In this document: positions 1 through 64,000 of the stretch, in pieces
How the letters are laid out: every line of letters starts with the position of its first letter
How positions within the stretch are numbered: the stretch's first letter is position 1
Virus record (IMG/VR): IMGVR_UViG_3300025450_000020
Coordinates: 18,186-82,185 of that record
Length of the DNA: 64,000 nt
Origin: a virus
Direction: 5' to 3' (one strand)
The notes under the pieces: model-generated
Seen by the model: the letters and a program-made list of their open reading frames with translations, nothing else
Databases searched by the model: none
What the model was told of the DNA's origin: nothing
Made by a program: the position numbers and the translations under genes

Positions 1-1
1 A

Positions 2-1084
2 AAAAGTTATTCTTCTGACTCGGTAAGCGAAAATAATGCAACTCTTTCGTATGCCCAAATGCAAGCAACCTTATGGAGCTATACAGGCAATCCAGCCATT
101 ACAAGTATTTTAATTACTTTATCAAGCGGTAACTTTGCCCAATACTCCACCTTCTCTCTCTACGCCCTAGCCGCAGTAGGCACTACTCCTACTAAAGCTC
201 CGAAGGCATCAGGTGGAGATATTGTTCAATATGACGGTACATATTGGTATCATGCATTTATTAATTCGGGAAGTTTTATTCCACAGATCCCGCTTTCTTG
301 TGATGTGCTAGTCGTTGCTGGTGGTGGTTCGGGTGGCGCTGGAACTGGTGGCGGTGGTGGAGCTGGTGGTTTGCGTTTATTAGCTAGCCAAGGTTTTGCA
401 CCAAATACTGCTTACACTTGCACGACTGGCGCTGGCGCTGCTTCTGTTACTGGAAGCGCACACGGTAATAATGGAACTAACTCCAGCCTTATTGGAGGTT
501 CTATTTCTATCAGCGCAACTGGTGGTGGCGGTGGAGCTGCCGAAAATACGAACAACGCTCAAACAGGTGGTTCTGGTGGTGGCGGAAGCTACAACGGTTA
601 CAACGGAGCTGCTGGTAACGCTGGTTCATATTCGCCAGTTGAAGGTTATGCAGGTGGTGTTGCTTCCGCAACCTACAACGGCTCTGGTGGTGGTGGAGCT
701 GGTGGAACTGGTTTTGCATCAACAACATCAGGCTCTACTGGAGTTGGTGGTGTGGGCGGTGTAGGTGCTGGCGGAACTTCATACACTAATTACGCAATTC
801 TTGATGCTATGGGCGCGGCTACTACAACTGGCGTACTTTCGTCATCTCACTATTACTATGCAGGTGGCGGCGGTGGTGGTGGACAGTATTCAACTTCGCC
901 ATATACAGGACAAGGTGGAGCTGGCGGAACTGGTGGTGGCGGAACTGGCGGTGCTTACAATCCAGCAACCGCAGGAACCTCAGCACTTGCCAATACAGGC
1001 GGTGGCGGTGGCGGAGGCGGAACAAACTCAAACACCTCTGGAGCTGGCGGTTCAGGTGTAGTTATAGTACGCTATCTAGCTTAA
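2..1084 (+). CDS. Glycine-rich tail fibre/adhesin protein, 5'-truncated by window edge
   Basis: The frame is open from base 2 with no start, so the N-terminus lies upstream; the first ATG (59) is internal. The first ~60 residues match the end of the N-terminal module seen in the genes at 5414, 6799, 8864 and 10246 (called F-module here, ending in FSLYG-like). A linker with DGTYWYHAF follows, then LVVAGGG opens about 240 residues of Gly-rich sequence with GGGGGAGG blocks, ending GGSGVVIVRY. This type of Gly-rich C-terminal domain is common on phage tail proteins, and the polyglycine-helix adhesins (gp38 type) use such sequence to display receptor-binding loops. That role is inferred here. It is the first member of a tandem array. 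Confidence 0.8.
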   Translation, partial: KSYSSDSVSENNATLSYAQMQATLWSYTGNPAITSILITLSSGNFAQYSTFSLYALAAVGTTPTKAPKASGGDIVQYDGTYWYHAFINSGSFIPQIPLSCDVLVVAGGGSGGAGTGGGGGAGGLRLLASQGFAPNTAYTCTTGAGAASVTGSAHGNNGTNSSLIGGSISISATGGGGGAAENTNNAQTGGSGGGGSYNGYNGAAGNAGSYSPVEGYAGGVASATYNGSGGGGAGGTGFASTTSGSTGVGGVGGVGAGGTSYTNYAILDAMGAATTTGVLSSSHYYYAGGGGGGGQYSTSPYTGQGGAGGTGGGGTGGAYNPATAGTSALANTGGGGGGGGTNSNTSGAGGSGVVIVRYLA

Positions 1085-1111
1085 ATTAAAATATGATTAT
1101 ATTAATTAACT

Positions 1112-1120
1112 TGATATAAT
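1112..1120 (+). promoter_or_regulatory. Extended -10 promoter
   Basis: TGATATAAT matches the extended -10 consensus TGnTATAAT. It lies 15 bases before the ATG at 1136, which has its own AGGGAG ribosome site. No good -35 is visible. It probably drives the fibre array downstream. Confidence 0.5.
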
Positions 1121-1135
1121 TAGCAGGGAGATAAA

Positions 1136-2149
1136 ATGACAAAATCTAGAGATTTATCTAATTCGGGACGTAGCATTGGAACAACATCCAATCGTCCCGC
1201 TTCTCCCTTTGTTGGACAAGAGTATTATGATACAACTTTAGGTCAATTATTAAATTATACAGTTCAAGGAACTTGGGTTGCAGTTGGAACAGCTGCACCA
1301 AATGCAGTATCTGTAAACTATCTTGTAGTAGCAGGTGGCGGCGGTGGTGGTTACAACCGTGGTGGCGGAGGTGGAGCTGGTGGATTACGTTCAACCGTTA
1401 CTGCAACTGGAGGCGGAGGCTCTTTAGAATCAGCACTTCCTTTAACTATTGGCACTTCATACACAGTAACTGTAGGCGCAGGAGGTGCTGGAGCAATTCA
1501 AGTTTCTCCATATACACCAGCGCAAAATGGTTCTAACTCTGTATTAGCAACAGTTACTTCCACTGGAGGCGGCGCTGCTGGTGCTGGCACTACTGCTGGT
1601 TCTAACGGAGGCTCTGGAGGTGGCGGCGGTGGTAATGGTGCCCCAGGTGCTTCAACAGCATACGTTTCTGCTGGAACAGGAACAAACAATCAAGGTTATG
1701 CTGGAGGACAAGGCGCAAACTCTGGTGGCGGTGGCGGTGGTGCAGGTCAAGCAGGATATTCGGTATCTAGTCAAACAACAACAGTGGGCGCTAATGGAGG
1801 TAGCGGTGTAGCAGTTTCAATTACTGGTTCATCTGTAACCTATGCGGGCGGCGGAGCGGGCGGCGGAGAATCTGGCTCACCAACAGGTGGTTCAGGCGGC
1901 GGCGGAAATGGCGGAAACAATAACGGTACTAATTCTTATGGATCTGCTGGAACTGCTAATTTGGGTGGCGGTGGCGGCGGTGGTTCTGATGGTCAATCAA
2001 CAAACTATTATGGTGGAAATGGCGGCTCTGGAGTTGTTATTATTTCTGCACCTCAAGCTGCTGCATCTACAACAGGTTCACCAACTGTAACAACATCAGG
2101 TTCTAATACGATTTACAAATTCACTGGTTCAGGGAGTATAACCTTCTAA
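1136..2149 (+). CDS. Glycine-rich tail fibre protein (YYDTT N-terminal module)
   Basis: 337 residues. The N-terminal ~45 residues carry SNRPASPFVGQEYYDTT, a short module shared with the next gene and frequent at the N-terminus of phage fibre proteins (Y-module here). After LVVAGGGGGG the rest is Gly/Ser/Thr-rich with poly-Gly runs, ending in a tail around ITF rather than the IVRY motif of its paralogues. AGGGAG lies ahead of the start. The stop overlaps the next start (TAATG), so the pair is probably translationally coupled. The receptor-binding role is inferred from the array context. Confidence 0.75.
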   Translation: MTKSRDLSNSGRSIGTTSNRPASPFVGQEYYDTTLGQLLNYTVQGTWVAVGTAAPNAVSVNYLVVAGGGGGGYNRGGGGGAGGLRSTVTATGGGGSLESALPLTIGTSYTVTVGAGGAGAIQVSPYTPAQNGSNSVLATVTSTGGGAAGAGTTAGSNGGSGGGGGGNGAPGASTAYVSAGTGTNNQGYAGGQGANSGGGGGGAGQAGYSVSSQTTTVGANGGSGVAVSITGSSVTYAGGGAGGGESGSPTGGSGGGGNGGNNNGTNSYGSAGTANLGGGGGGGSDGQSTNYYGGNGGSGVVIISAPQAAASTTGSPTVTTSGSNTIYKFTGSGSITF

Positions 2150-3189
2150 TGTCTAACGCTAGAAATATTGCTAATAATGGGGGAGTTGGATCAACATCTA
2201 ACCGTCCCGCCAATCCATATGTAGGACAAGAATATTACGATACCACAGTTAATGCAATTGTGGTTTGGAATGGAACTACTTGGGGCGGATTATTTCCAGC
2301 TTTTTATCCAGTCGTTACTGGCGGCACTATTTTTTCAGATGCAACTTATTATTACCGTGCTTTTACTTCTACTGGTACTTTATCTGTTTCTAACGTAGCT
2401 TTAGCTGCCGATGTTTTAGTAATTGCTGGTGGCGCAAGCGGTGGTTATAACATAAATCAAGCCAATGGTGGTGGCGGAGCTGGTGGTCTTAGATTATTAG
2501 CTTCTCAATCATTGCCTGTTAACACTTATACTTGTTCAGTTGGTGCGGGTGGCGCTTCGGTTTCATCAAGTCCATCTATGGGTAATAACGGAACTAACTC
2601 ATACATTAGTGCAAGCGGTTTCTCTACTATTACCGCTTCAGGTGGTGGCGCAGGTGGTTACGGAACTACCAACAACGGTTTATCTGGTGGTTCAGGCGGT
2701 GGTGCTGGTTCTGGTGGACACAGTGGCGGAGCAGGAAACACTGGTGGTTATACCCCCGTTGAAGGATATGCGGGCGGTACATCTTCAGCAGTTCAAGCTG
2801 GTGGTGGTGGTGGTGGCGCAGGCGGAGTTGGCGGCAACGGTGGTTCAGGCGGCGGTGCATACGGCGGCAACGGTGGCGTAGGTGCTGGAGGAACTGGATA
2901 CACAAATTACGCAATTCTTGACACTATAGGTGCTGCAACATCAACAGGCGTTCTTTCATCTTCGCATTATTATTATGCAGGTGGTGGCGGAGCTTCTGCT
3001 GATAGCGGTTCAACTGGTGGACTTGGCGGTGGCGGCAATGGCCCTAGCGGTTCTGTTACATCAGCAAACGCAGGTTTAACTAATACAGGCGGCGGCGGTT
3101 CTGGTGCTTTTGGTAATTCAACACCATCGGGTGCTGGCGGTTCTGGTTTAATTGTTGTTCGTTACACTAGAACTCAGGTAGGTGGATAA
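2149..3189 (+). CDS. Glycine-rich tail fibre protein (YYDTT N-terminal module)
   Basis: 346 residues, paralogue of the preceding gene at its N-terminus (SNRPANPYVGQEYYDTT). Its C-terminal half is closest to the first gene of the window: both share GGAGGLRLLASQ, SPVEGYAGG or TPVEGYAGG, and YTNYAILD, ending with IVVRY. This gene therefore combines the Y-module with the Gly-rich module otherwise found behind F-modules, which is evidence of module swapping within the array. Start and stop both overlap neighbours by one base (TAATG). Confidence 0.75.
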   Translation: MSNARNIANNGGVGSTSNRPANPYVGQEYYDTTVNAIVVWNGTTWGGLFPAFYPVVTGGTIFSDATYYYRAFTSTGTLSVSNVALAADVLVIAGGASGGYNINQANGGGGAGGLRLLASQSLPVNTYTCSVGAGGASVSSSPSMGNNGTNSYISASGFSTITASGGGAGGYGTTNNGLSGGSGGGAGSGGHSGGAGNTGGYTPVEGYAGGTSSAVQAGGGGGGAGGVGGNGGSGGGAYGGNGGVGAGGTGYTNYAILDTIGAATSTGVLSSSHYYYAGGGGASADSGSTGGLGGGGNGPSGSVTSANAGLTNTGGGGSGAFGNSTPSGAGGSGLIVVRYTRTQVGG

Positions 3190-3617
3190 TGGCTATTAAT
3201 TTTCCTTCATCTCCAACAGTAAACCAACAATATACGTATAATGGTTTAACTTGGTATTGGACTGGACAAGTTTGGAAATCTCTAGGAACTGTTCAGGGCG
3301 TACAAGGCACACAGGGTGTGCAAGGTTTTGGATATGCCCAACTTCAAGGTGTTCAAGGACTTCAGGGTTCTGCAGGATATGTTGGAACAAATGGAGCACA
3401 GGGTACACAAGGTATATCAGGATTAACTGGTAATTATCAATCAATTCAGGGATCGGGAATTTCTGTTACAGCCCGCCCAGTTATAAACTTTTTAAATGCA
3501 ACAGTAACTGATGATTCTGCCAATAACCGAACAAATGTTACAATTGCAACAGCGATAGATGGCGGAAGTTCCAATAGTACATATGGAGGAGCCATAAGCG
3601 GAGGTAATGCAATATAA
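3189..3617 (+). CDS. Collagen-like tail fibre protein
   Basis: 142 residues. The N-terminus (FPSSPTVNQQYTYNGLTWYW) resembles the short head domains of phage fibres. Residues ~35-80 contain Gly-X-Y-like repeats built from VQG, TQG and LQG, as in phage collagen-like stalks that form trimeric rods. The C-terminal part (NFLNATVTDDSANNRTNVTI) is a common phage fibre motif. Likely a trimeric spacer or fibre. Coupled to both neighbours by TAATG overlaps. Confidence 0.65.
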   Translation: MAINFPSSPTVNQQYTYNGLTWYWTGQVWKSLGTVQGVQGTQGVQGFGYAQLQGVQGLQGSAGYVGTNGAQGTQGISGLTGNYQSIQGSGISVTARPVINFLNATVTDDSANNRTNVTIATAIDGGSSNSTYGGAISGGNAI

Positions 3618-4441
3618 TGGCAGTCTTACAGATTCAACTACGTCGTGACACAGCATCTAACTGGACCACTAACAACCCAACCCTTGCTCAGGGCGAGTTT
3701 GGATATGAGACTGATACTGGTTTGCTAAAACTTGGAAATGGCGGTACTGCCTGGAACTCCCTAGCATATTTTGGCGGTAGTTCAGGATATTCATCTACAG
3801 CTACAGCAGCAGGTACAACAACACTTACTGTTAATAGCAATTCAAATCAATTTTTTACAGGTTCTACAACCCAAACAGTTGTTTTGCCAGCTGTAAGTAC
3901 TTTGCCTTTAGGTAAGCAATATACAATTTATAATGCAAGTACAGGTGTTGTAACTGTTCAATCATCAGGTGCAAATACTATTTTTGCACAACCAGCAGGA
4001 ACTGCATTTACATATACAAGCATAGCAACATCTGGAACTGGAACATCTTCATGGTCAGCATATTATGACGGTAACTTTTCAGGAGTAACGGGAACGGGAG
4101 CAGAAGTTCTTGCTACAAACCCAGTACTTACTGGAACAACACTTACTGGTGCATATTCTGGAGCATATACCGATGGTGTAGTTGTAGATTATGTCACGGG
4201 TAATGGACGCATATCTGTAGGTACTGGCGATGGAGTAACTTTTTATAATAATACAGACAGCTCTCGTTCACAAATTTTTGGAATTAGCTCTACTGGAGGA
4301 TTAACAATTCTTGGTAGCGTAACGGCAAATAGCTCAACTGGAACTAGTGGACAAGTTCTTACATCAACTGGAACTGGTGTTCAATGGGCAGCAGTTGCAG
4401 CAGACCCTACACCTACAGTATTTATGTTAATGGGTGCATAA
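3617..4441 (+). CDS. Tail fibre protein with Mtd_N-like N-terminus
   Basis: 274 residues. Residues 5-55 (LQIQLRRDTASNW, LAQGEFGYETDTG, LKLGNGGTAWNSL) match the short N-terminal domain of major tropism determinant and many other fibres (Mtd_N type). The middle is a beta-rich stretch, and the C-terminus has TSTGTGVQW, typical of fibre tips that precede an oligomerisation segment. No reverse transcriptase or template repeat is visible, so there is no support for a diversity-generating retroelement. Function as a host-contact fibre is inferred. Confidence 0.65.
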   Translation: MAVLQIQLRRDTASNWTTNNPTLAQGEFGYETDTGLLKLGNGGTAWNSLAYFGGSSGYSSTATAAGTTTLTVNSNSNQFFTGSTTQTVVLPAVSTLPLGKQYTIYNASTGVVTVQSSGANTIFAQPAGTAFTYTSIATSGTGTSSWSAYYDGNFSGVTGTGAEVLATNPVLTGTTLTGAYSGAYTDGVVVDYVTGNGRISVGTGDGVTFYNNTDSSRSQIFGISSTGGLTILGSVTANSSTGTSGQVLTSTGTGVQWAAVAADPTPTVFMLMGA

Positions 4442-4472
4442 TGAATTTAAATTTTAGAAAAGGAGATAAATA

Positions 4473-4838
4473 ATGGCAACAGCATACAAGGTATTAGGCA
4501 TGACAGGTGCGGCTGGAGCAACAGGAAATGGTGCCCAGCAATTAGCAGCAGCAAATACAAACTATAATCTTTATACAGTACCTTCAGCAACATCTACTGT
4601 AGTTTCAACTATAACTGTTTGTAATCAAGCTTCAACTGCAGCTACATTTAATATATTGGTAAGACCTGCAGGTGCAACTGCAGATACCCGCCACTATATT
4701 GCATATGGTACACCAATTGCGGGGAATGACACAATAGCCCTCACATTAGGTATTACCCTAGCTACAACAGATGTAATTACAATCAATTCATCAACAACTA
4801 CTCTTTCATTTGCAGCATTTGGATCAGAGCTATCATAA
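4473..4838 (+). CDS. Small virion structural protein, probable beta-sandwich
   Basis: 121 residues, with AAAGGAG-type ribosome site 8 bases before ATG. The sequence alternates hydrophobic and Thr/Ala residues (NLYTVPSATSTVVSTITVCN, FNILVRPAGA), as in small beta-sandwich virion proteins that are common in environmental phages. No catalytic motif or membrane segment is seen. Its place within the fibre array suggests a tail or baseplate accessory protein; precise function unknown. Confidence 0.6.
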   Translation: MATAYKVLGMTGAAGATGNGAQQLAAANTNYNLYTVPSATSTVVSTITVCNQASTAATFNILVRPAGATADTRHYIAYGTPIAGNDTIALTLGITLATTDVITINSSTTTLSFAAFGSELS

Positions 4839-4849
4839 AGGAGTAATTA

Positions 4850-5413
4850 ATGTCAGTTAGTAGATTCTCCAGACAGAGTGTTCAAGCGGGTTTTCCAAAA
4901 CAGCAAAATGTTTGGGATGGGTTAACACAGCCGTCTGCTATGGATGCTTTAAGCGCTATTACCCTTGGTTCGTCTCAAAACAGCATCAACTTTAACAACA
5001 TACCGCAAACATACACCCATTTACAGTTGCGTGGAATTGTTCAAATCTCAAGCGGAGCAGCACAAATAACCTCTAACTTTAACAACGATTTTTCTTCCAG
5101 CTACTTTTGGCACGAGTTAGTGGGCGACGGTGGCAGTACTTCAGCAGGATATTCAGCAGACACATCTATGAGAACAGTCTATTGCAACTCATCAAGTAAC
5201 GTATACTCTGTTTTCATCATTGACATACTAGACTATTCAAATGTAAACAAAAATACAACACTAAGAACATTAACTGGGATAGATACAAACGGCGGTGGTC
5301 AAGTAAAGCTCTTGAGTGGTTTGTGGAATAACACTGCTGCTGTCACTTCCTTTACTATGGCAGGAGCCACGTTTATACAGTATTCTTCCTTTTCTTTGTA
5401 TGGGATTAAATAA
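4850..5413 (+). CDS. Tail adhesin-like protein, F-module only
   Basis: 187 residues. It contains the conserved motif NFNNIPQTYTHLQL and ends with FSSFSLYGIK, the two boundaries of the ~170-residue module found at the N-terminus of the genes at 5414, 6799, 8864 and 10246. Here the Gly-rich domain is missing and the gene stops right at the boundary. AAAGGAG precedes the ATG. It may be a stand-alone copy of the module or the product of loss of a Gly-rich domain. Confidence 0.65.
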   Translation: MSVSRFSRQSVQAGFPKQQNVWDGLTQPSAMDALSAITLGSSQNSINFNNIPQTYTHLQLRGIVQISSGAAQITSNFNNDFSSSYFWHELVGDGGSTSAGYSADTSMRTVYCNSSSNVYSVFIIDILDYSNVNKNTTLRTLTGIDTNGGGQVKLLSGLWNNTAAVTSFTMAGATFIQYSSFSLYGIK

Positions 5414-6799
5414 ATGGCTAATTATGTACCTTTACAGTCAGTATCATTAGCCAGTTCTGCAGCAAGTGTTACGTTTAACAACATTGACCAAACATACACG
5501 GATTTAATTTTGACTATCAACGCTTCCGTAGTTACTGGCAATGGTTACACGATTCGTTTTCAAGTAGGTAATGGAAGCATTGATAGTGGTGCAAACTACT
5601 CTTGGACACAACTTATTGGTGATGGCTCTTCAATATCTTCAGGACGTAACAGCTCCTCCAATCCGCAAAACCAGTACATGTATGGTGGCAGAGCTGATAA
5701 CCTTCCTAACTTTGGAACCACAACTGCACACTTTATGAGCTATACCAACCCGAACATCTACAAATCTGCTCTCATTAGAGGTGGAGTGGGAACCGTAAGA
5801 GGCGGAGTTACAGTGAATTTATGGCGTTCAACTTCTGCCATTAATACCATAACGGTGTCTAACGAAGCAGCAGTCAACTTTGCTGCAGGTTCTACTTTTT
5901 CTCTGTACGGTGTCAGTCCAGTGAACGCTAAAATCGCTCAAGCATCTGGCGGTACTAGCATCTATTACGACTCCTCGTATGTTTACCACGTGTTTGCTGG
6001 TACTGGAGTATTTGTTCCAAATAAAAACCTTACTGCTGACATTTTAGTTGTCGCTGGTGGTGGCGGAGGAGCTGGTGGTGGCGGTGGCGCAGGCGGATTA
6101 GTTGGTTCTGGTTCATACTCTCTTACTTCGGGAACAAGCTATTCTTGCATTGTAGGTGCAGGAGGCTCCTTGGGTGGTAACGGAAACAACATCGGTTCAA
6201 GCGGAACTAACTCTCAATTTGGGTCCATAACTGCCGCTGTTGGCGGCGGAGCTGGTGGAGTTAACGGGTCAACTGCCGTTGCTGGAGGCTCAGGTGGTGG
6301 AGCTGGACTAAACGGAGACTACAGCGGTCACCCAGGAGGAACTGGTACTGCTAATCAAGGTTACGCTGGTGGAACCGACTTGAACACTACCTACGTACCT
6401 GGTGGTGGTGGCGGTGGTGCTGGCGGATTAGGCGGTAACGCTATAAGTGGTGTTGGCGGAGGACTTGGCGGTGTTGGAGCTACGTACAACACTCTTATTG
6501 GGGGTACAGCAGGTCCTTACTCGTTTATTGACCCCATGGGTGCTGCAACTGGTTACGGACAACCTTCTTCTTCTCACTACTATTTTGCAGGTGGTGGAGG
6601 AGGTGGAAGCAATGGAGGAGCTTCCGCAGCAGGTGGGCTAGGAGGCGGAGGAACTGGCTACGGAGCTAGCAACGTCAACGGACTTCCTGGAACCACCAAC
6701 AGTGGAGGTGGAGGTGGAGGAGCTAATAACAATGGTTCAGGCCAAGGTTGGGGAGGCTCTGGAGGCTCTGGAGTTATTATTGTGAGGTATGCACGCTAA
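5414..6799 (+). CDS. Glycine-rich tail fibre/adhesin protein (F-module + Gly-rich)
   Basis: 461 residues. Residues ~1-170 form the F-module (VTFNNIDQTYTDLILTI to FSLYGV). A bridging segment YVYHVFAGTGVFVP follows, then ILVVAGGGGG starts a Gly-rich domain of about 250 residues ending GGSGVIIVRY. A small conserved block DPMGAAT plus SSSHYYFAGGGGGG lies inside the Gly-rich part and recurs in paralogues. The start codon follows the previous stop directly. Probably a receptor-binding or adhesion protein (inference). Confidence 0.75.
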   Translation: MANYVPLQSVSLASSAASVTFNNIDQTYTDLILTINASVVTGNGYTIRFQVGNGSIDSGANYSWTQLIGDGSSISSGRNSSSNPQNQYMYGGRADNLPNFGTTTAHFMSYTNPNIYKSALIRGGVGTVRGGVTVNLWRSTSAINTITVSNEAAVNFAAGSTFSLYGVSPVNAKIAQASGGTSIYYDSSYVYHVFAGTGVFVPNKNLTADILVVAGGGGGAGGGGGAGGLVGSGSYSLTSGTSYSCIVGAGGSLGGNGNNIGSSGTNSQFGSITAAVGGGAGGVNGSTAVAGGSGGGAGLNGDYSGHPGGTGTANQGYAGGTDLNTTYVPGGGGGGAGGLGGNAISGVGGGLGGVGATYNTLIGGTAGPYSFIDPMGAATGYGQPSSSHYYFAGGGGGGSNGGASAAGGLGGGGTGYGASNVNGLPGTTNSGGGGGGANNNGSGQGWGGSGGSGVIIVRYAR

Positions 6800-8181
6800 T
6801 GAACGAGACACTAACTAAGCTACAGACTATTACCGTTGGTTCTGGTGGTGCTTCATCCGTTACTTTTTCAAACATACCTCAAAACTACACAGATTTAGTC
6901 ATTAAGTATTCTGCTCGTTCAAACGGAACATCCAACTACTGTGATGGCTTTTTGCTAAGTTTAAATGGGATAAGCACTGGACAAACTGGGAATGCTCTTT
7001 ACCAATGGTGGGGCTCACATACTGCAAGTGACCCTTCATTTGAAGCGTATCTCGCTAACGCAAATACTACTGCGGGTACTTTTGGAAATGGAGAAATTTA
7101 TTTTTCAAACTACTCAGGTAGTAATTACAAAGCTTATTCTGCAGATTCAGTCACAGAAAATGGTGCAACATACAGCTTTAATGTACTATCAAGTGGGATT
7201 TGGGCAAACACCTCTCCAATTACCTCTATAACCTTAACTGTTTCCAATTCATTCCAACTTGTTCAGTATTCCACGCTTACTCTATACGGCGTAAAAAATA
7301 TGGCAACAGTACTTGGAAACTCTATTAAAGCTACTGGTGGAACTATTACAACAGATGGTACTTATGTTTACCACACGTTTTTATCTACTGCCACATTTCA
7401 ACCTACTACAAAACTTGTAGCAGACGCTCTAGTTATTGGTGGTGGCGGAGGAGTAGAAAACAGCGCACGTTTTGGTGGCGGAGGTGGTGCTGGTGGCCTT
7501 GTTTATCTGCCTTTTAGTACTTTTACTTCAGGAACATCTTATGTTTGCACTATAGGTGCTGGAGGAGCAACTAGTTCTACAATCTCTGCTACAAACGGAA
7601 CATACTCTCAAATCGGCTCCTTGTTACAGGCTGCAGGAGGAGGCGGAGGCTCCACTGTAGGTGTTGGTCAAAATGGAGGTTCTGGTGGCGGTGGTGCTCA
7701 GGGGTCTGCTGGAGGCTCCGCTTCCCCAGCAGGACAAGGAAATGCTGGTGGAGCTGGTTGGTCAAGCACAAACAGAACTGGTGGAGCAGGCGGTGGCGCA
7801 GGCGCAGTAGGTGGAGCAGCAACTGCTAGTTATGGTGGCGCTGGTGGAAATGGCTCCTCTGCATATAGCACATGGGGTTACGCAACTAACACGGGACAAA
7901 ACGTAAATGGTGTCTATTACTATGCTGGTGGCGGAGGTGGCTCTGCTTACGAGTACAGCGATTCTCCTGGAGCTGTTATAGACGCAGGCGGCGGCGGATA
8001 CGGTGGCGGCGGAAAAGGCGCCTATTACAGAACGGATTCTGGAGGAAACCCCACATCTAATGCTATTGCAGGAACTGCGAACACTGGAGGTGGTGGCGGA
8101 GGAAATGCTTGGGGAGGCGCAAACGGTGCCGCTGGATCTGCTGGTGGTTCTGGACTTATCATTGTTCGTTATAAGGCTTAA
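6799..8181 (+). CDS. Glycine-rich tail fibre/adhesin protein (F-module + Gly-rich)
   Basis: 460 residues from the ATG at 6799, which overlaps the upstream stop (TAATG). An in-frame start 51 bases earlier would lie inside the previous gene and has no ribosome site. F-module: VTFSNIPQNYTDLVIKYSAR to YSTLTLYGV. Then YVYHTFLSTATFQP leads into LVIGGGGG and a Gly-rich domain of ~245 residues ending GGSGLIIVRY. The inner block WGYATNTGQNVNGVYYYAGG is shared with the gene at 10246 but differs from the DAMG type, so at least two Gly-domain subtypes exist. Confidence 0.75.
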   Translation: MNETLTKLQTITVGSGGASSVTFSNIPQNYTDLVIKYSARSNGTSNYCDGFLLSLNGISTGQTGNALYQWWGSHTASDPSFEAYLANANTTAGTFGNGEIYFSNYSGSNYKAYSADSVTENGATYSFNVLSSGIWANTSPITSITLTVSNSFQLVQYSTLTLYGVKNMATVLGNSIKATGGTITTDGTYVYHTFLSTATFQPTTKLVADALVIGGGGGVENSARFGGGGGAGGLVYLPFSTFTSGTSYVCTIGAGGATSSTISATNGTYSQIGSLLQAAGGGGGSTVGVGQNGGSGGGGAQGSAGGSASPAGQGNAGGAGWSSTNRTGGAGGGAGAVGGAATASYGGAGGNGSSAYSTWGYATNTGQNVNGVYYYAGGGGGSAYEYSDSPGAVIDAGGGGYGGGGKGAYYRTDSGGNPTSNAIAGTANTGGGGGGNAWGGANGAAGSAGGSGLIIVRYKA

Positions 8182-8206
8182 TATAATTAAAATGGTAAAA
8201 TTAAAG

Positions 8207-8222
8207 GGCGGGAGGTAGAAAA
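8207..8222 (+). promoter_or_regulatory. Ribosome site overlapping a GGCGGGA motif
   Basis: GGCGGGAGGTAG sits before the ATG at 8223. The strong Shine-Dalgarno GGGAGGT is fused to one copy of the dispersed 7-mer GGCGGGA. TATAAT at 8182-8187 could be a -10 for this short leader. Confidence 0.45.
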
Positions 8223-8864
8223 ATGTCATTTAAACATCTAAATGGTGCAGGTATATATGGATCTAAGTCTTTAAAGCTATGGGATCAAACTACCGTACAG
8301 AACGATTTTCAGTCTATTGCTACTGTTGTAGTTCCTGCTGCTGGTCAAGCAAACATTACGTTTAGCAATATTCCGCAAAACTTTACACACTTGCATCTAC
8401 GCATCAGTGCACGAAGTGATAACGCATCTGGTACAGATGCTTGTTCTATTTATATGCAGCTAGGTAACGCTGGAACTATTGACTCTTCAGGGAGTCACTA
8501 CTCTCAACATCAATACACTGCATATACGGGCGCAGGAAATGGCTGGCAAGCGGGTGGCTCTGGAAGCTTAAACGCTTCATATATTGGACTTGCAACTTCT
8601 GCTGGGCAAGGGGCAAACATTTTTGGAGCCAATATAATTGATATTTTAGACTACTCAAACACTAGCAAATTTAAAACTATGCGCTCTCAATTTGGAGTAG
8701 AAACAAATAGCTCTAGTTATTGGAATTACACAGGCGTAGATACAGGCTCTTGGCAAAGCAATAATGCAATTACCGACATCAAGCTTTATCTTAATGACGG
8801 CTCTGCAAGAAACTTTACTCAGTATTCCCAAGTAGCTTTGTACGGAATAAAGGTATCTTCATAA
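8223..8864 (+). CDS. Tail adhesin-like protein, F-module only
   Basis: 213 residues. After a ~35-residue N-terminal extension (FKHLNGAGIYGSKSLKLWDQ) it contains ITFSNIPQNFTHLHLRISAR and ends YSQVALYGIKVSS, the F-module boundaries. No Gly-rich domain follows. It is the second stand-alone F-module in the array, after the gene at 4850. It is preceded by a strong GGGAGG ribosome site and its stop overlaps the next start. Confidence 0.65.
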   Translation: MSFKHLNGAGIYGSKSLKLWDQTTVQNDFQSIATVVVPAAGQANITFSNIPQNFTHLHLRISARSDNASGTDACSIYMQLGNAGTIDSSGSHYSQHQYTAYTGAGNGWQAGGSGSLNASYIGLATSAGQGANIFGANIIDILDYSNTSKFKTMRSQFGVETNSSSYWNYTGVDTGSWQSNNAITDIKLYLNDGSARNFTQYSQVALYGIKVSS

Positions 8865-10246
8865 TGGCTGGTCAAAGCGCATCCACATATAATTTTATTG
8901 CTAACCAAACTTTGGCTTCAGCAACTGCCTCAGTAACATTTAGCAATATTCCGCAGAACTTTACTGACCTAGTGCTTGTAGCAGCACACAATGAAAACGC
9001 TAGTGGCGCTGGTGGATATATGCAATTTAACGGCGATACGGCAACTAACTACAGCTCTAACTATGGGTATGGCAGTGGAAGCGGTACTGGACAAGGACGA
9101 GGTAATAGCCAAACTTTTTTCAGCTTTTCTTACGATACTAATACAACTTATCTAGCGCCTCAAATTTTGCACATAATGAATTACTCAAGCAGCAATATGT
9201 ACAAAACAATTATAGAAACTCAAATGAGTAGTGCGTCTACTCAGACAAGTCCCCAAACAGCGTTATGGAGAGGCTTGAACCCAATAACTAGCATATACAT
9301 GTATGCTGGTACAGGTAGCTTTATTGCTGGTTCTTCTTTTACTCTTTATGGAATTAAAGCCGCAGATGTAGCGTCCATTATTCCTACAAAAGCTATTGGT
9401 GGAGACCTTATTACCTCTGATGGTACTTATACTTATCATGCTTTTAAATCAACAGGTAATTTTATTCCCGCACAAGCACTTACTTGCGATATTTTGATGA
9501 TTGCTGGTGGTGGCGGTGGCGGACCAACTTATGTTGGTGGCGGCGGCGGTGCTGGTGGATTGCGCCTTTTAACTTCTCAAAGTTTTTCTACTAGCCAAAC
9601 AGTTACTATCGGTGCTGGGGGTACTGGCGGAAGTGGTTATGGCAACCAAGGAACAAATGGTGGAACTTCATCACTAGGTTCTATTTCTGCATCTGGTGGT
9701 GGCGCAGGTTCTACAAATGATGGAACTAATCCTAAAGCGGCGGCATCTGGAGGTTCTGGCGGTGGAGCAAACTACACAACTTTAACTGCTGGTTCAGGTA
9801 ACGCTGGCTCATATTCTCCAGTTGAAGGTTACGCTGGAGGTACTGCTTTTAACGGTGGCGCTTATGGCTCAGGTGGCGGTGGCGGCGCGGGTGGAGCAGG
9901 TAATGCTGGAACAACATCTATCGGCGGTGCTGGTGGTGTAGGTGCTGGCGGAACTGGTTATACAAATTATGCAATTTTGAATGCAATGGGTACAGCAACA
10001 TCTACTGGAGTTTTATCATCTGGTAATTATTATTATGCAGGCGGTGGTGGCGGTTCTTCTTATGGCGCTGGCGGTGGTTCAACTTCATCTGGTGGTTTAG
10101 GTGGAGGTGGAACTGGCTCAACAGGTCAAGGAGGAAATGCCACATCTAATACTGGTGGCGGTGGCGGTGGTTCAGAGCGAGCAAGTGGCGCTTTGGCGGG
10201 CGGCAATGGCGGTTCAGGAATTGTTATTGTGAGGTATTTATCCTAA
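8864..10246 (+). CDS. Glycine-rich tail fibre/adhesin protein (F-module + Gly-rich)
   Basis: 460 residues. F-module from VTFSNIPQNFTDLVLVAAHN to FTLYGIKAAD. Bridge TYTYHAFKSTGNFIP, then ILMIAGGGGGG and a Gly-rich domain with GGAGGLRLLTSQ, SPVEGYAGG, YTNYAILNAMG and GNYYYAGGGGGS, ending GGSGIVIVRY. The Gly domain belongs to the same subtype as the genes at 2 and 2149. Coupled upstream and downstream by TAATG overlaps. Confidence 0.75.
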   Translation: MAGQSASTYNFIANQTLASATASVTFSNIPQNFTDLVLVAAHNENASGAGGYMQFNGDTATNYSSNYGYGSGSGTGQGRGNSQTFFSFSYDTNTTYLAPQILHIMNYSSSNMYKTIIETQMSSASTQTSPQTALWRGLNPITSIYMYAGTGSFIAGSSFTLYGIKAADVASIIPTKAIGGDLITSDGTYTYHAFKSTGNFIPAQALTCDILMIAGGGGGGPTYVGGGGGAGGLRLLTSQSFSTSQTVTIGAGGTGGSGYGNQGTNGGTSSLGSISASGGGAGSTNDGTNPKAAASGGSGGGANYTTLTAGSGNAGSYSPVEGYAGGTAFNGGAYGSGGGGGAGGAGNAGTTSIGGAGGVGAGGTGYTNYAILNAMGTATSTGVLSSGNYYYAGGGGGSSYGAGGGSTSSGGLGGGGTGSTGQGGNATSNTGGGGGGSERASGALAGGNGGSGIVIVRYLS

Positions 10247-11610
10247 TGGCTAAAACATACTCTGCTATTCAGACTATTACACTGTCTGCAACTACATCGT
10301 CTGTTACTTTTGCAAATATCCCTCAAAACTATACAGATTTACGACTTCTTGTTAGCGCACGTACTACAGACTCAAATACTGTTAGCTCTACCGCTATGCG
10401 TGTAGGTAACGGTAACGTTGATGCTGGAGCAAACTACACGCAAAAAGACGTACAGTATGCAAACGGCTCTGCTTCTTCTGGTAATACTAGCGGAACCAAC
10501 CAATGGTATTTTGTTCACGATGCGGCAAGTAACACATCGGGAATATTTGGAAATGCAGAAATTTACATACCTAGCTACACCAATGGAATACAAAAATCTG
10601 CTCAATTAAACAGTGTAACTGAGGACAACTCTAGCACCAGCATACAAAGCAGAACAACCTCTGCATTATGGACTGGAACGTCTGCAATTAATATTATTAC
10701 ACTTACTGGAAGCGGTACCAGTTATGCGGCTGGTTCTACTTTTACTCTTTACGGTATTGGTCAAGGAGCTAAAGCTACTGGTGGAACTGTAGTGGGTGCT
10801 GGTAACTATATTTATCATACCTTTACTTCTTCTGGAACATTTACACCAACAGAGTATATTAAGAACGCAGAAGTTCTTGTTATCGCTGGTGGTGGTGGCG
10901 GAGGTTCTCAGGATGGAGCTGGAGCTGGAGCTGGTGGAGTGCTATACGCCCCACCAAATTACCCGTTTAATGCAGGAACAAACTACGGAATTACAGTAGG
11001 AGCTGGTGGCGCTGGAGGTACTTCTAGCGGAGCTGGTTCACAAGGAAACAACTCAGTTGTAAATGCGCTTGTATCCATTGGTGGCGGTGGTGGTGCTGGA
11101 AGAAACACTGTAGGAACTACAGGAGGTTCTGGCGCTGGTGGAAATACAAACGGTGGCTCTCAAGGACCTACGTCTGCACTACAAGCTAGCGTTGGTGGAG
11201 GAATAGGTTATGGTAATGCGGGTGGAGCTAGTGGTAACTCTGGTAGCGGCGCTTCTGGTGGTGGCGGAGGTGCTGGTGCAGCAGGTGGCGCTGGAGTAGG
11301 AGCCACACCTAAAGGTGGAGACGGCGGAATTGGATTAACAACCTGGTCAAGCTGGGGCTACGCCACGGGAACAGGACAAAACATTGGTGGAACTTACTAC
11401 TACGCAGGTGGCGGTGGCGGCGGGGCCGAGCCTACTGGCTCTCAAACTCAAGGTGTTGGTGGTTATGGTGGCGGAGGAACAGCAACTGCCTCTGGCACGG
11501 GTGGAAGTGGGACATCCAATACTGGCGGTGGAGGCGGAGCAGCCTCTGCAAGTGCGGCTGGTGGAGCTGGTGGTTCTGGTTTAGTAATCATTCGTTACCC
11601 AGTTAACTAA
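10246..11610 (+). CDS. Glycine-rich tail fibre/adhesin protein (F-module + Gly-rich)
   Basis: 454 residues, last member of the array. F-module from VTFANIPQNYTDLRLLVSAR to FTLYGIGQGA. Bridge YIYHTFTSSGTFTP, then VLVIAGGGGGGS and a Gly-rich domain with WGYATGTGQNIGGTYYYAGG, like the gene at 6799, ending GGSGLVIIRY. Its pairing with the 6799 subtype suggests duplication of whole genes as well as module exchange. Confidence 0.75.
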   Translation: MAKTYSAIQTITLSATTSSVTFANIPQNYTDLRLLVSARTTDSNTVSSTAMRVGNGNVDAGANYTQKDVQYANGSASSGNTSGTNQWYFVHDAASNTSGIFGNAEIYIPSYTNGIQKSAQLNSVTEDNSSTSIQSRTTSALWTGTSAINIITLTGSGTSYAAGSTFTLYGIGQGAKATGGTVVGAGNYIYHTFTSSGTFTPTEYIKNAEVLVIAGGGGGGSQDGAGAGAGGVLYAPPNYPFNAGTNYGITVGAGGAGGTSSGAGSQGNNSVVNALVSIGGGGGAGRNTVGTTGGSGAGGNTNGGSQGPTSALQASVGGGIGYGNAGGASGNSGSGASGGGGGAGAAGGAGVGATPKGGDGGIGLTTWSSWGYATGTGQNIGGTYYYAGGGGGGAEPTGSQTQGVGGYGGGGTATASGTGGSGTSNTGGGGGAASASAAGGAGGSGLVIIRYPVN

Positions 11611-11633
11611 CAATATGCTAAATAAACAAATAA

Positions 11634-11642
11634 TGCTATAAT
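11634..11642 (+). promoter_or_regulatory. Extended -10 promoter
   Basis: TGCTATAAT fits TGnTATAAT. It lies 24 bases before the ATG at 11667, which has a perfect AGGAGG ribosome site. Confidence 0.5.
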
Positions 11643-11666
11643 ATAAAAAGTAACAGGAGGTATAAA

Positions 11667-11900
11667 ATGTCAGATACACCAACAAAGATTATTGTTGATT
11701 GCTCTACAGGAGAACAAAAGATTGTTCCTTTGACTCCCGCCGAGATTGCAGCTAACGATCAAGCAGCAGCAGCGGCAGCTACAGCAGCTCAAGAAAAGGC
11801 AGCAGCAGATGCTGCGGCAGCAGCAGCAAAAGCAAGTGCGGTAGCAAAGCTATCTTCACTTGGACTTACAGCAGAAGAAATTGCAGCATTAACTGCATAA
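11667..11900 (+). CDS. Small alanine-rich coiled-coil protein
   Basis: 77 residues after an ACAGGAGGT ribosome site. The N-terminus (KIIVDCSTGEQKIVPLTPAE) is followed by a stretch of about 30 residues made mostly of Ala with Gln, Glu and Lys, predicted helical by composition. It ends in KLSSLGLTAEEIAALTA, a short helical hairpin that recurs at the end of small phage structural proteins. Its position between fibre genes and another small structural gene suggests a virion role; specific function unknown. Confidence 0.6.
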   Translation: MSDTPTKIIVDCSTGEQKIVPLTPAEIAANDQAAAAAATAAQEKAAADAAAAAAKASAVAKLSSLGLTAEEIAALTA

Positions 11901-11924
11901 TTTAAAATAACTAAGGAGAAATAA

Positions 11925-12317
11925 ATGGCACATATGGCCGAAATTGATTCAGATAATAAGGTGGTTCGTGTTCTTGTTGTCTCTGACGCAGACGCAGCAG
12001 ATGGCCATAACTTCCTTGCAAACACATTAGGACTTGGTGGAACGTGGATCGCTACATCATACAACACTCGTGGTGGAGTACACTACGGTCCAGATGGTCA
12101 GCCAGACGGTAAGCCACAAGTTGGATTCAACTATGCTGGAATTGGATATTCATGGGACGGTACAGGATTTGCTGCACCACAACCATTTCCATCATGGACT
12201 CTAGATAAGACAACCTACACATGGACTGCACCTGTTGCATATCCTACAGATGGCAAGCTTTATACCTGGGACGAAGATAAGAAGTCTTGGGATGAAGTTC
12301 CAGCCCCTCAAGCATAA
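11925..12317 (+). CDS. Small tail-associated structural protein
   Basis: 130 residues after AAGGAGAAATAA. The opening AEIDSDNKVVRVLVV and the centre (GGTWIATSYN, GFNYAGIGYSWD, FAAPQPFPSWTLD) are familiar from small proteins of marine and freshwater phages found among tail fibre genes. The pattern of repeated Trp/Tyr near FPSW and YTWTAP suggests a small beta fold. A strong terminator follows directly, so this gene closes the fibre operon. Confidence 0.6.
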   Translation: MAHMAEIDSDNKVVRVLVVSDADAADGHNFLANTLGLGGTWIATSYNTRGGVHYGPDGQPDGKPQVGFNYAGIGYSWDGTGFAAPQPFPSWTLDKTTYTWTAPVAYPTDGKLYTWDEDKKSWDEVPAPQA

Positions 12318-12336
12318 TAAATAAAATAATAATGTG

Positions 12337-12375
12337 ATATTTAGCCGCTATTTTACATAGCGGTTAAATATTTTT
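12337..12375 (+). terminator. Intrinsic terminator ending the fibre operon
   Basis: Fourteen-pair stem ATATTTAGCCGCTA with TAGCGGTTAAATAT (one G-U pair) around the loop TTTTACA, followed by TTTTT. The strongest intrinsic terminator in the window. Confidence 0.8.
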
Positions 12376-12400
12376 GTAGCAAAATAACATAGGAGAATAA

Positions 12401-12607
12401 ATGGCTAAAGTAACACCAAAAGAAGATGAAAAAGTTATGAAGTGCTTTACATTTAATGTAAATATGATGATTCACATTTTTGCAGAAGATGAAACTTCAG
12501 CAAGAGAGAAATTGGATAAAGAAGGCGGATTTGTAGGAAAAAGAGACGTAACTCTAGAAGACTCTATTATTCTCCATCCTAATAAAAGAAATTTGAAGTC
12601 AATCTGA
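12401..12607 (+). CDS. Small hypothetical protein
   Basis: 68 residues with ATAGGAG ribosome site. Sequence MAKVTPKEDEKVMKCFTFNV, then MMIHIFAEDETSAREKLDKE. The ETSAREKLDKEGG segment resembles small phage proteins in which a beta strand is followed by a helix with periodic Ala. It lies alone between two terminator-like hairpins, so it may be expressed separately from its neighbours. Function not recognised. Confidence 0.55.
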   Translation: MAKVTPKEDEKVMKCFTFNVNMMIHIFAEDETSAREKLDKEGGFVGKRDVTLEDSIILHPNKRNLKSI

Positions 12608-12611
12608 TTCC

Positions 12612-12633
12612 ATCCCGCCTTTTTAGGCGGGAC
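12612..12633 (+). terminator. Terminator-like hairpin built from TCCCGCC/GGCGGGA
   Basis: TCCCGCCT, loop TTTT, AGGCGGGA: an eight-pair GC-rich hairpin right after the 12607 stop. The downstream U-tract is weak (CTTTC). It contains the dispersed 7-mer in both orientations. Confidence 0.55.
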
Positions 12634-12656
12634 TTTCAAATAACCCGATTACATAG

Positions 12657-12662
12657 TAAAAT
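12657..12662 (+). promoter_or_regulatory. Candidate leaderless promoter for 12669
   Basis: TAAAAT ends 6 bases before the ATG at 12669, and no Shine-Dalgarno is present, so transcription would start at or next to the start codon. Confidence 0.4.
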
Positions 12663-12668
12663 AGTCTT

Positions 12669-15293
12669 ATGTCATATAAACAAGTAGTTCTCAGGGATAA
12701 TCCAATAGCATTTTGGCCTTTAAATGGCACATCTAGCTTGAGAACCTATGCAACAATTTTGCTGGAGTATAAGACATATCAAGATTGGCTAGATGCTGAG
12801 CCTAACTATGGGGCAGATCCAATTACATTTACATTGCAGGATATATCACAAGGTGGGAACCATGCAGCATATACTTTAGGTTCCCCCAACTTTTTGGACA
12901 TCTTGCCACTTGCAACACTTTCAAATTATGACACACAACTTGCAGGATGCAAGATAAATTCAACTTCTGAGATTGGCATACAAAACCAATACAGTCCAAC
13001 AGGAACTGGATCAACACCTCTTTACAACATGTTCTATACAGGAACAGAGAATTTAACTTTTGGTATTGAAATGTGGTTGGCTTTTGATTCAAACCCGCCA
13101 ACAGACAATGTTGTTTTCCAAGTACAATCGGGCGGGAGTAGCCCAGAAGTTATTGCTAAAGCCTATATAAACAACGATAAGATTTACTTTACAGTTAATG
13201 GAAAAGATAAAGTAGCTGGAACTAATCTTTCATATACAACATATAAGCAGGTATCCTCATGGGATTCACAGATGCATATATTCTTTTACTACTCAAAGGG
13301 ATCAATTAATATTGGCGTTAACTCGTTGTTTGGACAAGCAACACAAGTTAGCCAGAACTTTATTTGGCACAATTCATATTCATCATCTCCAGAGTATTTT
13401 TATAAGATTGGTCCATCAGGATCAAACAATAAGTTTACAATAAATGATCTATCATTCTATGATTATGTTTTGTCAGATAATCAAATCAAGTCTCACATGG
13501 TTTGGGGAACTTATGATTCATCCCCGCAAAATTATGTAAAGCAGTCAAGTGGTTTCTTCTTTGATATTAAAGATGACCCCAATATGCTTGCTTATCAAAA
13601 AGACTTTACAAATCCAGCAAATTATAGAAGTGGTGTCATTAACAATTTAATTGTTGATAAAACTGGAATGACTTTGCAGACTATTCCATCTTTAACAAAA
13701 AGTGGATCAGGCACATTAACAGCATCTAATGGTCTGTCAGTAACATCAACAGCTGGAGCTATGTTTTCAAATCTATCAAAGTATTATTCTTTGGGCGGGA
13801 TTTCAATACTAGGTCAAATAAATTGGACCCTTAACGGAGGTTCATCCCCAGCAACTATACTGGCTATAGATGGAATTAACAACAACGAATCCCTATATCT
13901 AGCTCAAAGCACAGATAACAAACTAACGCTTTACTATCATAGCGTAGCTAACTACTACCCATATGCCTCTACAGACACTATAATTGCTCAAGTTCCAACC
14001 GCTGTTGCTTCAAACGGAAACTATAATTTTGGACTATCAATAAATAACAATATTGCAACAATTTATTTATCGGGTAACAGCTCAGTATCAGGCAATCTTC
14101 CAAGCTATACTTATTCTAATTTAAATCTTTATTTTGGTAATCAGTATTCATCTGCAACAACTCTCCCATTATCGGGCAGCATAAGCAATGTTTCAATATT
14201 GAACTCATACATTAATCCATCTACATATTCTTTGTACGGATCAAACGATATGCTAACAATACCTTTTATAAGCAGTCTTGCAGTTTCACAGATTGGAACA
14301 TGGACATACGGAGTTCTATCTTCTCAACTTAACAAGATATTTGGGTCAAGAGTAACTTGGGAAACTGGAACTTCCGATAATTCTGTAATAAGCTTAAATG
14401 AAAGTGTAGTGTTCCAGTACTCCATGGACAACGGCACTACTTGGAATCAAATAACAAATGGCTATCCAGTAACAAAGTTTGCAGATAATTCACAAGTAGC
14501 ATATCCAGATATAACATTCAGAGCTATCTTATCGGTTCAAGATTCCTCATCCCTACAGTTACCTAGAGTAGATAAAGTTTTGATTAATTTTTATAAGAAC
14601 CTAGAAATTTTCTCAGATGCGGGAGCTTTCGTATTGGCGCCAAGACAAGGCAGCTACATTGGAGACACTTATTCAATTAAGAATAATTTCTTTAATATTC
14701 TTTCACGTACAAGCAATTTTGGCATCAAGGTGGCACAAGTTCAGAATAGTAATTCTGTGGCTACAATTAATACTGTTAATGGAACTGCCACATATCAAAC
14801 GATAGAGTTCTGGTTTAGATATGATTCTGTAAGCTCAAGTATTGCTCAAACGATATTGGACACAGTAGGTCTATCTGCAAAGCTATATATTGACCCCGCC
14901 ACAAACATTGTTTATTCAAATGGTTTTTCAAATGTATTTATAAACGGCGTATCTTTAGCTGCAGGTCGTGTATTAAGCCAGGGCGAGGCATATCATTTTG
15001 TTTGCGTATATCCAAACCAAACAAACGCACAGATATATTTGGGCGGGGATCAAAGACTACAGACCTTCTCATACGGCACATTTGGCTATATAAGCCTATA
15101 TCCTTCAGCATTTGCCCAAGGGGATGCACAGACAAGGTACCTAGAATTCCTGTCTAGCAATGTTGCACAAGTTACAGTATCATCTAATACTGACAGCATA
15201 GGTACAATTGGAGAATATTCAAGCACTGTGACTGGATATAACGGTGGGCAACCAGTTCTGGCATACCCTCATCCCATAAGTATTACCGTATAA
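12669..15293 (+). CDS. Large tail protein with LamG/concanavalin-like domains
   Basis: 874 residues. It begins SYKQVVLRDNPIAFWPLNG, the usual opening of phage LamG-type proteins. Segments resembling concanavalin A-like/LamG jelly-rolls occur around residues 120-280 (FGIEMWLAF, KIYFTVNG, FFYYSKGS), 360-510 (GQINWTLNGG) and 690-860 (IEFWFRYDS, YHFVCVYPN). These domains usually bind carbohydrate. A minor tail or side-fibre role in surface binding is likely. No ribosome site precedes the ATG, consistent with the leaderless promoter. Confidence 0.7.
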   Translation: MSYKQVVLRDNPIAFWPLNGTSSLRTYATILLEYKTYQDWLDAEPNYGADPITFTLQDISQGGNHAAYTLGSPNFLDILPLATLSNYDTQLAGCKINSTSEIGIQNQYSPTGTGSTPLYNMFYTGTENLTFGIEMWLAFDSNPPTDNVVFQVQSGGSSPEVIAKAYINNDKIYFTVNGKDKVAGTNLSYTTYKQVSSWDSQMHIFFYYSKGSINIGVNSLFGQATQVSQNFIWHNSYSSSPEYFYKIGPSGSNNKFTINDLSFYDYVLSDNQIKSHMVWGTYDSSPQNYVKQSSGFFFDIKDDPNMLAYQKDFTNPANYRSGVINNLIVDKTGMTLQTIPSLTKSGSGTLTASNGLSVTSTAGAMFSNLSKYYSLGGISILGQINWTLNGGSSPATILAIDGINNNESLYLAQSTDNKLTLYYHSVANYYPYASTDTIIAQVPTAVASNGNYNFGLSINNNIATIYLSGNSSVSGNLPSYTYSNLNLYFGNQYSSATTLPLSGSISNVSILNSYINPSTYSLYGSNDMLTIPFISSLAVSQIGTWTYGVLSSQLNKIFGSRVTWETGTSDNSVISLNESVVFQYSMDNGTTWNQITNGYPVTKFADNSQVAYPDITFRAILSVQDSSSLQLPRVDKVLINFYKNLEIFSDAGAFVLAPRQGSYIGDTYSIKNNFFNILSRTSNFGIKVAQVQNSNSVATINTVNGTATYQTIEFWFRYDSVSSSIAQTILDTVGLSAKLYIDPATNIVYSNGFSNVFINGVSLAAGRVLSQGEAYHFVCVYPNQTNAQIYLGGDQRLQTFSYGTFGYISLYPSAFAQGDAQTRYLEFLSSNVAQVTVSSNTDSIGTIGEYSSTVTGYNGGQPVLAYPHPISITV

Positions 15294-15334
15294 CACATTT
15301 TTGGCAGCCATATGTTCCGTTTTTAAGACTTAGG

Positions 15335-15343
15335 TGGTATTAT
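15335..15343 (+). promoter_or_regulatory. Leaderless extended -10 promoter for 15350
   Basis: TGGTATTAT ends 6 bases before the ATG at 15350. There is no Shine-Dalgarno between, so the mRNA should begin at or beside the ATG. Confidence 0.5.
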
Positions 15344-15349
15344 TGGCAT

Positions 15350-15688
15350 ATGAGCAAGATGCGTACAACCGTCGTAGAAGAAGTTAATTGGGGCCTTTAT
15401 GTTTGGCAGATGCCAGATGGTAAGGTTGTTATGGATGAAGAGGGTGCATATTTGAGTATCCCGTCCCTAAAAGGCGATATTCGCCAGATTAAAAAGCTAA
15501 AGGATGCAGCAAAGCACTACGGCCTAGAAGATGGAACACCATTATTTATGTCTGGTCACAGACCCGTTACAGATGAAGAGCTTGAAATGCAAAAGCAAAG
15601 ATTGGAAATGGGGCTTGTTCCAGACGAGCATGACCTTCCAGCTATGATGGATTATGTTAAAGAAATGAGGGACATGAAGCTTGGTTAA
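15350..15688 (+). CDS. Hypothetical protein upstream of portal
   Basis: 112 residues, charged and mostly helical in its second half (DEELEMQKQRLEMGLVPDEH, ending MMDYVKEMRDMKLG). The first half (WGLYVWQMPDGKVVMDEEG) looks like a small beta sheet. It is first in the head operon, 15 bases before portal, so it may be a head-assembly accessory or early structural protein. Family not recognised. Confidence 0.6.
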   Translation: MSKMRTTVVEEVNWGLYVWQMPDGKVVMDEEGAYLSIPSLKGDIRQIKKLKDAAKHYGLEDGTPLFMSGHRPVTDEELEMQKQRLEMGLVPDEHDLPAMMDYVKEMRDMKLG

Positions 15689-15703
15689 AGCTTTATAAAA
15701 AAT

Positions 15704-17281
15704 ATGGCTAATTTAAGAATTGATGACAGTATTGATGAAGATGAGGGTGGGATCACAGTAAAGCTGGATGCCCCATCACATACTATAGAGCACGATTTTG
15801 GTGACCCGTTTAATGCAACTTGGTCAGATATTAAGAAGGCAGATGGCCTAAGTCCTAATTTCCGTCGTCAAGTAAATAGAATGGAAAAGTCATTTACTGG
15901 TGTTGGTGATGCAAAGTCTAAGAAGTTAGATCCGCTTGACCTTACAGGATATTCTCTTTTCCAGATTGTTCAACCTCCTTACAACGTACTATATTTGGCA
16001 CAGCTTTATGATATCTCCCCATATCATCACTCTGCTGTAAATGCTAAAGCTGCCAACGTTGTCGGGCTCGGTTATAAATTTGAAAACACATGGGCAACAA
16101 CTGCAAAGATTGAAGAAGTAATGGATCAGCCTAAAAAGCTTGACAAGTTGCGTTCAAAGCTTGAAGGCCTTAAAGAAGAGATGCGGGAGTTCCTAGAATC
16201 TCTTAACTCTGATGATTCATTTACAGAGACAATGAAAAAGATCTTCATTGACCTAGAATCAACAGGAAATGCTTATCTTGAAGTTGGTCGTACATCAACT
16301 GGTAAGATTGGCTACATTGGTCATATTCCTACAACAACAATGCGTATTCGCCGTCACCGTGACGGATTTGTTCAAGTTGTTTATAACCGCTACACATTTT
16401 TTAGAAACTTCGGTGATACCGAGACCCCAGATCAGATAGGTACTGATCCCCAGCCAAACGAAGTAATTCACTTTAAAGTATTTACTCCGTCAAATACCTA
16501 CTATGGCATTCCAGATGTTTTGTCTGCTAAGAATGCAGTTGCTGGTGATGAATTCGCACAGCGATTTAACTTGGACTACTTTGAAAACAAAGCTGTGCCT
16601 CGTTACATTATTACCGTAAAGGGAGCAAAGCTTACAGCAGAATCAGAGCGTAAGTTACTAGAGTTCTTCCAGACGGGGCTTAAAGGAAGAAATCACAGAA
16701 CCCTTTATATCCCTCTTCCATCAGATGGCGAGCAAGGTCGTGTTGAGTTTAACATGGAGCCAATTGAAGCGGGAATTCAAGATTCTTCGTTTAGGAACTA
16801 TGCGGTAGAAAACAGAGATCGTATTCTTTTGTCTCACCGTGTTCCAGTATCAAAGCTTGGAATGCCTGCAAACGTTTCGTTGGCTAATGCTAAAGATGCT
16901 GACAAGACATTTAAAGAGCAAGTATGTCGTCCACGTCAAGAAGAACTTGAGTTTAAGATTAATTTAATTATCAAGGAATTTACTGATGCGTTCAAACTTC
17001 AATTTAACGAACTTGCACTTACAGATGAAGAGACTCAATCTCGTATTGATGACCGTTATCTGAAGGATCAAGTTATTACTCCTAACGAAGTTCGTGCACG
17101 TCGTGGAATGGCTCCACTTGAAGGCGGTGATGCAGTGTTGGTTATTAATCCTAAAGCAGCACAAGATGCAGCATCAGATGCAAGTGGTAATAAAGCCAGA
17201 AGCCAAGACCGTGTTTTAAATGCACCTGATAAAATGGGCACGGGTCGTGCTCCAAAGGGTGAGGGAAGACAACAGGCATAA
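15704..17281 (+). CDS. Portal protein
   Basis: 525 residues, the normal size for HK97/PBSX-type portals. Telling segments are LYDISPYHHSAVNAKAANVV (near residue 105), FIDLESTGNAYLEV (~185), MRIRRHRDG, and VIHFKVFTPSNTYYGIPDVL (~255-275), followed by NLDYFENKAVPRY and LLSHRVPVSKLG. The portal forms the dodecameric ring at the packaging vertex and binds terminase. The ribosome site is weak, so coupling to the gene at 15350 is likely. Terminase lies 43 kb away in this window rather than beside it. Confidence 0.9.
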   Translation: MANLRIDDSIDEDEGGITVKLDAPSHTIEHDFGDPFNATWSDIKKADGLSPNFRRQVNRMEKSFTGVGDAKSKKLDPLDLTGYSLFQIVQPPYNVLYLAQLYDISPYHHSAVNAKAANVVGLGYKFENTWATTAKIEEVMDQPKKLDKLRSKLEGLKEEMREFLESLNSDDSFTETMKKIFIDLESTGNAYLEVGRTSTGKIGYIGHIPTTTMRIRRHRDGFVQVVYNRYTFFRNFGDTETPDQIGTDPQPNEVIHFKVFTPSNTYYGIPDVLSAKNAVAGDEFAQRFNLDYFENKAVPRYIITVKGAKLTAESERKLLEFFQTGLKGRNHRTLYIPLPSDGEQGRVEFNMEPIEAGIQDSSFRNYAVENRDRILLSHRVPVSKLGMPANVSLANAKDADKTFKEQVCRPRQEELEFKINLIIKEFTDAFKLQFNELALTDEETQSRIDDRYLKDQVITPNEVRARRGMAPLEGGDAVLVINPKAAQDAASDASGNKARSQDRVLNAPDKMGTGRAPKGEGRQQA

Positions 17282-17284
17282 CAA

Positions 17285-18148
17285 ATGTCTACAGCATTAG
17301 ACGTTTTAAATGTTGCTAGAAGTCAAATAGGTTTTGTTGAAGGACCAGTAAATGAAAACCCATATGGAATTTGGTATGGGGTTCCAAATGCAAGTTATTG
17401 TGCTATGGGTATAAGTTGGTGCTTTGCACAAGTTGGACTTTCATCTTTAGTTGCAGCACAAACTCCAAAAGGTTTTGCATATTGCCCTGCAGGTCTTGCA
17501 TGGTTTCAAAGACAAGGTTTAGTTGTAAATAAATATCAAGCACAACCAGGTGACCTTGTTTTCTTTTCATGGGGTACTGGTGTTGCAGAGCATGTTGAAA
17601 TTGTTGAAGCTGCATCTGCAGACGGATTAACAACAATTGGTTTCAATACAACTGATAAAAATACAAAAGAAGCAGCAAATGGCGGAGGGTGCTACAGAGA
17701 ACACCGTCCATATCTTTATGTTATGGCAATTGTAAGACCTAAGTATCCAGTGCCTCTAAAACCTGTTTCAAAGGGTGTTACAAGTAAAAAAGCTACGGCA
17801 GGTGTAGCAGCTACTGGAACAGCCGCAGCAGGCGTTGCAGCAGCTTTACATGGCACTCCAATCACAACCTCGGGAACAACACCAACACCCACTCCATCAC
17901 CTACAGTATTTGTAGCACCACCTTTTCCTACTAGTGCAACAGCTTTTAATTTAGGGCAAAAAAGTGATGCTGTTATGGCTGTAGAAAAAGCACTGTTAAA
18001 GGCGGGACTGCTTCCAAGTAACTATGTAACTGGAATAATGAATAAACAAACACAAGCGGCATTAGTAAAGTATGAGGCAAAGCAAGGAATTAAAGTTACA
18101 GGTACGCTGCCACAAATTATATATGATGAATTAAAGGGATCACTATGA
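17285..18148 (+). CDS. Endolysin: CHAP-like amidase/peptidase with peptidoglycan-binding domain
   Basis: 287 residues. Residues 1-150 form a CHAP-like domain with probable catalytic Cys39 (NASYCAMGISW) and His103 (VAEHVEIVE). An Ala/Gly then Pro/Thr-rich linker spans ~170-220. Residues ~223-285 (LGQKSDAVMAVEKALLKAGL, TQAALVKYEAKQGI) are a PG_binding_1-like repeat. It should cleave peptidoglycan stem peptides or cross-bridges at lysis. No signal peptide, so export needs a holin; the next gene overlaps it by 4 bases and is a holin candidate. Its position between portal and protease is unusual. Confidence 0.85.
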   Translation: MSTALDVLNVARSQIGFVEGPVNENPYGIWYGVPNASYCAMGISWCFAQVGLSSLVAAQTPKGFAYCPAGLAWFQRQGLVVNKYQAQPGDLVFFSWGTGVAEHVEIVEAASADGLTTIGFNTTDKNTKEAANGGGCYREHRPYLYVMAIVRPKYPVPLKPVSKGVTSKKATAGVAATGTAAAGVAAALHGTPITTSGTTPTPTPSPTVFVAPPFPTSATAFNLGQKSDAVMAVEKALLKAGLLPSNYVTGIMNKQTQAALVKYEAKQGIKVTGTLPQIIYDELKGSL

Positions 18149-18480
18149 GCCTAAAACACCATTTTAAGTTCAGTGTTGCAGATGCTAAACAGCTAGGTAT
18201 AGCCTTTGTAGGTGCAATTTCAGCCTGGGCAGCCACGGGATTTCAGAGGGATATAGCCCATCTAATGTATCCAATTGTTGGTTTTATAACAGGAGGCCTG
18301 GCATCCCACAACTCTATGGCTAACCCAAATGTCACTCCAGACTCACACATAGTAACTCCTTATGTCTCTAACATAGAAGATCACAATCCTGGGGTTCCTA
18401 CCCCAGTTGAACAAAACTATAAACCAGAGGGGGCGGATGTCAAAAAAGTCATCCAAATCAATAGCGGAATTATAAAATAA
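18145..18480 (+). CDS. Holin candidate
   Basis: 111 residues, start overlapping the endolysin stop (ATGA). Two short hydrophobic segments are visible: residues ~16-33 (LGIAFVGAISAWAATGF) and ~41-55 (LMYPIVGFITGGLAS), followed by a polar, proline-containing tail of ~50 residues. Two membrane segments beside an endolysin fit a holin, but length and topology are not diagnostic of a particular family. A second small membrane protein is encoded at 44951. Confidence 0.55.
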   Translation: MSLKHHFKFSVADAKQLGIAFVGAISAWAATGFQRDIAHLMYPIVGFITGGLASHNSMANPNVTPDSHIVTPYVSNIEDHNPGVPTPVEQNYKPEGADVKKVIQINSGIIK

Positions 18481-18513
18481 TTTTTACCGAAATTATGACT
18501 TATTTATAAAACT

Positions 18514-18522
18514 TGCTATTAT
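18514..18522 (+). promoter_or_regulatory. Extended -10 promoter for capsid protease
   Basis: TGCTATTAT lies 10 bases upstream of the ATG at 18533, with no Shine-Dalgarno in between, suggesting a leaderless or very short-leader transcript. Confidence 0.45.
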
Positions 18523-18532
18523 TTATTTACAT

Positions 18533-19963
18533 ATGGACATTCAAAAAACTTATTGGCAAAACAGCGAATCTTCAACAGCCTTGCATTTTCCTATTACCAA
18601 GGTTGACAAGGAGAAGCGTCTTGTATCAGGATTTGCGTCACTAGATAACGTTGACCGCCACGGAGATATTGTAACGGCGGATGCAAATAAGAAAGCCTTT
18701 GAAAGATTCAGAGGAAATATCCGTGAGATGCACGGGCCAACAGCAGTTGGTAAGATGGTTAAGTTTAAGCATGACACATTTTTTGATCCAGAGACTCAGA
18801 AGAAGTACAACGGCGTATATGTAACTGCCTATATTTCAAAGGGTGCACAGGATGCATGGGAGAAGTGCCTAGATGGTACTTATTCAGGTTTTTCTATTGG
18901 TGGAAACATCAATGATGCAAAGATGGAAAAAGTTGACGGGGAGAACGAAACTCGTCGTGTTATCCATGATTATGATTTGCACGAATTGTCATTAGTTGAT
19001 TCACCAGCAAACCAGCTTGCAAACTTTTTTTCTATTGAAAAGAATGTAGATGGAAGCACATTTGTTAAAGGAATGGTTGCAGACATCACACTAGAAAATG
19101 TATTCTGGTGCAAGCAAGATGAAGTTGCATCAACATCAGAAGCTATGTCAAAGGATTGCGTTGTATGTGATGCACCTATGACAAATATTGGTTGGGTTGA
19201 GCAAAAGGATTCAGAGAAGTTTGAAGCAATTGAAAAGGTAATTGATTCTTATTTCAAGAAAGATGATGCACCAACATCCGCACACGAAGCTGGCGAGACA
19301 GCTGCACCAGGTTTGGCAGGTAATGTCATTGATAGCAACGCTACCATTAATCTTTATCCTGATCAAAATAGCAAGAAAAAAGTCACGTTTGAAGACGGAC
19401 TTAAAAAGAGTGAAGAGATTTCGCTCAACGAAGGAGGTAACAAAATGACAGAAAATACAGATGCAACAATTGAGAAGTCAATTGATGTTGAGACTCCTGC
19501 CGAAGAAGTTTCATCTGTTTCGGAGATTGCAGATACTACAGTTGAAAAGGCTGCAGAGATTTCTGAAGTTGAAGATACACTTGATTTTGAGAAGATGGTT
19601 TCAGACCTTAAAGCCTTCTTTGGTGAGTCACTAGAAAAGTCCAACACTAACTATGCTACACACGCAGCAACAGTAGCGGACATGTATAACATTGTTAACG
19701 AGACCAGAGCTGAAATGGCTCGTTTGTCCAAGGCATATGAGGATATCCAGAAGGCAAATGAAGATCTCGCTACAAAGTACGAAACCTTGAGTAAGTCAGT
19801 AACAGATATGTTCGGAAAGATTGAGTATGTTGATCATCAACTCAAGAATTTTGAATCTGCTACTGCAGTTCAGAAGTCCATTGGGGTAGAAGCTCCAATG
19901 GGTCAAACAAAACCAAAACAAAGTATATGGCAAGGTGCTTTCCTCAGTGCTTCTAGCATATAA
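18533..19963 (+). CDS. Capsid maturation protease fused to scaffold domain
   Basis: 476 residues. Residues ~20-165 form an XkdF/HK97-type prohead serine protease: VSGFASLDNVDRHGDIV, the NIREMHG histidine region, YSGFSIGG with the probable nucleophile Ser, and YDLHELSLVDSPAN. Residues ~305-476 are acidic then helical, with coiled-coil heptads (TRAEMARLSKAYEDIQKAN), like a scaffold. The protease cleaves scaffold and capsid delta-domains during head maturation. The scaffold half can also be made alone from an internal start (see 19445). Confidence 0.85.
   Translation: MDIQKTYWQNSESSTALHFPITKVDKEKRLVSGFASLDNVDRHGDIVTADANKKAFERFRGNIREMHGPTAVGKMVKFKHDTFFDPETQKKYNGVYVTAYISKGAQDAWEKCLDGTYSGFSIGGNINDAKMEKVDGENETRRVIHDYDLHELSLVDSPANQLANFFSIEKNVDGSTFVKGMVADITLENVFWCKQDEVASTSEAMSKDCVVCDAPMTNIGWVEQKDSEKFEAIEKVIDSYFKKDDAPTSAHEAGETAAPGLAGNVIDSNATINLYPDQNSKKKVTFEDGLKKSEEISLNEGGNKMTENTDATIEKSIDVETPAEEVSSVSEIADTTVEKAAEISEVEDTLDFEKMVSDLKAFFGESLEKSNTNYATHAATVADMYNIVNETRAEMARLSKAYEDIQKANEDLATKYETLSKSVTDMFGKIEYVDHQLKNFESATAVQKSIGVEAPMGQTKPKQSIWQGAFLSASSI
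19432..19444 (+). promoter_or_regulatory. Internal ribosome binding site for nested scaffold
   Basis: AAGGAGGT followed by AACAAA lies inside the protease gene directly before an in-frame ATG at 19445. A near-perfect Shine-Dalgarno with ideal spacing inside a gene is unlikely to be accidental, since the codons encode an otherwise ordinary linker (NEGGNK). Confidence 0.75.
19445..19963 (+). CDS. Nested scaffold protein (internal in-frame start)
   Basis: 172 residues, identical to the C-terminus of the protease (from Met305, MTENTDATIEKS). It starts behind AAGGAGGT at 6-7 bases spacing. The product is acidic, with predicted coiled coil around residues 60-140. Nested scaffolds made this way are established in lambda (C/Nu3) and other phages, giving excess scaffold over protease. 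Here the nested gene is inferred from the ribosome site and domain boundary only. Confidence 0.65.
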   Translation: MTENTDATIEKSIDVETPAEEVSSVSEIADTTVEKAAEISEVEDTLDFEKMVSDLKAFFGESLEKSNTNYATHAATVADMYNIVNETRAEMARLSKAYEDIQKANEDLATKYETLSKSVTDMFGKIEYVDHQLKNFESATAVQKSIGVEAPMGQTKPKQSIWQGAFLSASSI

Positions 19964-19977
19964 AAAAATACAGAAAA

Positions 19978-19996
19978 AATAAGGTGGTGAAATAAA
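19978..19996 (+). promoter_or_regulatory. Capsid gene leader, identical to major tail gene leader
   Basis: AATAAGGTGGTGAAATAAA precedes the ATG at 19998 and is repeated base for base at 24395-24413 before the major tail gene. It contains the ribosome site AAGGTGGTGA in an A-rich, probably unstructured context. Confidence 0.7.
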
Positions 19997-19997
19997 A

Positions 19998-21140
19998 ATG
20001 AGTAATGAACTTCTACAAAAAGTAATTGATACTACGGACCTCGGTTCTTCAGCAGTCAATGCATCTACAGACTCTGCTACCCTTTCAGGTAACGGTCTCC
20101 TATATCCAGATCAAGCTAACCGCTTCTTGGATTACATGTGGGATGCAACAATCTTGGCTAAGACAGCCCGTACAATCCGTATGCGTTCAAACACAACCGA
20201 GATTGATCGTGTTGCTGTTGGACAACGTATCATGACCGTCGCACAGGAAGATAACCCACGTAACTTCGTGGCAAGTGGTGATAGCTATACAAACGCTAAT
20301 ACTACTACTTTCTCTGCACAAAATGCTACATTTAACAAGGTATCTCTTACAACACGCAAGCTCCGTCTTGACTGGGAACTTTCAGCAGAGTCTCTTGAAG
20401 ACAATATTGAAGGTCCAGATCTAGAGGATCACATTGCACGTCTTATGGCTACCCAGGCTGGTAACGATATTGAGGATACCCTTATTAACGGTACTGGAAC
20501 TGGTTCAGGTTTGATGTCAGCATTCGCAGGCTTCCGTACATTGGCACTTAACAACGCACACGTTGTTGACGCTGCTGGTTATGGACTTGACAAGACCGTA
20601 TTCAACCAAGCTATCAAGACCCTTCCACGTAAGTACAAGCAACGCAGAAACCAACTTCGCTTCTTCACAGGATCAAACTTGGTTCAGGATTACCTATTCA
20701 ACCTAACAGCTAACGCTGGTAACGGCAACCCATTTGATATCGCTTCAGGTATCATCCGTGGAGATGTCGCTGCTAACGATGGCGGTCCAGGTTCAGTAAC
20801 TCCTTTTGCGTTTGGAATTCCAGTTATCAACGTTCCGTTGATCAGCGAAACCCAGACTTACAATGGATCAGCTAACACAGGTGATGTTCACTTGACATTC
20901 CCGCAAAACTTCATTATTGGTATCAAGCGTGACGTAACCGTCTATCGTTTGTTCCAGCCAAAGAAGGACACAATTGAATATACACTATTCATTCGTGTTG
21001 GTTGCGTAATGGAAAACTACGATGCACACGTCATCGTTAAGAACATTGCAGTAGCAGGCTCAGTAATGTCTACCCCATCATTTGGATCAGCATACAATGG
21101 TTCAAACGTTACAGGTGGATTGAACGGCGAGACATTCTAA
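19998..21140 (+). CDS. Major capsid protein, HK97 fold
   Basis: 380 residues, directly after the protease-scaffold gene. Typical HK97-type segments are LLYPDQANRFLDYMWDATIL near the N-terminus, TFNKVSLTTRKLRLDWELS (~115), LEDHIARLMATQAGNDIEDT (~145-165) and FIIGIKRDVTVYR (~300). It forms the icosahedral shell. The codons here are richer in C-ending and CGT forms than in neighbouring genes, as expected for the most highly expressed gene. A hairpin with a UUCG tetraloop follows the stop. Confidence 0.9.
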   Translation: MSNELLQKVIDTTDLGSSAVNASTDSATLSGNGLLYPDQANRFLDYMWDATILAKTARTIRMRSNTTEIDRVAVGQRIMTVAQEDNPRNFVASGDSYTNANTTTFSAQNATFNKVSLTTRKLRLDWELSAESLEDNIEGPDLEDHIARLMATQAGNDIEDTLINGTGTGSGLMSAFAGFRTLALNNAHVVDAAGYGLDKTVFNQAIKTLPRKYKQRRNQLRFFTGSNLVQDYLFNLTANAGNGNPFDIASGIIRGDVAANDGGPGSVTPFAFGIPVINVPLISETQTYNGSANTGDVHLTFPQNFIIGIKRDVTVYRLFQPKKDTIEYTLFIRVGCVMENYDAHVIVKNIAVAGSVMSTPSFGSAYNGSNVTGGLNGETF

Positions 21141-21156
21141 TTTTAATTAGATGCAA

Positions 21157-21186
21157 GGCGGGGAGTTACTTCGGTAGCTCCCTTAG
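21157..21186 (+). terminator. Hairpin with UUCG tetraloop after capsid gene
   Basis: GGGAGTTAC, loop TTCG, GTAGCTCCC: nine pairs with one G-U, closed by the very stable C(UUCG)G tetraloop. The following U-tract is short (TT), so it may act as a partial terminator or mRNA-stabilising end for capsid transcripts. Confidence 0.6.
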
Positions 21187-21194
21187 CCATTTAA

Positions 21195-21203
21195 TGCTAT
21201 AAT
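21195..21203 (+). promoter_or_regulatory. Extended -10 promoter after capsid gene
   Basis: TGCTATAAT, consensus extended -10. The expected transcription start (~21210) bears on the choice of start codon of the next gene. Confidence 0.5.
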
Positions 21204-21226
21204 AAACAATGACGAGAGGAAGTCAA

Positions 21227-21628
21227 ATGTCATTTACAGATTTAAAAATTACAGAACTAAGAAAAGTCGCAGATTCTTTTGCTATTGATGCATCAGAATT
21301 AAAGACAAAACAAGAAATCATTGCAGCCCTTGAAGAAGAGGGCATCAGCTATCAAATGTATGCTAAGTTTGATAATGCTGAAAAGCAAGATATTGAAGTA
21401 CCAGAGTTTGAAAAGCAGAAGAGAGAAAAGAAGATCATGTCAAAGACAGCAAATCAAGTGCTTGTAAAGATGGAAAGAAATAACCATTCATATCAAGTTG
21501 GCGTTTTCCAGTTTACACAAGAGCATCCATTTTTGGCTATGTCAGAAGCAGACGCTCAAAAGATTTTTGATACAGAGCAGGGTTTCCGTCTTGCGACTCC
21601 TCGTGAGGCTCAAGAGTACTACGCTTAA
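21227..21628 (+). CDS. Neck/head accessory protein with SAP-like N-terminus
   Basis: 133 residues from the ATG at 21227, which has AGAGGAAG 4 bases upstream. An in-frame ATG at 21209 would start 5 bases after the -10 and could be read only from a leaderless mRNA; both starts are possible. The N-terminus (LKITELRKVADSFAIDASEL, ending KQEIIAALEEEGI) resembles a SAP/HeH-type helix-extended-loop-helix. The C-terminal half (VLVKMERNNHSYQVGVFQFT) is beta-rich. Between capsid and connector genes, so probably head completion; function not certain. Confidence 0.6.
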   Translation: MSFTDLKITELRKVADSFAIDASELKTKQEIIAALEEEGISYQMYAKFDNAEKQDIEVPEFEKQKREKKIMSKTANQVLVKMERNNHSYQVGVFQFTQEHPFLAMSEADAQKIFDTEQGFRLATPREAQEYYA

Positions 21629-21651
21629 AAATTAAATAGGGGGTGTTCTGA

Positions 21652-22623
21652 TTGCAAACAATCAACACAAACAGCCAGGAAAAGATTTACCTAGAGGTAT
21701 ATAGTAATGGAGTATTATCGCAGGCAGATTCACTGCCAACATTGTCAATATACAATGCGGACAGCGATATTTACAATCCTGGAGGTACAATCAGTCAGAC
21801 ACCCCTCTATACCAATTTAAATGCTTACGATGAGCCCGCAACTGGAGTTTATTCATATCAACTAACACCAAACATTACAAGTGTAAATATGGTGCTTGAA
21901 GTAGTTTGGTCTTATACCCAAGGCGGGGTAGCGGTGAAGACAACAGATTACTATAGTATTGAAACTCCATATGCTTCAATACCAGAAACAATGGATTTTC
22001 TAGGATACACGGGAGACTCTTCTAAGCCTAACTATATTGATCCGAACACAATTATTAAGACCGAAAAAATGGCAAGAACCATTATTGAAGGTTATGCGGG
22101 AATTAAATTTTATAAGTATTATGGTTTTCAAGAAATTTACGGAATTGGTGCAAATACAATTCAGCTAACAGAGAAGATGCTCTCGTTGGATCAGATTTGG
22201 GAAAATCAAATTTTAGTATTTGATGGAACAACCAGTCCAGTCTATAATACTTTTGGATATAACACAGAGATTAGCCCTACTGGTTATCAGCTTCGCATTT
22301 GGTACCCAGCCTGGCCAGACGGCTGGAACAACGAAATGGATCCAACCATTTACGAATCGGGTCGTTTTAGAGATACCTACCTATATCGTTTTGTTGGAGA
22401 AATTGGTTACAATTATGTTCCAGAAGATATTAAGCTTGCTTCAATGCTTTTGCAACAGGATATTATGTCAAACGACTACAACTGGAGGAACAAGTATTTG
22501 TCACAAGTTAACTTGAGTGAAATTTCATTCAAGATGGCAGGCGGGGCATTTAATGGTACAGGCAATGTTATGGTTGATAACATCCTAGATCAATACCGCA
22601 AGGCAAATATTGTAATTATCTAA
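21652..22623 (+). CDS. Head-tail connector/adaptor-like protein
   Basis: 323 residues with a TTG start behind AGGGGGTG. The N-terminal ~110 residues look like a beta domain (EKIYLEVYSNGV). The rest (PETMDFLGYTGD, KMARTIIEGYAG, and YVPEDIKLASMLLQQDI) resembles gp6-type head-tail adaptors with a helical bundle. In phages of this layout the gene following capsid and small head genes encodes the adaptor that docks under the portal. Assigned by order and pattern rather than a decisive motif. Confidence 0.6.
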   Translation: MQTINTNSQEKIYLEVYSNGVLSQADSLPTLSIYNADSDIYNPGGTISQTPLYTNLNAYDEPATGVYSYQLTPNITSVNMVLEVVWSYTQGGVAVKTTDYYSIETPYASIPETMDFLGYTGDSSKPNYIDPNTIIKTEKMARTIIEGYAGIKFYKYYGFQEIYGIGANTIQLTEKMLSLDQIWENQILVFDGTTSPVYNTFGYNTEISPTGYQLRIWYPAWPDGWNNEMDPTIYESGRFRDTYLYRFVGEIGYNYVPEDIKLASMLLQQDIMSNDYNWRNKYLSQVNLSEISFKMAGGAFNGTGNVMVDNILDQYRKANIVII

Positions 22624-23075
22624 TGTTAAATAACCTAGTCTCATTTGCAGGATCAATCATGAATATGAACGCAGATGTTTATATTCAAGAAAATACTCAG
22701 GATGCCAATACTGGAGAGATTACCCGTCAATGGGTATATTCTCAAACTATTCAGTGTCGTATTGAGCCTGTTAAATCACGTGGTGCTTCTACAAGAACAG
22801 ACAATAAGACGTTCGGAACAACTGGAGACGAGTTATATAACGAAAAATTTCAATTAAAGATGTACGGAACCTCCTTGCTTAGTAAGCGTTGGCGTATTCA
22901 AAATATCAGAACAAATAAAGGTAAGTCAGTATTTGTTGAAATTGATAGAACAGGAACACCAGATACAATTTTTGAAGTAATGTCTTCACATGCGGTTGTT
23001 GATCCTTTTGGATCAATTTCCTATTATGTGTCAGTACTTCTAAGGACTGAGCTACAAGATGACTCTGAAGCTTGA
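22623..23075 (+). CDS. Head closure protein
   Basis: 150 residues, start overlapping the previous stop (TAATG). The sequence ADVYIQENTQDANTGEITRQ followed by WVYSQTIQCRIEPVKSRG and RWRIQNIRTN follows the pattern of SPP1 gp16/HK97 gp7-like head closure proteins, which describe a small beta-barrel. Genome order (adaptor, closure, tail completion, tail terminator, major tail) supports this. Overlaps the next gene by 17 bases. Confidence 0.6.
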   Translation: MLNNLVSFAGSIMNMNADVYIQENTQDANTGEITRQWVYSQTIQCRIEPVKSRGASTRTDNKTFGTTGDELYNEKFQLKMYGTSLLSKRWRIQNIRTNKGKSVFVEIDRTGTPDTIFEVMSSHAVVDPFGSISYYVSVLLRTELQDDSEA

Positions 23076-23778
23076 GATTGACACAAAACAACTAGTTCAA
23101 GGCTTGGATGATTTAGTTATAGGAATTGATCAACTTGTAAAGCCAAAAGCACTTGAGCAAATATCAAGAGCCGTATTCTCCATAACAGGAGAAAGATTTA
23201 TGGTTGATATTGATAACTACTCAAGAGCTAATCCTAAAAAAATGCACCACGTTTATGAGTGGGGTCAAATAGGAGAAAAAACAGCAAGGCTATTTGTTTT
23301 AGAAAGAACCTCTGTTCTTGATGGAAGTCTTTTAATAACAACAAATTTTTTGCAATCAAAAATGCCAGTTCCAATAAGCCCAGAGCTTTTAAGACCAGGT
23401 AAGACTGGCAAGGTTGTAACTGCAAGAAATATTTTTGCTAATAAAGCACAAGTTATGGAGCAAGGAAATCCAGTGTCTTTTCAAGCAAAAAGAATACTTG
23501 CCATGACTTCTGGAAACGGCATCGCTTTCGTAGCACCTGGCACACAGATTAATATTCTTCACCCAGGAGGAATTCAGACAAGAAATGCTTTTGCTGAGTA
23601 TTTGCTTGAATGGTACAGCAAAAATGGTAATGTAATTATGGAATCATCTGGGGTGTATGAGAGAATAGCTAGTGACGTTGCAAAAGTTTTAAGCACTAAG
23701 GGTGGAAATGCGACGGGAGTACAAAAAGCAGTTACTTTAATTGCTGATGCAGTAGATACAGGGAGTGTAATAAGATGA
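23059..23778 (+). CDS. Tail completion/neck protein
   Basis: 239 residues. It starts inside the previous gene at an ATG after CTACAAG. The N-terminus (LEIDTKQLVQGLDDLVIGID) is helical, and the middle includes HHVYEWGQIGEKTARLFVLE, a pattern seen in tail-completion (HK97 gp10-type) proteins, although this one is longer. It would connect the head closure ring to the tail tube. Assignment rests mainly on gene order. Confidence 0.5.
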   Translation: MTLKLEIDTKQLVQGLDDLVIGIDQLVKPKALEQISRAVFSITGERFMVDIDNYSRANPKKMHHVYEWGQIGEKTARLFVLERTSVLDGSLLITTNFLQSKMPVPISPELLRPGKTGKVVTARNIFANKAQVMEQGNPVSFQAKRILAMTSGNGIAFVAPGTQINILHPGGIQTRNAFAEYLLEWYSKNGNVIMESSGVYERIASDVAKVLSTKGGNATGVQKAVTLIADAVDTGSVIR

Positions 23779-24314
23779 CGGTAGATTATTCAAGAGTGGC
23801 AGCCACAGATGTCAGAAATGCTATTTGGGCTCAGTTGCAAAGCTATGGCATACTTCATGCTAATGACTATATTCCACAAGGCTCTAATGGCCTTACAACC
23901 GCTCTTTGCCCTATTATTCCATCACAGCAGGTGCCAGAATTTAACAATTTGCTGCCAGGTAAAACCTATATAACCTATGACATTATTCAAAAAAATTACG
24001 GGGTTCAATGGTGGCTTTCACAAGAAACTATGGTTCTCCAGATTATTTCAAGAAGCAATGCTCAGATCCTGACCATATCAAACTTCCTGACAGACTTTGT
24101 CAGACGCTATGAGTATTCAGCTGCTGATATAAATGACGTGGCTCATACAGCAAATAGCCCATTTAAGTTCTTATATTGCAGACTAGAGGCAGCCAACCCA
24201 ATCCAGCCATTCCAAGATGAAGGCGGGTTCATGAGTGGTGACTTCTCATTCATGTATACCTATACCCGTTCGGTAGATGAGGGTACAAACTCCAATACTG
24301 GAAGATATATCTAA
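23775..24314 (+). CDS. Tail terminator protein
   Basis: 179 residues, 4-base overlap with the previous gene (ATGA). Segments VRNAIWAQLQSYGIL, ITYDIIQKNYGVQWWLSQET and LQIISRSNAQILTISNFLTD fit tail terminator proteins that cap the tail tube: a helix followed by a beta sheet with an aromatic-rich centre. It is immediately before the major tail gene, the standard place. Ends the neck operon. Confidence 0.6.
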   Translation: MTVDYSRVAATDVRNAIWAQLQSYGILHANDYIPQGSNGLTTALCPIIPSQQVPEFNNLLPGKTYITYDIIQKNYGVQWWLSQETMVLQIISRSNAQILTISNFLTDFVRRYEYSAADINDVAHTANSPFKFLYCRLEAANPIQPFQDEGGFMSGDFSFMYTYTRSVDEGTNSNTGRYI

Positions 24315-24317
24315 AGT

Positions 24318-24345
24318 TTGAATTATTTCCAACAAATGCTATGAT
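24318..24345 (+). promoter_or_regulatory. Promoter of the major tail gene
   Basis: TTGAAT (24318-24323), 16-base spacer ending TGC, then TATGAT (24340-24345). The combined -35 and extended -10 make this one of the best promoters in the window. Confidence 0.6.
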
Positions 24346-24394
24346 TTTCTATGAGGAAGCAAGTTGTCGTCTTTTTTGTTTTAAATTTAAAATA

Positions 24395-24413
24395 AATAAG
24401 GTGGTGAAATAAA
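24395..24413 (+). promoter_or_regulatory. Major tail gene leader, identical to capsid gene leader
   Basis: AATAAGGTGGTGAAATAAA, identical to 19978-19996. The ATG follows 3 bases later (24417) instead of 1 as in the capsid gene. Confidence 0.7.
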
Positions 24414-24416
24414 TAA

Positions 24417-25226
24417 ATGGCTCTAAACACTAAAAATGTAATCGTAGGTGCAGCAGCACTTTTTACTAGCGTTGGAAACAACACTAATACTTTTGGTCGT
24501 CCAGCAACAGACTCTACAACTCTTGGTACTTTGTTCCCAGCTGGTGTTCCAGCTCGTCAAGGTCTCCTTGCATCTAATGGAGCATCTAACGGTGGATACC
24601 GTGAAGTAGGATTTACAAACACAGGACTTGAGATTTCATACGAACCAGTATATGGTGAGATTATGGTTGATCAACTTTTGGACGCAGCTCGTATCTTTAA
24701 GCAAACTCTCAAGGTTTTGCTAAAGACCGAACTTACAGAAGCAACTCTTGAGAACCTTACATTCTCATGGGGACAAATGGACTCTTACTATGTTGCAAAT
24801 ACTGCAAGCACAGTAACAGCAGTCCCATCATTGGTTAACAATGATACAGCTTTGGGTAACTCAGACTCTCCAGCAGCAACATTGAACTTGGCTGCAGGTG
24901 CTCTTGGTGATACACCAGTAGAGCGTGTACTTATTGCAGTTGGACAAGCTCCAGCTCAGATTGGTACATCTCAGTCATACGCAGATCCAAGCGGTGCATC
25001 AGGATCAACAGTAATCGGCGCAGGTGCAAATACAAACGCACTTCGTAGCCGTGAGCGTGTCTATGTGGCACGTCGTGTTGTTTCAATTGATACAACAATG
25101 CATGCTTTGAAGCGTGATGCAGCAACAGTATTCCCAGTGAATTTCCGTTGCTTGCCTGATACTTCATATGCTTATGCAGGATCAGAATACGGTGTAGTTA
25201 TTGACCGTGTATACGGAACTAACTAA
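24417..25226 (+). CDS. Major tail tube protein
   Basis: 269 residues. It has the plan of siphovirus tube proteins: a short N-terminal arm (NTKNVIVGAAALFTSVGNN), a beta barrel with GYREVGFTNTGLEISYEPVY, a helix with LKVLLKTELTEATLENLTFS, and C-terminal VFPVNFRCLPDTSYAYAGSE. It polymerises as hexameric rings around the tape measure. It has its own promoter, an expression leader shared with the capsid gene, and a strong terminator, all consistent with very high expression. Confidence 0.85.
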   Translation: MALNTKNVIVGAAALFTSVGNNTNTFGRPATDSTTLGTLFPAGVPARQGLLASNGASNGGYREVGFTNTGLEISYEPVYGEIMVDQLLDAARIFKQTLKVLLKTELTEATLENLTFSWGQMDSYYVANTASTVTAVPSLVNNDTALGNSDSPAATLNLAAGALGDTPVERVLIAVGQAPAQIGTSQSYADPSGASGSTVIGAGANTNALRSRERVYVARRVVSIDTTMHALKRDAATVFPVNFRCLPDTSYAYAGSEYGVVIDRVYGTN

Positions 25227-25253
25227 GCTGTAAACTACAACTTAATATAGAAT

Positions 25254-25289
25254 TTCAGGCCCCGTCAGAAATGGCGGGGTTCTGAATTT
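25254..25289 (+). terminator. Terminator after major tail gene
   Basis: TTCAGGCCCCGTC, loop AGAAAT, GGCGGGGTTCTGAA: GC-rich stem with one G-U pair plus an outer TTCAG/CTGAA extension, followed by TTTGTCTT. It also contains GGCGGGG. Confidence 0.7.
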
Positions 25290-25306
25290 GTCTTGACTAA
25301 TTATAT

Positions 25307-25315
25307 TGGTATAAT
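25307..25315 (+). promoter_or_regulatory. Extended -10 promoter for tail assembly genes
   Basis: TGGTATAAT, 24 bases before the TTG start at 25340. TTGACT lies only 11 bases upstream of TATAAT, too close for a -35, so the extended -10 is the main evidence. Confidence 0.45.
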
Positions 25316-25339
25316 TTAACTAAACAAAGGAGCTATAAA

Positions 25340-25678
25340 TTGGCAACAACCGTATATGATATAGTAGAAATTGAATTAAGTGATGGAACATCCATTACTC
25401 TCAAGCCGCTGCCTATTAAGCAGTTGAAGAAGTTCATGGATATTATTAACGCCATGCAAAAGGATGAGAATCAATCAGAAACCGCCGCAATGGATATATT
25501 TGCGGATGCAGCAATGATTTGTTTAAATGCTTTGGGTAGAACAGATCTCGGAACAAACAAAGATAAGTTTGAAGAGACAATTGAAGTTCCTACTATGATG
25601 AAGATTTTGGAAGTCGCAGGAGGTCTAAAGCTTACAGACCCAAACCTTCTGGGAGCGGCTCTAGTTGGGACGAACTAG
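25340..25678 (+). CDS. Tail assembly chaperone, short form (gpG-like)
   Basis: 112 residues from a TTG with AAAGGAG 7 bases upstream. Sequence IVEIELSDGTSITLKPLPIK then KFMDIINAMQ matches the usual start of actinophage and other siphovirus tail assembly chaperones. It stops at TAG 25676, 31 bases after the slippery heptamer CCCAAAC, allowing a -1 shift to a longer form. These chaperones coat the tape measure before the tube assembles. Confidence 0.8.
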   Translation: MATTVYDIVEIELSDGTSITLKPLPIKQLKKFMDIINAMQKDENQSETAAMDIFADAAMICLNALGRTDLGTNKDKFEETIEVPTMMKILEVAGGLKLTDPNLLGAALVGTN

Positions 25679-25956
25679 ATCTACGCTCCTTAGAGTCTGA
25701 AGTTTTCTTACTCGGTCATTGGAAAAACTTTGACGAGTTAGAAGAAAGTCTTTCTATCAATGAATTAGATGCAATTCTAAATTCAATGAGAGAGAAAGAA
25801 CATCGTGAAATGAAGTTTATGGCTTCATTGCAGGGTGTGGACCTTGACGAAGCTTCCAAGGAACCAGAAGATGTTACTGCACTTAAAAATGCAAGAATTG
25901 CTTCTGACGAAGGTTTCGGAATTGGTGAAGGACTTGGATTCATGTCGCAGGAATGA
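25340..25956 (+). CDS. Tail assembly chaperone, -1 frameshift long form (gpGT-like)
   Basis: The 0 frame is read to CCCAAAC (25639-25645), then -1, continuing PSGSGSSWDELDLRSLESE to the TGA at 25954. The -1 extension of ~103 residues is acidic and helical (NFDELEESLSINELDAI, then NSMREKEHREMKFMASLQG) and has no start codon or ribosome site of its own. G/GT frameshift pairs before the tape measure are conserved in long-tailed phages (established). Here it is shown by the slippery site, an open -1 frame and gene order. Confidence 0.8.
25639..25645 (+). other. -1 programmed frameshift site CCCAAAC
   Basis: The heptamer is in the correct phase (GAC CCA AAC), X XXY YYZ with X=C and Y=A. After slippage the next codon is CCT, entering the frame that is open to 25956. 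Some weak base pairing is possible downstream (GGGAGCGGCTC); I see no strong pseudoknot. Confidence 0.8.
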
Positions 25957-25972
25957 TGGGGGTGTAAACTAA

Positions 25973-28900
25973 TTGGCTAATATAGAACTTAATATTGTTG
26001 CGTTAGGTGACTTCTCCTCAGTTAACGCACAAATTAAAGCTCTTCAAGCCCAAGTCGCATTGCTCCAACAGGGCATGGCGGGTGTTGGTGTAAACTCAAC
26101 CCTTGCAAAAGATTTAAATAATATAGCCAATTCCTTTAAGCAGACAATGCTTTCAACTGGTCAATTTACTGCATCTACAGTTAAGATGGCCACTGAAACA
26201 GAAAAGTTTGGTCAAGCACTTCAAAAGGGTAGCTTAGGAATTGGTAACTATTTTAATATACTTACCAATAGAGCTTCTTCTGCAACGAGTAGTGTCAAAG
26301 CTTTAGCTGTAGAACAAACAAAGCTTCAAAATTCTGTCATTATGTCAGACCCTACAAAACAGGGCTTTTATTCAGTATTTACTCCTACCACTATAAATGC
26401 AGTGGCGAATGCAACAAAGATTGCTGCAAATGAACAAAATATTTACAATATCGCAGTTGAAAAAGGATCACAAGCTTTAATCAACTGGGGTAAGAATACA
26501 CAATGGGCGGGACGTCAGCTAACAGTTGGTATGTCTATGCCATTAATCCTATTTGGACAACAGGCTATAGCATCTTTTGATAGTGTAAACAAGGCCATTA
26601 CACAGCTTCAAAAAGTTTATGGAGAAGGATTGACTCCTCCAAGCCAAAATTCAATTAATCAAATTTCTCAACAGGTTTTGGACCTTGGAAGAAATATGGC
26701 TTCTACCCTAGGAATTACCCAAGAATTTACTGTTCAAGTAGCATCATCATTTGCTGCTATGGGTAAAATGGGGACAGATTTAACCACTGCTACCGAGCAA
26801 ACTGTAAGATTAGCAAAACTTGGCAACCTTGATCAACAGACAGCTACAAGTGCTGTTATTGCTCTTCAAAATGTTTATAAGCTAAATACAACCCAGTTGT
26901 CAGATGCAGTTAATTACTTTGGTGCAATTCAGAAGCAAACATCCCTTTCTATGAATGACCTTGTTTCTGCAGAAAGTAGAGTCGGACCAATTATTGATCA
27001 GCTTGGCGGAAGTTATAAAGATACTTCTGTTATGTTGCTTGCTATGAAAGAAGCAGGTGTTCCAGCAGCACAAGCTGCAAACGCATTAAAGTCAGCATTT
27101 GGCTCTATCATCGCTCCAACCGCTGCTGCAAATAAGGAATTCCAGTCGTTTGGTATTAATCTGGATTCAATTAAAAATGCTGGCGGACCAGTTCAAATGA
27201 TTCAGGCTTTGCAAGCAAGCCTTCAAAATTTGTCTCCACTTGTTAGAGAACAGCTTATTGAAAAGCTATTTGGAAAATATCAGTTTGCAAGAATCTCAGC
27301 CCTTATTGAAAACTTTGGAAAAGTAGGAAGCCAGACTGCAAATGCTATTAAGGTTGCAAATGCTTCAAGCCAACAGATACAAAATCTTGCAAATCAAGAG
27401 CTTACACAAGCTACATCAACTCCATCTGCACAGTGGACAAAAGCTATGGCTACTATTAAAGCAGATTTGTATCCTGTAGGACAAAAACTTCTTGAATTTG
27501 GAACTAAGATTCTTCAATTTGGCAATGGTATCGCAAAATTATTCCAGGGACTACCTGGTCCAGTTAAAGCTGTTATGGGAGCACTTGCAATAGGTGTGGC
27601 TTTATCAGGACCAATAATTATGTTAACTGGTTTGTTTGCAAACTTTGTTGGATATGTAATTAAAGGAATATTTAATTTAAAGCAACTTGCCACGGGCGGC
27701 AAGACCTTAGGACAACTATTAACTCCAGAAATGATTGCAGCCCAAAACGCTAGTAAATTGTTTGGTGATGGAATAGCTTCAGATGTAGAAGAAATTGATT
27801 TGTTAAATACTGCTATTAAGCAATTGACGGTAAGTATGCAAGAGCTTATAGCAAGCATGAACCAAGGCGCAGGAATTTCAACTCTTACAGAAGCAGTAAC
27901 AGCTCTTGATTCAGTTGCCACGGCCGAGGCGGGTATACCAGAAGCCATTAGAAACATTCCTTTCAAGGCACCAGGTATGGCTACAGGAGGATATGTTCCA
28001 GGATCAGGAAATTCAGATACATTCCCAGCAATGCTTACTCCAGGTGAAGCGGTAATTCCAAAGGATAAGGCTAGAAAGTATGGACCATTTATCAGTGCAA
28101 TGATTGATGGTAATTTGCCAGGGTACGCTGTCGGAACACAATCAACATTCGGAGAAGCAACATTTGTTAAGCCAGGTTCAACAAGTGCTCCTTCAGAAAT
28201 TGCGGGACTTGCAAACTATATAATAGGTCCACAGCTTGAAGCAATAAGAGCAATAATAGAAAAATTAAATCTTACATTAAATCCAAAGCAAATTAATGAT
28301 ATGTTAACTGCAGACGCAGCACACATAAATCATGCAACAACACCAGAGGGCTACAAGGCTTGGCAACTAAGCAATTTGACAGGTGCAACAGGAGCAGAGA
28401 ATAAAGCTTTGGAATACATGTCTGGCGAGGGTGAAGCAAGAAAAAACATTAGACCACAATGGCAAGCTTCAACAGACAAAGTAATGGAAGCAATGCTTGA
28501 GGGAGTTAATGATCCAGCAGTAAGAGAGCAAATTAAAGCAACAGCAGCAAGAGTAAGAGTAGGCTCTCAACCTATTGATAGGTTTGAAGGCGAATTTATG
28601 AACGCCGTTTTGGCGGACATGATGGAAAAAGTAAAAAGTGGTCAAATTAAAGCATCTTCAGCTACAACCAATTATTTGCCCGTTGCAAAAGCAATTTCAG
28701 ATGCAAGACTAAATGGAGATTTGCCAAGTTATGAGTCTTTAACTTATAAGGCAAATGAACCAGGAATCTTAGCTGCAATGACAAAGAGCGGAAAAGATGC
28801 AGAAATGGCTGCACGTGAAGCTGCAGCACAATATATTGCCGCATTAAAAGCAGGAATTCAAGCAGGTACAGTAACTGTTGAAGAAGCAGTTGCAGATCTT

Positions 28901-31318
28901 GTAGCAAAAGGATTATCTGCAGGACAAGCAACAGCAGAAATTGCAAGCCCATCTGGTTTGTTTAGAAGAATGTTGGGATTGCCTCTTGCACAAGGGGCAG
29001 CACAAGGAGTTATTGAAGGCACACCAGAGTTAGAAGCAGCAGTAACACAATCTGTTGAAGCTGCAGTTACAACTGGAGAAGAAGTTGCAACCAAATCTGG
29101 AGGAGTTTTAGGCAGGGCTAGAAACTTTATGTCTGGCAATGCCATGGGTGGCGGAGTTGCTGGAGGTATGGGTGCAGGAATGACTGCAATGATGATGGGC
29201 CAGATGGCTTCCCCATTGTTAAAAAAGATTCCAGGTGTTGGTGGAGCAGCTTCAGCAGGCGTTGGCGATGCGTCAAGTGCATTCGGTTTAGCAATGATGG
29301 TTCCAGGTCTTCAAGAACTTGCACCAGCAATCGCTGGCGTGGCGGGAGCCTTGGGAATAGCTAAATCTGGAATAGATTCATTGATGGCATCAGAAAAACA
29401 ACATCAAGCTGAAGCCACATCTTCATTTACTGCAAGTTCAGATGCAATTACAATGTTTGGCAGTGCAGTAAATAATTCATCTACTAATATAATAGCTTTT
29501 ACAAATGGAGTAAAAGAAACTGCTCCAGAGTTAACAGCTTTACAACAAAATGTTCAAGCTATAAGTAAACTTGCAAAAGATAATCCATTTAAATTGATGA
29601 CTGAAGATATTAAAGGTTTAAATACGCCTTCATCAATAATTGGAACATTAAAGCAATTTGCAGCAACACAAGTGATGAACGGGCTAGACCCTTCTAAAGT
29701 TAAAGATATGGTTACAGCTATATTGTCATATACTGGTCAGACACAATATCTTAATGCCGCCCTTAAAGAAATTGTTCCTTCTACAGAAAGTGCAGCTGCA
29801 GCAACTCAAACTTGGTTTGATAAGATAAATAAAGGTGTTGGAATAATTGATTCTAATGCTACAAGCTTTTCTCAATTAAGTAAAATACAGCAACAGTATG
29901 CTCAAGGATTACTTCAAGTTGTAACAACTCAGGTTGAATCAGGTTCAACTGCACAACAAATTAAAAGTACTTATGATATTCTTACAAATAGCATTAAAGA
30001 TCAAGTAGGAGCTTATCAGTCTTTAATTTTAGCTGCAGAGCAAGCAGGACAGACGGGCTTAGCAACCAGTTTACAACTTTCTCAAGCTAATGGTCTATCA
30101 ATAGCACAAGCTACTACTTTGGCTCAAGTAACACAAGCAAGTGGTTCAAACGTACCTATGGACGCAAAGTCCTTAGCTGAAGCTTTATCAACAACTAACG
30201 GTATAACTGCTATTGCTCAAAAATATGAAGACAGTGTACATTCAACAGCTCAACAAGCATTAAATGTTCAAAAAACAGCAGTAGGACAAGCTCAAACATT
30301 GCAATCACTACAACAACAAAAAAAGGTTGTAGATGCACAACTTAAAGACGAAAAAGATAAAGAAGCTGCTATTAAAGCACAAAATCAATTTTTACTTTCA
30401 CAAACAGATATTGACAATCAAATTCGTACAGCAACAGCTTCAGGAAATTTCTTACAAGCTTCCCTACTTAGACAACAAAAAGCTTCAAATGCTTATGATT
30501 ATGCAACATCTCAAAACGTAAGTCCGCTTCAAGCAAAATCAGATGCTCTTGCACAAAAAATAGCAGACATGCAAGATGCTGCTGCAACAACACAAACTCA
30601 AGCAGCAGGTATACAGCTTAAAGCTGCACAAACTGCTGTTGATGCAAGCGCAAAAGGAACTGCAGGATATGCTGCTGCTGTACAAGCACTTGTTCCAATT
30701 CTTCAGGCAATTGCTCAAAAACTTGGTAATCCAAATGCTAAACAAGGTGATTACTCAAATCCTATTAATGCAACAAATTCAATACCAAAAACTACAGAAG
30801 GCGATGCATCATTTGATCCAAATTACAATGGCGGAAGATTAAGTCAAGAAGCAGTATTTAATTATGTAAATAAAAATAAATTAAAAAAGGGACAATATTT
30901 TACTTATAATAATCAAAAATATAGAGTTACATCAGGATATAATGACAATGCTGGAGGAGCAGCTATACATGTAAAAGCTGCAGGAGGTTTAATTTCTGGC
31001 CCAGGAACCTGGACGTCTGATTCAATACCCGCAATGCTTTCAAATGGAGAGTATATAACAAAGGCTGCATCAGTTGCTAAATATGGCGTAAGTTTTATGA
31101 ATTCAATTAATAATGGTTCTTACCGCCCATCAATTCCAAATATGGCGGGAGCTTCAAGTTTGGCTTTAGCCAATTCTGGAACAGTAGGCGGTTCAGTATA
31201 TAATATTACAGTGAACGCACAAACAAGTGCCAATACTGATGAAATAGTAAAGGCAGTAGTAAATAGCGTAAAGAGACTAGAAGGAATGTCTAGCTCAAAT
31301 AGAACTGTGAGGGTATAA
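25973..31318 (+). CDS. Tape measure protein
   Basis: 1781 residues, TTG start behind TGGGGGTG. Long stretches of helical, Ala/Gln-rich sequence, with hydrophobic segments near residues 525-570 (VKAVMGALAIGVALSG, IIMLTGLFANFVGYVI) and 1050-1140, typical of tape measures that span the tail lumen and help DNA entry. The motif TFPAMLTPGEAVIPKDKARK (~685) is repeated in altered form near residue 1680 (SIPAMLSNGEYITKAASVAK), both preceded by GGYVPG or GGLISGPG. Length implies a tail of about 270 nm. No lysozyme or peptidase motif seen. Confidence 0.9.
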   Translation: MANIELNIVALGDFSSVNAQIKALQAQVALLQQGMAGVGVNSTLAKDLNNIANSFKQTMLSTGQFTASTVKMATETEKFGQALQKGSLGIGNYFNILTNRASSATSSVKALAVEQTKLQNSVIMSDPTKQGFYSVFTPTTINAVANATKIAANEQNIYNIAVEKGSQALINWGKNTQWAGRQLTVGMSMPLILFGQQAIASFDSVNKAITQLQKVYGEGLTPPSQNSINQISQQVLDLGRNMASTLGITQEFTVQVASSFAAMGKMGTDLTTATEQTVRLAKLGNLDQQTATSAVIALQNVYKLNTTQLSDAVNYFGAIQKQTSLSMNDLVSAESRVGPIIDQLGGSYKDTSVMLLAMKEAGVPAAQAANALKSAFGSIIAPTAAANKEFQSFGINLDSIKNAGGPVQMIQALQASLQNLSPLVREQLIEKLFGKYQFARISALIENFGKVGSQTANAIKVANASSQQIQNLANQELTQATSTPSAQWTKAMATIKADLYPVGQKLLEFGTKILQFGNGIAKLFQGLPGPVKAVMGALAIGVALSGPIIMLTGLFANFVGYVIKGIFNLKQLATGGKTLGQLLTPEMIAAQNASKLFGDGIASDVEEIDLLNTAIKQLTVSMQELIASMNQGAGISTLTEAVTALDSVATAEAGIPEAIRNIPFKAPGMATGGYVPGSGNSDTFPAMLTPGEAVIPKDKARKYGPFISAMIDGNLPGYAVGTQSTFGEATFVKPGSTSAPSEIAGLANYIIGPQLEAIRAIIEKLNLTLNPKQINDMLTADAAHINHATTPEGYKAWQLSNLTGATGAENKALEYMSGEGEARKNIRPQWQASTDKVMEAMLEGVNDPAVREQIKATAARVRVGSQPIDRFEGEFMNAVLADMMEKVKSGQIKASSATTNYLPVAKAISDARLNGDLPSYESLTYKANEPGILAAMTKSGKDAEMAAREAAAQYIAALKAGIQAGTVTVEEAVADLVAKGLSAGQATAEIASPSGLFRRMLGLPLAQGAAQGVIEGTPELEAAVTQSVEAAVTTGEEVATKSGGVLGRARNFMSGNAMGGGVAGGMGAGMTAMMMGQMASPLLKKIPGVGGAASAGVGDASSAFGLAMMVPGLQELAPAIAGVAGALGIAKSGIDSLMASEKQHQAEATSSFTASSDAITMFGSAVNNSSTNIIAFTNGVKETAPELTALQQNVQAISKLAKDNPFKLMTEDIKGLNTPSSIIGTLKQFAATQVMNGLDPSKVKDMVTAILSYTGQTQYLNAALKEIVPSTESAAAATQTWFDKINKGVGIIDSNATSFSQLSKIQQQYAQGLLQVVTTQVESGSTAQQIKSTYDILTNSIKDQVGAYQSLILAAEQAGQTGLATSLQLSQANGLSIAQATTLAQVTQASGSNVPMDAKSLAEALSTTNGITAIAQKYEDSVHSTAQQALNVQKTAVGQAQTLQSLQQQKKVVDAQLKDEKDKEAAIKAQNQFLLSQTDIDNQIRTATASGNFLQASLLRQQKASNAYDYATSQNVSPLQAKSDALAQKIADMQDAAATTQTQAAGIQLKAAQTAVDASAKGTAGYAAAVQALVPILQAIAQKLGNPNAKQGDYSNPINATNSIPKTTEGDASFDPNYNGGRLSQEAVFNYVNKNKLKKGQYFTYNNQKYRVTSGYNDNAGGAAIHVKAAGGLISGPGTWTSDSIPAMLSNGEYITKAASVAKYGVSFMNSINNGSYRPSIPNMAGASSLALANSGTVGGSVYNITVNAQTSANTDEIVKAVVNSVKRLEGMSSSNRTVRV

Positions 31319-31890
31319 TGAATTTTCCAATAGCGGCGGGAATCCAAGTATCCTTAGACTACAATGAATCTACAAATACGGGTACATGGTATAAGCTAAG
31401 CGACCATGGAAGAAACCCCATAGGCATTCAGTATGACCTAGTTCAACAACAGCAAAGAATGGCAAATGGAACAATGCGTCAATATGTTGTTGCAAGAAAG
31501 TTTAAGATTACCGCCGATTGGAAAGACTTGCCAACACTTGACTCAAATGTAGTTGACTACTCGGCAAGTCAGTATGGACCATTTGGTGCAGCATGGATAA
31601 GATCGTTTTATGAAAAGAATGCATTCTACCCTATTTGGGTTAAGCTAACTGTTGCACAAGATACAGGTTCTTTAAATTCAAATGCTTTGCTTCCAGATCC
31701 CGCCACATATCAAGACTCGCTTGGAGTAACTAATAGCGGATTGCCAGGAGACAATAATACAAGCGGCACCACAATATATAATGCTTTTATGACTACTTTT
31801 ACATATGATGTAACAAAAAGAATGAAGCCGTCAGGTTCAACACAAGGATACGATTACGTAAACGTTAAAATAGAATTTACGGAGATTTAA
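31318..31890 (+). CDS. Distal tail-like protein
   Basis: 190 residues, start overlapping the tape measure stop (TAATG). Sequence LDYNESTNTGTWYKLSDHGR, RKFKITADWKDLP and FGAAWIRSFYEKNAFYPIWV. It is the first gene after the tape measure, where siphoviruses encode the distal tail (Dit) protein or another tail-tip hub component. Beta-rich composition agrees. The identity is inferred from order; the sequence itself is not diagnostic. Confidence 0.5.
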   Translation: MNFPIAAGIQVSLDYNESTNTGTWYKLSDHGRNPIGIQYDLVQQQQRMANGTMRQYVVARKFKITADWKDLPTLDSNVVDYSASQYGPFGAAWIRSFYEKNAFYPIWVKLTVAQDTGSLNSNALLPDPATYQDSLGVTNSGLPGDNNTSGTTIYNAFMTTFTYDVTKRMKPSGSTQGYDYVNVKIEFTEI

Positions 31891-34800
31891 TGCTATCCGT
31901 AACTACAGACATTCAGAATTATTTTAATTCAAATTCAATTCGTGTGCTCCCGCATGTATCTGGGGAATGGAACTATAATTTAATTTATTCTCCATATGCA
32001 ACATATTCGGGAACTGGTAAAGGCCCAACAACTGCAAAAATTATGAACCCAGCATCTTGGAATTTTGCAGGTAAGACGAGCGTAGTATCTTCAACAGCAG
32101 GCAAAGTTACAAGCACTTTTACAGGCAAGACAGCTCTAGAATTTTTAGTATCAACAACCACAAATGTAGCAGGAGCGCTGGATACAAGTGACACAACAAA
32201 TTTTAATGGTTCTGCAAGCATAAACATATCAACGGGTGGTTCTGTAAATAAATGCTATAAGATTGTATTCCTTGCAAGATCACTTGATAATAACAGAATT
32301 AATCTTATTGCACAAGGTTCAAGTGCGGGTACACAATTAAGCGGTACAGCATCAGTAGAACTTGACAACCTAGATTGGCAAAAAGTAGAGTTTAAAATAG
32401 GTCAAAAGCCAACTGATGGAAACTTTTCAAACTTTACATTGACCCTAGATATGGTTAACTCTACACTTAGTTCAACAGGAAACTGGGGGATACTTGTAGA
32501 TCAGATACAGATTTATGAAATTACATATTTTGATTATCTATACGGAAACTTATGGGATACAGATAGCGTGTTTCACTGGTTTAGACCAGGTGATAGCTTT
32601 GTAAGATCTGGAAATTCTTCATTGCCAGATTCGGCAGTAGCAAGAACTATTGCTGCAACTCCGTCAGGATGGAATAACTCTGCACCATGTAGTGCAATGG
32701 TTTACTCGCCAAGAGTACTTTTTTCAGCTGCACAAAACGCAATATATAAAAACGGAGTTTTAAGCCCATTCTCACAATATAAGTATTTTGTTTCAGAATT
32801 GCCAAATGGCTCAACTTCAATAGGAGCAACATATCAAGAGCTTCTTGCAACTAATAAGATTGTTTTAAAGTTTAACGTAAGTCAATCCATTCCAGACAAC
32901 ATTGTAGTAAATATTTCTAATAGCACTACTAATGTAACTACTGCAATAGCCGTACCCTCAAACTGGATTTCAAGCTCGGGTGTTTGCGTACTATATTGGA
33001 ACGGATCAACATGGTCAAACACCAAGTGGACCTGGTCTCCGAATACAACTTCTGGGATGCCATTTATAGGCCCTCAAGGAGAGATTCAGGTATATTCGGG
33101 CGGGAGTTTAGTAAATGGCTACCAATATATAGATAGTATCTCTGTAACCCAATTATCTTCAACCCCAGTAAATAACTATATAGGTCTAAAGACAAGCAAT
33201 CCAAGTGCATATAATGAACTTACTAGAATGCAGGTAATTGAAGTATCCCCTAGAATGGAGATTGATTTATCCTCGTTTGTTCTTGATTTTGATATAAAGA
33301 AAGAGCTAGATAACTCTGGTACCCCGCTTCCTATATCTTCAATGTCAGCAAATTCTGCTACGGTTTCTTTTTCTAACATACCGCTGATTGGCCCAAATAA
33401 CTATCCACTTTCAGTATTTTCTAATGATGCTAATTCATCACAATATATATCACCATTGCAAGGAATGATAGTTAAAAACATTAAGCTTTACTTAAACTAT
33501 TATTTGCCAGAAAAAAGCAATTATGTAATTCCTTCTGGTGTAGTTTACGTTGATAGCTGGGATAACACAGATATCAAGGTTGCAAAAGCAAACTGCTATG
33601 ACATTATAAAGTTCTTGCAAACATTACCTGTTGCTGACTATGTATCTCAATCTCAAAGCACAATTAATATCTTTACTAACTTAATGGATACCGCTGGGTT
33701 TACGGATTATGATTACGATAGCTTGCTTTCAGTTCTTTCAGATTCAAATCAGCAAGTTGTAACGAACTACTTTTTTGCTGATAATGCAAACAAAACTGTT
33801 TATCAAATACTTCAAGAAGCCTTCTTAGCTTTTCAGGTTGGTTGTTTTATTGATGAATATGGAATTATGAGGTTCTTAAACCTTAACCAAATTATTTCAA
33901 ATGATACACCATCAAAAAATGCTGATGGAACATCTCTTGCAATTGTTGATAAAGATGTAGTTATAGATACTTATAACGAAAACATTAAAACTAAAATTGG
34001 TAAAATATTAATGCGTTACCGTGCGCCACAAATTAAAAGAAGCATTGGGCTAGGATCTAGCACCACAACACCTACAAGCATTTTGCAGGTAGCGCCAGAC
34101 ATTATCTGGCAACAAGATTCCGAGGACCTGGTTCCATTTAACATTTTACAAAATGATATTTCAAGTGTTTCTCAAAATTATTATACAACACCACAAAGTT
34201 CTTTTGACAACTTGTTCCTTACAACCGTGCTGGGGCACAAAGGATATTGTGTCATTGAAGGCGAAGTAATCTCATATGGAGACATGGAAATTATTATTTC
34301 AGCAACTGACACAAATGGAGTAGTTGTAGCATCAGAAACAGTTTATGTAAAAGATCAAAATGACTTAACTGCAAAAATAGCTCAGTTTTCTAACCAGTAC
34401 GGGTTGGCAAATGTTACTTCAAATTACACGGGCAGATTTGTAAATGTTTCAAGAGGTTTGTTTGGTACAGTAGCAAAAACACATAAGATTATGACAAATG
34501 CCAATAAAGAATATTCTAACAAATTCTATACAAGAGCGCTTTCTCCAAACTCTTCTACCATATCAGTAACTTCAGATCCATCAGTTTCAACGGTTATCAA
34601 TGTTCCGACTTTGGGCGCAAATATTAAGACTATGGTTTTTGCAAATCAGCAAGATGCTGGATATTCAACATACTCTGCAAACTTTAGGTTGCCTCAATCA
34701 TCAACAGATATAAGCGGAGGAATCTTCTTTAACTGCTCTGGAAACACTTCGCTATCGGGCAATACATATTTTATTGAAGTAGCGTCTAGCCCTTCATCTA

Positions 34801-37800
34801 AAAATAATGCAGAAAGAACTTATAAATTATATTTTTATGAGTTGGATTCTTCGGGCAATAAAACATCTTTGTTGACTAAAACAAGCTTAGATGTCACTTC
34901 AGCTATTACAAACTATATGATTAATGAACCAGATGACTCTTTGTATCAAGGATATGTGGGGGGATTTGTAAATATAAAGTTTGTAAATACTCCAGGCAAA
35001 AGAGTTATTTATGTAAACAAAACAAGATTTATACTTGATCAACTAACATATACTGATCCTAAATCAAGTAAAACAACAATAACAAACCCAGGATACTTTA
35101 ACGCTGCCGTATCTTTATTAATGCCTTCAAGTTTTCAAAATACTAACTTTGGCTTCTTTACAAATACTACAAGTTCTTCAACTACAACGGTAGAGTTATC
35201 TACAGTTTATGCAACCGAAAGCCCAATTGATGATATTGTTGATTATTATTTTCAAACTAAAGATTTTCTTAATGCTATGGTTGCTGGTTACAATGTAACT
35301 GAAAAGAGCTTCTTTGCACAAGCAAGACCACAGATATTTGGAATTAACTTTTATGATGTACAACTAGCCTTAACACCATCCCTTGGAACAGATATATTTA
35401 AGGCAAACTATTTGTTTACATATTATCCTAACAACGATCAATCGCAACCTCCTATAACCTTAAATGTTCCAGACTATGCCCTTTCATATTCTAATGTTGC
35501 CTCAACAGGATTTAGAGCTAAGTTTGCTGTAGCCAACGCAAGCAATTACTCTGTGTATACAAAGACTGGGCCAGAATTAAAACAACTTGTAGATTCCGCC
35601 CTTCTGTTATCTTCAAGAGGTGTTACAGTTTTAACTCCACAATTAACAATTGAAAAAGTAATTAGTCCGCAAAATGTTAATGAAGTTGTAGAACTACAGT
35701 CAGACTGGATTCAATCTGCAGATGCAGCAGATAGCATATTAAAATTATTATCATATTCTGCAGATTCTTTTAGTAGAGATATTGTTATAAATGTGTTTGG
35801 CAAACCACTTATACAGGTAGGCGACGTTTTGACTTTGCATTACAATTTAAAAAACATTGGTAATCCAAATGACAGTCTTGCAGACATAACATTTTTTGTT
35901 CAAGGTGTGGAGCAAGCCTGGGCAAACGGAGGTATTACAACAACTCTAACATTGAATCAGATAACTTATAATGGAGTAACAAGACAGTCTTTGAAAAATT
36001 ATTATCCACAAACAAGCTATCTTGCACAACTTCCAAAGCCAGTTAAAGTCACTCCAACAACTGGCTCAGACTTAGGTGGAACAAACGTAACAATTACGGG
36101 AACAAACTTTCTTCCAAACTCTACAGTATATTTTGGTAAAAATGCAGCAACAAATGTTACATATGTAAATAGTACAACTATAACTGCTACAACTCCTGCC
36201 ACAACAATTCCAGGACCTACAACAATATCAGTTGTTGCAAACGGTGTCACGGGATCGTCTGGACCAATATTTACTTATACAGTTCCAGCACAACAAATAC
36301 AGACGGTATCAAATCTATCAGCTACGCTTGGCACGTACAACTCATCAATTTTTGCATATCCTCTAAACATAACTTGGAATGTAAGTAGCACGGCGGGAAG
36401 TCAGTATAACGCCTTTAATCTAGAAATAGATGGTCCAGTATCTAAATATACATATTCAAATGTTGGAGATACTATAAAGAGTCAGAATACCTATACAACA
36501 CCTGCCGCATTTTATTTTGGAGATCAATTAACTATTACGCTAACTCCTTTATATATTGATGGTAATGGAAATGTAAATAAGGGTACTGCTGCAACATATG
36601 TTTTAAATACAATACCTCAAAATATAGGACCTCAACAACCAGCGTTGGTTGCAGGGGATTTTACAGTAGCAGCAAGCCAAAATCAGTTCGGAAGCATACC
36701 ATTGGTAGATGTAACTATAGGTTATATATTAGGAGCTAATACTACTTATACTCATGGATATTTAACCAATCCATCAGGAGGAAGTGCAACTGTTGTTGCA
36801 ACAGGAAACGCAAATCAAATAACTTTCAGTGGTATATCCAGTAACCTGGGCAATGTTACATTTTATGTAACTGGTGTAGGTTCATCTTCTGAAAGTGCTG
36901 CAAGCTCAGAAACAATTAATGTAACAAGTGGCACATCAACATCAACAAATAACGGTTTGCTTGCACCAGTTATTACAAATTTAACCACAAACATTATTAA
37001 TGGTAAATCAGGAACTGTTTCAGTAGAAATACAACCCACTAGCGGATCAAAACCTTTGCAATATTCGTTAAACCATATTTCTGGAACTGTGGCTTCTTCA
37101 AGCAATTTGCCAGTAACTGATTTGTATCCAGTATCTCAACTAACCACATTACCTGATAATAATTTGCTAATAACAAGCTCTTTAATAACAAATTTGGTAG
37201 GGAGCACATATACATTTTATGTAGATGCAATTGATTCAACGGGCGCAGTATCTTCGTCAAGCAATAATTTAACAGTATCGGTACCTGCTACATCTATAAG
37301 TGCTACAGGTGTTTCAAACACTGGATACCTAGACTGGACAGTTTCTTCAAATATATTTGATAAAATAACTATAGTAGCATCAGCAGTTATTGGCAACACT
37401 ACGGTTAGCGATACATTAACGAAATCGGGAAACAACTGGGTTTCTACAGCTGGAACAGTAATATCAACAGATGGATCAAATTTTGCTTACCCAGCCTCTA
37501 GTTTGTTCAGTTCTAGCTCGTATGTATCATACACCGTAACGGGATACACTTCTGGAAAATCGGGCGGTACTTCAAGCGGTTATGGATATATGCCAGGAAC
37601 AGTATCTTCAAATACCGTACAAGCTGCACCAAATATATTTTATACATATAATGCAGGTACTACCCTATGGAGCTGGCAAAAAGATGCAATGGTAGGCGGT
37701 GCTACATTTGTAAACTATACTTGGAACCTGTATAGCTCTTATGCATTTGGTTCTAATCAACAACCTTATGGAACCGTTCTATATAGAAGTGGAACAGCTA

Positions 37801-37940
37801 CCCAGCAATCTAATGGGTCATATGCGGTACAGACTGGTTATAAGAATTATTTGCTGGTAGTTTATATGCAATATACAGATGCGGGTAGCTCAACAGTTAA
37901 AAATGGACCTTCATCCTATAGTTTCTCCTCATCTGTCTAA
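31890..37940 (+). CDS. Very large tail-tip protein with IPT/TIG domain
   Basis: 2016 residues, TAATG overlap with the previous gene. Early residues (~1-250) look carbohydrate-binding-like. Residues ~430-700 (SFVLDFDIKKELDNSG, WDNTDIKVAKANCYDI) resemble tail-associated hub proteins. Residues ~1383-1464 (VTPTTGSDLGGTNVTITGTN) form a clear IPT/TIG immunoglobulin-like domain, followed by several fibronectin-III-like segments to the C-terminus. This is probably the central tip or host-recognition protein. It is larger than most such proteins, perhaps a fusion of hub and fibre. Confidence 0.7.
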   Translation: MLSVTTDIQNYFNSNSIRVLPHVSGEWNYNLIYSPYATYSGTGKGPTTAKIMNPASWNFAGKTSVVSSTAGKVTSTFTGKTALEFLVSTTTNVAGALDTSDTTNFNGSASINISTGGSVNKCYKIVFLARSLDNNRINLIAQGSSAGTQLSGTASVELDNLDWQKVEFKIGQKPTDGNFSNFTLTLDMVNSTLSSTGNWGILVDQIQIYEITYFDYLYGNLWDTDSVFHWFRPGDSFVRSGNSSLPDSAVARTIAATPSGWNNSAPCSAMVYSPRVLFSAAQNAIYKNGVLSPFSQYKYFVSELPNGSTSIGATYQELLATNKIVLKFNVSQSIPDNIVVNISNSTTNVTTAIAVPSNWISSSGVCVLYWNGSTWSNTKWTWSPNTTSGMPFIGPQGEIQVYSGGSLVNGYQYIDSISVTQLSSTPVNNYIGLKTSNPSAYNELTRMQVIEVSPRMEIDLSSFVLDFDIKKELDNSGTPLPISSMSANSATVSFSNIPLIGPNNYPLSVFSNDANSSQYISPLQGMIVKNIKLYLNYYLPEKSNYVIPSGVVYVDSWDNTDIKVAKANCYDIIKFLQTLPVADYVSQSQSTINIFTNLMDTAGFTDYDYDSLLSVLSDSNQQVVTNYFFADNANKTVYQILQEAFLAFQVGCFIDEYGIMRFLNLNQIISNDTPSKNADGTSLAIVDKDVVIDTYNENIKTKIGKILMRYRAPQIKRSIGLGSSTTTPTSILQVAPDIIWQQDSEDLVPFNILQNDISSVSQNYYTTPQSSFDNLFLTTVLGHKGYCVIEGEVISYGDMEIIISATDTNGVVVASETVYVKDQNDLTAKIAQFSNQYGLANVTSNYTGRFVNVSRGLFGTVAKTHKIMTNANKEYSNKFYTRALSPNSSTISVTSDPSVSTVINVPTLGANIKTMVFANQQDAGYSTYSANFRLPQSSTDISGGIFFNCSGNTSLSGNTYFIEVASSPSSKNNAERTYKLYFYELDSSGNKTSLLTKTSLDVTSAITNYMINEPDDSLYQGYVGGFVNIKFVNTPGKRVIYVNKTRFILDQLTYTDPKSSKTTITNPGYFNAAVSLLMPSSFQNTNFGFFTNTTSSSTTTVELSTVYATESPIDDIVDYYFQTKDFLNAMVAGYNVTEKSFFAQARPQIFGINFYDVQLALTPSLGTDIFKANYLFTYYPNNDQSQPPITLNVPDYALSYSNVASTGFRAKFAVANASNYSVYTKTGPELKQLVDSALLLSSRGVTVLTPQLTIEKVISPQNVNEVVELQSDWIQSADAADSILKLLSYSADSFSRDIVINVFGKPLIQVGDVLTLHYNLKNIGNPNDSLADITFFVQGVEQAWANGGITTTLTLNQITYNGVTRQSLKNYYPQTSYLAQLPKPVKVTPTTGSDLGGTNVTITGTNFLPNSTVYFGKNAATNVTYVNSTTITATTPATTIPGPTTISVVANGVTGSSGPIFTYTVPAQQIQTVSNLSATLGTYNSSIFAYPLNITWNVSSTAGSQYNAFNLEIDGPVSKYTYSNVGDTIKSQNTYTTPAAFYFGDQLTITLTPLYIDGNGNVNKGTAATYVLNTIPQNIGPQQPALVAGDFTVAASQNQFGSIPLVDVTIGYILGANTTYTHGYLTNPSGGSATVVATGNANQITFSGISSNLGNVTFYVTGVGSSSESAASSETINVTSGTSTSTNNGLLAPVITNLTTNIINGKSGTVSVEIQPTSGSKPLQYSLNHISGTVASSSNLPVTDLYPVSQLTTLPDNNLLITSSLITNLVGSTYTFYVDAIDSTGAVSSSSNNLTVSVPATSISATGVSNTGYLDWTVSSNIFDKITIVASAVIGNTTVSDTLTKSGNNWVSTAGTVISTDGSNFAYPASSLFSSSSYVSYTVTGYTSGKSGGTSSGYGYMPGTVSSNTVQAAPNIFYTYNAGTTLWSWQKDAMVGGATFVNYTWNLYSSYAFGSNQQPYGTVLYRSGTATQQSNGSYAVQTGYKNYLLVVYMQYTDAGSSTVKNGPSSYSFSSSV

Positions 37941-37942
37941 AA

Positions 37943-37951
37943 TGATATAAT
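37943..37951 (+). promoter_or_regulatory. Extended -10 promoter
   Basis: TGATATAAT, 18 bases before the ATG at 37970, which has TGGAGAA as ribosome site. Confidence 0.5.
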
Positions 37952-37969
37952 TGGGTGTACTGGAGAAAA

Positions 37970-38668
37970 ATGACAAATCAACCAAAAAATAGTTATAATT
38001 ATGAATTAACCACTAAACAGCGTGGTAAGATTTATATCTCCAAAACTGATGATAGATGGAAAGACCCTAAGAAAAGGGCAATACTTTATGCATATTATGG
38101 AGCTGCCAATGTAATTCCAGTTGATCCCGCCACATTAACTCAGCTTGAAGGATCAGGCAGCACACTGGCAACATATGCACAAGAAAATTTTAGTCCACAA
38201 ATAGCTGTAACTGATTCTGTTATTTCAACAAACATACCAGGGCTTGGCGGGGGAGTAATAAATATTGATCCTCCAACAAATCTATCAGTGGTTAGTACTT
38301 CATTAAGTACAGGTTCAGACGGATCTGCATTGGTAAATATAAATGTTAGTTTTGATGGATCGCCAGGTTTTACATATGATGTAGTTGCAGTACCAGCCTC
38401 AGCCGCACTAGGCCCAGATACAGTAACAAACGTAAGCGCTACAACCTCTGGACTAACTTTTAATGTTAGTTGGACTGGTGTTTCAAATGCTTCAAATTAT
38501 GTCATTTCTGCATCATCAGGATTGTCAACTTATTATTCTGCAACCCCAGTCACTGGCACCTCGGGGACTGTAACGGTAGCAAGTCATGGATCGTATACAA
38601 TTAGTGTTACTCCATACAACTCTATAGGTATTGGAGGGGGAGCAGGATCAACAACTGCTACAATATAA
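37970..38668 (+). CDS. Tail protein with fibronectin III-like domain
   Basis: 232 residues from the ATG at 37970, chosen because CTGGAG lies 6 bases upstream; a GTG at 37955 has no such site. The N-terminus (RGKIYISKTDDRWKDPKKRA) is charged. Residues ~150-230 (TSGLTFNVSWTGVSNASNYV, YTISVTPYNSIG) form a fibronectin III-like fold. Such domains act as spacers or weak carbohydrate binders on phage tails. Confidence 0.6.
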   Translation: MTNQPKNSYNYELTTKQRGKIYISKTDDRWKDPKKRAILYAYYGAANVIPVDPATLTQLEGSGSTLATYAQENFSPQIAVTDSVISTNIPGLGGGVINIDPPTNLSVVSTSLSTGSDGSALVNINVSFDGSPGFTYDVVAVPASAALGPDTVTNVSATTSGLTFNVSWTGVSNASNYVISASSGLSTYYSATPVTGTSGTVTVASHGSYTISVTPYNSIGIGGGAGSTTATI

Positions 38669-38680
38669 TATGGGGGTAAA

Positions 38681-39550
38681 ATGTTAAAAGGTACTTATGT
38701 ATTCAAGCAAGACGGTGTTGAGATAGGACGTTCTGAGAACGTAATTACAACAAACGGCAAAAACACCATAGTTCAATATTTGGCGGGAGCTGTAACAGAT
38801 TGGGCATCAGCTATTTCAGTAGGTGCTATATCAACAGCTACATCTGTATCAGATACAAATCTATACTATGAGATTGCAAGAACTCCAGTAACTTTAAAGT
38901 CTTATATTTATGGAACCCCAAATATTATTGTTGTAAAAGGCACTATTGATTCTACAGTTGCCGCAAATATTTATGAGATTGGCGTATACCCTTATAGCAC
39001 AAGTCAAGTATTTGGAAAGAGAGATCAGTTAATTATAGATGATTTTTCTAATATAGCTAACTGGTCAGGAACATATACGACAAACGCTTACGCTGCACAA
39101 AGTCCTATATCTCCTAGAAGCGGTTTGTACAATGTAAATCTTACATCGGGCAATGCAATTACCAACAGTAGCCTAGTTTTAGATTTTTCTACATATAGTA
39201 CTATTGATACGGTTGATTTGCTTGTAAATGTACCGAGCGGATCTTCAGGAACGCTAACACTAACTTTTACAGATGTTAATGGATTGACATCTACAATATC
39301 TTATCCATATAGTTCAACAGGATATCAAGTATTATCTCAAGTATTTCCTTCAAGTGTATTTAATTTATCTACAGTATCTACAGTTTCTTTATCATCAACC
39401 TCAAATATTACGGTTGATGCAATGCGAGTTTCAGTAAATGCAGAACTTTCAAATAGTGCGGCCCTGGTTAGCCGTTCAGTATTAAGTACGCCTATTGCAA
39501 AAATTGCAGGCACACCATTGGATATTGAATACTACGTTCAATTATCTTAA
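38681..39550 (+). CDS. Minor tail protein
   Basis: 289 residues with GGGGGT ribosome site. The N-terminus YVFKQDGVEIGRSENVITTN, then NTIVQYLAGAVTDWASAISV, is a recurrent pattern in small phage tail proteins. Residues ~110-240 read like a galactose-binding-type jelly-roll (ANWSGTYTTN, LDFSTYSTIDTVDLLVN, and VDAMRVSVN at its end). Probable role in the tail tip or fibre base (inferred). Confidence 0.55.
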   Translation: MLKGTYVFKQDGVEIGRSENVITTNGKNTIVQYLAGAVTDWASAISVGAISTATSVSDTNLYYEIARTPVTLKSYIYGTPNIIVVKGTIDSTVAANIYEIGVYPYSTSQVFGKRDQLIIDDFSNIANWSGTYTTNAYAAQSPISPRSGLYNVNLTSGNAITNSSLVLDFSTYSTIDTVDLLVNVPSGSSGTLTLTFTDVNGLTSTISYPYSSTGYQVLSQVFPSSVFNLSTVSTVSLSSTSNITVDAMRVSVNAELSNSAALVSRSVLSTPIAKIAGTPLDIEYYVQLS

Positions 39551-39564
39551 AGGGAGGGAAGTAA

Positions 39565-40449
39565 ATGGTAACAACAGTTCCAGTAACACAACAGCAAAAA
39601 ACTGTAACCGCCTCACCAGGCGATAATGTTGTTATTCTTGTAAGAGCTAAACAAGGCAATTCTTATTCAGACTGGGCTTCACTGCCATATACCGTCCCAT
39701 CAACTTCACAATCAGGTGCAAATCTTACTACTACAAACTCATCTACAGATATTAAATTAAATGGTGGATCATTATATGCAGGATCATTCCCAGGAACTAC
39801 GGTAGGAACATTTAATGTTGTTTCAGGTTCAACAACAGGCACGGGAATTATTTTAAACAGCACGGGCATAGCTGGATTTGCAAACGGATCTAAAAAGTTT
39901 TATATAGATGCCTCTACTGGTAACGCATACTTTGGAGGTACTCTAAATGCAGCATCAGGAACTTTTACAGGTACTTTATCTGGAGCTTCGGGAACATTTA
40001 CGGGTACTATTTCTGCTTCAACAATTACTGGTTCAACAATTTCTGGATCTATACTCAGCACAAATCCTGTAACTTATACAGGACAAACAATAAATAATTA
40101 TATTTATATACATAACGGACCCACAGCAGGACAAATAGATTTTTACAACAACGGTTCAGCAATAACCTCTATGTATGGTTTATCAAGTCAATTTTTTATA
40201 AGTGGGCCAGTTCCTACCACTGTAGATTCTTATACAAACGCAAATATTACGCTTGCGGCATCAAATATTTCAATAGGATATATAGGAAGTTCAATTCTTA
40301 ATAATTTAAATATAAGCGGAACTACAAAAACAGTTTCTCTAACATTTTCAACAGGTTCTTCTTACAATGGTTTAAGAAATATATCTGTTGTTTCTTCTTC
40401 ATCCCCCGCCCCTTCAGGATATGATGGAGACATATATGTTACTTACTAG
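39565..40449 (+). CDS. Tail fibre/tip protein with GTFTG-type repeats
   Basis: 294 residues, AGGGAGGG ribosome site. It contains a central block KFYIDASTGNAYFGGTLNA followed by repeats ASGTFTGTLSG and ASGTFTGTISA. This is the pattern of the C-terminal beta-helix region of tail-tip host-specificity proteins (gpJ-type and relatives). The first 70 residues (VTQQQKTVTASPGDNVVILV) look like a fibronectin III-like domain. Probably contacts or supports host recognition. Confidence 0.6.
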   Translation: MVTTVPVTQQQKTVTASPGDNVVILVRAKQGNSYSDWASLPYTVPSTSQSGANLTTTNSSTDIKLNGGSLYAGSFPGTTVGTFNVVSGSTTGTGIILNSTGIAGFANGSKKFYIDASTGNAYFGGTLNAASGTFTGTLSGASGTFTGTISASTITGSTISGSILSTNPVTYTGQTINNYIYIHNGPTAGQIDFYNNGSAITSMYGLSSQFFISGPVPTTVDSYTNANITLAASNISIGYIGSSILNNLNISGTTKTVSLTFSTGSSYNGLRNISVVSSSSPAPSGYDGDIYVTY

Positions 40450-40457
40450 GGAATAAA

Positions 40458-42113
40458 ATGGCAGCCAATATATTTTCAAATAATACATGGAATACTGTTA
40501 AGAATATTTATGTTTATATTAAAAATTCAACGCTGGATGGTTGGCAAACTGTTAAAAAAGGTTATGTTTTTATTTCAAATCAATGGCAACTATTTTATAC
40601 TTCTTATAATGGCCCAACACAATTAACAAAACCTACAATATCAGGAACAGGTGCATCACTTTCAAGCGTTACTGGCACAGCTGGAACTTATCAATCTGGA
40701 ACATATATATCAAAAACTTCTTATATAGGAGTTACCACATCTTCTTCTCCGCAAACAGATGGATTGACAACTTCCTCGCTTGGATCAGAATCTACAAACC
40801 CATATACAATTACACAGTCTGATGCCACAACTCCATCGTATATTTTTTATTATGTTGACGCAGTAACTGGCAATGATTCTAAAACTTATTATTATTATAG
40901 TTCATCAATACCATCATATATAGGTTCAATTTCTGACAACTATAATAGATCCGTGTCTGCTGGCCTAGGAACAGGTTCGGGTGGATATATATATAATCTT
41001 TCTAATTTAAATTCAACATGGTCAACAGCACAGATTAGTGGAACAAATTATGCTGCTAATCATACAAGACCAGCATCGGGAGCAACTCCCGCAAACTACC
41101 CATTAGAAGCCATAGAATTAACTGGCAAAACTGATATTACAGCACAAATAGATATTCCATATGATGGATCTGGGCCAGGAATTTTATTTTGGGCGGCAAG
41201 TGGAACGCAATGGTGGGCTGCATCTTCAATTAATGGTACATATTCAACAACAACATACACTTGTAGCCCAGGTTCTTACACCTATTATAATTGTGGAACT
41301 TCGGGTTCAACAACAGTATCAGATTGCCTTGGGCCAGCTGTTAATTATTTTGGTACAACTCAATCTGCTGCCACTTCAAGCGCAACAACATATTGTCATG
41401 GATGCTCAGTAACTCCAGGAGGACTGTATTCTTCTCAAACAACTTATGCTTGTGGTCCTTCTCAAAGAGCTTATACTGGTTCTCAAACAGTTGTAACAAC
41501 AATTGATTCTTCAACTGTAGGTCAACCTTGCCAATTTGCTTCTTCAAATTATCCAACATTTTATTACTATATAGTTGTTGCAACTACAACAAATACTTAT
41601 TCATCATCTTGTAATTATGAATCATATTCAGTATCAACATGTAGCGGAAGTTCGGCGTATTCAAACAATACTACAAGTGGAACTTGCAATTGCAGTGCAC
41701 CACAAACAGGAAGCAACTGTTCGGGATCTACAATATATACAGATTCAGGAGGCACGGGATGCGGGTCTTGTGGAGTAACCACTGGAACTGGTACAGCATA
41801 CTATACTGATTTAGTAATTTATTCAGCAAATGGTTCATCTGTTTCTTCTATGGCTACTTCGTCTAGCCACATAGCTACAAGTTTTTCAGGGTATAGTTCA
41901 ATTGATGTCGGAAGACTTAAAGTTGTTACATCAGGAAATAGTATTGTGGTTTCTGCATATGATAGCTCTCTTACAAATCAGCTTGGAACTTTAAGTTATA
42001 CAGCGTCATCTCCAACAAAAAAGTCTGCAAATGGTTCATCGTATGCTGGTATAATTATAACTCCAAGTTCAAATGACGGTTCAATTTGGGCAGATAATCT
42101 TTCAATACAGTAG
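40458..42113 (+). CDS. Cysteine-rich tail-tip protein
   Basis: 551 residues. The N-terminus (NTWNTVKNIYVYIKNS, GWQTVKKGYVFISNQWQLFY) is a common opening of phage tail-tip proteins. Residues ~150-270 and ~450-550 resemble one split jelly-roll (DNYNRSVS, then IVVSAYDSSLTNQLG). Between them, residues ~270-450 form a Ser/Thr/Tyr-rich insert holding about 18 Cys, several as CxC or CxxC. High Cys content is rare in virion proteins and suggests disulfide-stabilised loops exposed outside the cell. No homologous function recognised. Confidence 0.6.
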   Translation: MAANIFSNNTWNTVKNIYVYIKNSTLDGWQTVKKGYVFISNQWQLFYTSYNGPTQLTKPTISGTGASLSSVTGTAGTYQSGTYISKTSYIGVTTSSSPQTDGLTTSSLGSESTNPYTITQSDATTPSYIFYYVDAVTGNDSKTYYYYSSSIPSYIGSISDNYNRSVSAGLGTGSGGYIYNLSNLNSTWSTAQISGTNYAANHTRPASGATPANYPLEAIELTGKTDITAQIDIPYDGSGPGILFWAASGTQWWAASSINGTYSTTTYTCSPGSYTYYNCGTSGSTTVSDCLGPAVNYFGTTQSAATSSATTYCHGCSVTPGGLYSSQTTYACGPSQRAYTGSQTVVTTIDSSTVGQPCQFASSNYPTFYYYIVVATTTNTYSSSCNYESYSVSTCSGSSAYSNNTTSGTCNCSAPQTGSNCSGSTIYTDSGGTGCGSCGVTTGTGTAYYTDLVIYSANGSSVSSMATSSSHIATSFSGYSSIDVGRLKVVTSGNSIVVSAYDSSLTNQLGTLSYTASSPTKKSANGSSYAGIIITPSSNDGSIWADNLSIQ

Positions 42114-42133
42114 ACAGAAATACGCTAATAGTG

Positions 42134-42139
42134 TATAAT
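42134..42139 (+). promoter_or_regulatory. -10 promoter element
   Basis: TATAAT preceded directly by GTG, 19 bases before the ATG at 42159, which has AAGGAG. Confidence 0.4.
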
Positions 42140-42158
42140 GAATAAAAAGGAGAAATAA

Positions 42159-42392
42159 ATGGTTGATAATGTTACACAAAATAATTTAACACCTATTAAA
42201 ATAGCTTATGTTTTGGATGGCAAGGTAGTTGATATTTTGCATACGGACGAAAGACTTTCTGCAATATTTATGAGTAATCCAATAATCATTGATGTCACCA
42301 CTCAGTTTGATGCTGATAATTCTTCTGTAAGAATTGGAATGTACTATGATCAAGCCACAGGAACCTTTTCTGAGCCTACAACAGGAGCTTAA
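42159..42392 (+). CDS. Small hypothetical structural-type protein
   Basis: 77 residues, AAGGAGAAATAA ribosome site. Sequence PIKIAYVLDGKVVDILHTDE, then LSAIFMSNPIIIDVT, then SVRIGMYYDQATGTF. This pattern of short strands recurs in small proteins beside phage tail genes. Function unknown; its separate promoter suggests it starts a small operon with the next genes. Confidence 0.55.
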   Translation: MVDNVTQNNLTPIKIAYVLDGKVVDILHTDERLSAIFMSNPIIIDVTTQFDADNSSVRIGMYYDQATGTFSEPTTGA

Positions 42393-42395
42393 TTA

Positions 42396-42683
42396 ATGTC
42401 TGAAAAAACACCATGGCAATTATGGAAAGAAAAAAATGAAGGCGACTCTGTAAGACCTTGGGACTTAATAAATCCAAACATTGCTAATGTGCCAAATGAT
42501 GTTTTTGAACATAGATTTGAAATTTGCAAGAATTGTCCATCTTTAATTAAATTGACAAATCAATGCAAAAAATGTGGATGTTTTATGAATGCAAAAGCTA
42601 AGCTTCCACATGCTACTTGTCCAATTGGAAAATGGGGAGCATTCCATGATGTTCCAGACATGATATCGGAGGAAGAAAACTAA
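42396..42683 (+). CDS. Zinc-ribbon protein, DUF6171-like
   Basis: 95 residues with CAGGAGC before the ATG. It has ICKNCPSLIKLTNQCKKCGC followed by FMNAKAKLPHATCPIGKW: two CxxC-type pairs and a further Cys, as in the DUF6171 family of small phage zinc-binding proteins found beside tail genes. The metal site is visible; biochemical role is unknown for the family. Overlaps the next start (TAATG). Confidence 0.6.
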   Translation: MSEKTPWQLWKEKNEGDSVRPWDLINPNIANVPNDVFEHRFEICKNCPSLIKLTNQCKKCGCFMNAKAKLPHATCPIGKWGAFHDVPDMISEEEN

Positions 42684-42898
42684 TGGAATTGACGAATCAA
42701 GAAAAGATAGATATAATTAATCAGCACTACAAATCTTCTATGCAGAATGCTTTTGATATTCAACTAAGAATTATTGAAGAGAACGCACTAGAAAATCCAA
42801 ATCAAGACACAATCAATGCTTTGAATAACAATCTTAATGTTGAGATTGCAAAACAAAAAGCTCTTGATGAACAGCTTTTATCTTTACAAAATAACTAA
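42683..42898 (+). CDS. Small helical hypothetical protein
   Basis: 71 residues, highly polar and helical (QEKIDIINQHYKSSMQNAFD, NALNNNLNVEIAKQKALDEQ), a likely coiled coil. It is coupled to the DUF6171-like gene by TAATG and followed by another small coiled-coil gene. Function unknown. Confidence 0.55.
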   Translation: MELTNQEKIDIINQHYKSSMQNAFDIQLRIIEENALENPNQDTINALNNNLNVEIAKQKALDEQLLSLQNN

Positions 42899-42905
42899 GG
42901 AAAAA

Positions 42906-43076
42906 ATGGAAAAATCAGAATTGATTATCGCTGCTTTAAAAGAGCGTATATCTCAAATGGCTGGAGATCATGCTATTGAAATAGCATTATTAAGAGCAGA
43001 AATTACAGAGTTAATGGATAAGCAAAAGGCTAAAGATGAATATTCCAAGACTATTTCAGAAATCACTTCCCAGTAA
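42906..43076 (+). CDS. Small coiled-coil protein
   Basis: 56 residues from the ATG at 42906, preceded by TAAGGAAAAA. Sequence KSELIIAALKERISQMAGDH with a heptad pattern through LRAEITELMDKQ. An in-frame upstream start would overlap the previous gene without a ribosome site. The 3' end overlaps the next gene by 41 bases. Possibly a small coiled-coil virion or regulatory protein; unknown. Confidence 0.5.
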   Translation: MEKSELIIAALKERISQMAGDHAIEIALLRAEITELMDKQKAKDEYSKTISEITSQ

Positions 43077-43446
43077 AAATTATAATCCTTTGGTTCCAAG
43101 TGGGTTAATTGCCCATACAGACAAGGGTTATTTTTATATTAAGGGTAATAAGAAGTTTAAGTTTGTGTCTGAGAGGGCCATGCTTTCTTGGTCCCTGCCC
43201 ATTGTTAAAACAAATGACAATATGTTAAGCAAGCTTATGACTGCAGGAACATTAGGATTCAGAGACGGCACTTTGGTCAAGGACATCTCAGATGGTAAAA
43301 TATATCTTATAAGCGATTCAAAAAGACGCCACATCATAGAACCAGATGTGCTAGAATGGATTGAAGCGAATATAATCAAGGCGGGACAAAAAGAGATTCT
43401 TGTCCATACAGAAGGAGAACCACTAGATGGCAGCAATAACAACTGA
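43036..43446 (+). CDS. Hypothetical tail-module protein
   Basis: 136 residues. Sequence SGLIAHTDKGYFYIKGNKKF, SERAMLSWSLPIVKTND, LGFRDGTLVKDISDGKIYLI and SKRRHIIEPDVLEWI. The FRDGTLVK/ISDGKIYLISDSKRR/HI pattern resembles short beta repeats known from phage and cell-wall proteins that display residues for surface contact. Positively charged. Overlaps both neighbours. Function inferred only from the tail context. Confidence 0.5.
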   Translation: MNIPRLFQKSLPSKNYNPLVPSGLIAHTDKGYFYIKGNKKFKFVSERAMLSWSLPIVKTNDNMLSKLMTAGTLGFRDGTLVKDISDGKIYLISDSKRRHIIEPDVLEWIEANIIKAGQKEILVHTEGEPLDGSNNN

Positions 43447-43864
43447 TAATGCAATTATTGACTATAATACTATTACCAACATTGTCAACACCTTAAATAC
43501 CCATGAGGATGTATTTACAGCATTTCAGCAACAGGCACTTGTGGTATCAGCAGATCAAACAAGCAATACAATCAATAACCTTCTTGTAAGTGGAACACAA
43601 ATTGCATGTGTAAGAATACAGATTCCAGCGGGATTCACTGGAAAAGCAGTAACCCTTAATCAAGCATTTAGTAATCCACCTATTATTTCAATAGCTGTTG
43701 AAACAAGTTCAACAACAGCAGTATATGTTCCACAATTTAGTTTTCAAGCAAATGCGGCAAACAGCTCATACAATATAATTAATGTATCTGTAGTTAATCC
43801 TCTTAGAACTTATGATACAACCCCAGTTGTTCTCCACATAACTGCGATCGGACAAAAGCAGTAA
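43427..43864 (+). CDS. Small virion protein with lectin-like beta fold
   Basis: 145 residues with AGAAGGAGAA before the ATG, overlapping the previous gene by 20 bases. The C-terminal part (IQIPAGFTGKAVTLNQAFSN, then PPIISIAVETSS) resembles the small H-type lectin/knob fold used as a tip domain on phage fibres. The N-terminal ~45 residues are helical (NTITNIVNTLNTHEDVFTAF) and could trimerise. It is the last structural gene before the HNH gene. Confidence 0.5.
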   Translation: MAAITTDNAIIDYNTITNIVNTLNTHEDVFTAFQQQALVVSADQTSNTINNLLVSGTQIACVRIQIPAGFTGKAVTLNQAFSNPPIISIAVETSSTTAVYVPQFSFQANAANSSYNIINVSVVNPLRTYDTTPVVLHITAIGQKQ

Positions 43865-43865
43865 A

Positions 43866-44126
43866 ATGTACGAGCCTATCAAGTTTTGGACAAAACGAGA
43901 TAGAAGAATTAGCAAAGAAGGTTATGTTTTGATTAAAGTTCCAGAGCACCCAAAGAATTTTAAGGGTTGGTATTATGAGCATCGCCTTATTATAGAAAAA
44001 CAATTAAATAGAATAATTAATGATTGGGAAACCATTCATCATATAAATAACGACAAGAAAGATAATAGATTAATTAATCTATTTTTATGTTCAAGATTGG
44101 AACATAACAAAGCACACGTTGCTTGA
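43866..44126 (+). CDS. HNH endonuclease (homing-type)
   Basis: 86 residues. Core YYEHRLIIEKQLNR, ETIHHINNDKKDNRLINL and LCSRLEHNKAH is a clear HNH_3-type beta-beta-alpha metal fold with the H-N-H residues (HHINNDKKDN...N...H). Such small HNH genes are mobile and cut host or phage DNA. It begins one base after the structural gene's stop with no ribosome site of its own. Its stop codon is embedded in the -35 of the next promoter. Confidence 0.8.
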   Translation: MYEPIKFWTKRDRRISKEGYVLIKVPEHPKNFKGWYYEHRLIIEKQLNRIINDWETIHHINNDKKDNRLINLFLCSRLEHNKAHVA

Positions 44127-44152
44127 CAAAAAACAATAGCATACGCTACAAT
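44123..44152 (+). promoter_or_regulatory. Sigma-70-type promoter, consensus -35
   Basis: TTGACA (44123-44128), 18-base spacer, TACAAT (44147-44152). The only perfect -35 I see with a suitable -10 in the window. It drives the metallophosphoesterase gene and overlaps the end of the HNH gene. Confidence 0.65.
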
Positions 44153-44177
44153 TAACTAAACCTAAACAAAGGATTAT

Positions 44178-44933
44178 ATGAACGATTTAAAATGGATGAT
44201 GGTGTCGGATATTCATTTCCCCCGCCACGATGCAAGAAAGGTAGAACTCTTCATGAAGGTTATGAAGTGGTTCAAACCAGATGCAGTTGACCTACTTGGC
44301 GACATTGATGATGCTGATTCAACATCTCGTTGGGCTGCAGAATACCCTGCAGAATTTTCTATTCCCGTATCTGACGGTGGAGTTACAGGCACAAGAGATT
44401 TTCTTGCTGACCTAAGACAAACGTCGGGAGCTAATGCAGAACTACATTTTCATGACGGTAACCACGGCTGGACAAGACATGGCGATTATCTTGCAAAGAA
44501 AGCTCCAGCATTCCTAGAATTCATTACGCCTGATTCACTCTATGAATATAAAAAGCATGGCATTCACTGGCACGAATATAACGAGCCTCCTGTGAAACGT
44601 TATGGTGATATGTATGGTCATCATGGTGAGTCCATTTCCAAACACTCTGGAGAATCAGTACGTAATGACGTAAACAACTGGGGGGTATCCCTAGTACGTG
44701 GACATTCTCATCGTATGGGTGCCTATTATCAAACATACAACATCACGGGGCAAGAGCTTCGTGGGTATGAGATAGGTCATCTTTGCGACGAGGACAAGAT
44801 GGATTATTCCATCCAAAAGAATTGGCAGGCAGGATTTGCAGTGGCACACGTTGTCAATGATTATCCACATATGCAGCTAATTCAAATTCATGACTACACT
44901 TGTGTAGTTGACGGTAAAATTTTTACCGCATAA
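44178..44933 (+). CDS. Calcineurin-like metallophosphoesterase
   Basis: 251 residues, AAAGGA ribosome site. The family motifs are all present: DIH (Asp11/His13), GDIDD (Asp42), DGNHG (around 94-98), MYGHHGES and GHSHR (~175-179). These residues bind two metals and hydrolyse phosphomono- or diesters. Phage members have been proposed to act on nucleic-acid ends or 2',3'-cyclic phosphate, but the substrate cannot be told here. It has its own strong promoter, so early or high expression is possible. Confidence 0.8.
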   Translation: MNDLKWMMVSDIHFPRHDARKVELFMKVMKWFKPDAVDLLGDIDDADSTSRWAAEYPAEFSIPVSDGGVTGTRDFLADLRQTSGANAELHFHDGNHGWTRHGDYLAKKAPAFLEFITPDSLYEYKKHGIHWHEYNEPPVKRYGDMYGHHGESISKHSGESVRNDVNNWGVSLVRGHSHRMGAYYQTYNITGQELRGYEIGHLCDEDKMDYSIQKNWQAGFAVAHVVNDYPHMQLIQIHDYTCVVDGKIFTA

Positions 44934-44950
44934 CCTATAAGGAGAAATAA

Positions 44951-45130
44951 ATGAACGCAAAGCGTAAGGCTCTTGTAGAGCACTATGTATATGCAACAGC
45001 TGCAGCAGCAGTGGCAATTTGGCAGGGTGGAAATCACGATGTCAAGAAGGTAGCATGGGCAGCACTCGTTGGTGTACTTGGTCCAGTTTTGAAGGCTACC
45101 ATTGATCACTTCAACGCACCAGCAAAGTAA
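44951..45130 (+). CDS. Small membrane protein, second holin candidate
   Basis: 59 residues: starts MNAKRKALVEHYVYATAAAA and ends DHFNAPAK, behind AAGGAGAAATAA. Two hydrophobic stretches (about residues 12-24 and 34-49, WAALVGVLGPVLKA) with a basic start suggest a membrane hairpin. Its size and topology fit small holins or antiholins. The endolysin lies 27 kb away with another holin candidate, so a second role (antiholin, membrane tether) is also possible. Confidence 0.55.
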   Translation: MNAKRKALVEHYVYATAAAAVAIWQGGNHDVKKVAWAALVGVLGPVLKATIDHFNAPAK

Positions 45131-45150
45131 GTAATATATACAACTAAATA

Positions 45151-45336
45151 ATGCTGAATTGTAAAAAATGTACAGGACGAGTATTCGTTGACAGAGTTTA
45201 TTCCCAGAACCTGCGGGTTGAATTGTTCTGTGTAATGTGTGGGAAAAGATGGATGGTCAAGAGAGATAATAGGTTTGGTTCATGGGTAGCAAGACAAGAG
45301 GAAATTCTGCAACACGGTTACGGTATTTCTATCTAA
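45151..45336 (+). CDS. Zinc-ribbon protein
   Basis: 61 residues. LNCKKCTGRVFVDRVYSQNL and FCVMCGKRWMVKRD give two CxxC knuckles 23 residues apart, a minimal treble-clef or ribbon. The basic tail after the second knuckle suggests nucleic-acid contact. No obvious ribosome site. Overlaps the next gene by 55 bases. Small proteins of this plan are common in actinophage replication regions; function unknown. Confidence 0.6.
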   Translation: MLNCKKCTGRVFVDRVYSQNLRVELFCVMCGKRWMVKRDNRFGSWVARQEEILQHGYGISI

Positions 45337-45797
45337 ACGATAAGTTGCATAAAGTTTTGCGTCGCTCACGTGCCGAGGACCTAGTTGTCGCTTGGGATTA
45401 CCAGTTGGGTAAGCGTGTTGCTTATAGTTTGGCTGATGTCAACAAAAATAAACAATACGCTTACTCCATCAAAGAGGTATGCAAGTTAATAGGAAAGCAT
45501 GAAGATACTATTAAGTGGCATTTGTATAGAGGTGATTTAAGATTCCCTCAAAGAATTTATTCTCTTAATGGTAAGAAAACTCCAGGGAAGTACTTTTGGA
45601 GCGAAGATAATATTAGAGAGATGCATGATTTTTTTAAGACGGTTCATAGAGGTAGACCACGCAACGATGGCGGGATTACCCCAGGAGACATGCCGTCTAG
45701 AGCAGAATTAGAAGCAATGATGAAACAAGAAAACATTTTATATGTTAAAAATAGCGATGGGGAATTTGTCCCAGTTTGGAAAGCACCAGAATGGTAA
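45282..45797 (+). CDS. Helix-turn-helix DNA-binding protein
   Basis: 171 residues. The middle (AYSIKEVCKLIGKHEDTIKW, then HLYRGDLRFPQR) has a MerR/excisionase-like winged helix-turn-helix, a family common in actinophages. The N-terminus (RLRYFYLNDKLHKVLRRSRA) is basic. Likely a transcription regulator or architectural DNA binder at the start of the replication operon. It overlaps the zinc-ribbon gene upstream and the next gene downstream. Confidence 0.65.
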   Translation: MGSKTRGNSATRLRYFYLNDKLHKVLRRSRAEDLVVAWDYQLGKRVAYSLADVNKNKQYAYSIKEVCKLIGKHEDTIKWHLYRGDLRFPQRIYSLNGKKTPGKYFWSEDNIREMHDFFKTVHRGRPRNDGGITPGDMPSRAELEAMMKQENILYVKNSDGEFVPVWKAPEW

Positions 45798-46024
45798 ATA
45801 AGTCTGACAAAGATGCTAAGCATGTCTTGCATCAAGCGCTTCGTGTGTTGGAATTCACAATGGAGTTGGCTGTACAAAAGCAGGATATTGATGCTATGAT
45901 AGGCATATCAGATCGTTTGATGATGTTGTATCAGCATTTATCGGACGGGACCAATGCCAAAAAGTTCAGACCAGGATTTGCTTTTGCAGATAAGGAAGAA
46001 AAGGTAGAAGATGAATCAGACTAA
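45791..46024 (+). CDS. Small hypothetical protein
   Basis: 77 residues from the ATG at 45791, which overlaps the end of the DNA-binding gene (ATGGTAA). A TTG 15 bases earlier is possible but less likely. Helical sequence KHVLHQALRVLEFTMELAVQ, IDAMIGISDRLMMLYQHL with an acidic tail. Similar short genes occur in actinophage replication operons. Function unknown. Confidence 0.5.
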   Translation: MVNKSDKDAKHVLHQALRVLEFTMELAVQKQDIDAMIGISDRLMMLYQHLSDGTNAKKFRPGFAFADKEEKVEDESD

Positions 46025-46217
46025 TGTCAAGGTTGAATTACAATTCACCAAGAATCTAGGTAACTATGAAAGCCTACGCATTGGTATTGGTATTGAAGAT
46101 TTTAAGCGTGACGGTGAAACTACTGATGAAGCTACAGATAGAGTTTATGCTTTTGTTGAGAAAAAGCTAATGGATAAAGTTCACGAGATTGAAGAAGAGC
46201 TAAAGGGTAAGAAATGA
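46011..46217 (+). CDS. Small hypothetical protein
   Basis: 68 residues, overlapping its neighbours by 14 and 4 bases. Sequence VKVELQFTKNLGNYESLRIG, then FKRDGETTDEATDRVYAFVE, ending in a charged helix. The beta-hairpin followed by helix (KVELQFTKNLGNYES.R...G) is a pattern known from small phage proteins near recombination or replication genes. Function unknown. Confidence 0.55.
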   Translation: MNQTNVKVELQFTKNLGNYESLRIGIGIEDFKRDGETTDEATDRVYAFVEKKLMDKVHEIEEELKGKK

Positions 46218-46546
46218 CAAAGGATGAAGCAAAGTTAGCCTACGGATTAGTTGGGCTCTACTGTGCTTTATACAAAGAGCATTATAAGAAGCCTGCAGTA
46301 GTAAATAAGTACAGAGAAAAGTGGGCTATGCAAGACGTCATTGATAGTGTAGGATATGACAGAGCAAAGGTCCTCCTAGAGTATTACTTTAAGATTACAA
46401 AGAGTGGTCATCCACTAACTTGGTTCTTTTATAATTTTGAAAAGCTTGACCTTACATTGCAACAGACTGAAGAAGATAAGTCCCGCAGGGAATTGATTAG
46501 AGCTAGAACCAAGGATATGGTTCAGGAAAGAGACAATGAATACTGA
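46214..46546 (+). CDS. Hypothetical protein before helicase, possible loader
   Basis: 110 residues, ATGA overlap with the preceding gene and 11-base overlap with the helicase gene. Helical sequence YGLVGLYCALYKEHYKKPAV, KVLLEYYFKITKSGHPLTWF, ending in a charged tail (RRELIRARTKDMVQERDN). Its position immediately before a DnaB-like helicase and its size suggest a helicase-loader or accessory role, but no defining motif is visible. Confidence 0.55.
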   Translation: MTKDEAKLAYGLVGLYCALYKEHYKKPAVVNKYREKWAMQDVIDSVGYDRAKVLLEYYFKITKSGHPLTWFFYNFEKLDLTLQQTEEDKSRRELIRARTKDMVQERDNEY

Positions 46547-47762
46547 GTCAGCCGTAATCACAGCAATATGTACCAACAAGGATATCGCAACAGTCCTTGC
46601 TGAAAATATTGACGAAGTATTTACTTCTCATAGAGATGTGTGGGAAGGATTAAAGTCTTACTATTTAAAGTTTAAAGCCGTGCCTGACGTTTCAGTTCTT
46701 ACTGATAAGTTTAAAGATTTTGAACCCGCAAGTGTCAAGGGTGAGACAGCTTATTATCTTAACGAACTTAAAAATGAATACCTAGCAAGTAGAGTTAGAA
46801 ACTTGCTATTGTCTTCGGGGGCAAGTCTTAAAACAGAAGCATCCTCTAGAGTTATTCAGCAAATGCAAGCTGAACTTAATACACTCGGAAAGCTTACAGC
46901 AAATGTACGAGACGTTGACCTTACAGATTTTAAGTTAGCAGAACAACACTTTGAAGCAGTTAAAAATCGTTCTGATGCTATGGGCGGTAGCCCAGGAATC
47001 ATGACAGGCTTTAAGGCTATTGATTATGCATATCCCACAGGAATGGCTCCAGGACACCTTATCGTTATGATTGGTTGGCCAGGTAGGGGTAAGACATGGT
47101 TCTCCTCTTATTTGGCCTGCAAAGCTTGGGAACAGGGATTTAAACCTATGATCATATCCCTTGAAATGACCCCAGAGAATATGCGTGACCGTATCTATAC
47201 TATGATGGGGTCGGGATTGTTCAAGGCTTCAGACTTCTCTAGAGGTAATATTGATATAGAGCAATTTGATGATTGGGGTACAAAGAAGTTTGCCAATAAG
47301 AACCAATTCATCCTTGTATCAAATGAAGGCACAGGTCAAGTTACACCGAATACGGTGCAAGCAAAGATTGACCAACATAAGCCTGATATTGTGATTCTTG
47401 ATTATCACCAGTTGTTTAATGATTCATCTGGTGCAAAATCTGAAGTAGAACGTAACCGTAATATTTCTCGTGACTTCAAGTTGTTGGCAGTTCGCAATAA
47501 TATTCCTATCATTGATATTACTGCTGCAACTATGGATGATGTGTCTGACCAAGATGCCCCGCCATTGTTGTCACAAGTTGCTTGGTCAAAGGCAATTGAA
47601 TATGATGCTGATATGGCTATTGCAGTCCATAAGCAACCTGATTCAAATGTTATGGAAATTATAAGTCGCAAGAACCGTCACGGTACTGAGTTCGGGTTCT
47701 ATTTGGACTGGGATTTGAACCGAGGCGTTATTACAGAGCTGTATGACAAGGGTATAGCGTAA
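46536..47762 (+). CDS. DnaB-like replicative helicase
   Basis: 408 residues. Walker A GWPGRGKT at 180-187, Walker B DIVILDYHQLF near 284-294, and a C-terminal SRKNRHG segment likely to carry the arginine finger (~370). The N-terminal ~140 residues resemble the short helical domain of DnaB. It unwinds DNA at the fork, 5' to 3' as a hexamer (family knowledge), and works with the primase at 48100 and polymerase at 49801. Confidence 0.85.
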   Translation: MNTESAVITAICTNKDIATVLAENIDEVFTSHRDVWEGLKSYYLKFKAVPDVSVLTDKFKDFEPASVKGETAYYLNELKNEYLASRVRNLLLSSGASLKTEASSRVIQQMQAELNTLGKLTANVRDVDLTDFKLAEQHFEAVKNRSDAMGGSPGIMTGFKAIDYAYPTGMAPGHLIVMIGWPGRGKTWFSSYLACKAWEQGFKPMIISLEMTPENMRDRIYTMMGSGLFKASDFSRGNIDIEQFDDWGTKKFANKNQFILVSNEGTGQVTPNTVQAKIDQHKPDIVILDYHQLFNDSSGAKSEVERNRNISRDFKLLAVRNNIPIIDITAATMDDVSDQDAPPLLSQVAWSKAIEYDADMAIAVHKQPDSNVMEIISRKNRHGTEFGFYLDWDLNRGVITELYDKGIA

Positions 47763-47784
47763 TTTATGTAATCACTGTCTAACT

Positions 47785-47793
47785 TGATATAAT
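47785..47793 (+). promoter_or_regulatory. Extended -10 promoter
   Basis: TGATATAAT in the 52-base gap between helicase and the next gene. It is the same 13-base string ACTTGATATAATT as the promoter at 1112. Confidence 0.5.
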
Positions 47794-47814
47794 TATCAAG
47801 AAAGATTGGTGATC

Positions 47815-48099
47815 ATGTACCCAAGAAAAATACATGACTTCTGGATGAATGGGATTATCAAAGATGATTCTATCTTTCAGAGCTCAAGGGAGAACTATGA
47901 GAGACTTTTGGTCCAGCAGATGCGAGACAAAGGTTACGTTCCTGTCCTTGACATGCAGCCTCAGTTTAATGTAAAATATAACGAGAGCAAGGATCACTAC
48001 TCTTTCAACCTTGTAATGTACGGAATTTACATTGGTAAATCCAAAGCATTAAAGTATGAAGGGTTCTCTGGTCAGAGTTTAATACCTAAAGGAAAATAA
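47815..48099 (+). CDS. Small hypothetical protein
   Basis: 94 residues from the ATG at 47815; GTG and TTG alternatives lie 6 and 9 bases upstream. Sequence MYPRKIHDFWMNGIIKDDSI, YERLLVQQMRDKGYVPVLD and HYSFNLVMYGIYIGKSKALK. Probably a mixed alpha-beta fold. Between helicase and primase, so a replication accessory is plausible; not recognised. Confidence 0.55.
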   Translation: MYPRKIHDFWMNGIIKDDSIFQSSRENYERLLVQQMRDKGYVPVLDMQPQFNVKYNESKDHYSFNLVMYGIYIGKSKALKYEGFSGQSLIPKGK

Positions 48100-49059
48100 A
48101 TGACGGATGCATATGCTAAAGCGGACCTCCGCTCTATTCTGCAATCCTGCGGTATTGAAATTGTATCTGAAACAGGCACAGACTTTTTGTGTCTATGCCC
48201 ATTCCACCATAATACAGACTCGCCAGCTTTTGCTGTAAGTTATTCAAAAGGCCTTTATATTTGTTATAATCAGAACTGTGATTCGTCTGGCACAGTACTT
48301 GATCTTGTTAAGACATTAACTAATCGCAATGATTTTGAAGCTATGCGCTTTATATCAGCAAACAAGCTTTCGCCAGCGGAGATACTTGAAGAAGAACTCA
48401 AGGACTTGCTAGATGACAAGCCAGAGTTTGTGGAGTTCCCGCAAGCAACGTTGGATAAGCTTAATACAAATTTGGAGCAAAACCCAAAAGCACAAGAATA
48501 CTTTTTATCAAGAAAGATTAATCAAGAAGCTGGTCGTCACTTTAACTTAGGTTATTCAGATACTCAGGGTATGGTTACCGTACCTCTGCATTCTCCAGAC
48601 GGAATTCCTGTAGGCGTAATTGGTCGTTCAATAGAAGGTAAATCTTTTAAGAATAGCCCTAACCTGCCACGCAACAAGACCATGTTTAATTTGCATAGAG
48701 CAAAGCGACAAGGTGGAACCATTATAGTCGTAGAGTCTAGTTTTGATGCTATTCGTTTATGGCAGGCGGGATTTCCAAATGCTGTTGCCACACTAGGTGG
48801 TAGCATATCAGATACTAATATTCAACATTTAAATAAGTATGCATCTACAATTATTATAATGACAGACAACGACTCCGCTGGGCGGGCGTTGGGAAATACA
48901 ATAGCTAATAAACTAAGGAATAAAAATATTTTGTGGGCTAGATATGACCACAAGACTGTATATCCTCACATGGCAAAAGATGTGGGCGATCTCACAGATG
49001 AAGAAATAAAAACATGCGTAAAAAATGCGATTCCGCACTTTGAGTACGCAAATATATGA
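48100..49059 (+). CDS. DNA primase (CHC2 zinc finger + TOPRIM)
   Basis: 319 residues, AAAGGAAAA before the ATG. CHC2-type zinc motif: Cys33, His36, Cys55 and Cys60 (LCPFHHNTDSP, YICYNQNCDSSG). TOPRIM domain: VVESSFDAIRLWQAG near 210-223 with the catalytic Glu, and MTDNDSAGRALG near 254-265 with the DxD. It makes RNA primers for lagging-strand synthesis. It lacks the C-terminal helicase-binding domain of full-size DnaG (319 against ~580), as is usual for phage versions. Confidence 0.85.
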   Translation: MTDAYAKADLRSILQSCGIEIVSETGTDFLCLCPFHHNTDSPAFAVSYSKGLYICYNQNCDSSGTVLDLVKTLTNRNDFEAMRFISANKLSPAEILEEELKDLLDDKPEFVEFPQATLDKLNTNLEQNPKAQEYFLSRKINQEAGRHFNLGYSDTQGMVTVPLHSPDGIPVGVIGRSIEGKSFKNSPNLPRNKTMFNLHRAKRQGGTIIVVESSFDAIRLWQAGFPNAVATLGGSISDTNIQHLNKYASTIIIMTDNDSAGRALGNTIANKLRNKNILWARYDHKTVYPHMAKDVGDLTDEEIKTCVKNAIPHFEYANI

Positions 49060-49065
49060 TATACT
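49057..49065 (+). promoter_or_regulatory. Extended -10 promoter for SSB-like gene
   Basis: TGATATACT, with TTTGAG 15 bases upstream as a weak -35. It is followed by a small leader hairpin (AGGGC/GCCCT at 49074-49091) and AAGGAG before the ATG at 49112. Confidence 0.45.
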
Positions 49066-49111
49066 GAAGAAACAGGGCATCAAACAGCCCTTACACTAAG
49101 GAGAAATAAAT

Positions 49112-49789
49112 ATGGGTATCGTAACAGGTTTGTCAGCAATGACAAAGCAAATGGAAAACAAAGCTGCATCAGGTGATGCACAAAAGGGAAGATGGCTACA
49201 GCTTAAAGATGGCCAATCACTAAAAATCCGCTTCATGCAAGAAATTGATCCAGACTCAAAGAATTATATTCAAGAGGCTGGCTTGGCTTTCATTGCGGTA
49301 GAGCACACAAATCCAAAGGATTACAAGCGTAAGGCACTTTGCACAATTGAAGACCAGGGTCGTTGCTTCGGATGCGAACAGCATCGTCGTGACCCAAAGG
49401 CTGGTTGGAAGGGTCGTTCACGATTCTACGCAAATGTCCTTGTTGATGATGGTTCGGAAGACCCATACATCGCAATCTTTTCTCAGGGTGCAGGTCCAAA
49501 GTCTGCAACTCCAGAGATTATCAACTATGCAGGCGAGACAGGCAGTATTTCCAACTTGACTTGGAAGTTAAAGCGTACTGGCACTGCAACTGATACTAAC
49601 TACTCTATCATTCCACTTCCAACTGCAGATGTTCCTCCAGTTGATTTGGAAAAGTATGAATTGTTTGACCTCCAGAAGTCAGCAGTTCGTGATGTTCCTT
49701 ACGAGGAGCAAGAGAATTTCTACTTGGGAATCACCTCAGATTCTTCAGAAGAGTCTCTTCAATCAACATCATCAGCGGTAGAGTGGTAA
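49112..49789 (+). CDS. Single-stranded DNA-binding-like protein
   Basis: 225 residues. The opening LSAMTKQMENKAASGDAQKG then RWLQLKDGQSLKIRFMQEID matches phage ssDNA-binding proteins of the gp32-like type. A zinc-like cluster CTIEDQGRCFGCEQH follows (Cys-x8-Cys-x2-Cys-x2-His), then basic WKGRSRFYANVLV, and the acidic C-terminus SSEESLQSTSSAVEW is typical for SSBs. It would coat single strands at the fork and recruit RecA and polymerase. It has its own promoter. Confidence 0.65.
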   Translation: MGIVTGLSAMTKQMENKAASGDAQKGRWLQLKDGQSLKIRFMQEIDPDSKNYIQEAGLAFIAVEHTNPKDYKRKALCTIEDQGRCFGCEQHRRDPKAGWKGRSRFYANVLVDDGSEDPYIAIFSQGAGPKSATPEIINYAGETGSISNLTWKLKRTGTATDTNYSIIPLPTADVPPVDLEKYELFDLQKSAVRDVPYEEQENFYLGITSDSSEESLQSTSSAVEW

Positions 49790-49800
49790 GAATCTAAACA

Positions 49801-52800
49801 ATGAAATTTGCCCACCTTCACGTTCATTCGCATTACTCGCTTATGGATGGCCTCAACACGCCTCATGAGCTTCTTGAAGCTGCAAAGAAGGCTGGGCAAA
49901 AATCATTAGCAATAACTGACCATGGAACATTGTCATCTCACAGAGATATGCAAATCGCCGCTAAAGAATTAGGCATGAAGCCTATACTCGGTCTAGAAGC
50001 TTATATCTCGGCTACAGACCGTTTTGATAAAAGAGCAGTGGCAAAACGAGATGACAATACTTCCTTGTACAACCACATTATCCTTCTAGCTAAGGATGAT
50101 TTGGGATTAAAGAATTTGCAAAAGCTATCTCAGATTGCATGGACAGAAGGATACTATCACAAGCCCCGCATTGATATTGATGCACTTTGGGAGTTTGGTG
50201 ACGGTATAATTGTAGTATCAGGATGTATGAATGGTCTTATCTCTAAAGCAATTGAGCGGGGAGATAACGATAAGGCAAGAGAATATGTCAAGATGTTCAA
50301 GAACCGTTTTGGCAAAGACTTTTATATTGAAGTTCAAGCACATAATCCTGAGAGTTTAAACACAGCTCTGCTTGCATTAGCAGATGAATTTGGGGTGAAG
50401 CCAGTTGCTACGGGAGATTGTCATTTTGCAAAGAAAGAGGAGAGGGATCTGGAAGAACTCCTCCTTATATTATCAACTAAGCCCACGCAGAACAAAGATG
50501 CGGACTATACTAGTGGTCGTTCCTATAGGAATGTTATTGACCGCTTTGACCACTTATATCCTGACCGCCCAATTAGTTTCGCCGATATTAATGTTTATAT
50601 CCAGTCGTATGATGAAATCAAGGCGGATTTTGAGAATGCAGGCATTACCAGAACAGATATCTACGAGTCATCAATAGAAATTTCCGATAAGGTTGAGGCA
50701 TATGACTTTCACGAAAACCTTGACCTGCTCCCAGTACCAAAAAAGAATGCATTAAAAACACTCAAAGAAATGTGTGACAAGTCTCTAGTAGAAATGGGAT
50801 TAGACAATGAGACATACAGAGAACGGCTCCAAGAAGAACTTCAAGTCATCGCTGATAAAAATTTTGCTAGTTACTTCCTTGTTGTTGGCGATATGGTGGG
50901 TTGGGCAAAAGAAAACCAAATCATGGTTGGCCCAGGACGAGGATCCGCTGCTGGATCTTTAGTTTGTTATCTATTGGGTATTACTGATGTAGACCCAATT
51001 AAGTTTGACCTTTTGTTTTTCCGATTTATTAACCCTGAACGTAATGACTTTCCAGATATTGATACAGACTTTATGGACCGTCGTCGTGGTGAAGTAAAAG
51101 ATTATCTGAAGAAGAAGTTTAAGCACGTTGCATCTATCTCAACTTATACTTACTTTAAAGATAAGGGTGTTATTCGTGACGTAGCTCGTGCCTTCTTGGT
51201 ACCACTTGGTGAAGTAAATAAAGCCTTAAAAGGCGTTGAAACATTTGAAGAGTGGGAAGTTTCACCAAGCACTGCAGAGTTCAGAGATAAGTATCCAGAA
51301 GTTACAAAGTATGCTTCAATGTTGCGTGGTAAGATTCGTGGTAATGGTATGCATGCTGCGGGTGTTGTTGTAGCTAAAGATGACATCAGCAAGTATGTTC
51401 CAATTGAAACTCGCAAAGACCCAGATGATTCTGTATCAGGTCGTATCCCAGTAGTTGCATACGATATGGAACAAACTGCTGAACTTGGACTTATCAAGCT
51501 TGACGTACTTGGACTTAAAACTTTATCAGTTATTGATGATGCATTAAAGACGATTAAACATATCAGTAAAAAAACAATTAATCTTAAAGACATTAAACTT
51601 GATGACCCGAAAGTATATGAAATGCTTTCAAGTGGTTTTACAAAGGGCGTCTTTCAGGCAGAAGCAACTCCATATACCAATCTCCTCATGAAGATGGGCG
51701 TAAGCACATTTGAAGACCTTGCAGCATCTAACGCACTTGTTCGTCCAGGCGCTATGAATACTGTGGGTGGATCATATATTCGTCGTAAGAAAGGCGAAGA
51801 AATGGTTACTTACGCTCATCCAATCATGTATGAGTTTACGGAAAGAACATATGGTGTTATCATATACCAAGAGCAGGTTATGCAAGCCTGCGTTTATCTT
51901 GGCGGTATGACCTGGGCGGATGCAGATAAAGTCCGTAAGATTATCGGTAAGAAGAAAGATGCGAGTGAATTTGATGCTTACAAAGACCAGTTTATTCAAG
52001 GTGCGAGCAAGCATATTACAAGCGAGGATGCAAACAAATTATGGCATGACTTTGAAGCTCATGCGGGTTATTCCTTTAACCGTTCTCACGCTATTGCTTA
52101 CTCTATGCTGTCTTATTACACTGCTTGGCTTAAATGCTATTACCCTCTTGAGTTTATGTTTGCCATTCTCAAGAATGAAAAAGACAAGGATGCCAGGACG
52201 GATTATTTACTTGAGGCTAAGCGGTTGGGCATTAAAGTATTACTCCCGCATATCAACGAATCTGAGCTAGACTTCAGCATTCAGGGCAATTCAATTCGCT
52301 TTGGTTTGTCAAACATTAAGTATATTTCTGACAACATTGGTAACAAGATTATGAATCTTCGTCCATTTAAATCATACTCAGACTTTACAGAGAAGGCGGG
52401 AGTCAAGGGTAGCGGTATCAATTCAAGAGCTATAGACTCTCTTAATACAATTGGTGCTGCAGCATTTCCAGACAATCCCCGCAAGGGCACAGAGAATGAA
52501 AAGCTGTATGAGTATCTAGGCATTCCTAAATTTGATACAGGCAAGCTAAGCCCCGCTATTAAGGCTCAGGTTAATCCGCTTGAAGATTTCCTAGAAGAGG
52601 GCTGTTTCGTCCTTCTAGCCATGGTTAAATCCATTAAAAAGGGTCCTACATGGGCACGTATAGAACTTGTTGATGACACAGGTTCGGTGGGAATCTTCCA
52701 TGAGGTCAATACAAAGATTGAACCAGGAATGATGTATTTCTTCTTAGTAGGAGATAACCGTATTCACAAGTACGTAACAATTGATGAAGTTGTTGAAAAG

Positions 52801-53073
52801 ACTGACGATCCATTTGTTCAATGGCTTTACAAAGATAAACTAAAGATTGATGACGGAAAGATGCTTGTACTTGATTTTACACATTACAAGACAAAGGCAA
52901 ATAAGATGATGGCTCATATTATTTTGTCTGATGCAGACAAGAATCTTGAGCGAGTAATTGCATTTCCTAAGCTATATGCCAAAGCTCTAGGAAAGATGCA
53001 GCCAGGAAAGATTTGTGACCCCGCAATTTCCAAAATGGAAGACGGAACGTTATATGTAAAGGAGGTAGGTTAA
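49801..53073 (+). CDS. dnaE: DNA polymerase III alpha subunit (DnaE-type)
   Basis: 1090 residues. N-terminal PHP domain: HVHSHYSLMDG (7-17), ITDHGTLSSH (~38-47), TGDCHFAKK (~203), with most metal-binding His/Asp retained. Polymerase palm: PGRGSAAGS (~378-386) and PDIDTDF (~418-424) with the catalytic aspartates, then NGMHAAGVVV, MEQTAELGLIKLDVLGLKTL (~556-575). Fingers: NRSHAIAYSMLSYYTAWLKC. The C-terminal region is shorter than in bacterial DnaE. It is the phage replicative polymerase. Only a weak ribosome site precedes it. Confidence 0.9.
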   Translation: MKFAHLHVHSHYSLMDGLNTPHELLEAAKKAGQKSLAITDHGTLSSHRDMQIAAKELGMKPILGLEAYISATDRFDKRAVAKRDDNTSLYNHIILLAKDDLGLKNLQKLSQIAWTEGYYHKPRIDIDALWEFGDGIIVVSGCMNGLISKAIERGDNDKAREYVKMFKNRFGKDFYIEVQAHNPESLNTALLALADEFGVKPVATGDCHFAKKEERDLEELLLILSTKPTQNKDADYTSGRSYRNVIDRFDHLYPDRPISFADINVYIQSYDEIKADFENAGITRTDIYESSIEISDKVEAYDFHENLDLLPVPKKNALKTLKEMCDKSLVEMGLDNETYRERLQEELQVIADKNFASYFLVVGDMVGWAKENQIMVGPGRGSAAGSLVCYLLGITDVDPIKFDLLFFRFINPERNDFPDIDTDFMDRRRGEVKDYLKKKFKHVASISTYTYFKDKGVIRDVARAFLVPLGEVNKALKGVETFEEWEVSPSTAEFRDKYPEVTKYASMLRGKIRGNGMHAAGVVVAKDDISKYVPIETRKDPDDSVSGRIPVVAYDMEQTAELGLIKLDVLGLKTLSVIDDALKTIKHISKKTINLKDIKLDDPKVYEMLSSGFTKGVFQAEATPYTNLLMKMGVSTFEDLAASNALVRPGAMNTVGGSYIRRKKGEEMVTYAHPIMYEFTERTYGVIIYQEQVMQACVYLGGMTWADADKVRKIIGKKKDASEFDAYKDQFIQGASKHITSEDANKLWHDFEAHAGYSFNRSHAIAYSMLSYYTAWLKCYYPLEFMFAILKNEKDKDARTDYLLEAKRLGIKVLLPHINESELDFSIQGNSIRFGLSNIKYISDNIGNKIMNLRPFKSYSDFTEKAGVKGSGINSRAIDSLNTIGAAAFPDNPRKGTENEKLYEYLGIPKFDTGKLSPAIKAQVNPLEDFLEEGCFVLLAMVKSIKKGPTWARIELVDDTGSVGIFHEVNTKIEPGMMYFFLVGDNRIHKYVTIDEVVEKTDDPFVQWLYKDKLKIDDGKMLVLDFTHYKTKANKMMAHIILSDADKNLERVIAFPKLYAKALGKMQPGKICDPAISKMEDGTLYVKEVG

Positions 53074-53273
53074 TGGAAGATAATGATTTGTCAAATGTAA
53101 ATATATCTATTGAACAAATTCTTGCAGCTATAATAAACCATTTTGGTACTATAGAGATTACAACAGAGGAATTGTTGAGTAATTATTCAAACAAGAATCT
53201 TGCTGTAACGCAGGATCCCGAGACAGCCAAGCTTAGATTTGAGCTTGCTGATAACCAAACAGAAACCGAATAA
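53073..53273 (+). CDS. Small acidic hypothetical protein
   Basis: 66 residues, coupled to polymerase (TAATG) and preceded by a perfect AAAGGAGGT. Sequence VNISIEQILAAIINHFGTIE then TTEELLSNYSNKNLAV resembles small phage proteins with a KOW-like or helix-turn pattern. The C-terminus is acidic (ELADNQTETE). Function unknown. Confidence 0.55.
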   Translation: MEDNDLSNVNISIEQILAAIINHFGTIEITTEELLSNYSNKNLAVTQDPETAKLRFELADNQTETE

Positions 53274-53279
53274 ATAGTG

Positions 53280-53285
53280 TATAAT
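53280..53285 (+). promoter_or_regulatory. Leaderless -10 promoter for 53294
   Basis: TATAAT ends 8 bases before the ATG at 53294, and TATAAGTAT between them holds no Shine-Dalgarno, so the mRNA probably starts at or just before the ATG. Confidence 0.45.
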
Positions 53286-53293
53286 ATAAGTAT

Positions 53294-53548
53294 ATGGCTC
53301 AGTCCTACATACTTAAAGGTACGGAGAACGAGTTCCTGTTAGTAATTAGAGCAGAGGACGAAAAAGCAATCTATAACATAATAGATTTATTAGTGACCAG
53401 TCGTAATGAACAGATTAAAGAGTTAGCAATAGAGTTAGAGAAGAGTTTACATGATAACGGAAGAGATTCTAGCAAAGCTAGACCCAAAAACAAGAGCAAG
53501 ACTACAACTAGCAACAACAGTAAGCGTAGAAAAACAAAAGACGCCTAG
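53294..53548 (+). CDS. Small protein overlapping recA
   Basis: 84 residues. Residues 1-55 (QSYILKGTENEFLLVIRAED, then EKAIYNIIDLLVTSRN) form a compact alpha-beta pattern; the last ~30 are Lys/Arg/Ser-rich (GRDSSKARPKNKSKTTTSN). The last 98 bases are also the first 32 codons of recA in another frame, so the basic tail may be free to vary. It lies behind a leaderless promoter. Function unknown, perhaps a recombination accessory. Confidence 0.55.
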   Translation: MAQSYILKGTENEFLLVIRAEDEKAIYNIIDLLVTSRNEQIKELAIELEKSLHDNGRDSSKARPKNKSKTTTSNNSKRRKTKDA

Positions 53549-54449
53549 CATTGGCTTAACAATGGGACTCAAAGGCGGATTAGGCTTTGGTCGCCAAATC
53601 CTTATCTGGGGAAATAAGTCTGCTGGTAAATCTTCATTCTGCTTACAAATGATTGGTCAAGCTCAAAAAGAAGGCAAGACTTGTGCTTGGATTGATGCAG
53701 AAGCATCGTATGACCCAGCTTGGGCTGCCAGATTAGGCGTAGATTCAGAAAAGCTAATTTATTCACCCGCTAAATCTATCAATGACATGGTAGATGTTGC
53801 ACAGCAACTTATGGAGGCGGGAGTAGATATTATTGTTGTAGATTCTATCTCAGCATTACTTCCTGCCATTTACTTTGAGAAAGATAGTTCCGATCTAAAG
53901 AAATTGGAAGATACCAAGCAGATTGGTGCTGAAGCAAAGGATATGACACATGCAGTCAAAATGCTTAACTATGCAAACAAAAATACGCTACTCGTTCTTA
54001 TCTCTCAACAGAGAAACCAGTTTGGATCTATGCATGCAAGCCATATCCCAACAGGAGGAATGGCTGTTAAGTTTTTCTCCAGCACCGTTATCAAGCTCTG
54101 GGCATCAGAAGCTGATGCAAATGCTATTAAGTCTGGAATCCAAGTTGGTGACAAAATTATTGAACAAAAGGTGGGAAGGCCAGTCAACTGGATTATTGAC
54201 TACAACAAAACTGGACCAATGGGGTTATCGGGTCAGTATGACTTCTATTTTCAAGGCGATAAAGTTGGAGTTGATGCTGTCGGAGAAATCCTAGATACTG
54301 CAGAAATGATGGGTATTGTGCAAAAAGGCGGTGCTTGGTACACTGTTAATGAAGAAAGATTCCAGGGTCGTGCAAAGGCTGTAGAGTACCTTAGAGACAA
54401 CCCTAAAGTAGCGGATAAGATTAAGGAAGAGATATATGACAAGTCTTGA
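53451..54449 (+). CDS. recA: RecA-like recombinase
   Basis: 332 residues. The start at 53451 is supported by DPKTRARLQLATTVSVEK, which is typical of the helical N-terminus of phage RecA. Walker A GNKSAGKSS (54-62), WIDAEASYDPAW (~78-89), Walker B DIIVVDSISALLP (~125-137), and the L2-like region QQRNQFGSMHASHIPTGGMA. It should form filaments on ssDNA for strand exchange and recombination-dependent replication. It overlaps the previous gene by 98 bases and the next by 14. Confidence 0.85.
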   Translation: MITEEILAKLDPKTRARLQLATTVSVEKQKTPSIGLTMGLKGGLGFGRQILIWGNKSAGKSSFCLQMIGQAQKEGKTCAWIDAEASYDPAWAARLGVDSEKLIYSPAKSINDMVDVAQQLMEAGVDIIVVDSISALLPAIYFEKDSSDLKKLEDTKQIGAEAKDMTHAVKMLNYANKNTLLVLISQQRNQFGSMHASHIPTGGMAVKFFSSTVIKLWASEADANAIKSGIQVGDKIIEQKVGRPVNWIIDYNKTGPMGLSGQYDFYFQGDKVGVDAVGEILDTAEMMGIVQKGGAWYTVNEERFQGRAKAVEYLRDNPKVADKIKEEIYDKS

Positions 54450-54633
54450 AAATTTTCTTAAAGGCAATAAAAAAGTAGAGCCACCATTGCAATCAATGGA
54501 GCCAGCCAGCGGTTCTTTTGCATGCCAAAATAAAGAATGCAACGAAGTTGTTTATGAAGGTTATGTTGATAGAGCACACAATAAGTTGAAGTGGATTTGC
54601 AGTCAAGGACATGATTCAGCGGTAAGCATCTAA
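54436..54633 (+). CDS. Small zinc-finger protein
   Basis: 65 residues, GGAAGAG upstream and 14-base overlap with recA. ENFLKGNKKVEPPLQSMEPA precedes FACQNKECNEVVYEGYVDRA and WICSQGHDSAVSI, giving Cys-x4-Cys and Cys-x3-His, a plausible zinc site. It is a small companion of recA in the operon; function unknown. The stop overlaps the next start (TAATG). Confidence 0.55.
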   Translation: MTSLENFLKGNKKVEPPLQSMEPASGSFACQNKECNEVVYEGYVDRAHNKLKWICSQGHDSAVSI

Positions 54634-54941
54634 TGTCAGAGCGTGGAGAAATAAAACGTGACGGAGCTAAAGGACAGAAAAATTCTGGTCGTGGCGATTA
54701 CCAAAAGGGAGACGCTCAGTGGCATAATTTTGTGGTTGATTATAAAGAGTATGAGAAGTCAATCTCTATATCAAAAGCTATTTGGGCTAAAATTTGTACA
54801 GACACTTTTAAGGTGGATAGGAATAAGAGCCCAGTTCTCAAGCTCATACTTGGTGGAGAAGGCTCTAAAACTAGACTTGCAGTAATTGAATGGGCATTGT
54901 TAGAACAATTGATAGAGTGTTGGGAGACACATAATGATTGA
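54633..54941 (+). CDS. Hjc-like PD-(D/E)XK nuclease (Holliday junction resolvase candidate)
   Basis: 102 residues. QKNSGRGDYQKGDAQWHNFV followed by VDYKEYEKSISISKAIWAKI gives Asp27 and Asp36-x-Lys38, the D...(D/E)xK core. It continues with a helix, then PVLKLILG and RLAVIEWALLEQLIE, as in small phage Holliday-junction resolvases of the Hjc/VRR type. A recombination role is supported by its place beside recA. A RuvC-like resolvase is encoded 2.4 kb downstream. Assigned from motif pattern only. Confidence 0.55.
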   Translation: MSERGEIKRDGAKGQKNSGRGDYQKGDAQWHNFVVDYKEYEKSISISKAIWAKICTDTFKVDRNKSPVLKLILGGEGSKTRLAVIEWALLEQLIECWETHND

Positions 54942-55116
54942 AGATCAAGACTTAGACGAGTTTCAAATTTGGTTTAGTAATGGTGTAGAGCGTGGTTGGA
55001 TTACTCCACCATTTTGTGCTACTCATGATGGAATACCTTCAATTTCTGAAGAGGAAGAAGAAGAATGGGAAGCAGGCGGAGACCCATGTCAGTTTGTAGT
55101 TAGGATTCTTGAATGA
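54934..55116 (+). CDS. Small acidic protein, actinophage type
   Basis: 60 residues, 8-base overlap with the nuclease gene. Sequence FQIWFSNGVERGWITPPFCA, THDGIPSISEEEEEEWEAGG, PCQFVVRILE. The pattern W.S.PFC.THDG.P.....E.....EGGDPC matches a small conserved protein that I associate with actinobacteria and their phages. The acidic run and paired Cys suggest a metal or protein interaction; role unknown. Confidence 0.6.
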   Translation: MIEDQDLDEFQIWFSNGVERGWITPPFCATHDGIPSISEEEEEEWEAGGDPCQFVVRILE

Positions 55117-55439
55117 CAGAAAAACCAGTTATTGAATTAATCAGCGAACTAACAGAGTTCAATGATATGAAGACATATATGAGTGACCCAGACCTTGACT
55201 ATGCTCTTGACTTGATTATTAAGCTTATTGCTAAGCCTGATGTGCCTTCATCCAAAATTCCCGACCTTATTGTTAAAATGCAGGCTTTGTCTGCTAAGTT
55301 TGCAATGATGTCACGCTACTACACCACCTTTGAAAAAGGCGGGGAGAATTCTAAGAAGAAGAACGTATATTACACTGCTGAAGAAGCAATAGACAAGCTT
55401 GTTGCAGCATTGAAATATTCAATGAAAGGTAATTATTAG
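55113..55439 (+). CDS. Hypothetical helical protein
   Basis: 108 residues, ATGA overlap with the preceding gene. Helical sequence VIELISELTEFNDMKTYMSD, LDYALDLIIKLIAKPDVPSS, IPDLIVKMQALSAKFAMMSR, YTTFEKGGENSKKKNVYYTA. Similar small proteins occur in actinophage replication clusters. No catalytic motif. Function unknown. Confidence 0.55.
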   Translation: MTEKPVIELISELTEFNDMKTYMSDPDLDYALDLIIKLIAKPDVPSSKIPDLIVKMQALSAKFAMMSRYYTTFEKGGENSKKKNVYYTAEEAIDKLVAALKYSMKGNY

Positions 55440-55453
55440 AACACTTGAGTGTG

Positions 55454-55462
55454 TGATATAAT
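55454..55462 (+). promoter_or_regulatory. Leaderless extended -10 promoter for HNH gene
   Basis: TGATATAAT ends 6 bases before the ATG at 55469. No Shine-Dalgarno is present. Confidence 0.5.
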
Positions 55463-55468
55463 AAACAT

Positions 55469-56047
55469 ATGAAACCACACAACAAGCTTCCAGAACCAGA
55501 AATTGGTCAAATTTTTGAAGGTTGGACTGTTATAGAAATTGGTCAGTGGCAGTCAAAAACCCCTAACTCGTTCTATAAGTCAGAGCATTATTGTGGAAAT
55601 ACAAGAAAATTTACAGCATCTCAATTATGGTCTAAAAAATTTAAGCCTTGTAAAAAATGTGAAGCAAGGGTTGCATATAGAAAAAACCATAAAGATATAA
55701 TTTTAAACAATATTTATAGGCAATATAAATGGAGTGCCAAAAAAAGAGGTCATTCATTTAATTTATCTAAAGAGGAATTTAATAAAATTGTTTTTATGAA
55801 TTGTTCGTATTGCGGTGATGAGCCAAATCAGAAAAGAAGCATAACTGAAAAATTAAGAAGTGTTCACCATAAAGATGAATATATTTTAATTAATGGAATT
55901 GATAGAATTGATAATTCTATAGGTTATGAATTTAAAAATTGTACCCCATGTTGTTTTGTTTGTAATAAAGCTAAAAGCACCATGACTATAAAAGAATGGA
56001 ATGATATGGTTTTAAAATGGAGTAGAATGGCAAAGATAAATGGGTAG
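55469..56047 (+). CDS. HNH endonuclease (homing-type, with zinc finger)
   Basis: 192 residues. The N-terminal half has CGNTRKFTASQLWSKKFKPC followed by KKC, a zinc finger-like DNA-binding part. The C-terminal half has CSYCGDEPN, NGIDRIDNSIGYEFKNCTPC and CFVCNKAKSTMTIKEW, the Cys-framed HNH variant common in phage homing endonucleases. AT-richer and Lys/Asn/Ile-heavier than its neighbours. It has its own leaderless promoter and sits inside the recombination operon, consistent with a mobile insertion. Confidence 0.8.
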   Translation: MKPHNKLPEPEIGQIFEGWTVIEIGQWQSKTPNSFYKSEHYCGNTRKFTASQLWSKKFKPCKKCEARVAYRKNHKDIILNNIYRQYKWSAKKRGHSFNLSKEEFNKIVFMNCSYCGDEPNQKRSITEKLRSVHHKDEYILINGIDRIDNSIGYEFKNCTPCCFVCNKAKSTMTIKEWNDMVLKWSRMAKING

Positions 56048-56825
56048 AGAGCTAATAGCAAACCTAAAGTTTCAAAAGATGGTTGTGCCAGATGGTTTTG
56101 ATCCAATTAAATTTGCAGAAATGTATGAGGAGGCAGTATTAAGTGAAAAAAGACCAAATGAATTTACCCAAAAGAAAACTTTTGCTCCTAGTTCTGTTGG
56201 CTATGGTAACGGTAACTGTCCTAGATATTGGTTCATTGCTTTTACTGGTGCTGAGTTTGAAAATGAAACCGATGCTATGGGCGTCTCTAATATGGATAAT
56301 GGTACGTATGTCCATGATCGGATACAGAAAAACTTTGCTAAAACAGCAGTCTTCAAAGCAAATGAAGTTGAAATTACCCACGATGATCCGCCAATTAGAG
56401 GATTTGCAGACACAATTATAGAATGGAATGGCAAAGAAGTAATTGGTGAAGTAAAATCTGCCAAGCAAGAAATTTTTGATATCAGACAAGCAGAGATGCA
56501 AGGTCTTCCATATCATAAAGTTCAGCTTTTGCATTACATGAAAATCCGTGGGGCAGAGCAAGGTTTCTTTTTTTATGAGAATAAAAATGACAACAGTTTT
56601 CTTGTTATACCAATTAATATGGATGAAAAGAATACAGACTTGATTAATGGAGTTTGGGATTGGATGCGTAAAGTATATGCTGCCTATGAAGCTGGAACTT
56701 TGCCAGAAAGAACATTTACTAAATCGCAGTGGGCATGTAAGGGATGCCCTGTCAAGAAAGTTTGCTGGGCAGATAAAAAAGATTTAGGTGAAGTTTATAT
56801 AGAACCTTTGGTGCTTGAAAAATGA
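56040..56825 (+). CDS. Cas4/RecB-like PD-(D/E)XK exonuclease with Fe-S cluster
   Basis: 261 residues. Four cysteines place an Fe-S cluster: Cys60 (YGNGNCPRYW) and three near 233-242 (CKGCPVKKVCW). The nuclease core is RGFADTIIEW and GEVKSAKQ (Glu137-x-Lys139), followed by YHKVQLLHYM. This is the AddB/Cas4 layout. Phage Cas4-like proteins act as end-processing exonucleases in recombination; no Cas1 or Cas2 is present, so a CRISPR role is not supported. Its start overlaps the HNH stop. Confidence 0.75.
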   Translation: MGRELIANLKFQKMVVPDGFDPIKFAEMYEEAVLSEKRPNEFTQKKTFAPSSVGYGNGNCPRYWFIAFTGAEFENETDAMGVSNMDNGTYVHDRIQKNFAKTAVFKANEVEITHDDPPIRGFADTIIEWNGKEVIGEVKSAKQEIFDIRQAEMQGLPYHKVQLLHYMKIRGAEQGFFFYENKNDNSFLVIPINMDEKNTDLINGVWDWMRKVYAAYEAGTLPERTFTKSQWACKGCPVKKVCWADKKDLGEVYIEPLVLEK

Positions 56826-57109
56826 TATGTGCTTACGAAGAGTGCGGTAAAGATTTTACACCTAAAACACACAATCAAAAATATTGTTCTGATGAATGCT
56901 GTCGTACTGCAACTAATGCAAAATTAAAGCAAGCATATTATGACAAAAAAGCTAGGCTAGCGGGCAAGCAAAGAATTTGTAAATCAAAAGGCTGTAACGT
57001 AATCCTTAGTAGATATAATGAAACTAATATATGTGATAAGTGCGTAAGTGCTAAAAAAGAAGAAGAGCGAAAACAGCTTGTAGAAATGGTAAAACGTGTC
57101 TCTGGCTAA
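56822..57109 (+). CDS. Zinc-finger protein
   Basis: 95 residues, ATGA overlap. CAYEECGKDFTPKTHNQKYC, CSDECCR is a typical small DNA-binding finger of phage proteins (CxxxCG..F.....NQKYCS..C). A second cluster CKSKGCNVILSRYNETNICD plus KC follows, then a charged helix (KKEEERKQLVEMVKRV). Two zinc knuckles with a helical tail suggest DNA binding. It is followed by the RuvC-like gene with a 14-base overlap. Confidence 0.65.
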   Translation: MICAYEECGKDFTPKTHNQKYCSDECCRTATNAKLKQAYYDKKARLAGKQRICKSKGCNVILSRYNETNICDKCVSAKKEEERKQLVEMVKRVSG

Positions 57110-57653
57110 ATTAGTTCGTCCAACTGCACATAAAGTTTTGGGGATAGATGCCAGCACAAATAGCATCGCCTTTTGCTTAATGTCTGAAAAGAAACCTGTT
57201 AAATGGGGAGAAATCACATTTGAAGGTTCTGATGTCTATGAAAGAATACTTGACGCAAAACGTAAGATGAAAGCTTTTAAAAACGAACTTGACACTGATT
57301 TTGTTGTAATAGAAGCTGCCATTTCTGTAAGATCAGTTGCAACGGGAATGAAGATGGCATACGTATTCGGTGCTATAATGGGAGAGTTACTTAGTGATAA
57401 TGTTCAGGTTGTTGAAGTTCATCCCATAACCTGGCAATCTTACTTAGGCAACAAAAATTTTACAAAAGCTGAAAAGCAGGCGGTTAAAGATGAATTTCCA
57501 GGAAAGTCTGAAAACTGGTACAAGGCAAAAATCAGAGACATTAGAAAGTCTAGGACGATTGACTTTGCGAGAACATTGGGCGTTGACACTGAAAATGATA
57601 ATGTCGCTGATGCGGCGGGGATAGCATGGTATGCAGTTAATGAAGTTGTGTGA
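57096..57653 (+). CDS. RuvC-like Holliday junction resolvase
   Basis: 185 residues from a GTG start. RNase H fold with catalytic acids Asp18 (VLGIDASTNS), Glu near 73 (FVVIEAAIS) and an Asp pair near 168-172 (NDNVADAAGIAWYA). HPITWQSYLGN and the GKSENWYKAKIRDIRK helix match phage RuvC-like resolvases. It should cut four-way junctions and branched DNA before packaging. Encoded in the same operon as the Cas4-like and Hjc-like nucleases. Confidence 0.8.
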   Translation: MSLAKLVRPTAHKVLGIDASTNSIAFCLMSEKKPVKWGEITFEGSDVYERILDAKRKMKAFKNELDTDFVVIEAAISVRSVATGMKMAYVFGAIMGELLSDNVQVVEVHPITWQSYLGNKNFTKAEKQAVKDEFPGKSENWYKAKIRDIRKSRTIDFARTLGVDTENDNVADAAGIAWYAVNEVV

Positions 57654-57662
57654 GGAGGTATA

Positions 57663-57836
57663 ATGGCTAAAAGTACAAAACTTTGGGAGAGCAAAGAGTG
57701 GGTAATGAAAAGATATGTTACCGAAAAGAAAACTGTTCTTCAAATGGCTATGGAAGCTAAATGCTCTCATATGACAATTCAGCGGGCGTTAGAAAGATTT
57801 GATTTGATTAAGAAACCTAGAAAGTGGACTAAGTAG
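57663..57836 (+). CDS. Small helix-turn-helix protein
   Basis: 57 residues, behind a perfect GAGGAGGT. WESKEWVMKRYVTEKKTVLQ then MAMEAKCSHMTIQRALERFD ends in a basic KKPRKWTK. The helices around KTVLQMAMEAKCS and MTIQRALERF form a helix-turn-helix typical of small DNA-binding or transposase-like N-termini. The stop overlaps the GTG of the next gene (TAGTG). Possible regulator of the glycosylation genes (inferred). Confidence 0.6.
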   Translation: MAKSTKLWESKEWVMKRYVTEKKTVLQMAMEAKCSHMTIQRALERFDLIKKPRKWTK

Positions 57837-58489
57837 TGATACCAGTATTGATAATACCAGTATTAAATAGATATGATTTGTTGGATGAAAATCTAAATAC
57901 AATTGATTATCCAATAGAAGAAATTATAATTATAAATAATGGTAAGGAAGACTATGTTCCTAAGAGAGCAGATTTGAATGTAAGAGTTCTTAATCTCCCG
58001 TCCAATTTAGGAATGTCAGGTTCATGGAATTTAGGTATTAAGCTTTATCCATTTAAAGAATATTGGATGTATTCCTCCGCAGACACACATTGGATTCCAG
58101 GATCTCTTGAGCAACTTCATAATGCTAGTGATAAAGGCAAGCTTGTTATGACCACGGAAGGCTGGAGTGCATTTACAATTGGTGAAGATGTTGTAAGAAA
58201 TGTAGGATTATTTGATGAATACTATTACCCAATTTACTTTGAAGATAATGATTACTATGAAAGAATGATGCGTTCTTCAATTAAAGATGGATATGTCAAT
58301 GGTTCTATAGAAGTAAACGCACCCTTGGGACCTTCACAAACTATTAATAGCAACCCAGATCTTCTTAAAAGAAATCATGAAACATTTGTAAATAATGAGA
58401 TGTATTTTAATCTTAAAAAAGCAGAAAATTTTGTAGTAAATGGTGGATGGAATATTGATCGTAGACGGGCTCAAAATTGGCAGCTATAA
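57836..58489 (+). CDS. Glycosyltransferase, GT2-like
   Basis: 217 residues from a GTG overlapping the previous stop. GT-A start VLIIPVLNRYDLLDENLNTI, IIIINNGK, then SNLGMSGSWNLGI, the donor-site SADTHWIPGSLEQL and the acceptor-side GLFDEYYYPIYFEDNDYYER with an ED-x-D/Y. No membrane segment. It should transfer a sugar from a nucleotide donor; acceptor unknown (DNA base, virion protein or host envelope). Followed by a nucleotidyltransferase gene overlapping it by 13 bases, which could make the donor. Confidence 0.7.
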   Translation: MIPVLIIPVLNRYDLLDENLNTIDYPIEEIIIINNGKEDYVPKRADLNVRVLNLPSNLGMSGSWNLGIKLYPFKEYWMYSSADTHWIPGSLEQLHNASDKGKLVMTTEGWSAFTIGEDVVRNVGLFDEYYYPIYFEDNDYYERMMRSSIKDGYVNGSIEVNAPLGPSQTINSNPDLLKRNHETFVNNEMYFNLKKAENFVVNGGWNIDRRRAQNWQL

Positions 58490-59139
58490 TAGGATTACTA
58501 CCAGCTTCGGGTAGTGCTTCAAGACTTGGCGGGATTCCAAAGTTTTGTTTACCATTAACAGATAATCAAAACATGCTTCAATGGCATGTGGAGCAAATGT
58601 TAAAGGTATGCGATATTGTTAAAATATCTACAAGAAAAACATGGCTTCCAATTGTAAACCAAATGGACCTTCCACCCGAAGCTGTTGTTTATGAGATTGA
58701 GCCATCAACAATGTCTGATGCATTGTTAAAGATGATGGTAAACCCAGAATCTAAATATATAATTGGTATGCCTGATACCTATATGCCAGGATCAGATGGA
58801 GAATTCTATAGACAGTTAGCTGAATCAAAAGCAGATGTCACTTTGGCAGCTTTTGATTGTCACAAAGATTTAATGGGGCGGGTAGGTCAAATTAAGTTTA
58901 ATGAATTTGGTAATGTTATTGATGCTCTTGACAAGGATAAAGATTGTGAGTATCCTTATATGTGGGGAGCAATGTCAATACAAAATGTTTATATTGACGA
59001 AGAATTGCCAAATCCAGGTGTGCAGATAATGGACTGGGTTAATGAAGGAAAAGATGTAAAGGCGGTAGTCGCCAAAGGTAAGTACCTAGACATTGGTACT
59101 GTAAACGGTCTTAAAATGTTATATAGAGAGGAACTTTAG
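58477..59139 (+). CDS. Nucleotidyltransferase (nucleotide-sugar synthesis)
   Basis: 220 residues from a TTG. The signature LLPASGSASRLGGIPKFCLP is the variant GxGxRL...PK motif of NTP_transferase enzymes that couple NTP to sugar-1-phosphate. GMPDTYMPG (around residue 98) carries the metal-binding Asp, and IGTVNGLKML is the usual end. Shorter than glucose-1-phosphate thymidylyltransferase (~290). It probably makes the activated sugar for the overlapping glycosyltransferase (inferred). Confidence 0.7.
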   Translation: MAAIIGLLPASGSASRLGGIPKFCLPLTDNQNMLQWHVEQMLKVCDIVKISTRKTWLPIVNQMDLPPEAVVYEIEPSTMSDALLKMMVNPESKYIIGMPDTYMPGSDGEFYRQLAESKADVTLAAFDCHKDLMGRVGQIKFNEFGNVIDALDKDKDCEYPYMWGAMSIQNVYIDEELPNPGVQIMDWVNEGKDVKAVVAKGKYLDIGTVNGLKMLYREEL

Positions 59140-59453
59140 TGTCTAAAGTTTATGATGATTTATATCTTCATGCAGTAAATGCACCGTCTGGCTATAGAAT
59201 TTTAAATAAGTGTATGGACGTAGCAAGAATGCTTATTGATAAGAATATATCATACGGAGATTCTGCCATTTCTCCAAACAGAATCTTTGCACAATCAGAT
59301 AGTATTGAGCAGATCAAAGTTAGAATTGATGACAAGCTTAATAGAATTAAAAATAATCAGGGCTTTGCTGGCGATAATGATATTGATGATTTGATTGGTT
59401 ATTTAATCTTACTTAAAGTTGCCATTGACAAGAATGGGTATGAAGGAGTATAA
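59139..59453 (+). CDS. DUF1599-like protein (nucleotide modification associated)
   Basis: 104 residues from a GTG with GAGGAA, overlapping the previous stop. YGDSAISPNRIFAQSDSIEQ then IKVRIDDKLNRIKN and DDLIGYLILLKVAIDK fit the DUF1599/Nmad1-type domain, a helical family reported beside phage nucleotide-modification genes. With the two upstream sugar genes this supports a DNA- or nucleotide-modifying cluster, but the family's biochemical function is not settled. Confidence 0.6.
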   Translation: MSKVYDDLYLHAVNAPSGYRILNKCMDVARMLIDKNISYGDSAISPNRIFAQSDSIEQIKVRIDDKLNRIKNNQGFAGDNDIDDLIGYLILLKVAIDKNGYEGV

Positions 59454-59459
59454 TTAAGT

Positions 59460-59642
59460 ATGCCAAAATATGACTACACTTGTATTGAGTGTGATAGAAC
59501 AGAGGAAATAACTAGATCATTTTCTGATCCAGAAGTAATCCCGCCATGTCCAAGCTGTGGTTATAATATGACAAGAGTTTATACCCCTGCGGGGATTCAG
59601 TTCAAAGGATCAGGTTTCTATAAAACCGATAATGGCAGATAA
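59460..59642 (+). CDS. FmdB-like zinc ribbon protein
   Basis: 60 residues. PKYDYTCIECDRTEEITRSF, then PPCPSCGYNMTRVYTPAGIQ and FKGSGFYKTDNGR: an exact FmdB-type pattern with Cys-x2-Cys twice and a GSGFYKTD end. Such proteins are small regulatory or structural zinc ribbons of unknown specific role, frequent in actinophages. It overlaps the terminase small subunit by 11 bases and may be translated with it. Confidence 0.75.
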   Translation: MPKYDYTCIECDRTEEITRSFSDPEVIPPCPSCGYNMTRVYTPAGIQFKGSGFYKTDNGR

Positions 59643-60162
59643 CGAGTTAGAAGTAGCTGGCAAATTTGACCAGATGAATAAAGTTGTTGAGGAGTTGCTA
59701 AAAGGTAGCACTCCTGCTTCAATTGCACGTACACTTGATTTGACTCGTGTTCAAGTTGATAGTCATATTCAAACTTGGAAAGAACTTGTTCAAGATAACA
59801 GTGCTATCAAAGCCCGTGCTAGAGAAGCTTTGGCGGGAGCAGATGAGCATTACAATATGCTTATTAAAGAAGCATGGCGTACAGTAGAGCAAGCAGATAT
59901 GCAAGATGCATTAAATGTAAAAGCCCAATCTCTTAAACTTATTGCTGATATTGAAGCTAAAAGAATTGATATGTTAAACAAGGCGGGAGTCTTGGAGAAC
60001 AATGATATGGCTGATCAAATTCTAGAATCAGAAAGAAAGCAAGAAGTCCTTATCAGTATTCTTAGAGATGTAACTTCATCTTGTGAACATTGCAAGTGGG
60101 AAGTATCAAGAAGATTGTCAGAAGTCACTGGGCAAGTAGAGGCAGTTGTAATAAGTGACTGA
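59632..60162 (+). CDS. terS: Terminase small subunit
   Basis: 176 residues. N-terminal helix-turn-helix LLKGSTPASIARTLDLTRVQ followed by VDSHIQTWKELV binds the packaging site. A long central helical region (EHYNMLIKEAWRTVEQADMQ, NVKAQSLKLIADIEAKRIDM) would form the oligomer ring. The C-terminus has CEHCKW, a CxxC pair that is unusual for this protein. It lies directly upstream of the large subunit with an 8-base overlap. Confidence 0.75.
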   Translation: MADNELEVAGKFDQMNKVVEELLKGSTPASIARTLDLTRVQVDSHIQTWKELVQDNSAIKARAREALAGADEHYNMLIKEAWRTVEQADMQDALNVKAQSLKLIADIEAKRIDMLNKAGVLENNDMADQILESERKQEVLISILRDVTSSCEHCKWEVSRRLSEVTGQVEAVVISD

Positions 60163-61996
60163 TTTTAATGTATTTTTAGATGCATTACAAGGTGATGAAT
60201 TTGATGAAACTCCAGCAACTTTGGAGCAATTTGTAACAGATAAAAAGTATTTGGGCCTTCCGCCATTGTCTGAATTACAATATACAATGATTAAAGCATC
60301 CACTCAAATCTACAAACGTGAAACATTACACAATATATATGGTGAAGTTGAAGGCGAAAAGATTTGGAAACAAACATGTAATGAAGTAATCCTGCAGCTG
60401 GGCAAGGGTTCTGGAAAAGACTATACATCTACTATTGCTTGTGCATATATGGTGCATTTGCTTTTATGTCTTGCAGATCCCGCCAGATATTTTGGTAAGC
60501 CACCAGGCGATGCTATTGATATTATTAACATTGCTATTAACGCTATTCAGGCTAACCGAGTTTTCTTTAAAGGATTTAATCAGCGTATTGAAAAGTCACC
60601 GTGGTTTCAGGGAAGATATGTCGCTAAAGCAAACATGGTTGAGTTTGATAAATCAGTTACAGTTCACTCAGGTCACTCAGAGCGTGAAGCATGGGAAGGT
60701 TATAACGTTCTTGTAGTTATTCTTGATGAGATCTCAGGATTTGAATTGCAATCAACTTCAGGTCATGAGCAAGCTAAAACTGCATCATCAATTTATAAGA
60801 TGTATCGTGCATCTGTCAACTCTCGTTTTCCAGACTTTGGAAAAGTAATTCTACTTTCATTCCCACGTTTTAAAAATGACTATATTCAGCAAAGATACAA
60901 CGAAGTTGTGGCGGAAAAGGAAACTGTTATTCGTCATAATAAATTTAAAGTAGATCCCGATCTTCCTGATGGAACTGATGGTAATGAATTTGAAATTGAA
61001 TGGGAAGAAGACCATATTGTTTCTTATAAAGTACCTAGGGTATATGCATTAAAGAGACCAACTTGGGATATTAACCCGACCCGTAAGATTGAAGATTTTA
61101 CAATTGACTTTTATACAGATCCAACAGATGCATTGTCTCGTTTTGCATGTATGCCACCAGACGCAACGGATGCATTCTTTAAAAATCGCTTAGTAATTGA
61201 AAAAGCATTTAGCAATCCTAAATTAAATGTTGATTCATATGGAAGATTTGATGATGATTTTGTTCCAAAAGAAGATGTTAAGTATTTTATGCATGTTGAC
61301 TTGGCACAAAAACATGACCATTGTGCAGTAGCATTAGCCCACGTTGACGGCTGGGTAACCATGAAGATTGGTGAAAATTTTAAGCAAGCAGCACCTAGAA
61401 TTGTAGTTGATGCAGTCAGATATTGGACACCAACAGCTTCTAAATCAGTTGATTTTACAGAAGTAAAAGATTATATTACAAGTGTGCGGGATAAAGGATT
61501 TAATCTTAAACTTGTTACATTTGACCGCTGGAACTCACACGATATGATGCAACAACTTGGTGTTCATGGTATTAAAACAGAAATTTTATCTGTAGCAAAA
61601 AAACATTATGAAGATATGTCTCTTACTTTAACTGAAGAGAGATTGCATGGTCCACATATTCAATTGTTGATTGATGAATTGCTTCAGCTACGTATTATGA
61701 AGGACAAGGTAGACCACCCTAGAAAAGGATCTAAAGACCTCTCAGACGCCGTTTGTGGAGCTGTATTCAATGCTATATCCTTGACACCACCAGATCAAGA
61801 TAAAGAAGTAGAAATCTATACTTATTCTGGTGTATTTGCGGGGGAATTGGCACAATTAAAGGCGGAATCGGATGCAAGAATGAAGAATACAATCCGTATG
61901 CCTGAAAGAAAAACAATGCCACAAGATATTAGAGATTTCTTTGATGATGAAGACGGGGAATACAAAGATATAGTTGACAACTTCAGAATACTATAG
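60155..61996 (+). CDS. terL: Terminase large subunit
   Basis: 613 residues, GTG start. ATPase: Walker A GKGSGKDYT (83-91), Walker B VVILDEISG (~187-195) with the catalytic Glu. RNase H-type nuclease: MHVDLAQKHDHCAVAL (~379-393), LVTFDRWNS (~453) and SKDLSDAVCGAVFNAI (~530-545) supply the three acidic residues. It drives ATP-dependent packaging and cuts concatemers. Slightly longer than typical (~500-550). Terminase genes lie after replication genes and far from portal in this window. Confidence 0.9.
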   Translation: MTDFNVFLDALQGDEFDETPATLEQFVTDKKYLGLPPLSELQYTMIKASTQIYKRETLHNIYGEVEGEKIWKQTCNEVILQLGKGSGKDYTSTIACAYMVHLLLCLADPARYFGKPPGDAIDIINIAINAIQANRVFFKGFNQRIEKSPWFQGRYVAKANMVEFDKSVTVHSGHSEREAWEGYNVLVVILDEISGFELQSTSGHEQAKTASSIYKMYRASVNSRFPDFGKVILLSFPRFKNDYIQQRYNEVVAEKETVIRHNKFKVDPDLPDGTDGNEFEIEWEEDHIVSYKVPRVYALKRPTWDINPTRKIEDFTIDFYTDPTDALSRFACMPPDATDAFFKNRLVIEKAFSNPKLNVDSYGRFDDDFVPKEDVKYFMHVDLAQKHDHCAVALAHVDGWVTMKIGENFKQAAPRIVVDAVRYWTPTASKSVDFTEVKDYITSVRDKGFNLKLVTFDRWNSHDMMQQLGVHGIKTEILSVAKKHYEDMSLTLTEERLHGPHIQLLIDELLQLRIMKDKVDHPRKGSKDLSDAVCGAVFNAISLTPPDQDKEVEIYTYSGVFAGELAQLKAESDARMKNTIRMPERKTMPQDIRDFFDDEDGEYKDIVDNFRIL

Positions 61997-62030
61997 TAAA
62001 CTGTCACCAACAACAAACAAAGGGTAATAA

Positions 62031-62318
62031 ATGTTAGCAAACGGAACGATTAAAACTATTGAAGATGAAGATGATATTTATATCAGTTTAACTGCACTTT
62101 GTGAATATTTTACAAAGTCTGTGGTTAGTATGAGAAGTGAAATTGATGCAGCAGATACAAAGCATAAGCGTTATGCTGCAGGATTATATGATATGATGCG
62201 TACTCTTGCAGAAGAAATGGTTGAGCTTGGAAAATTTGAAGCACAACGTCGCATGATTAATAGCCCTGAAGATTTATTGAAAATGATTGACAAGAACCCT
62301 TTCGGTAAGGTAGAATAG
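62031..62318 (+). CDS. Hypothetical helical protein
   Basis: 95 residues with AAAGGGTAATAA ribosome site. Sequence IKTIEDEDDIYISLTALCEY, FTKSVVSMRSEIDAADTKHK, YAAGLYDMMRTLAEEMVELG. Helical and charged, resembling small actinophage proteins adjacent to the terminase or tRNA region. TTGACA at 61975 with TATAGT only 12 bases later is a poor promoter. Function unknown. Confidence 0.55.
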   Translation: MLANGTIKTIEDEDDIYISLTALCEYFTKSVVSMRSEIDAADTKHKRYAAGLYDMMRTLAEEMVELGKFEAQRRMINSPEDLLKMIDKNPFGKVE

Positions 62319-62326
62319 GGTTACAA

Positions 62327-62400
62327 TGGTCTGTAGCACAATTGGCAGTTGCACTCCGCTGTTAACGGAGATGTTGTAAGTTCGAGTCTTACCAGACCAG
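62327..62400 (+). tRNA. tRNA-Asn (GTT)
   Basis: Seven-pair acceptor TGGTCTG/CAGACCA, anticodon loop CTGTTAA with GTT, T-arm GTAAG-TTCGAGT-CTTAC. Discriminator G as expected for Asn. CCA is not encoded. It lies apart from the main tRNA cluster. Reads AAC and AAT. Confidence 0.9.
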
Positions 62401-62440
62401 CTAGATAAATTATTAACCAAACAAACATAGGAGTATAATT

Positions 62441-62689
62441 ATGAATATGATGGCGGAAAAGACAGAAGAAATTTCAGAACAAAAAGAATATATCTTAAAA
62501 GCCATTGATCGTTGTGATGCATGTGCAGCACAAGCTTATGTTTTGGTTAAAGGTGTCACAGGAGAATTAATGTTTTGTGGTCATCATTATCAAAAAAATG
62601 AAAAAGCATTAAAAGAATTTGCTTATGAAATTGTTGATGAGCGAGATAGGCTAATAGAAAATAAACTCATAGGTCAAGCTCACGTATAA
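62441..62689 (+). CDS. DUF7455-like small zinc protein
   Basis: 82 residues, TAGGAGTATAATT ribosome site. AIDRCDACAAQAYVLVKGVT then GELMFCGHHYQKNEKALKEF: the CDAC plus CGHH pattern is the hallmark of the DUF7455 family, which I know mainly from actinobacteria and their phages. Zinc binding by Cys2/His2 is likely. Function unknown. This family is one of the better hints at the host phylum. Confidence 0.7.
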   Translation: MNMMAEKTEEISEQKEYILKAIDRCDACAAQAYVLVKGVTGELMFCGHHYQKNEKALKEFAYEIVDERDRLIENKLIGQAHV

Positions 62690-62690
62690 T

Positions 62691-62719
62691 TTGTTATGAT
62701 GCAAAAATTATGATATAAT
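62691..62719 (+). promoter_or_regulatory. Leaderless promoter for endonuclease VII-like gene
   Basis: TTGTTA (62691-62696), 17-base spacer ending TGA, TATAAT (62714-62719), then 7 bases to the ATG at 62727. No Shine-Dalgarno. Confidence 0.55.
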
Positions 62720-62726
62720 ATATATC

Positions 62727-63128
62727 ATGGAATGCGGAACTTATTCAGGATATATAACCCACGGCAAAAACAAGGAAAAACCTTGCAACGAGTGCAGGCT
62801 GGCAGCAAATAAGTATAGAAGAGAAAAAAGAAAATCGGATAATGAAAAGCTTGGGTATGACCCAAGAAGGTTTAGTAGGCATCATATAACAAAAGAGTAT
62901 TATGACAATATGATGTCAAAGCATGACGGAAAATGTTGGATTTGCAAAAAAGCAGAAGCTGTACATATAGACCATGACCATAATTGTTGTGAAGGCGGGT
63001 GGTCTTGTGGAAAATGTATAAGGGGTGTATTATGCAGTAATTGTAATACAGCAATAGGTCTTTTAAAAGACGATATAAATCTTTTAAAAGAAACAATTAA
63101 ATATTTAAAACAACTGACAGTATCCTAG
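62727..63128 (+). CDS. Recombination endonuclease VII-like HNH nuclease
   Basis: 133 residues. N-terminal CGTYSGYITHGKNKEKPCNE with CRLAANKY gives a first Cys cluster. The core CWICKKAEAVHIDHDHNCCE and CGKCIRGVLCSNCNTAIGLL has the HxDHDH metal site and CxxC pairs of T4 gp49/endonuclease VII and its many mobile relatives. It resolves branched DNA or acts as a homing-type nuclease. The last 15 bases overlap the tRNA-Ile acceptor arm. Leaderless promoter upstream. Confidence 0.8.
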   Translation: MECGTYSGYITHGKNKEKPCNECRLAANKYRREKRKSDNEKLGYDPRRFSRHHITKEYYDNMMSKHDGKCWICKKAEAVHIDHDHNCCEGGWSCGKCIRGVLCSNCNTAIGLLKDDINLLKETIKYLKQLTVS

Positions 63129-63191
63129 CCTGGTTTTGGAAGTACTCTTATAAGGTATGTATCGCTGGTTCAAATCCAGCCTGTCGGACCA
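63114..63191 (+). tRNA. tRNA-Ile (TAT)
   Basis: Acceptor CTGACAG/CTGTCGG (one G-U), anticodon loop CTTATAA with TAT, T-arm GCTGG-TTCAAAT-CCAGC, discriminator A, and encoded CCA (63189-63191). The anticodon stem GTACT/GGTAT has two G-U pairs. It would read AUA. UAU anticodons are rare in bacteria, where AUA is normally read by a lysidine-modified CAU. Its 5' end lies inside the endonuclease VII-like gene. Confidence 0.75.
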
Positions 63192-63194
63192 CAT

Positions 63195-63265
63195 TCCCGA
63201 TTCGTCTAACGGCAAGACCCCGCCCTTTGGAGGCGGTTATCGTGGTTCGAATCCATGATCGGGAG
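63195..63265 (+). tRNA. tRNA-Gln (TTG)
   Basis: Acceptor TCCCGAT/ATCGGGA, anticodon stem CCGCC/GGCGG with loop CTTTGGA (TTG), T-arm CGTGG-TTCGAAT-CCATG, discriminator G. CCA not encoded. Reads CAA. Confidence 0.9.
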
Positions 63266-63268
63266 CTA

Positions 63269-63341
63269 GCACTAATGGCCCAACGGTAGAGGCGCTAGTC
63301 TTAGGAACTAGATGTTGTAGGTTCGAATCCTACTTGGTGCA
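63269..63341 (+). tRNA. tRNA with Leu anticodon (TAG), short variable loop
   Basis: Acceptor GCACTAA/TTGGTGC, anticodon stem CTAGT/ACTAG with loop CTTAGGA (TAG, reading CUA Leu), variable loop ATGTT of only 5 bases, T-arm GTAGG-TTCGAAT-CCTAC, discriminator A. Bacterial tRNA-Leu normally has a long class II variable arm, absent here. D-arm GCCC...AGAGGC is shared with the next tRNA. Confidence 0.85.
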
Positions 63342-63347
63342 CAAAAG

Positions 63348-63420
63348 GCTCCTCTAGCCCAGCGGTAGAGGCATATCACTTAAAATGATAAAAGCGTTGG
63401 TTCGAATCCAACGAGGAGCA
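63348..63420 (+). tRNA. tRNA with Leu anticodon (TAA), short variable loop
   Basis: Acceptor GCTCCTC/GAGGAGC, anticodon stem TATCA/TGATA with loop CTTAAAA (TAA, reading UUA Leu), variable loop AAAGC of 5 bases, T-arm GTTGG-TTCGAAT-CCAAC, discriminator A. It lacks the long variable arm expected for Leu, like its neighbour, and the D-arms are nearly identical. Confidence 0.85.
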
Positions 63421-63423
63421 CTA

Positions 63424-63500
63424 GGTTATAGGTGGCACTTACTTAGGATGTTATAGTTACGTATACAAACTAACTGGGCAATCGCTCACCACCTATAACC
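63424..63500 (+). ncRNA. Structured RNA element within tRNA cluster
   Basis: A perfect 12-pair stem GGTTATAGGTGG (63424-63435) with CCACCTATAACC (63489-63500) encloses a 53-base interior. That interior has a second helix, GTTA-TA-GTT with AACTAAC (two-base bulge). It is the size of a tRNA and sits between two tRNA genes, but has no T-arm consensus or anticodon loop. It may be a processing signal, a degenerate tRNA or a small RNA. No match to a family that I recognise. Confidence 0.45.
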
Positions 63501-63503
63501 CCT

Positions 63504-63574
63504 GCGGATGTTGCATATTGGTAGTGCCTCTGCCTTCCAAGCAGAAGGGGTGAGTTCGATTCTCATCATCCGCT
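63504..63574 (+). tRNA. tRNA-Gly (TCC)
   Basis: Acceptor GCGGATG/CATCCGC, anticodon stem TCTGC/GCAGA with loop CTTCCAA (TCC), T-arm GTGAG-TTCGATT-CTCAT, discriminator T. Reads GGA (and GGG), useful for the Gly-rich fibre genes. Confidence 0.9.
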
Positions 63575-63577
63575 CTC

Positions 63578-63649
63578 GCCTCCCTAGCTCAGTGGTAGAG
63601 CATCCGCCTTGTAAGCGGAAGGTCGTCAGTTCAATCCTGACGGGGGGCT
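63578..63649 (+). tRNA. tRNA-Thr (TGT)
   Basis: Acceptor GCCTCCC/GGGGGGC (one G-U), anticodon stem TCCGC/GCGGA with loop CTTGTAA (TGT), T-arm GTCAG-TTCAATC-CTGAC, discriminator T. Reads ACA. Confidence 0.9.
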
Positions 63650-63650
63650 C

Positions 63651-63736
63651 GGAAAAATGGCAGAGTGGTCTATTGCAACGGTTTGCTAAATCGTCGTACG
63701 AAAGTACCGTAGGTTCGAATCCTACTTTTTCCGCCA
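63651..63736 (+). tRNA. tRNA-Ser (GCT)
   Basis: Acceptor GGAAAAA/TTTTTCC, anticodon stem ACGGT/ATCGT with loop TTGCTAA (GCT), long class II variable arm GTAC-GAAA-GTAC, T-arm GTAGG-TTCGAAT-CCTAC, discriminator G, encoded CCA. Reads AGC/AGT. Its normal long arm contrasts with the two Leu-type tRNAs. Confidence 0.9.
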
Positions 63737-63737
63737 C

Positions 63738-63817
63738 GGTGTATAAGCCCCAAGGTGGGGCAGTGGACTGTAAATCCGCCGTCAACGACATGCTTGGTTC
63801 GATTCCAAGATACACCA
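63738..63817 (+). tRNA. tRNA-Tyr (GTA)
   Basis: Acceptor GGTGTAT/ATACACC, anticodon stem GTGGA/TCCGC with loop CTGTAAA (GTA), long variable arm (CGTCAACGACATG region), T-arm CTTGG-TTCGATT-CCAAG, discriminator A. Class II, as expected for bacterial Tyr. Confidence 0.9.
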
Positions 63818-63826
63818 CAATTAATG

Positions 63827-63832
63827 TATAAT
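63827..63832 (+). promoter_or_regulatory. Leaderless -10 promoter for 63842
   Basis: TATAAT ends 9 bases before the ATG at 63842; the gap (TAACTTATC) has no Shine-Dalgarno. Confidence 0.4.
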
Positions 63833-63841
63833 TAACTTATC

Positions 63842-64000
63842 ATGACAGATGCACATAAGCAAACATTAAATCTTCATTTAATTACATCAATTCCAGATCA
63901 TGCTCCACGAAAAAATGATCCATATTACAAATATTTTATACAGGCAAAAGCTCGTATAAAAAAGACGGGAATGTGGAAGTGTATAATTGATGATGATTTA
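63842..64000 (+). CDS. Possible HNH endonuclease, 3'-truncated by window edge
   Basis: Open frame of 53 codons to the window end. Sequence LNLHLITSIPDHAPRKNDPY then YKYFIQAKARIKKTGMWKC. The pattern IPxHxPRxxDPxYxxFxxxxxRxxxxxxxxC is one that I know from proteins with a downstream HNH motif. The diagnostic part lies beyond the window, so the call is tentative. It has a leaderless promoter like the other HNH-type genes here. Confidence 0.45.
   Translation, partial: MTDAHKQTLNLHLITSIPDHAPRKNDPYYKYFIQAKARIKKTGMWKCIIDDDL

What the first reader, a model, noticed from the sequence alone, without database searches (positions are those of the whole stretch)
2..11610. Combinatorial array of adhesin genes made from a few modules
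At least nine adjacent genes mix three parts: an F-module (SNIPQNYTDL...FSLYG), a Y-module (VGQEYYDTT) and a Gly-rich C-domain in two subtypes (YTNYAILD and WGYATxTGQN). Combinations seen are F+Gly, Y+Gly and F alone. The gene at 2149 has the Y-module on the Gly subtype found behind F-modules. GGTGGC-rich DNA would promote recombination between copies. Gly-rich domains of the gp38 type display receptor loops, so the array could be a reservoir for host-range change.
Basis: partly seen in the sequence, partly recalled or inferred. Interest (0 to 1): 0.66.

Follow-up and report, generated by a model that had tools for sequence, protein, structure and literature searches.

The report
Three-gene phage adhesin units, swapped cassettes
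A freshwater virus of bacteria carries three copies of a strictly ordered three-gene set for what are probably its cell-grabbing proteins, and close relatives, and even a virus with a different kind of tail, carry the same set with individual pieces exchanged at fixed joints, which suggests how such viruses change the hosts they can recognise.

Summary
The array is not a free mixture. It is three tandem copies of an ordered three-gene unit, F1-F2-F3, plus two Y+Gly genes. F1, F2 and F3 are separate paralogue groups. In 112 non-redundant viral loci found by one short motif, 69 of 89 complete F clusters read exactly (F1-F2-F3) once, twice or three times. The Gly domain occurs only on F2 and F3, never on F1 (0 of 127). 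The same triad lies in a published hypervariable island of two cultured Planktophila phages.

Recombination is shown directly. Contigs with 97-99% identical backbones differ by whole F or Gly cassettes (57-60% nt identity). The joints are conserved and slot-specific: gene start, a post-F linker, and the last ~45 nt. F and Gly exchange independently. One F3 cassette is shared at 99.8% with a contractile-tailed phage that has almost no other related gene in the 13 kb examined.

Recent exchange is allelic between phages. No recent exchange between the nine genes inside GGTGGC-rich DNA was seen.

The Gly domain models as the polyglycine domain of Bxb1 and Pam3 tail proteins. F is a lectin-like beta-sandwich. 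Adhesin function and a heterotrimer are inferred.

The parts
2..1084 (+). Triad 1, F3+Gly (3' part; the gene starts upstream at record 17839). The other members of triad 1 (F1 at record 15753-16364, F2+Gly at 16472-17842) lie outside the window
1136..2149 (+). Y+Gly gene a
2149..3189 (+). Y+Gly gene b; its Gly groups with Gly domains found behind F modules
3189..3617 (+). Short collagen-like protein (interrupts the array)
   Evidence: Pfam Collagen 7e-5, below cut-off; PHROG tail fibre hits
3617..4441 (+). Protein with Mtd_N (tropism determinant N-terminal) domain
   Evidence: Pfam PF18454 E 7e-15; a similar-looking protein precedes the single triad in a relative (L194)
4473..4838 (+). Small protein preceding triad 2 (a similar-looking 102-aa ORF precedes triad 1)
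4850..5413 (+). Triad 2, F1 (F only, N-terminal leader)
5414..6799 (+). Triad 2, F2+Gly
6799..8181 (+). Triad 2, F3+Gly (ATG overlapping the previous stop; the open frame extends upstream to 6748)
8223..8864 (+). Triad 3, F1 (F only, leader); relative L015 keeps the first ~125 nt at 96% and has a different F core
   Evidence: AlphaFold model pLDDT 81.8
8864..10246 (+). Triad 3, F2+Gly; in L014 the F cassette is different and the Gly cassette is 100% identical
9347..9502 (+). Seam (linker) of slot T3F2; DNA shared with L014 starts at 9321
10246..11610 (+). Triad 3, F3+Gly; F and Gly both replaced in L014 and L015; L094 (partial gene) has L014's Gly behind another F
   Evidence: AlphaFold model pLDDT 80.8
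10246..10283 (+). 5' seam of slot T3F3 (shared DNA with L014 ends at 10283)
10750..10884 (+). Linker seam of slot T3F3 (78-93% among otherwise unlike alleles)
11569..11610 (+). 3' seam of slot T3F3; 97-99% identical flank resumes here in L014, L094 and L015 (11557 in L015)
53451..54449 (+). RecA-family recombinase of the phage: candidate machinery for the exchange
   Evidence: Pfam RecA E 9e-37; role inferred

Best explanation
The locus encodes the phage's receptor-binding (adhesin) set, built from a conserved three-gene unit F1-F2-F3 present three times. Shown: F1, F2 and F3 are three distinct paralogue groups in fixed order, closely spaced, with an N-terminal leader on F1 and an optional C-terminal polyglycine domain on F2 and F3 only. 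In each slot the F and Gly cassettes are flanked by slot-specific conserved seams, and relatives carry different cassettes between the same seams, each exchanged on its own, also between phages with non-contractile and contractile tails. Inferred: homologous recombination between co-infecting phages at the seams, possibly with the phage RecA, swaps cassettes and so changes receptor specificity. The three F proteins probably assemble together as a heterotrimer, with F1 as anchor and F2/F3 carrying the tips. The strict 1:1:1 gene order with exchange only within a position fits subunits that must keep a matching interface.
For: Cassette exchange: G000/L014 slot T3F2: linker 99%, Gly 100%, F 57%. 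L014/L094 slot T3F3: Gly 99%, F different. L015/L093 slot T3F3: F 100%, Gly 59%. Flanks of G000, L014, L094 and L015 are 97-99% identical and the block edges fall at the seams. Same-slot against cross-slot medians: lead 70/49, linker 79.5/57, tail 81/62, but F 59/56 and Gly 60/59. Linker-tail Mantel r = 0.65 against F-Gly r = -0.04. Other backbone groups show similar edges. L093 is a myovirus (sheath, T4-like tube) with almost no other homologue of G000 in 12.9 kb; its F3 cassette is 99.8% identical to L015's. A further F cassette is 100% identical between L215 and L307 with unlike neighbours. Triad: two label changes on the F tree against 16.4 when shuffled. 60 single, 8 double and 1 triple F1-F2-F3 among 89 complete clusters of loci not used for training. 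Gly on F1 0/127, F2 17/125, F3 24/127 (Fisher p = 7e-7 on the first set). Median intergenic gap 1 and -0.5 nt. Adhesin role: Gly model matches Bxb1 tail tip (Z 15.9) and Pam3 fibre (Z 15.4). The triad lies in the published possible host-recognition island of two cultured phages and is 100% nt identical in these two isolates from the same host strain, while flanks range from 82 to 100%.
Against: No protein of the triad has been shown in a virion or bound to a cell. The F fold match to lectins is weak (Z 7-8), a common beta-sandwich level. Heterotrimer formation was not tested (no multimer prediction available). Seven complete clusters are F2-F3 and seven are single F. All exchange evidence comes from metagenome assemblies, and L014, L015 and L094 are short contigs. 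The link to RecA is by presence only.
Confidence: 0.7

Rival explanations
1. One reading: recombination between the nine tandem copies, promoted by GGTGGC-rich DNA, reshuffles modules inside one genome.
For: Gly domains of F2, F3 and Y genes are intermixed on the Gly tree, so Gly has changed N-terminal partner in the past. A 31-codon mini-gene (lead plus 3' end of an F gene, core missing) lies between F1 and F2 of triad 1, as unequal recombination would leave.
Against: No two slots share a cassette above 62% (F) or 66% (Gly) nt among 129 cross-slot pairs; recent exchanges are all within one slot. F keeps its triad position.
Confidence: 0.12
2. Assembly artefact: contigs of co-occurring strains were joined at conserved seams.
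For: All relatives are metagenome contigs. L014 begins inside F1, where it is near-identical to L093; the same phage as L093 was assembled from L014's own sample (L092).
Against: The array of the window is identical over 17.5 kb in an independently assembled record (L090). L092 and L093 are independent and 98.8% identical. Alleles differ in the seams themselves (78-93%), so exact-repeat joining does not explain them. Similar edges recur in unrelated backbone groups.
Confidence: 0.06
3. Cassettes diverge in place by fast mutation or a diversity-generating retroelement; no exchange.
For: A tropism-determinant Mtd_N domain lies in the array. Cassettes are highly divergent.
Against: One cassette is 99-100% identical while its neighbour is 57-60%. 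No reverse transcriptase, resolvase or integrase in the record and no inverted repeats of 18 nt or more in the array.
Confidence: 0.03
4. The F/Gly proteins are capsid decorations or environment-binding (for example mucus-binding) proteins rather than receptor adhesins.
For: Position next to head genes; lectin-like fold; no virion data.
Against: Collagen-like fibre and Mtd_N neighbours; Gly domain is the tail-tip/fibre polyglycine fold; hypervariable island interpreted as host recognition in cultured phages.
Confidence: 0.15

Closest known systems
Planktophila phages LanE43-AprE7 and -AprF5, second hypervariable island (Kavagutti et al. 2023, PMC10202952)
   Same: Two Gly-domain genes followed by F1-F2-F3 in the same order. 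[quoted passage not shown] I infer these are the same genes.
   Different: One triad, Gly as separate genes, different phage family. The paper does not describe the three as one ordered unit or the cassette seams.
T-even phage gp37/gp38 adhesin locus with swaps between conserved glycine-rich motifs (Tetart et al. 1998, from memory; title seen only as a cited reference)
   Same: Works alike: conserved motifs serve as joints for exchanging specificity cassettes.
   Different: Different protein families. Here there are many slots per genome and two independently exchanged cassettes per gene, each with its own slot-specific seams.
Phage polyglycine domains: mycobacteriophage Bxb1 tail tip (9d93) and cyanophage Pam3 fibre (7ypx, 7yfw)
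   Same: Predicted fold of the Gly domain: Z 15.9 and 15.4 over about 185 residues, 28-29% identity.
   Different: I know of no description there as interchangeable C-terminal cassettes on a triad.
Mycobacteriophage Mysterious gp35/gp36/gp37 heterotrimer (PMC13252515)
   Same: Three consecutively numbered gene products whose beta-sandwich domains form a heterotrimer on the tail: a precedent for the proposed assembly.
   Different: No sequence relation found to F (E7 and F5 were the only hits among 50,697 phage records); no cassette exchange described in the passages read.

Membership tests
Gly_rich_2 / phage polyglycine domain | Match to Pfam PF21722 above its cut-off | tested here: met
   43.6-73.8 bits against a cut-off of 24.3 for the five Gly-bearing copies scanned
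Gly_rich_2 / phage polyglycine domain | Polyglycine-helix fold of solved phage tail proteins | tested here: met
   AlphaFold model of the gene at 10246; Bxb1 Z 15.9, Pam3 Z 15.4, well above the next rows at 8.5. Predicted, not solved
T-even gp38 adhesin | Match to the Pfam gp38 adhesin family | tested here: not met
   Pfam scan at E up to 0.1 returned only Gly_rich_2 for the Gly-bearing proteins
T-even gp38 adhesin | Specificity segments exchanged between conserved glycine-rich motifs | tested here: inconclusive
   Whole Gly cassettes are exchanged between a linker and a Gly-rich 3' tail; segment-wise exchange inside the domain was not examined in detail
F1-F2-F3 triad (defined here; also in phages E7/F5) | Three consecutive F genes of three paralogue groups in fixed order | tested here: met
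   Three units in G000; 69 of 89 complete clusters elsewhere
F1-F2-F3 triad (defined here; also in phages E7/F5) | Products form one hetero-oligomer | not testable with these tools
   No multimer prediction or biochemistry available
Diversity-generating retroelement (Mtd-type tropism switching) | Reverse transcriptase in the genome | tested here: not met
   PF00078 gives no match in the 82 kb record; the record may be incomplete
Invertible / site-specific recombination cassette | Serine or tyrosine recombinase and inverted repeats at the locus | tested here: not met
   the record may be incomplete

The most novel reading that the evidence does not exclude
Many aquatic phages of different tail types share one standardised heterotrimeric adhesin, F1-F2-F3, whose subunits and tip domains are interchangeable parts moving through a common gene pool. 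Because each position and each domain exchanges separately, three triads with about five exchangeable cassettes each give a phage population a very large combinatorial set of receptor-binding heads.
Probability: 0.45. Interest if true: 0.8.

Novelty: new variant of a known kind. Interest (0 to 1): 0.64.

Why it matters
Exchange of adhesin parts between phages is known, but mostly for one or two tail-fibre genes within one phage group. Here the exchangeable unit is defined exactly: three paralogue groups in fixed order, two cassette types, known joints, in many environmental phages, and identical cassettes in phages with different tails. It makes testable whether phages of abundant uncultured freshwater bacteria (Nanopelagicales for E7/F5) share one pool of receptor-binding parts, and whether three unlike subunits form one receptor head. 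It could also let host range be read from cassette content in metagenomes.

Tried and rejected
DGR, invertase and integrase: no family match and no inverted repeats. Named relatives of the F+Gly protein: no match among phages at 1e-5 (low-complexity filter is on); F alone matched only E7 and F5. Solved relatives of F by sequence: none. F fold: best VIA-align rows are GH32 lectin-like domains, galectins and ERGIC-53 at Z 6-8, near background, so no family is claimed. Scanning for the F2 cassette of triad 2 found only the same phage and one distant relative. A-1(L) 'heterotrimeric' parts are baseplate wedges, not adhesins. Two F domains outside triads (L187 fused, L163) were first labelled F1 in the tree; removed in the second tree.
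Full report
What is there. The window is bases 18186-82185 of an 82,185-nt virus record. Its portal is closest among named phages to Streptomyces phages such as Wakanda and Annadreamy (about 54% aa), and no tail-sheath family was found in the record, so it is most likely a phage with a long non-contractile tail. The array runs from record 15753 to 29795, from 2.4 kb upstream of the window to window 11610. In order: triad 1 (F1, F2+Gly, F3+Gly), two Y+Gly genes, a collagen-like, an Mtd_N and a small gene, triad 2 (F1, F2+Gly, F3+Gly), triad 3 (F1, F2+Gly, F3+Gly). A collagen-like 1132-aa fibre gene precedes it and a LamG-type protein and the portal follow.

The triad. F domains trimmed of their leaders fall into three groups by position: two label changes on the tree, the minimum, against 16.4 when shuffled; support for F3 is 93-100% and for F1 84%, while F2 is not shown to be one clade but is not rejected. 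I then built one HMM per position and applied them to loci fetched only by a motif for IPQ[NT]YTDL. After removing near-duplicates, 112 loci held 89 complete clusters: 60 read F1-F2-F3, 8 read it twice, 1 three times; 75 of 89 have a size divisible by three. Genes in a triad mostly overlap by a base or lie a few bases apart, F1 has a median of 31 residues before the F domain against 9 and 7, and Gly occurs on F2 (17/125) and F3 (24/127), never on F1 (0/127). Other records that carry F hold three copies (one holds a fourth, fused); the window's holds nine. The same triad, with two separate Gly genes before it, is in cultured phages E7 and F5 of Ca. Planktophila, inside what their authors called a hypervariable island.

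Cassette exchange. Contigs L014, L094 and L015 match the record at 97-99% downstream of the array, and the match stops at window 11557-11569, 41-53 nt before the end of the last gene. In L014 the match returns for the Gly half of the gene before it (window 9321-10283), with a different F half. L094 has L014's Gly cassette behind another F. L015 shares its F3 cassette at 100% with L093 but not the Gly. Segment by segment, seams are slot-specific (lead 70 against 49%, linker 79.5 against 57%, tail 81 against 62%, same-slot against cross-slot medians) while cassettes carry almost no slot signal (F 59 against 56, Gly 60 against 59). Linker and tail distances correlate (r = 0.65, p = 0.0002); F and Gly distances do not (r = -0.04, p = 0.65). 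Other backbone groups (L097/L098; L034/L036; L148-L158) show breaks at similar points. A mini-gene of 31 codons with an F lead and F end but no core lies between F1 and F2 of triad 1.

Between unlike phages. L092 and L093, independent contigs 98.8% identical over 3.8 kb, encode tail sheath, T4-like tube and T4-like baseplate proteins and have no other clear homologue of the record's genes in the 12.9 kb examined (one weak 80-residue hit to the collagen-like gene). Yet L093 shares an F3 cassette (99.8% over 435 nt) with L015 and an F1 part (96.8% over 222 nt) with L014. Another F cassette is 100% identical in L215 and L307 with unlike neighbours.

Structure. The F+Gly model (pLDDT 81) matches polyglycine domains of Bxb1 and Pam3 tail proteins. 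F is a beta-sandwich (pLDDT 82) common in predicted proteins of uncultured Caudoviricetes; its lectin resemblance is at background level.

Mechanism. Shown: exchange of whole cassettes within slots at conserved seams, independently for F and Gly, within and between phage groups. Inferred: homologous recombination in co-infected cells, possibly with the phage RecA; adhesin function; hetero-oligomer of F1, F2 and F3, for which a mycobacteriophage heterotrimer of three consecutively numbered gene products is a precedent. The identity of the triads of E7 and F5 (100% nt over 1.5 kb, with flanks ranging from 82 to 100%), both isolated on one host strain, fits a role in host recognition but is a single pair.

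Limits. Relatives are metagenome contigs. The host of the window's phage is unknown; only E7 and F5 have a known host. Tetart et al. 1998 is cited from memory.

Noticed in passing
L009:16364-16462 (record coordinates, upstream of the window): A 31-codon mini-gene with the start and the LYGIR end of an F gene but no core: an emptied slot left by recombination or deletion.
   Followed up: partly
window 3617-4441: Mtd_N (major tropism determinant N-terminal) domain in a phage without a detected reverse transcriptase; a similar-looking protein precedes the triad in L194.
   Followed up: partly
L056:2180-3253 and L071:3392-4462: Y+Gly genes share a Gly cassette (89% nt) with unlike neighbours on both sides: Y genes appear to exchange too.
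   Followed up: no
window 40458-42113: 551-aa putative tail protein with a cysteine-rich stretch, unusual for a phage fibre.
   Followed up: no
window 57836-59139: Adjacent genes that look like a glycosyltransferase and a sugar nucleotidyltransferase.
   Followed up: no
window 62327-63818: Nine tRNA genes near the record's end.
   Followed up: no
window 46536-57109: Own replication and recombination set: DnaB-like helicase, primase, DNA polymerase III alpha, RecA, Cas4-like exonuclease.
   Followed up: partly

What the first reader, a model, noticed from the sequence alone, without database searches (positions are those of the whole stretch)
2205..60484. A 7-mer, GGCGGGA, is strongly over-represented and biased to one strand
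I count 20 GGCGGGA on + and 7 on -, where about 1-1.5 per strand are expected at ~38-40% GC. The copies are written in different codon phases: Ala-Gly (GCG GGA), Gly-Gly (GGC GGG), Pro-Ala (CCC GCC) and Pro-Pro (CCG CCA). GCG, GGG and CCC are otherwise uncommon here. Protein needs therefore do not explain it. A Chi-like recombination or anti-degradation signal for the host RecBCD/AddAB-type nuclease is one hypothesis; a packaging, segregation or modification site is another.
Basis: partly seen in the sequence, partly recalled or inferred. Interest (0 to 1): 0.78.

Follow-up and report, generated by a model that had tools for sequence, protein, structure and literature searches.

The report
Phage-family DNA word with lineage dialects
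A seven-letter DNA word, GGCGGGA, is scattered about twenty times more often than chance through a freshwater virus of actinobacteria and its relatives, on both strands and mostly inside genes; sister virus lineages use different versions of the word and the likely hosts do not share it, so it looks like a signal that belongs to the virus family and whose reader is still unknown.

Summary
The count is correct: 20 GGCGGGA on + and 7 on - in the window, 30/12 in the 82,185-bp record. Against a codon shuffle that keeps every protein and the codon usage, it is the most over-represented 7-mer of the genome (37 in genes, about 2 expected). It is also first in eight related records tested, second in one and weak in one; ten pooled records give 227 against 11. 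The strand bias is not a signal: GGCGGGA is used at 8.1% of synonymous opportunities in sense and 7.7% in antisense. Sites turn over between relatives while density stays high. A host Chi is not supported: two freshwater acI genomes show no excess, and no sampled actinomycete shows a phage-like one. Related lineages carry other words of the same shape (GGCGGGT, GCCGGGT, CCGGGTA, GCCGGTA). Separately, these phages lack CCGG completely (0 in 948 kb).

The parts
2205..2211 (-). GGCGGGA copy, antisense in gene 2149-3189 (CCC GCC)
8207..8213 (+). GGCGGGA copy, intergenic, just before the start of gene 8223-8864
11735..11741 (-). GGCGGGA copy, antisense in a small ORF
12613..12619 (-). GGCGGGA copy, left arm of an intergenic stem (TCCCGCC-TTTTTA-GGCGGGA)
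12626..12632 (+). GGCGGGA copy, right arm of the same stem
13131..13137 (+). GGCGGGA copy, sense, GGC GGG A
13794..13800 (+). GGCGGGA copy, sense, GGC GGG A
18001..18007 (+). GGCGGGA copy, sense, GCG GGA
26506..26512 (+). GGCGGGA copy, sense, in the tape-measure gene 25973-31318
29341..29347 (+). GGCGGGA copy, sense, in the tape-measure gene
31144..31150 (+). GGCGGGA copy, sense, in the tape-measure gene
31335..31341 (+). GGCGGGA copy, sense, GCG GGA
31698..31704 (-). GGCGGGA copy, antisense, CCC GCC
33099..33105 (+). GGCGGGA copy, sense, GGC GGG A
36392..36398 (+). GGCGGGA copy, sense, GCG GGA
38125..38131 (-). GGCGGGA copy, antisense, CCC GCC
38782..38788 (+). GGCGGGA copy, sense, GCG GGA
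43380..43386 (+). GGCGGGA copy, sense, GCG GGA
45669..45675 (+). GGCGGGA copy, sense, GGC GGG A
48765..48771 (+). GGCGGGA copy, sense, in the DnaG-like primase gene 48100-49059
52395..52401 (+). GGCGGGA copy, sense, in the DnaE polymerase gene 49801-53073
53816..53822 (+). GGCGGGA copy, sense, in the RecA-like gene 53451-54449
58528..58534 (+). GGCGGGA copy, sense, GGC GGG A
59539..59545 (-). GGCGGGA copy, antisense, CCG CCA
59832..59838 (+). GGCGGGA copy, sense, in gene 59632-60162 upstream of the large terminase
59982..59988 (+). GGCGGGA copy, sense, in gene 59632-60162
60478..60484 (-). GGCGGGA copy, antisense, in the large terminase gene 60155-61996
46536..57836 (+). Its link to the word is inferred, not shown.

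Best explanation
GGCGGGA is a dispersed recognition word of this freshwater actinophage lineage. Shown: its density is kept far above chance over the whole genome, in both orientations, mainly inside genes; individual copies come and go between relatives; sister lineages of the same phage family keep different words of the same shape (G/C, G/C, C, G, G, then G or T, then A or T). Inferred: a sequence-specific DNA-binding protein encoded by the phage, most likely in the conserved replication/recombination block, reads the word. A copy within a kilobase or two of any point on the DNA would do the same job whatever its direction, for example marking the phage DNA as self for its own Cas4/RecB-like nuclease and RecA system, which is Chi-like in function but not in reader or polarity.
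For: Top 7-mer against a codon shuffle and first in 9, second in 1, of 11 records including this one. Pooled over ten records: 167 vs 9.4 sense and 60 vs 1.8 antisense, with a graded fall-off around the word (strict CGGG core, end base A > G > T > C), as a protein's preference would give. Orientation-neutral use, 8.1% vs 7.7% of opportunities. Turnover: 24% of aligned copies kept; among positions with the same amino acids 48% kept against 24.5% for equally GC-rich words. Dialects: GCCGGTA 137 copies and 39% of sense opportunities in G340; GGCGGGT 59 coding copies in Annadreamy; CCGGGTA in G341, broadly following the DnaE tree. Same isolation strain S. griseus ATCC 10137 but different words: GGCGGGT 65 copies in Annadreamy and 4-9 in NootNoot, Wofford and Daubenski. 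No excess in acI genomes nor in the 297 genomes compared with the reversed control.
Against: No reader protein was identified, and no gene was shown to vary with the dialect. The host is inferred (WhiB gene in relatives, Stanwilliamsviridae kin, freshwater source), not known. Some close relatives carry little excess: G034 3 vs 0.7 and rank about 320, several DnaE-flanking loci 0-3 copies. The BillNye signal is weak, and in Mildred21 the enriched words peak towards both genome ends. Part of the intergenic excess sits in hairpins (11 of 29).
Confidence: 0.45

Rival explanations
1. It is the Chi site of the true host, an actinobacterium not sampled here, and the phage keeps it to tame the host's RecBCD, AddAB or AdnAB nuclease.
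For: Short, G-rich and non-palindromic like known Chi words. Lambdoid phages keep host Chi above chance, O/E 2.3-4.8 (PMC3784561). Host not established.
Against: No excess in two acI genomes; no phage-like excess in 297 actinomycete genomes by the cruder reversed-word control; phages of one isolation strain carry different words; no polarity beyond coding opportunity.
Confidence: 0.12
2. It is a binding site for a phage protein that organises, packages, modifies or regulates the DNA (nucleoid-like protein, terminase helper, methylase or glycosylase), with no link to recombination.
For: Orientation-neutral, genome-wide and graded in sequence like a binding preference. The phage encodes glycosyltransferases and small helix-turn-helix proteins.
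Against: No such protein is tied to the word; no DNA methyltransferase was noticed among the proteins examined; copies are not concentrated at gene starts or at one end in the freshwater records.
Confidence: 0.22
3. By-product of another force: restriction-site purging (the genomes lack CCGG and nearly lack TCGA and CGCG) or context-dependent mutation pushes GC-rich stretches into the few allowed words, GGCGGGA among them.
For: CCGG is 0 in 948 kb of relatives and 0 in the window; GCGG and CGGG, the core of the word, are one step from CCGG; G034 shows a weaker excess of the sub-words.
Against: A shuffle that nearly keeps the CCGG purge still gives only 10.0+-2.6 against 37. Lineages with other purged words (GATC, AGCT) still have a CGG-type word, some containing CCGG itself. 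Sites are kept about twice as often as GC-rich controls.
Confidence: 0.15
4. Codon-pair or translation effect: the word is favoured as mRNA or as a codon pair.
For: The commonest single form is GCG GGA in sense (16 of 36 coding copies).
Against: All phases and antisense are enriched, with antisense the higher ratio, and use of opportunities is equal in both orientations.
Confidence: 0.03

Closest known systems
Chi sites of RecBCD/AddAB (E. coli GCTGGTGG and kin), as kept by lambdoid phages (PMC3784561)
   Same: Short, G-rich, non-palindromic word scattered over the genome, mostly inside genes, more frequent than chance in phages.
   Different: Far stronger excess (about 17-20 times against 2.3-4.8; 0.5 per kb against 0.2), no polarity beyond coding opportunity, not over-represented in the likely hosts, and lineage dialects within one phage family.
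DNA uptake sequence dialects of Neisseriaceae and Pasteurellaceae (own knowledge)
   Same: Very high density, orientation-neutral, some copies paired in terminator-like hairpins, related lineages use diverged dialects.
   Different: Here in a phage, 7-8 bases instead of 9-12, and no link to natural transformation known.
Stoperators of mycobacteriophage L5-like phages (own knowledge)
   Same: Repeated phage-specific binding words spread over an actinophage genome.
   Different: Stoperators are about 13 bp, mostly intergenic and oriented with transcription; here 225 of 254 copies are in genes and orientation is neutral.
KOPS/SRS polar motifs of FtsK and SpoIIIE (own knowledge)
   Same: Short G-rich words over-represented genome-wide.
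   Different: Those are strictly polar along the replichore; this word is not.

Membership tests
Host Chi site | Over-represented in the host chromosome | tested here: not met
   acI LanE-43 18 vs 20.9 and IMCC19121 18 vs 18.2 by codon shuffle; 297 Actinomycetia genomes never above about 1.8 times the reversed control. Host itself unknown.
Host Chi site | Polarity along the DNA beyond coding bias | tested here: not met
   8.1% sense vs 7.7% antisense of opportunities; in minus-strand genes 11/53 vs 17/67.
Host Chi site | Recognised by RecBCD/AddAB/AdnAB and changes the nuclease | not testable with these tools
   Needs biochemistry or phage genetics.
Host Chi site | Short, non-palindromic, G-rich word, scattered, mostly in genes | tested here: met
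Stoperator / phage repressor operator | Mainly intergenic and oriented with transcription | tested here: not met
   225 of 254 copies in genes; orientation neutral.
DNA uptake sequence | High density, orientation-neutral, dialects between related lineages | tested here: met
   resemblance of pattern only.
DNA uptake sequence | Read by a competence receptor (ComP or equivalent) of the organism | not tested
   No competence gene searched for; it is a phage.
KOPS/SRS | Strict polarity from origin to terminus | tested here: not met

The most novel reading that the evidence does not exclude
A large actinophage family carries its own genome-wide DNA 'address word', read by a phage-encoded protein, whose sequence drifts into lineage dialects (GGCGGGA, GGCGGGT, GCCGGGT, CCGGGTA, GCCGGTA) independently of the host: a phage-specific, orientation-free counterpart of Chi that marks or processes self DNA, possibly paired with the complete purging of a lineage-specific 4-bp palindrome (CCGG, GATC or AGCT).
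Probability: 0.3. Interest if true: 0.85.

Novelty: new variant of a known kind. Interest (0 to 1): 0.66.

Why it matters
Dispersed signal words such as Chi and uptake sequences are known from bacteria, and phages are known to borrow the host's Chi. A word that belongs to the phage family itself, is not shared with the likely host, has up to 39% of its possible synonymous sites filled in one lineage and shifts in dialect along the phage tree would point to an unknown phage-encoded reader and an unrecognised constraint on phage genomes. Isolated Streptomyces members of the family make it testable at the bench.

Tried and rejected
Codon usage, protein needs and local base composition as the cause: rejected by four shuffles. 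Strand bias as a polarity signal: rejected. Repeats or gene duplications: flanks of copies share nothing beyond the word. Terminator hairpins: explain 11 of 29 intergenic and 6 of 225 coding copies only. Even spacing: mostly random, slightly even in two records and clustered in one. acI candidate Chi words (AGCGGTT/AAGCGGTT in LanE-43) do not match the phage word, and only mild excesses of them occur in the phages. Absence of the recombination block in G034 as the reason for its weak signal: not informative, the contig ends just after DnaE. Literature searches found no report of the word or the dialects. No structure prediction was run.
Full report
What is there. The window has 20 GGCGGGA on + and 7 on -, exactly as reported. 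It is bases 18186-82185 of an 82,185-bp virus record that has 30 and 12 copies, against 4 and 4 for the word read backwards. Nearly all window genes point one way. The record belongs with the Stanwilliamsviridae type of actinophage: its DnaE is 57% identical to that of Streptomyces phage BillNye, its gene order matches BillNye and Coruscant, and four relatives carry WhiB. Near-identical and related contigs (82-100% in the portal protein) are IMG/VR records which I judge from their identifiers and low GC to be freshwater, many from bog lakes. The host is unknown; freshwater actinobacteria such as the acI group (phages of which have been isolated, PMC10202952) are my inference.

Is it more than chance. 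A synonymous codon shuffle over all called genes gives 1.8 sense and 0.3 antisense copies, where 24 and 13 are seen; of all 7-mers it has the largest excess. A per-gene shuffle and shuffles that keep one or two bases of context on each side of every codon give 3.7, 3.0 and 10.0 copies in all against 37. The last one keeps most of the sub-words and so part of the signal itself. The test holds in relatives: GGCGGGA is the first 7-mer in G024, G022, G033, G027, G013, G030, G014 and G012 and second in G032, but only 3 vs 0.7 in G034. Ten records pooled give 167 vs 9.4 in sense and 60 vs 1.8 in antisense. Other phages serve as a control: 39 loci of WhiB-bearing phages or proviruses (6-20 kb), phage T7 and phiC31 show no word with a comparable ratio on both strands at similar counts, apart from the family described under 'noticed'.

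Anatomy of the word. The core CGGG tolerates hardly any change, the first two bases prefer G but allow A and T, and the last base ranks A, G, T, C. Neighbours with one mismatch are enriched in proportion, like a binding preference. Flanking bases show no clear preference. About 89% of copies are inside genes (225 of 254 in ten records); eleven of 29 intergenic copies are arms of hairpins, such as 12613-12632 in the window.

Strand. When each place in each protein that could carry the word by synonymous choice is counted, 167 of 2073 sense and 60 of 779 antisense places carry it, 8.1% and 7.7%. In genes on the minus strand the two orientations are used alike too (11/53 and 17/67). The bias is thus the coding strand's doing, and the word acts, if it acts, without direction.

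Evolution. Across all pairs of the ten records, 24% of aligned copies are kept. Where the amino acids are the same, 48% are kept, against 24.5% for equally GC-rich words (for G000 alone). Sites are therefore weakly held and mostly replaced, while density stays high.

Host. Two acI genomes have no excess by the same shuffle (18 vs 20.9 and 18 vs 18.2). Among 297 genomes of the class the word never exceeds about 1.8 times the reversed control; this control is cruder than the shuffle. Streptomyces phages BillNye and Coruscant lack the GGCGGGA excess.

Dialects. A wider sample around the DnaE gene shows that other branches of the family keep other words of the same shape. G340 has GCCGGTA and SSCGGTAG (137 GCCGGTA copies in 114.8 kb, 39% of sense opportunities used); G339 GGCCGGTA; G342 GCCGGTA; G341 GCCGGGTA; G349 GCCGGGTG; Annadreamy CGGCGGGT. 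The words follow the DnaE tree broadly. A host enzyme would not set different words in phages of one host, although natural hosts may differ from isolation hosts. In Mildred21 the enriched words pile up at both genome ends and may be another matter.

How it most likely works. Shown: a lineage-specific word is kept at high density, without direction, with turnover. Inferred: a phage-encoded protein reads it, and what counts is that a copy lies near any point of the DNA. The conserved block with DnaB, DnaG, SSB, DnaE, RecA, a Holliday junction resolvase, a Cas4/RecB-like nuclease, RuvC and a small helix-turn-helix protein is the natural place to look. A Chi-like use, in which the phage's own nuclease or recombinase treats DNA with the word as self, fits the density and the independence from the host. 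A nucleoid, packaging or modification protein fits almost as well. Primase sites or polar motors fit less well because direction does not matter.

A possible link. All 80 related freshwater loci, 948 kb, contain no CCGG at all, and the window has 0 CCGG, 2 CGCG and 7 TCGA; acI genomes have CCGG in plenty. Streptomyces members lack GATC entirely, others AGCT. Such complete, lineage-wide purging suggests a nuclease that is always present, perhaps the phage's own. It does not by itself produce the GGCGGGA excess: a shuffle that nearly keeps the purge gives 10 copies, not 37, and lineages with other purged words still have CGG-type words. Whether the purge and the word are two sides of one self-recognition system is the most interesting open question.

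Limits. Genes were called mechanically, records are related to each other and some are fragments, the host is not known, and no reader has been identified.

Noticed in passing
window 1-64000; L010-L089: CCGG is completely absent (0 in the window, 0 in 948 kb of 80 related loci; 97 expected in the record's genes), and TCGA (7 in the window) and CGCG (2) nearly so. Streptomyces members of the family lack GATC completely, other lineages AGCT.
   Followed up: partly
L176, L177, L178 (records G361, G362): A different actinophage lineage over-represents YGCGGTGA (44 GCGGTGA in 129.5 kb vs 9 for the reversed word). In the 20-kb stretch L178 all 16 copies lie on one DNA strand although the genes point both ways, a truly polar, Chi-like pattern.
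   Followed up: partly
L191-L210 (acI strain LanE-43): AAGCGGTT is enriched about 3.3 times (50 vs 15) with a strand preference that seems to switch along the chromosome, a possible Chi word of this host; not seen in IMCC19121.
   Followed up: partly
window 59-11610: A row of tail-fibre-like genes: several with glycine-rich domains (source of a separate GGTGGCGG excess), one with a major tropism determinant N-terminal domain (3617-4441), three of one PHROG family.
   Followed up: no
window 62327-63818: Cluster of nine tRNA genes in 1.5 kb.
   Followed up: no
L009 1-7300 (record bases left of the window): GGCGGGA is denser here (9 copies in the first 5.6 kb), in a stretch of few and partly minus-strand genes; minus-strand genes of relatives use 23% of opportunities against 7% elsewhere.
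   Followed up: partly
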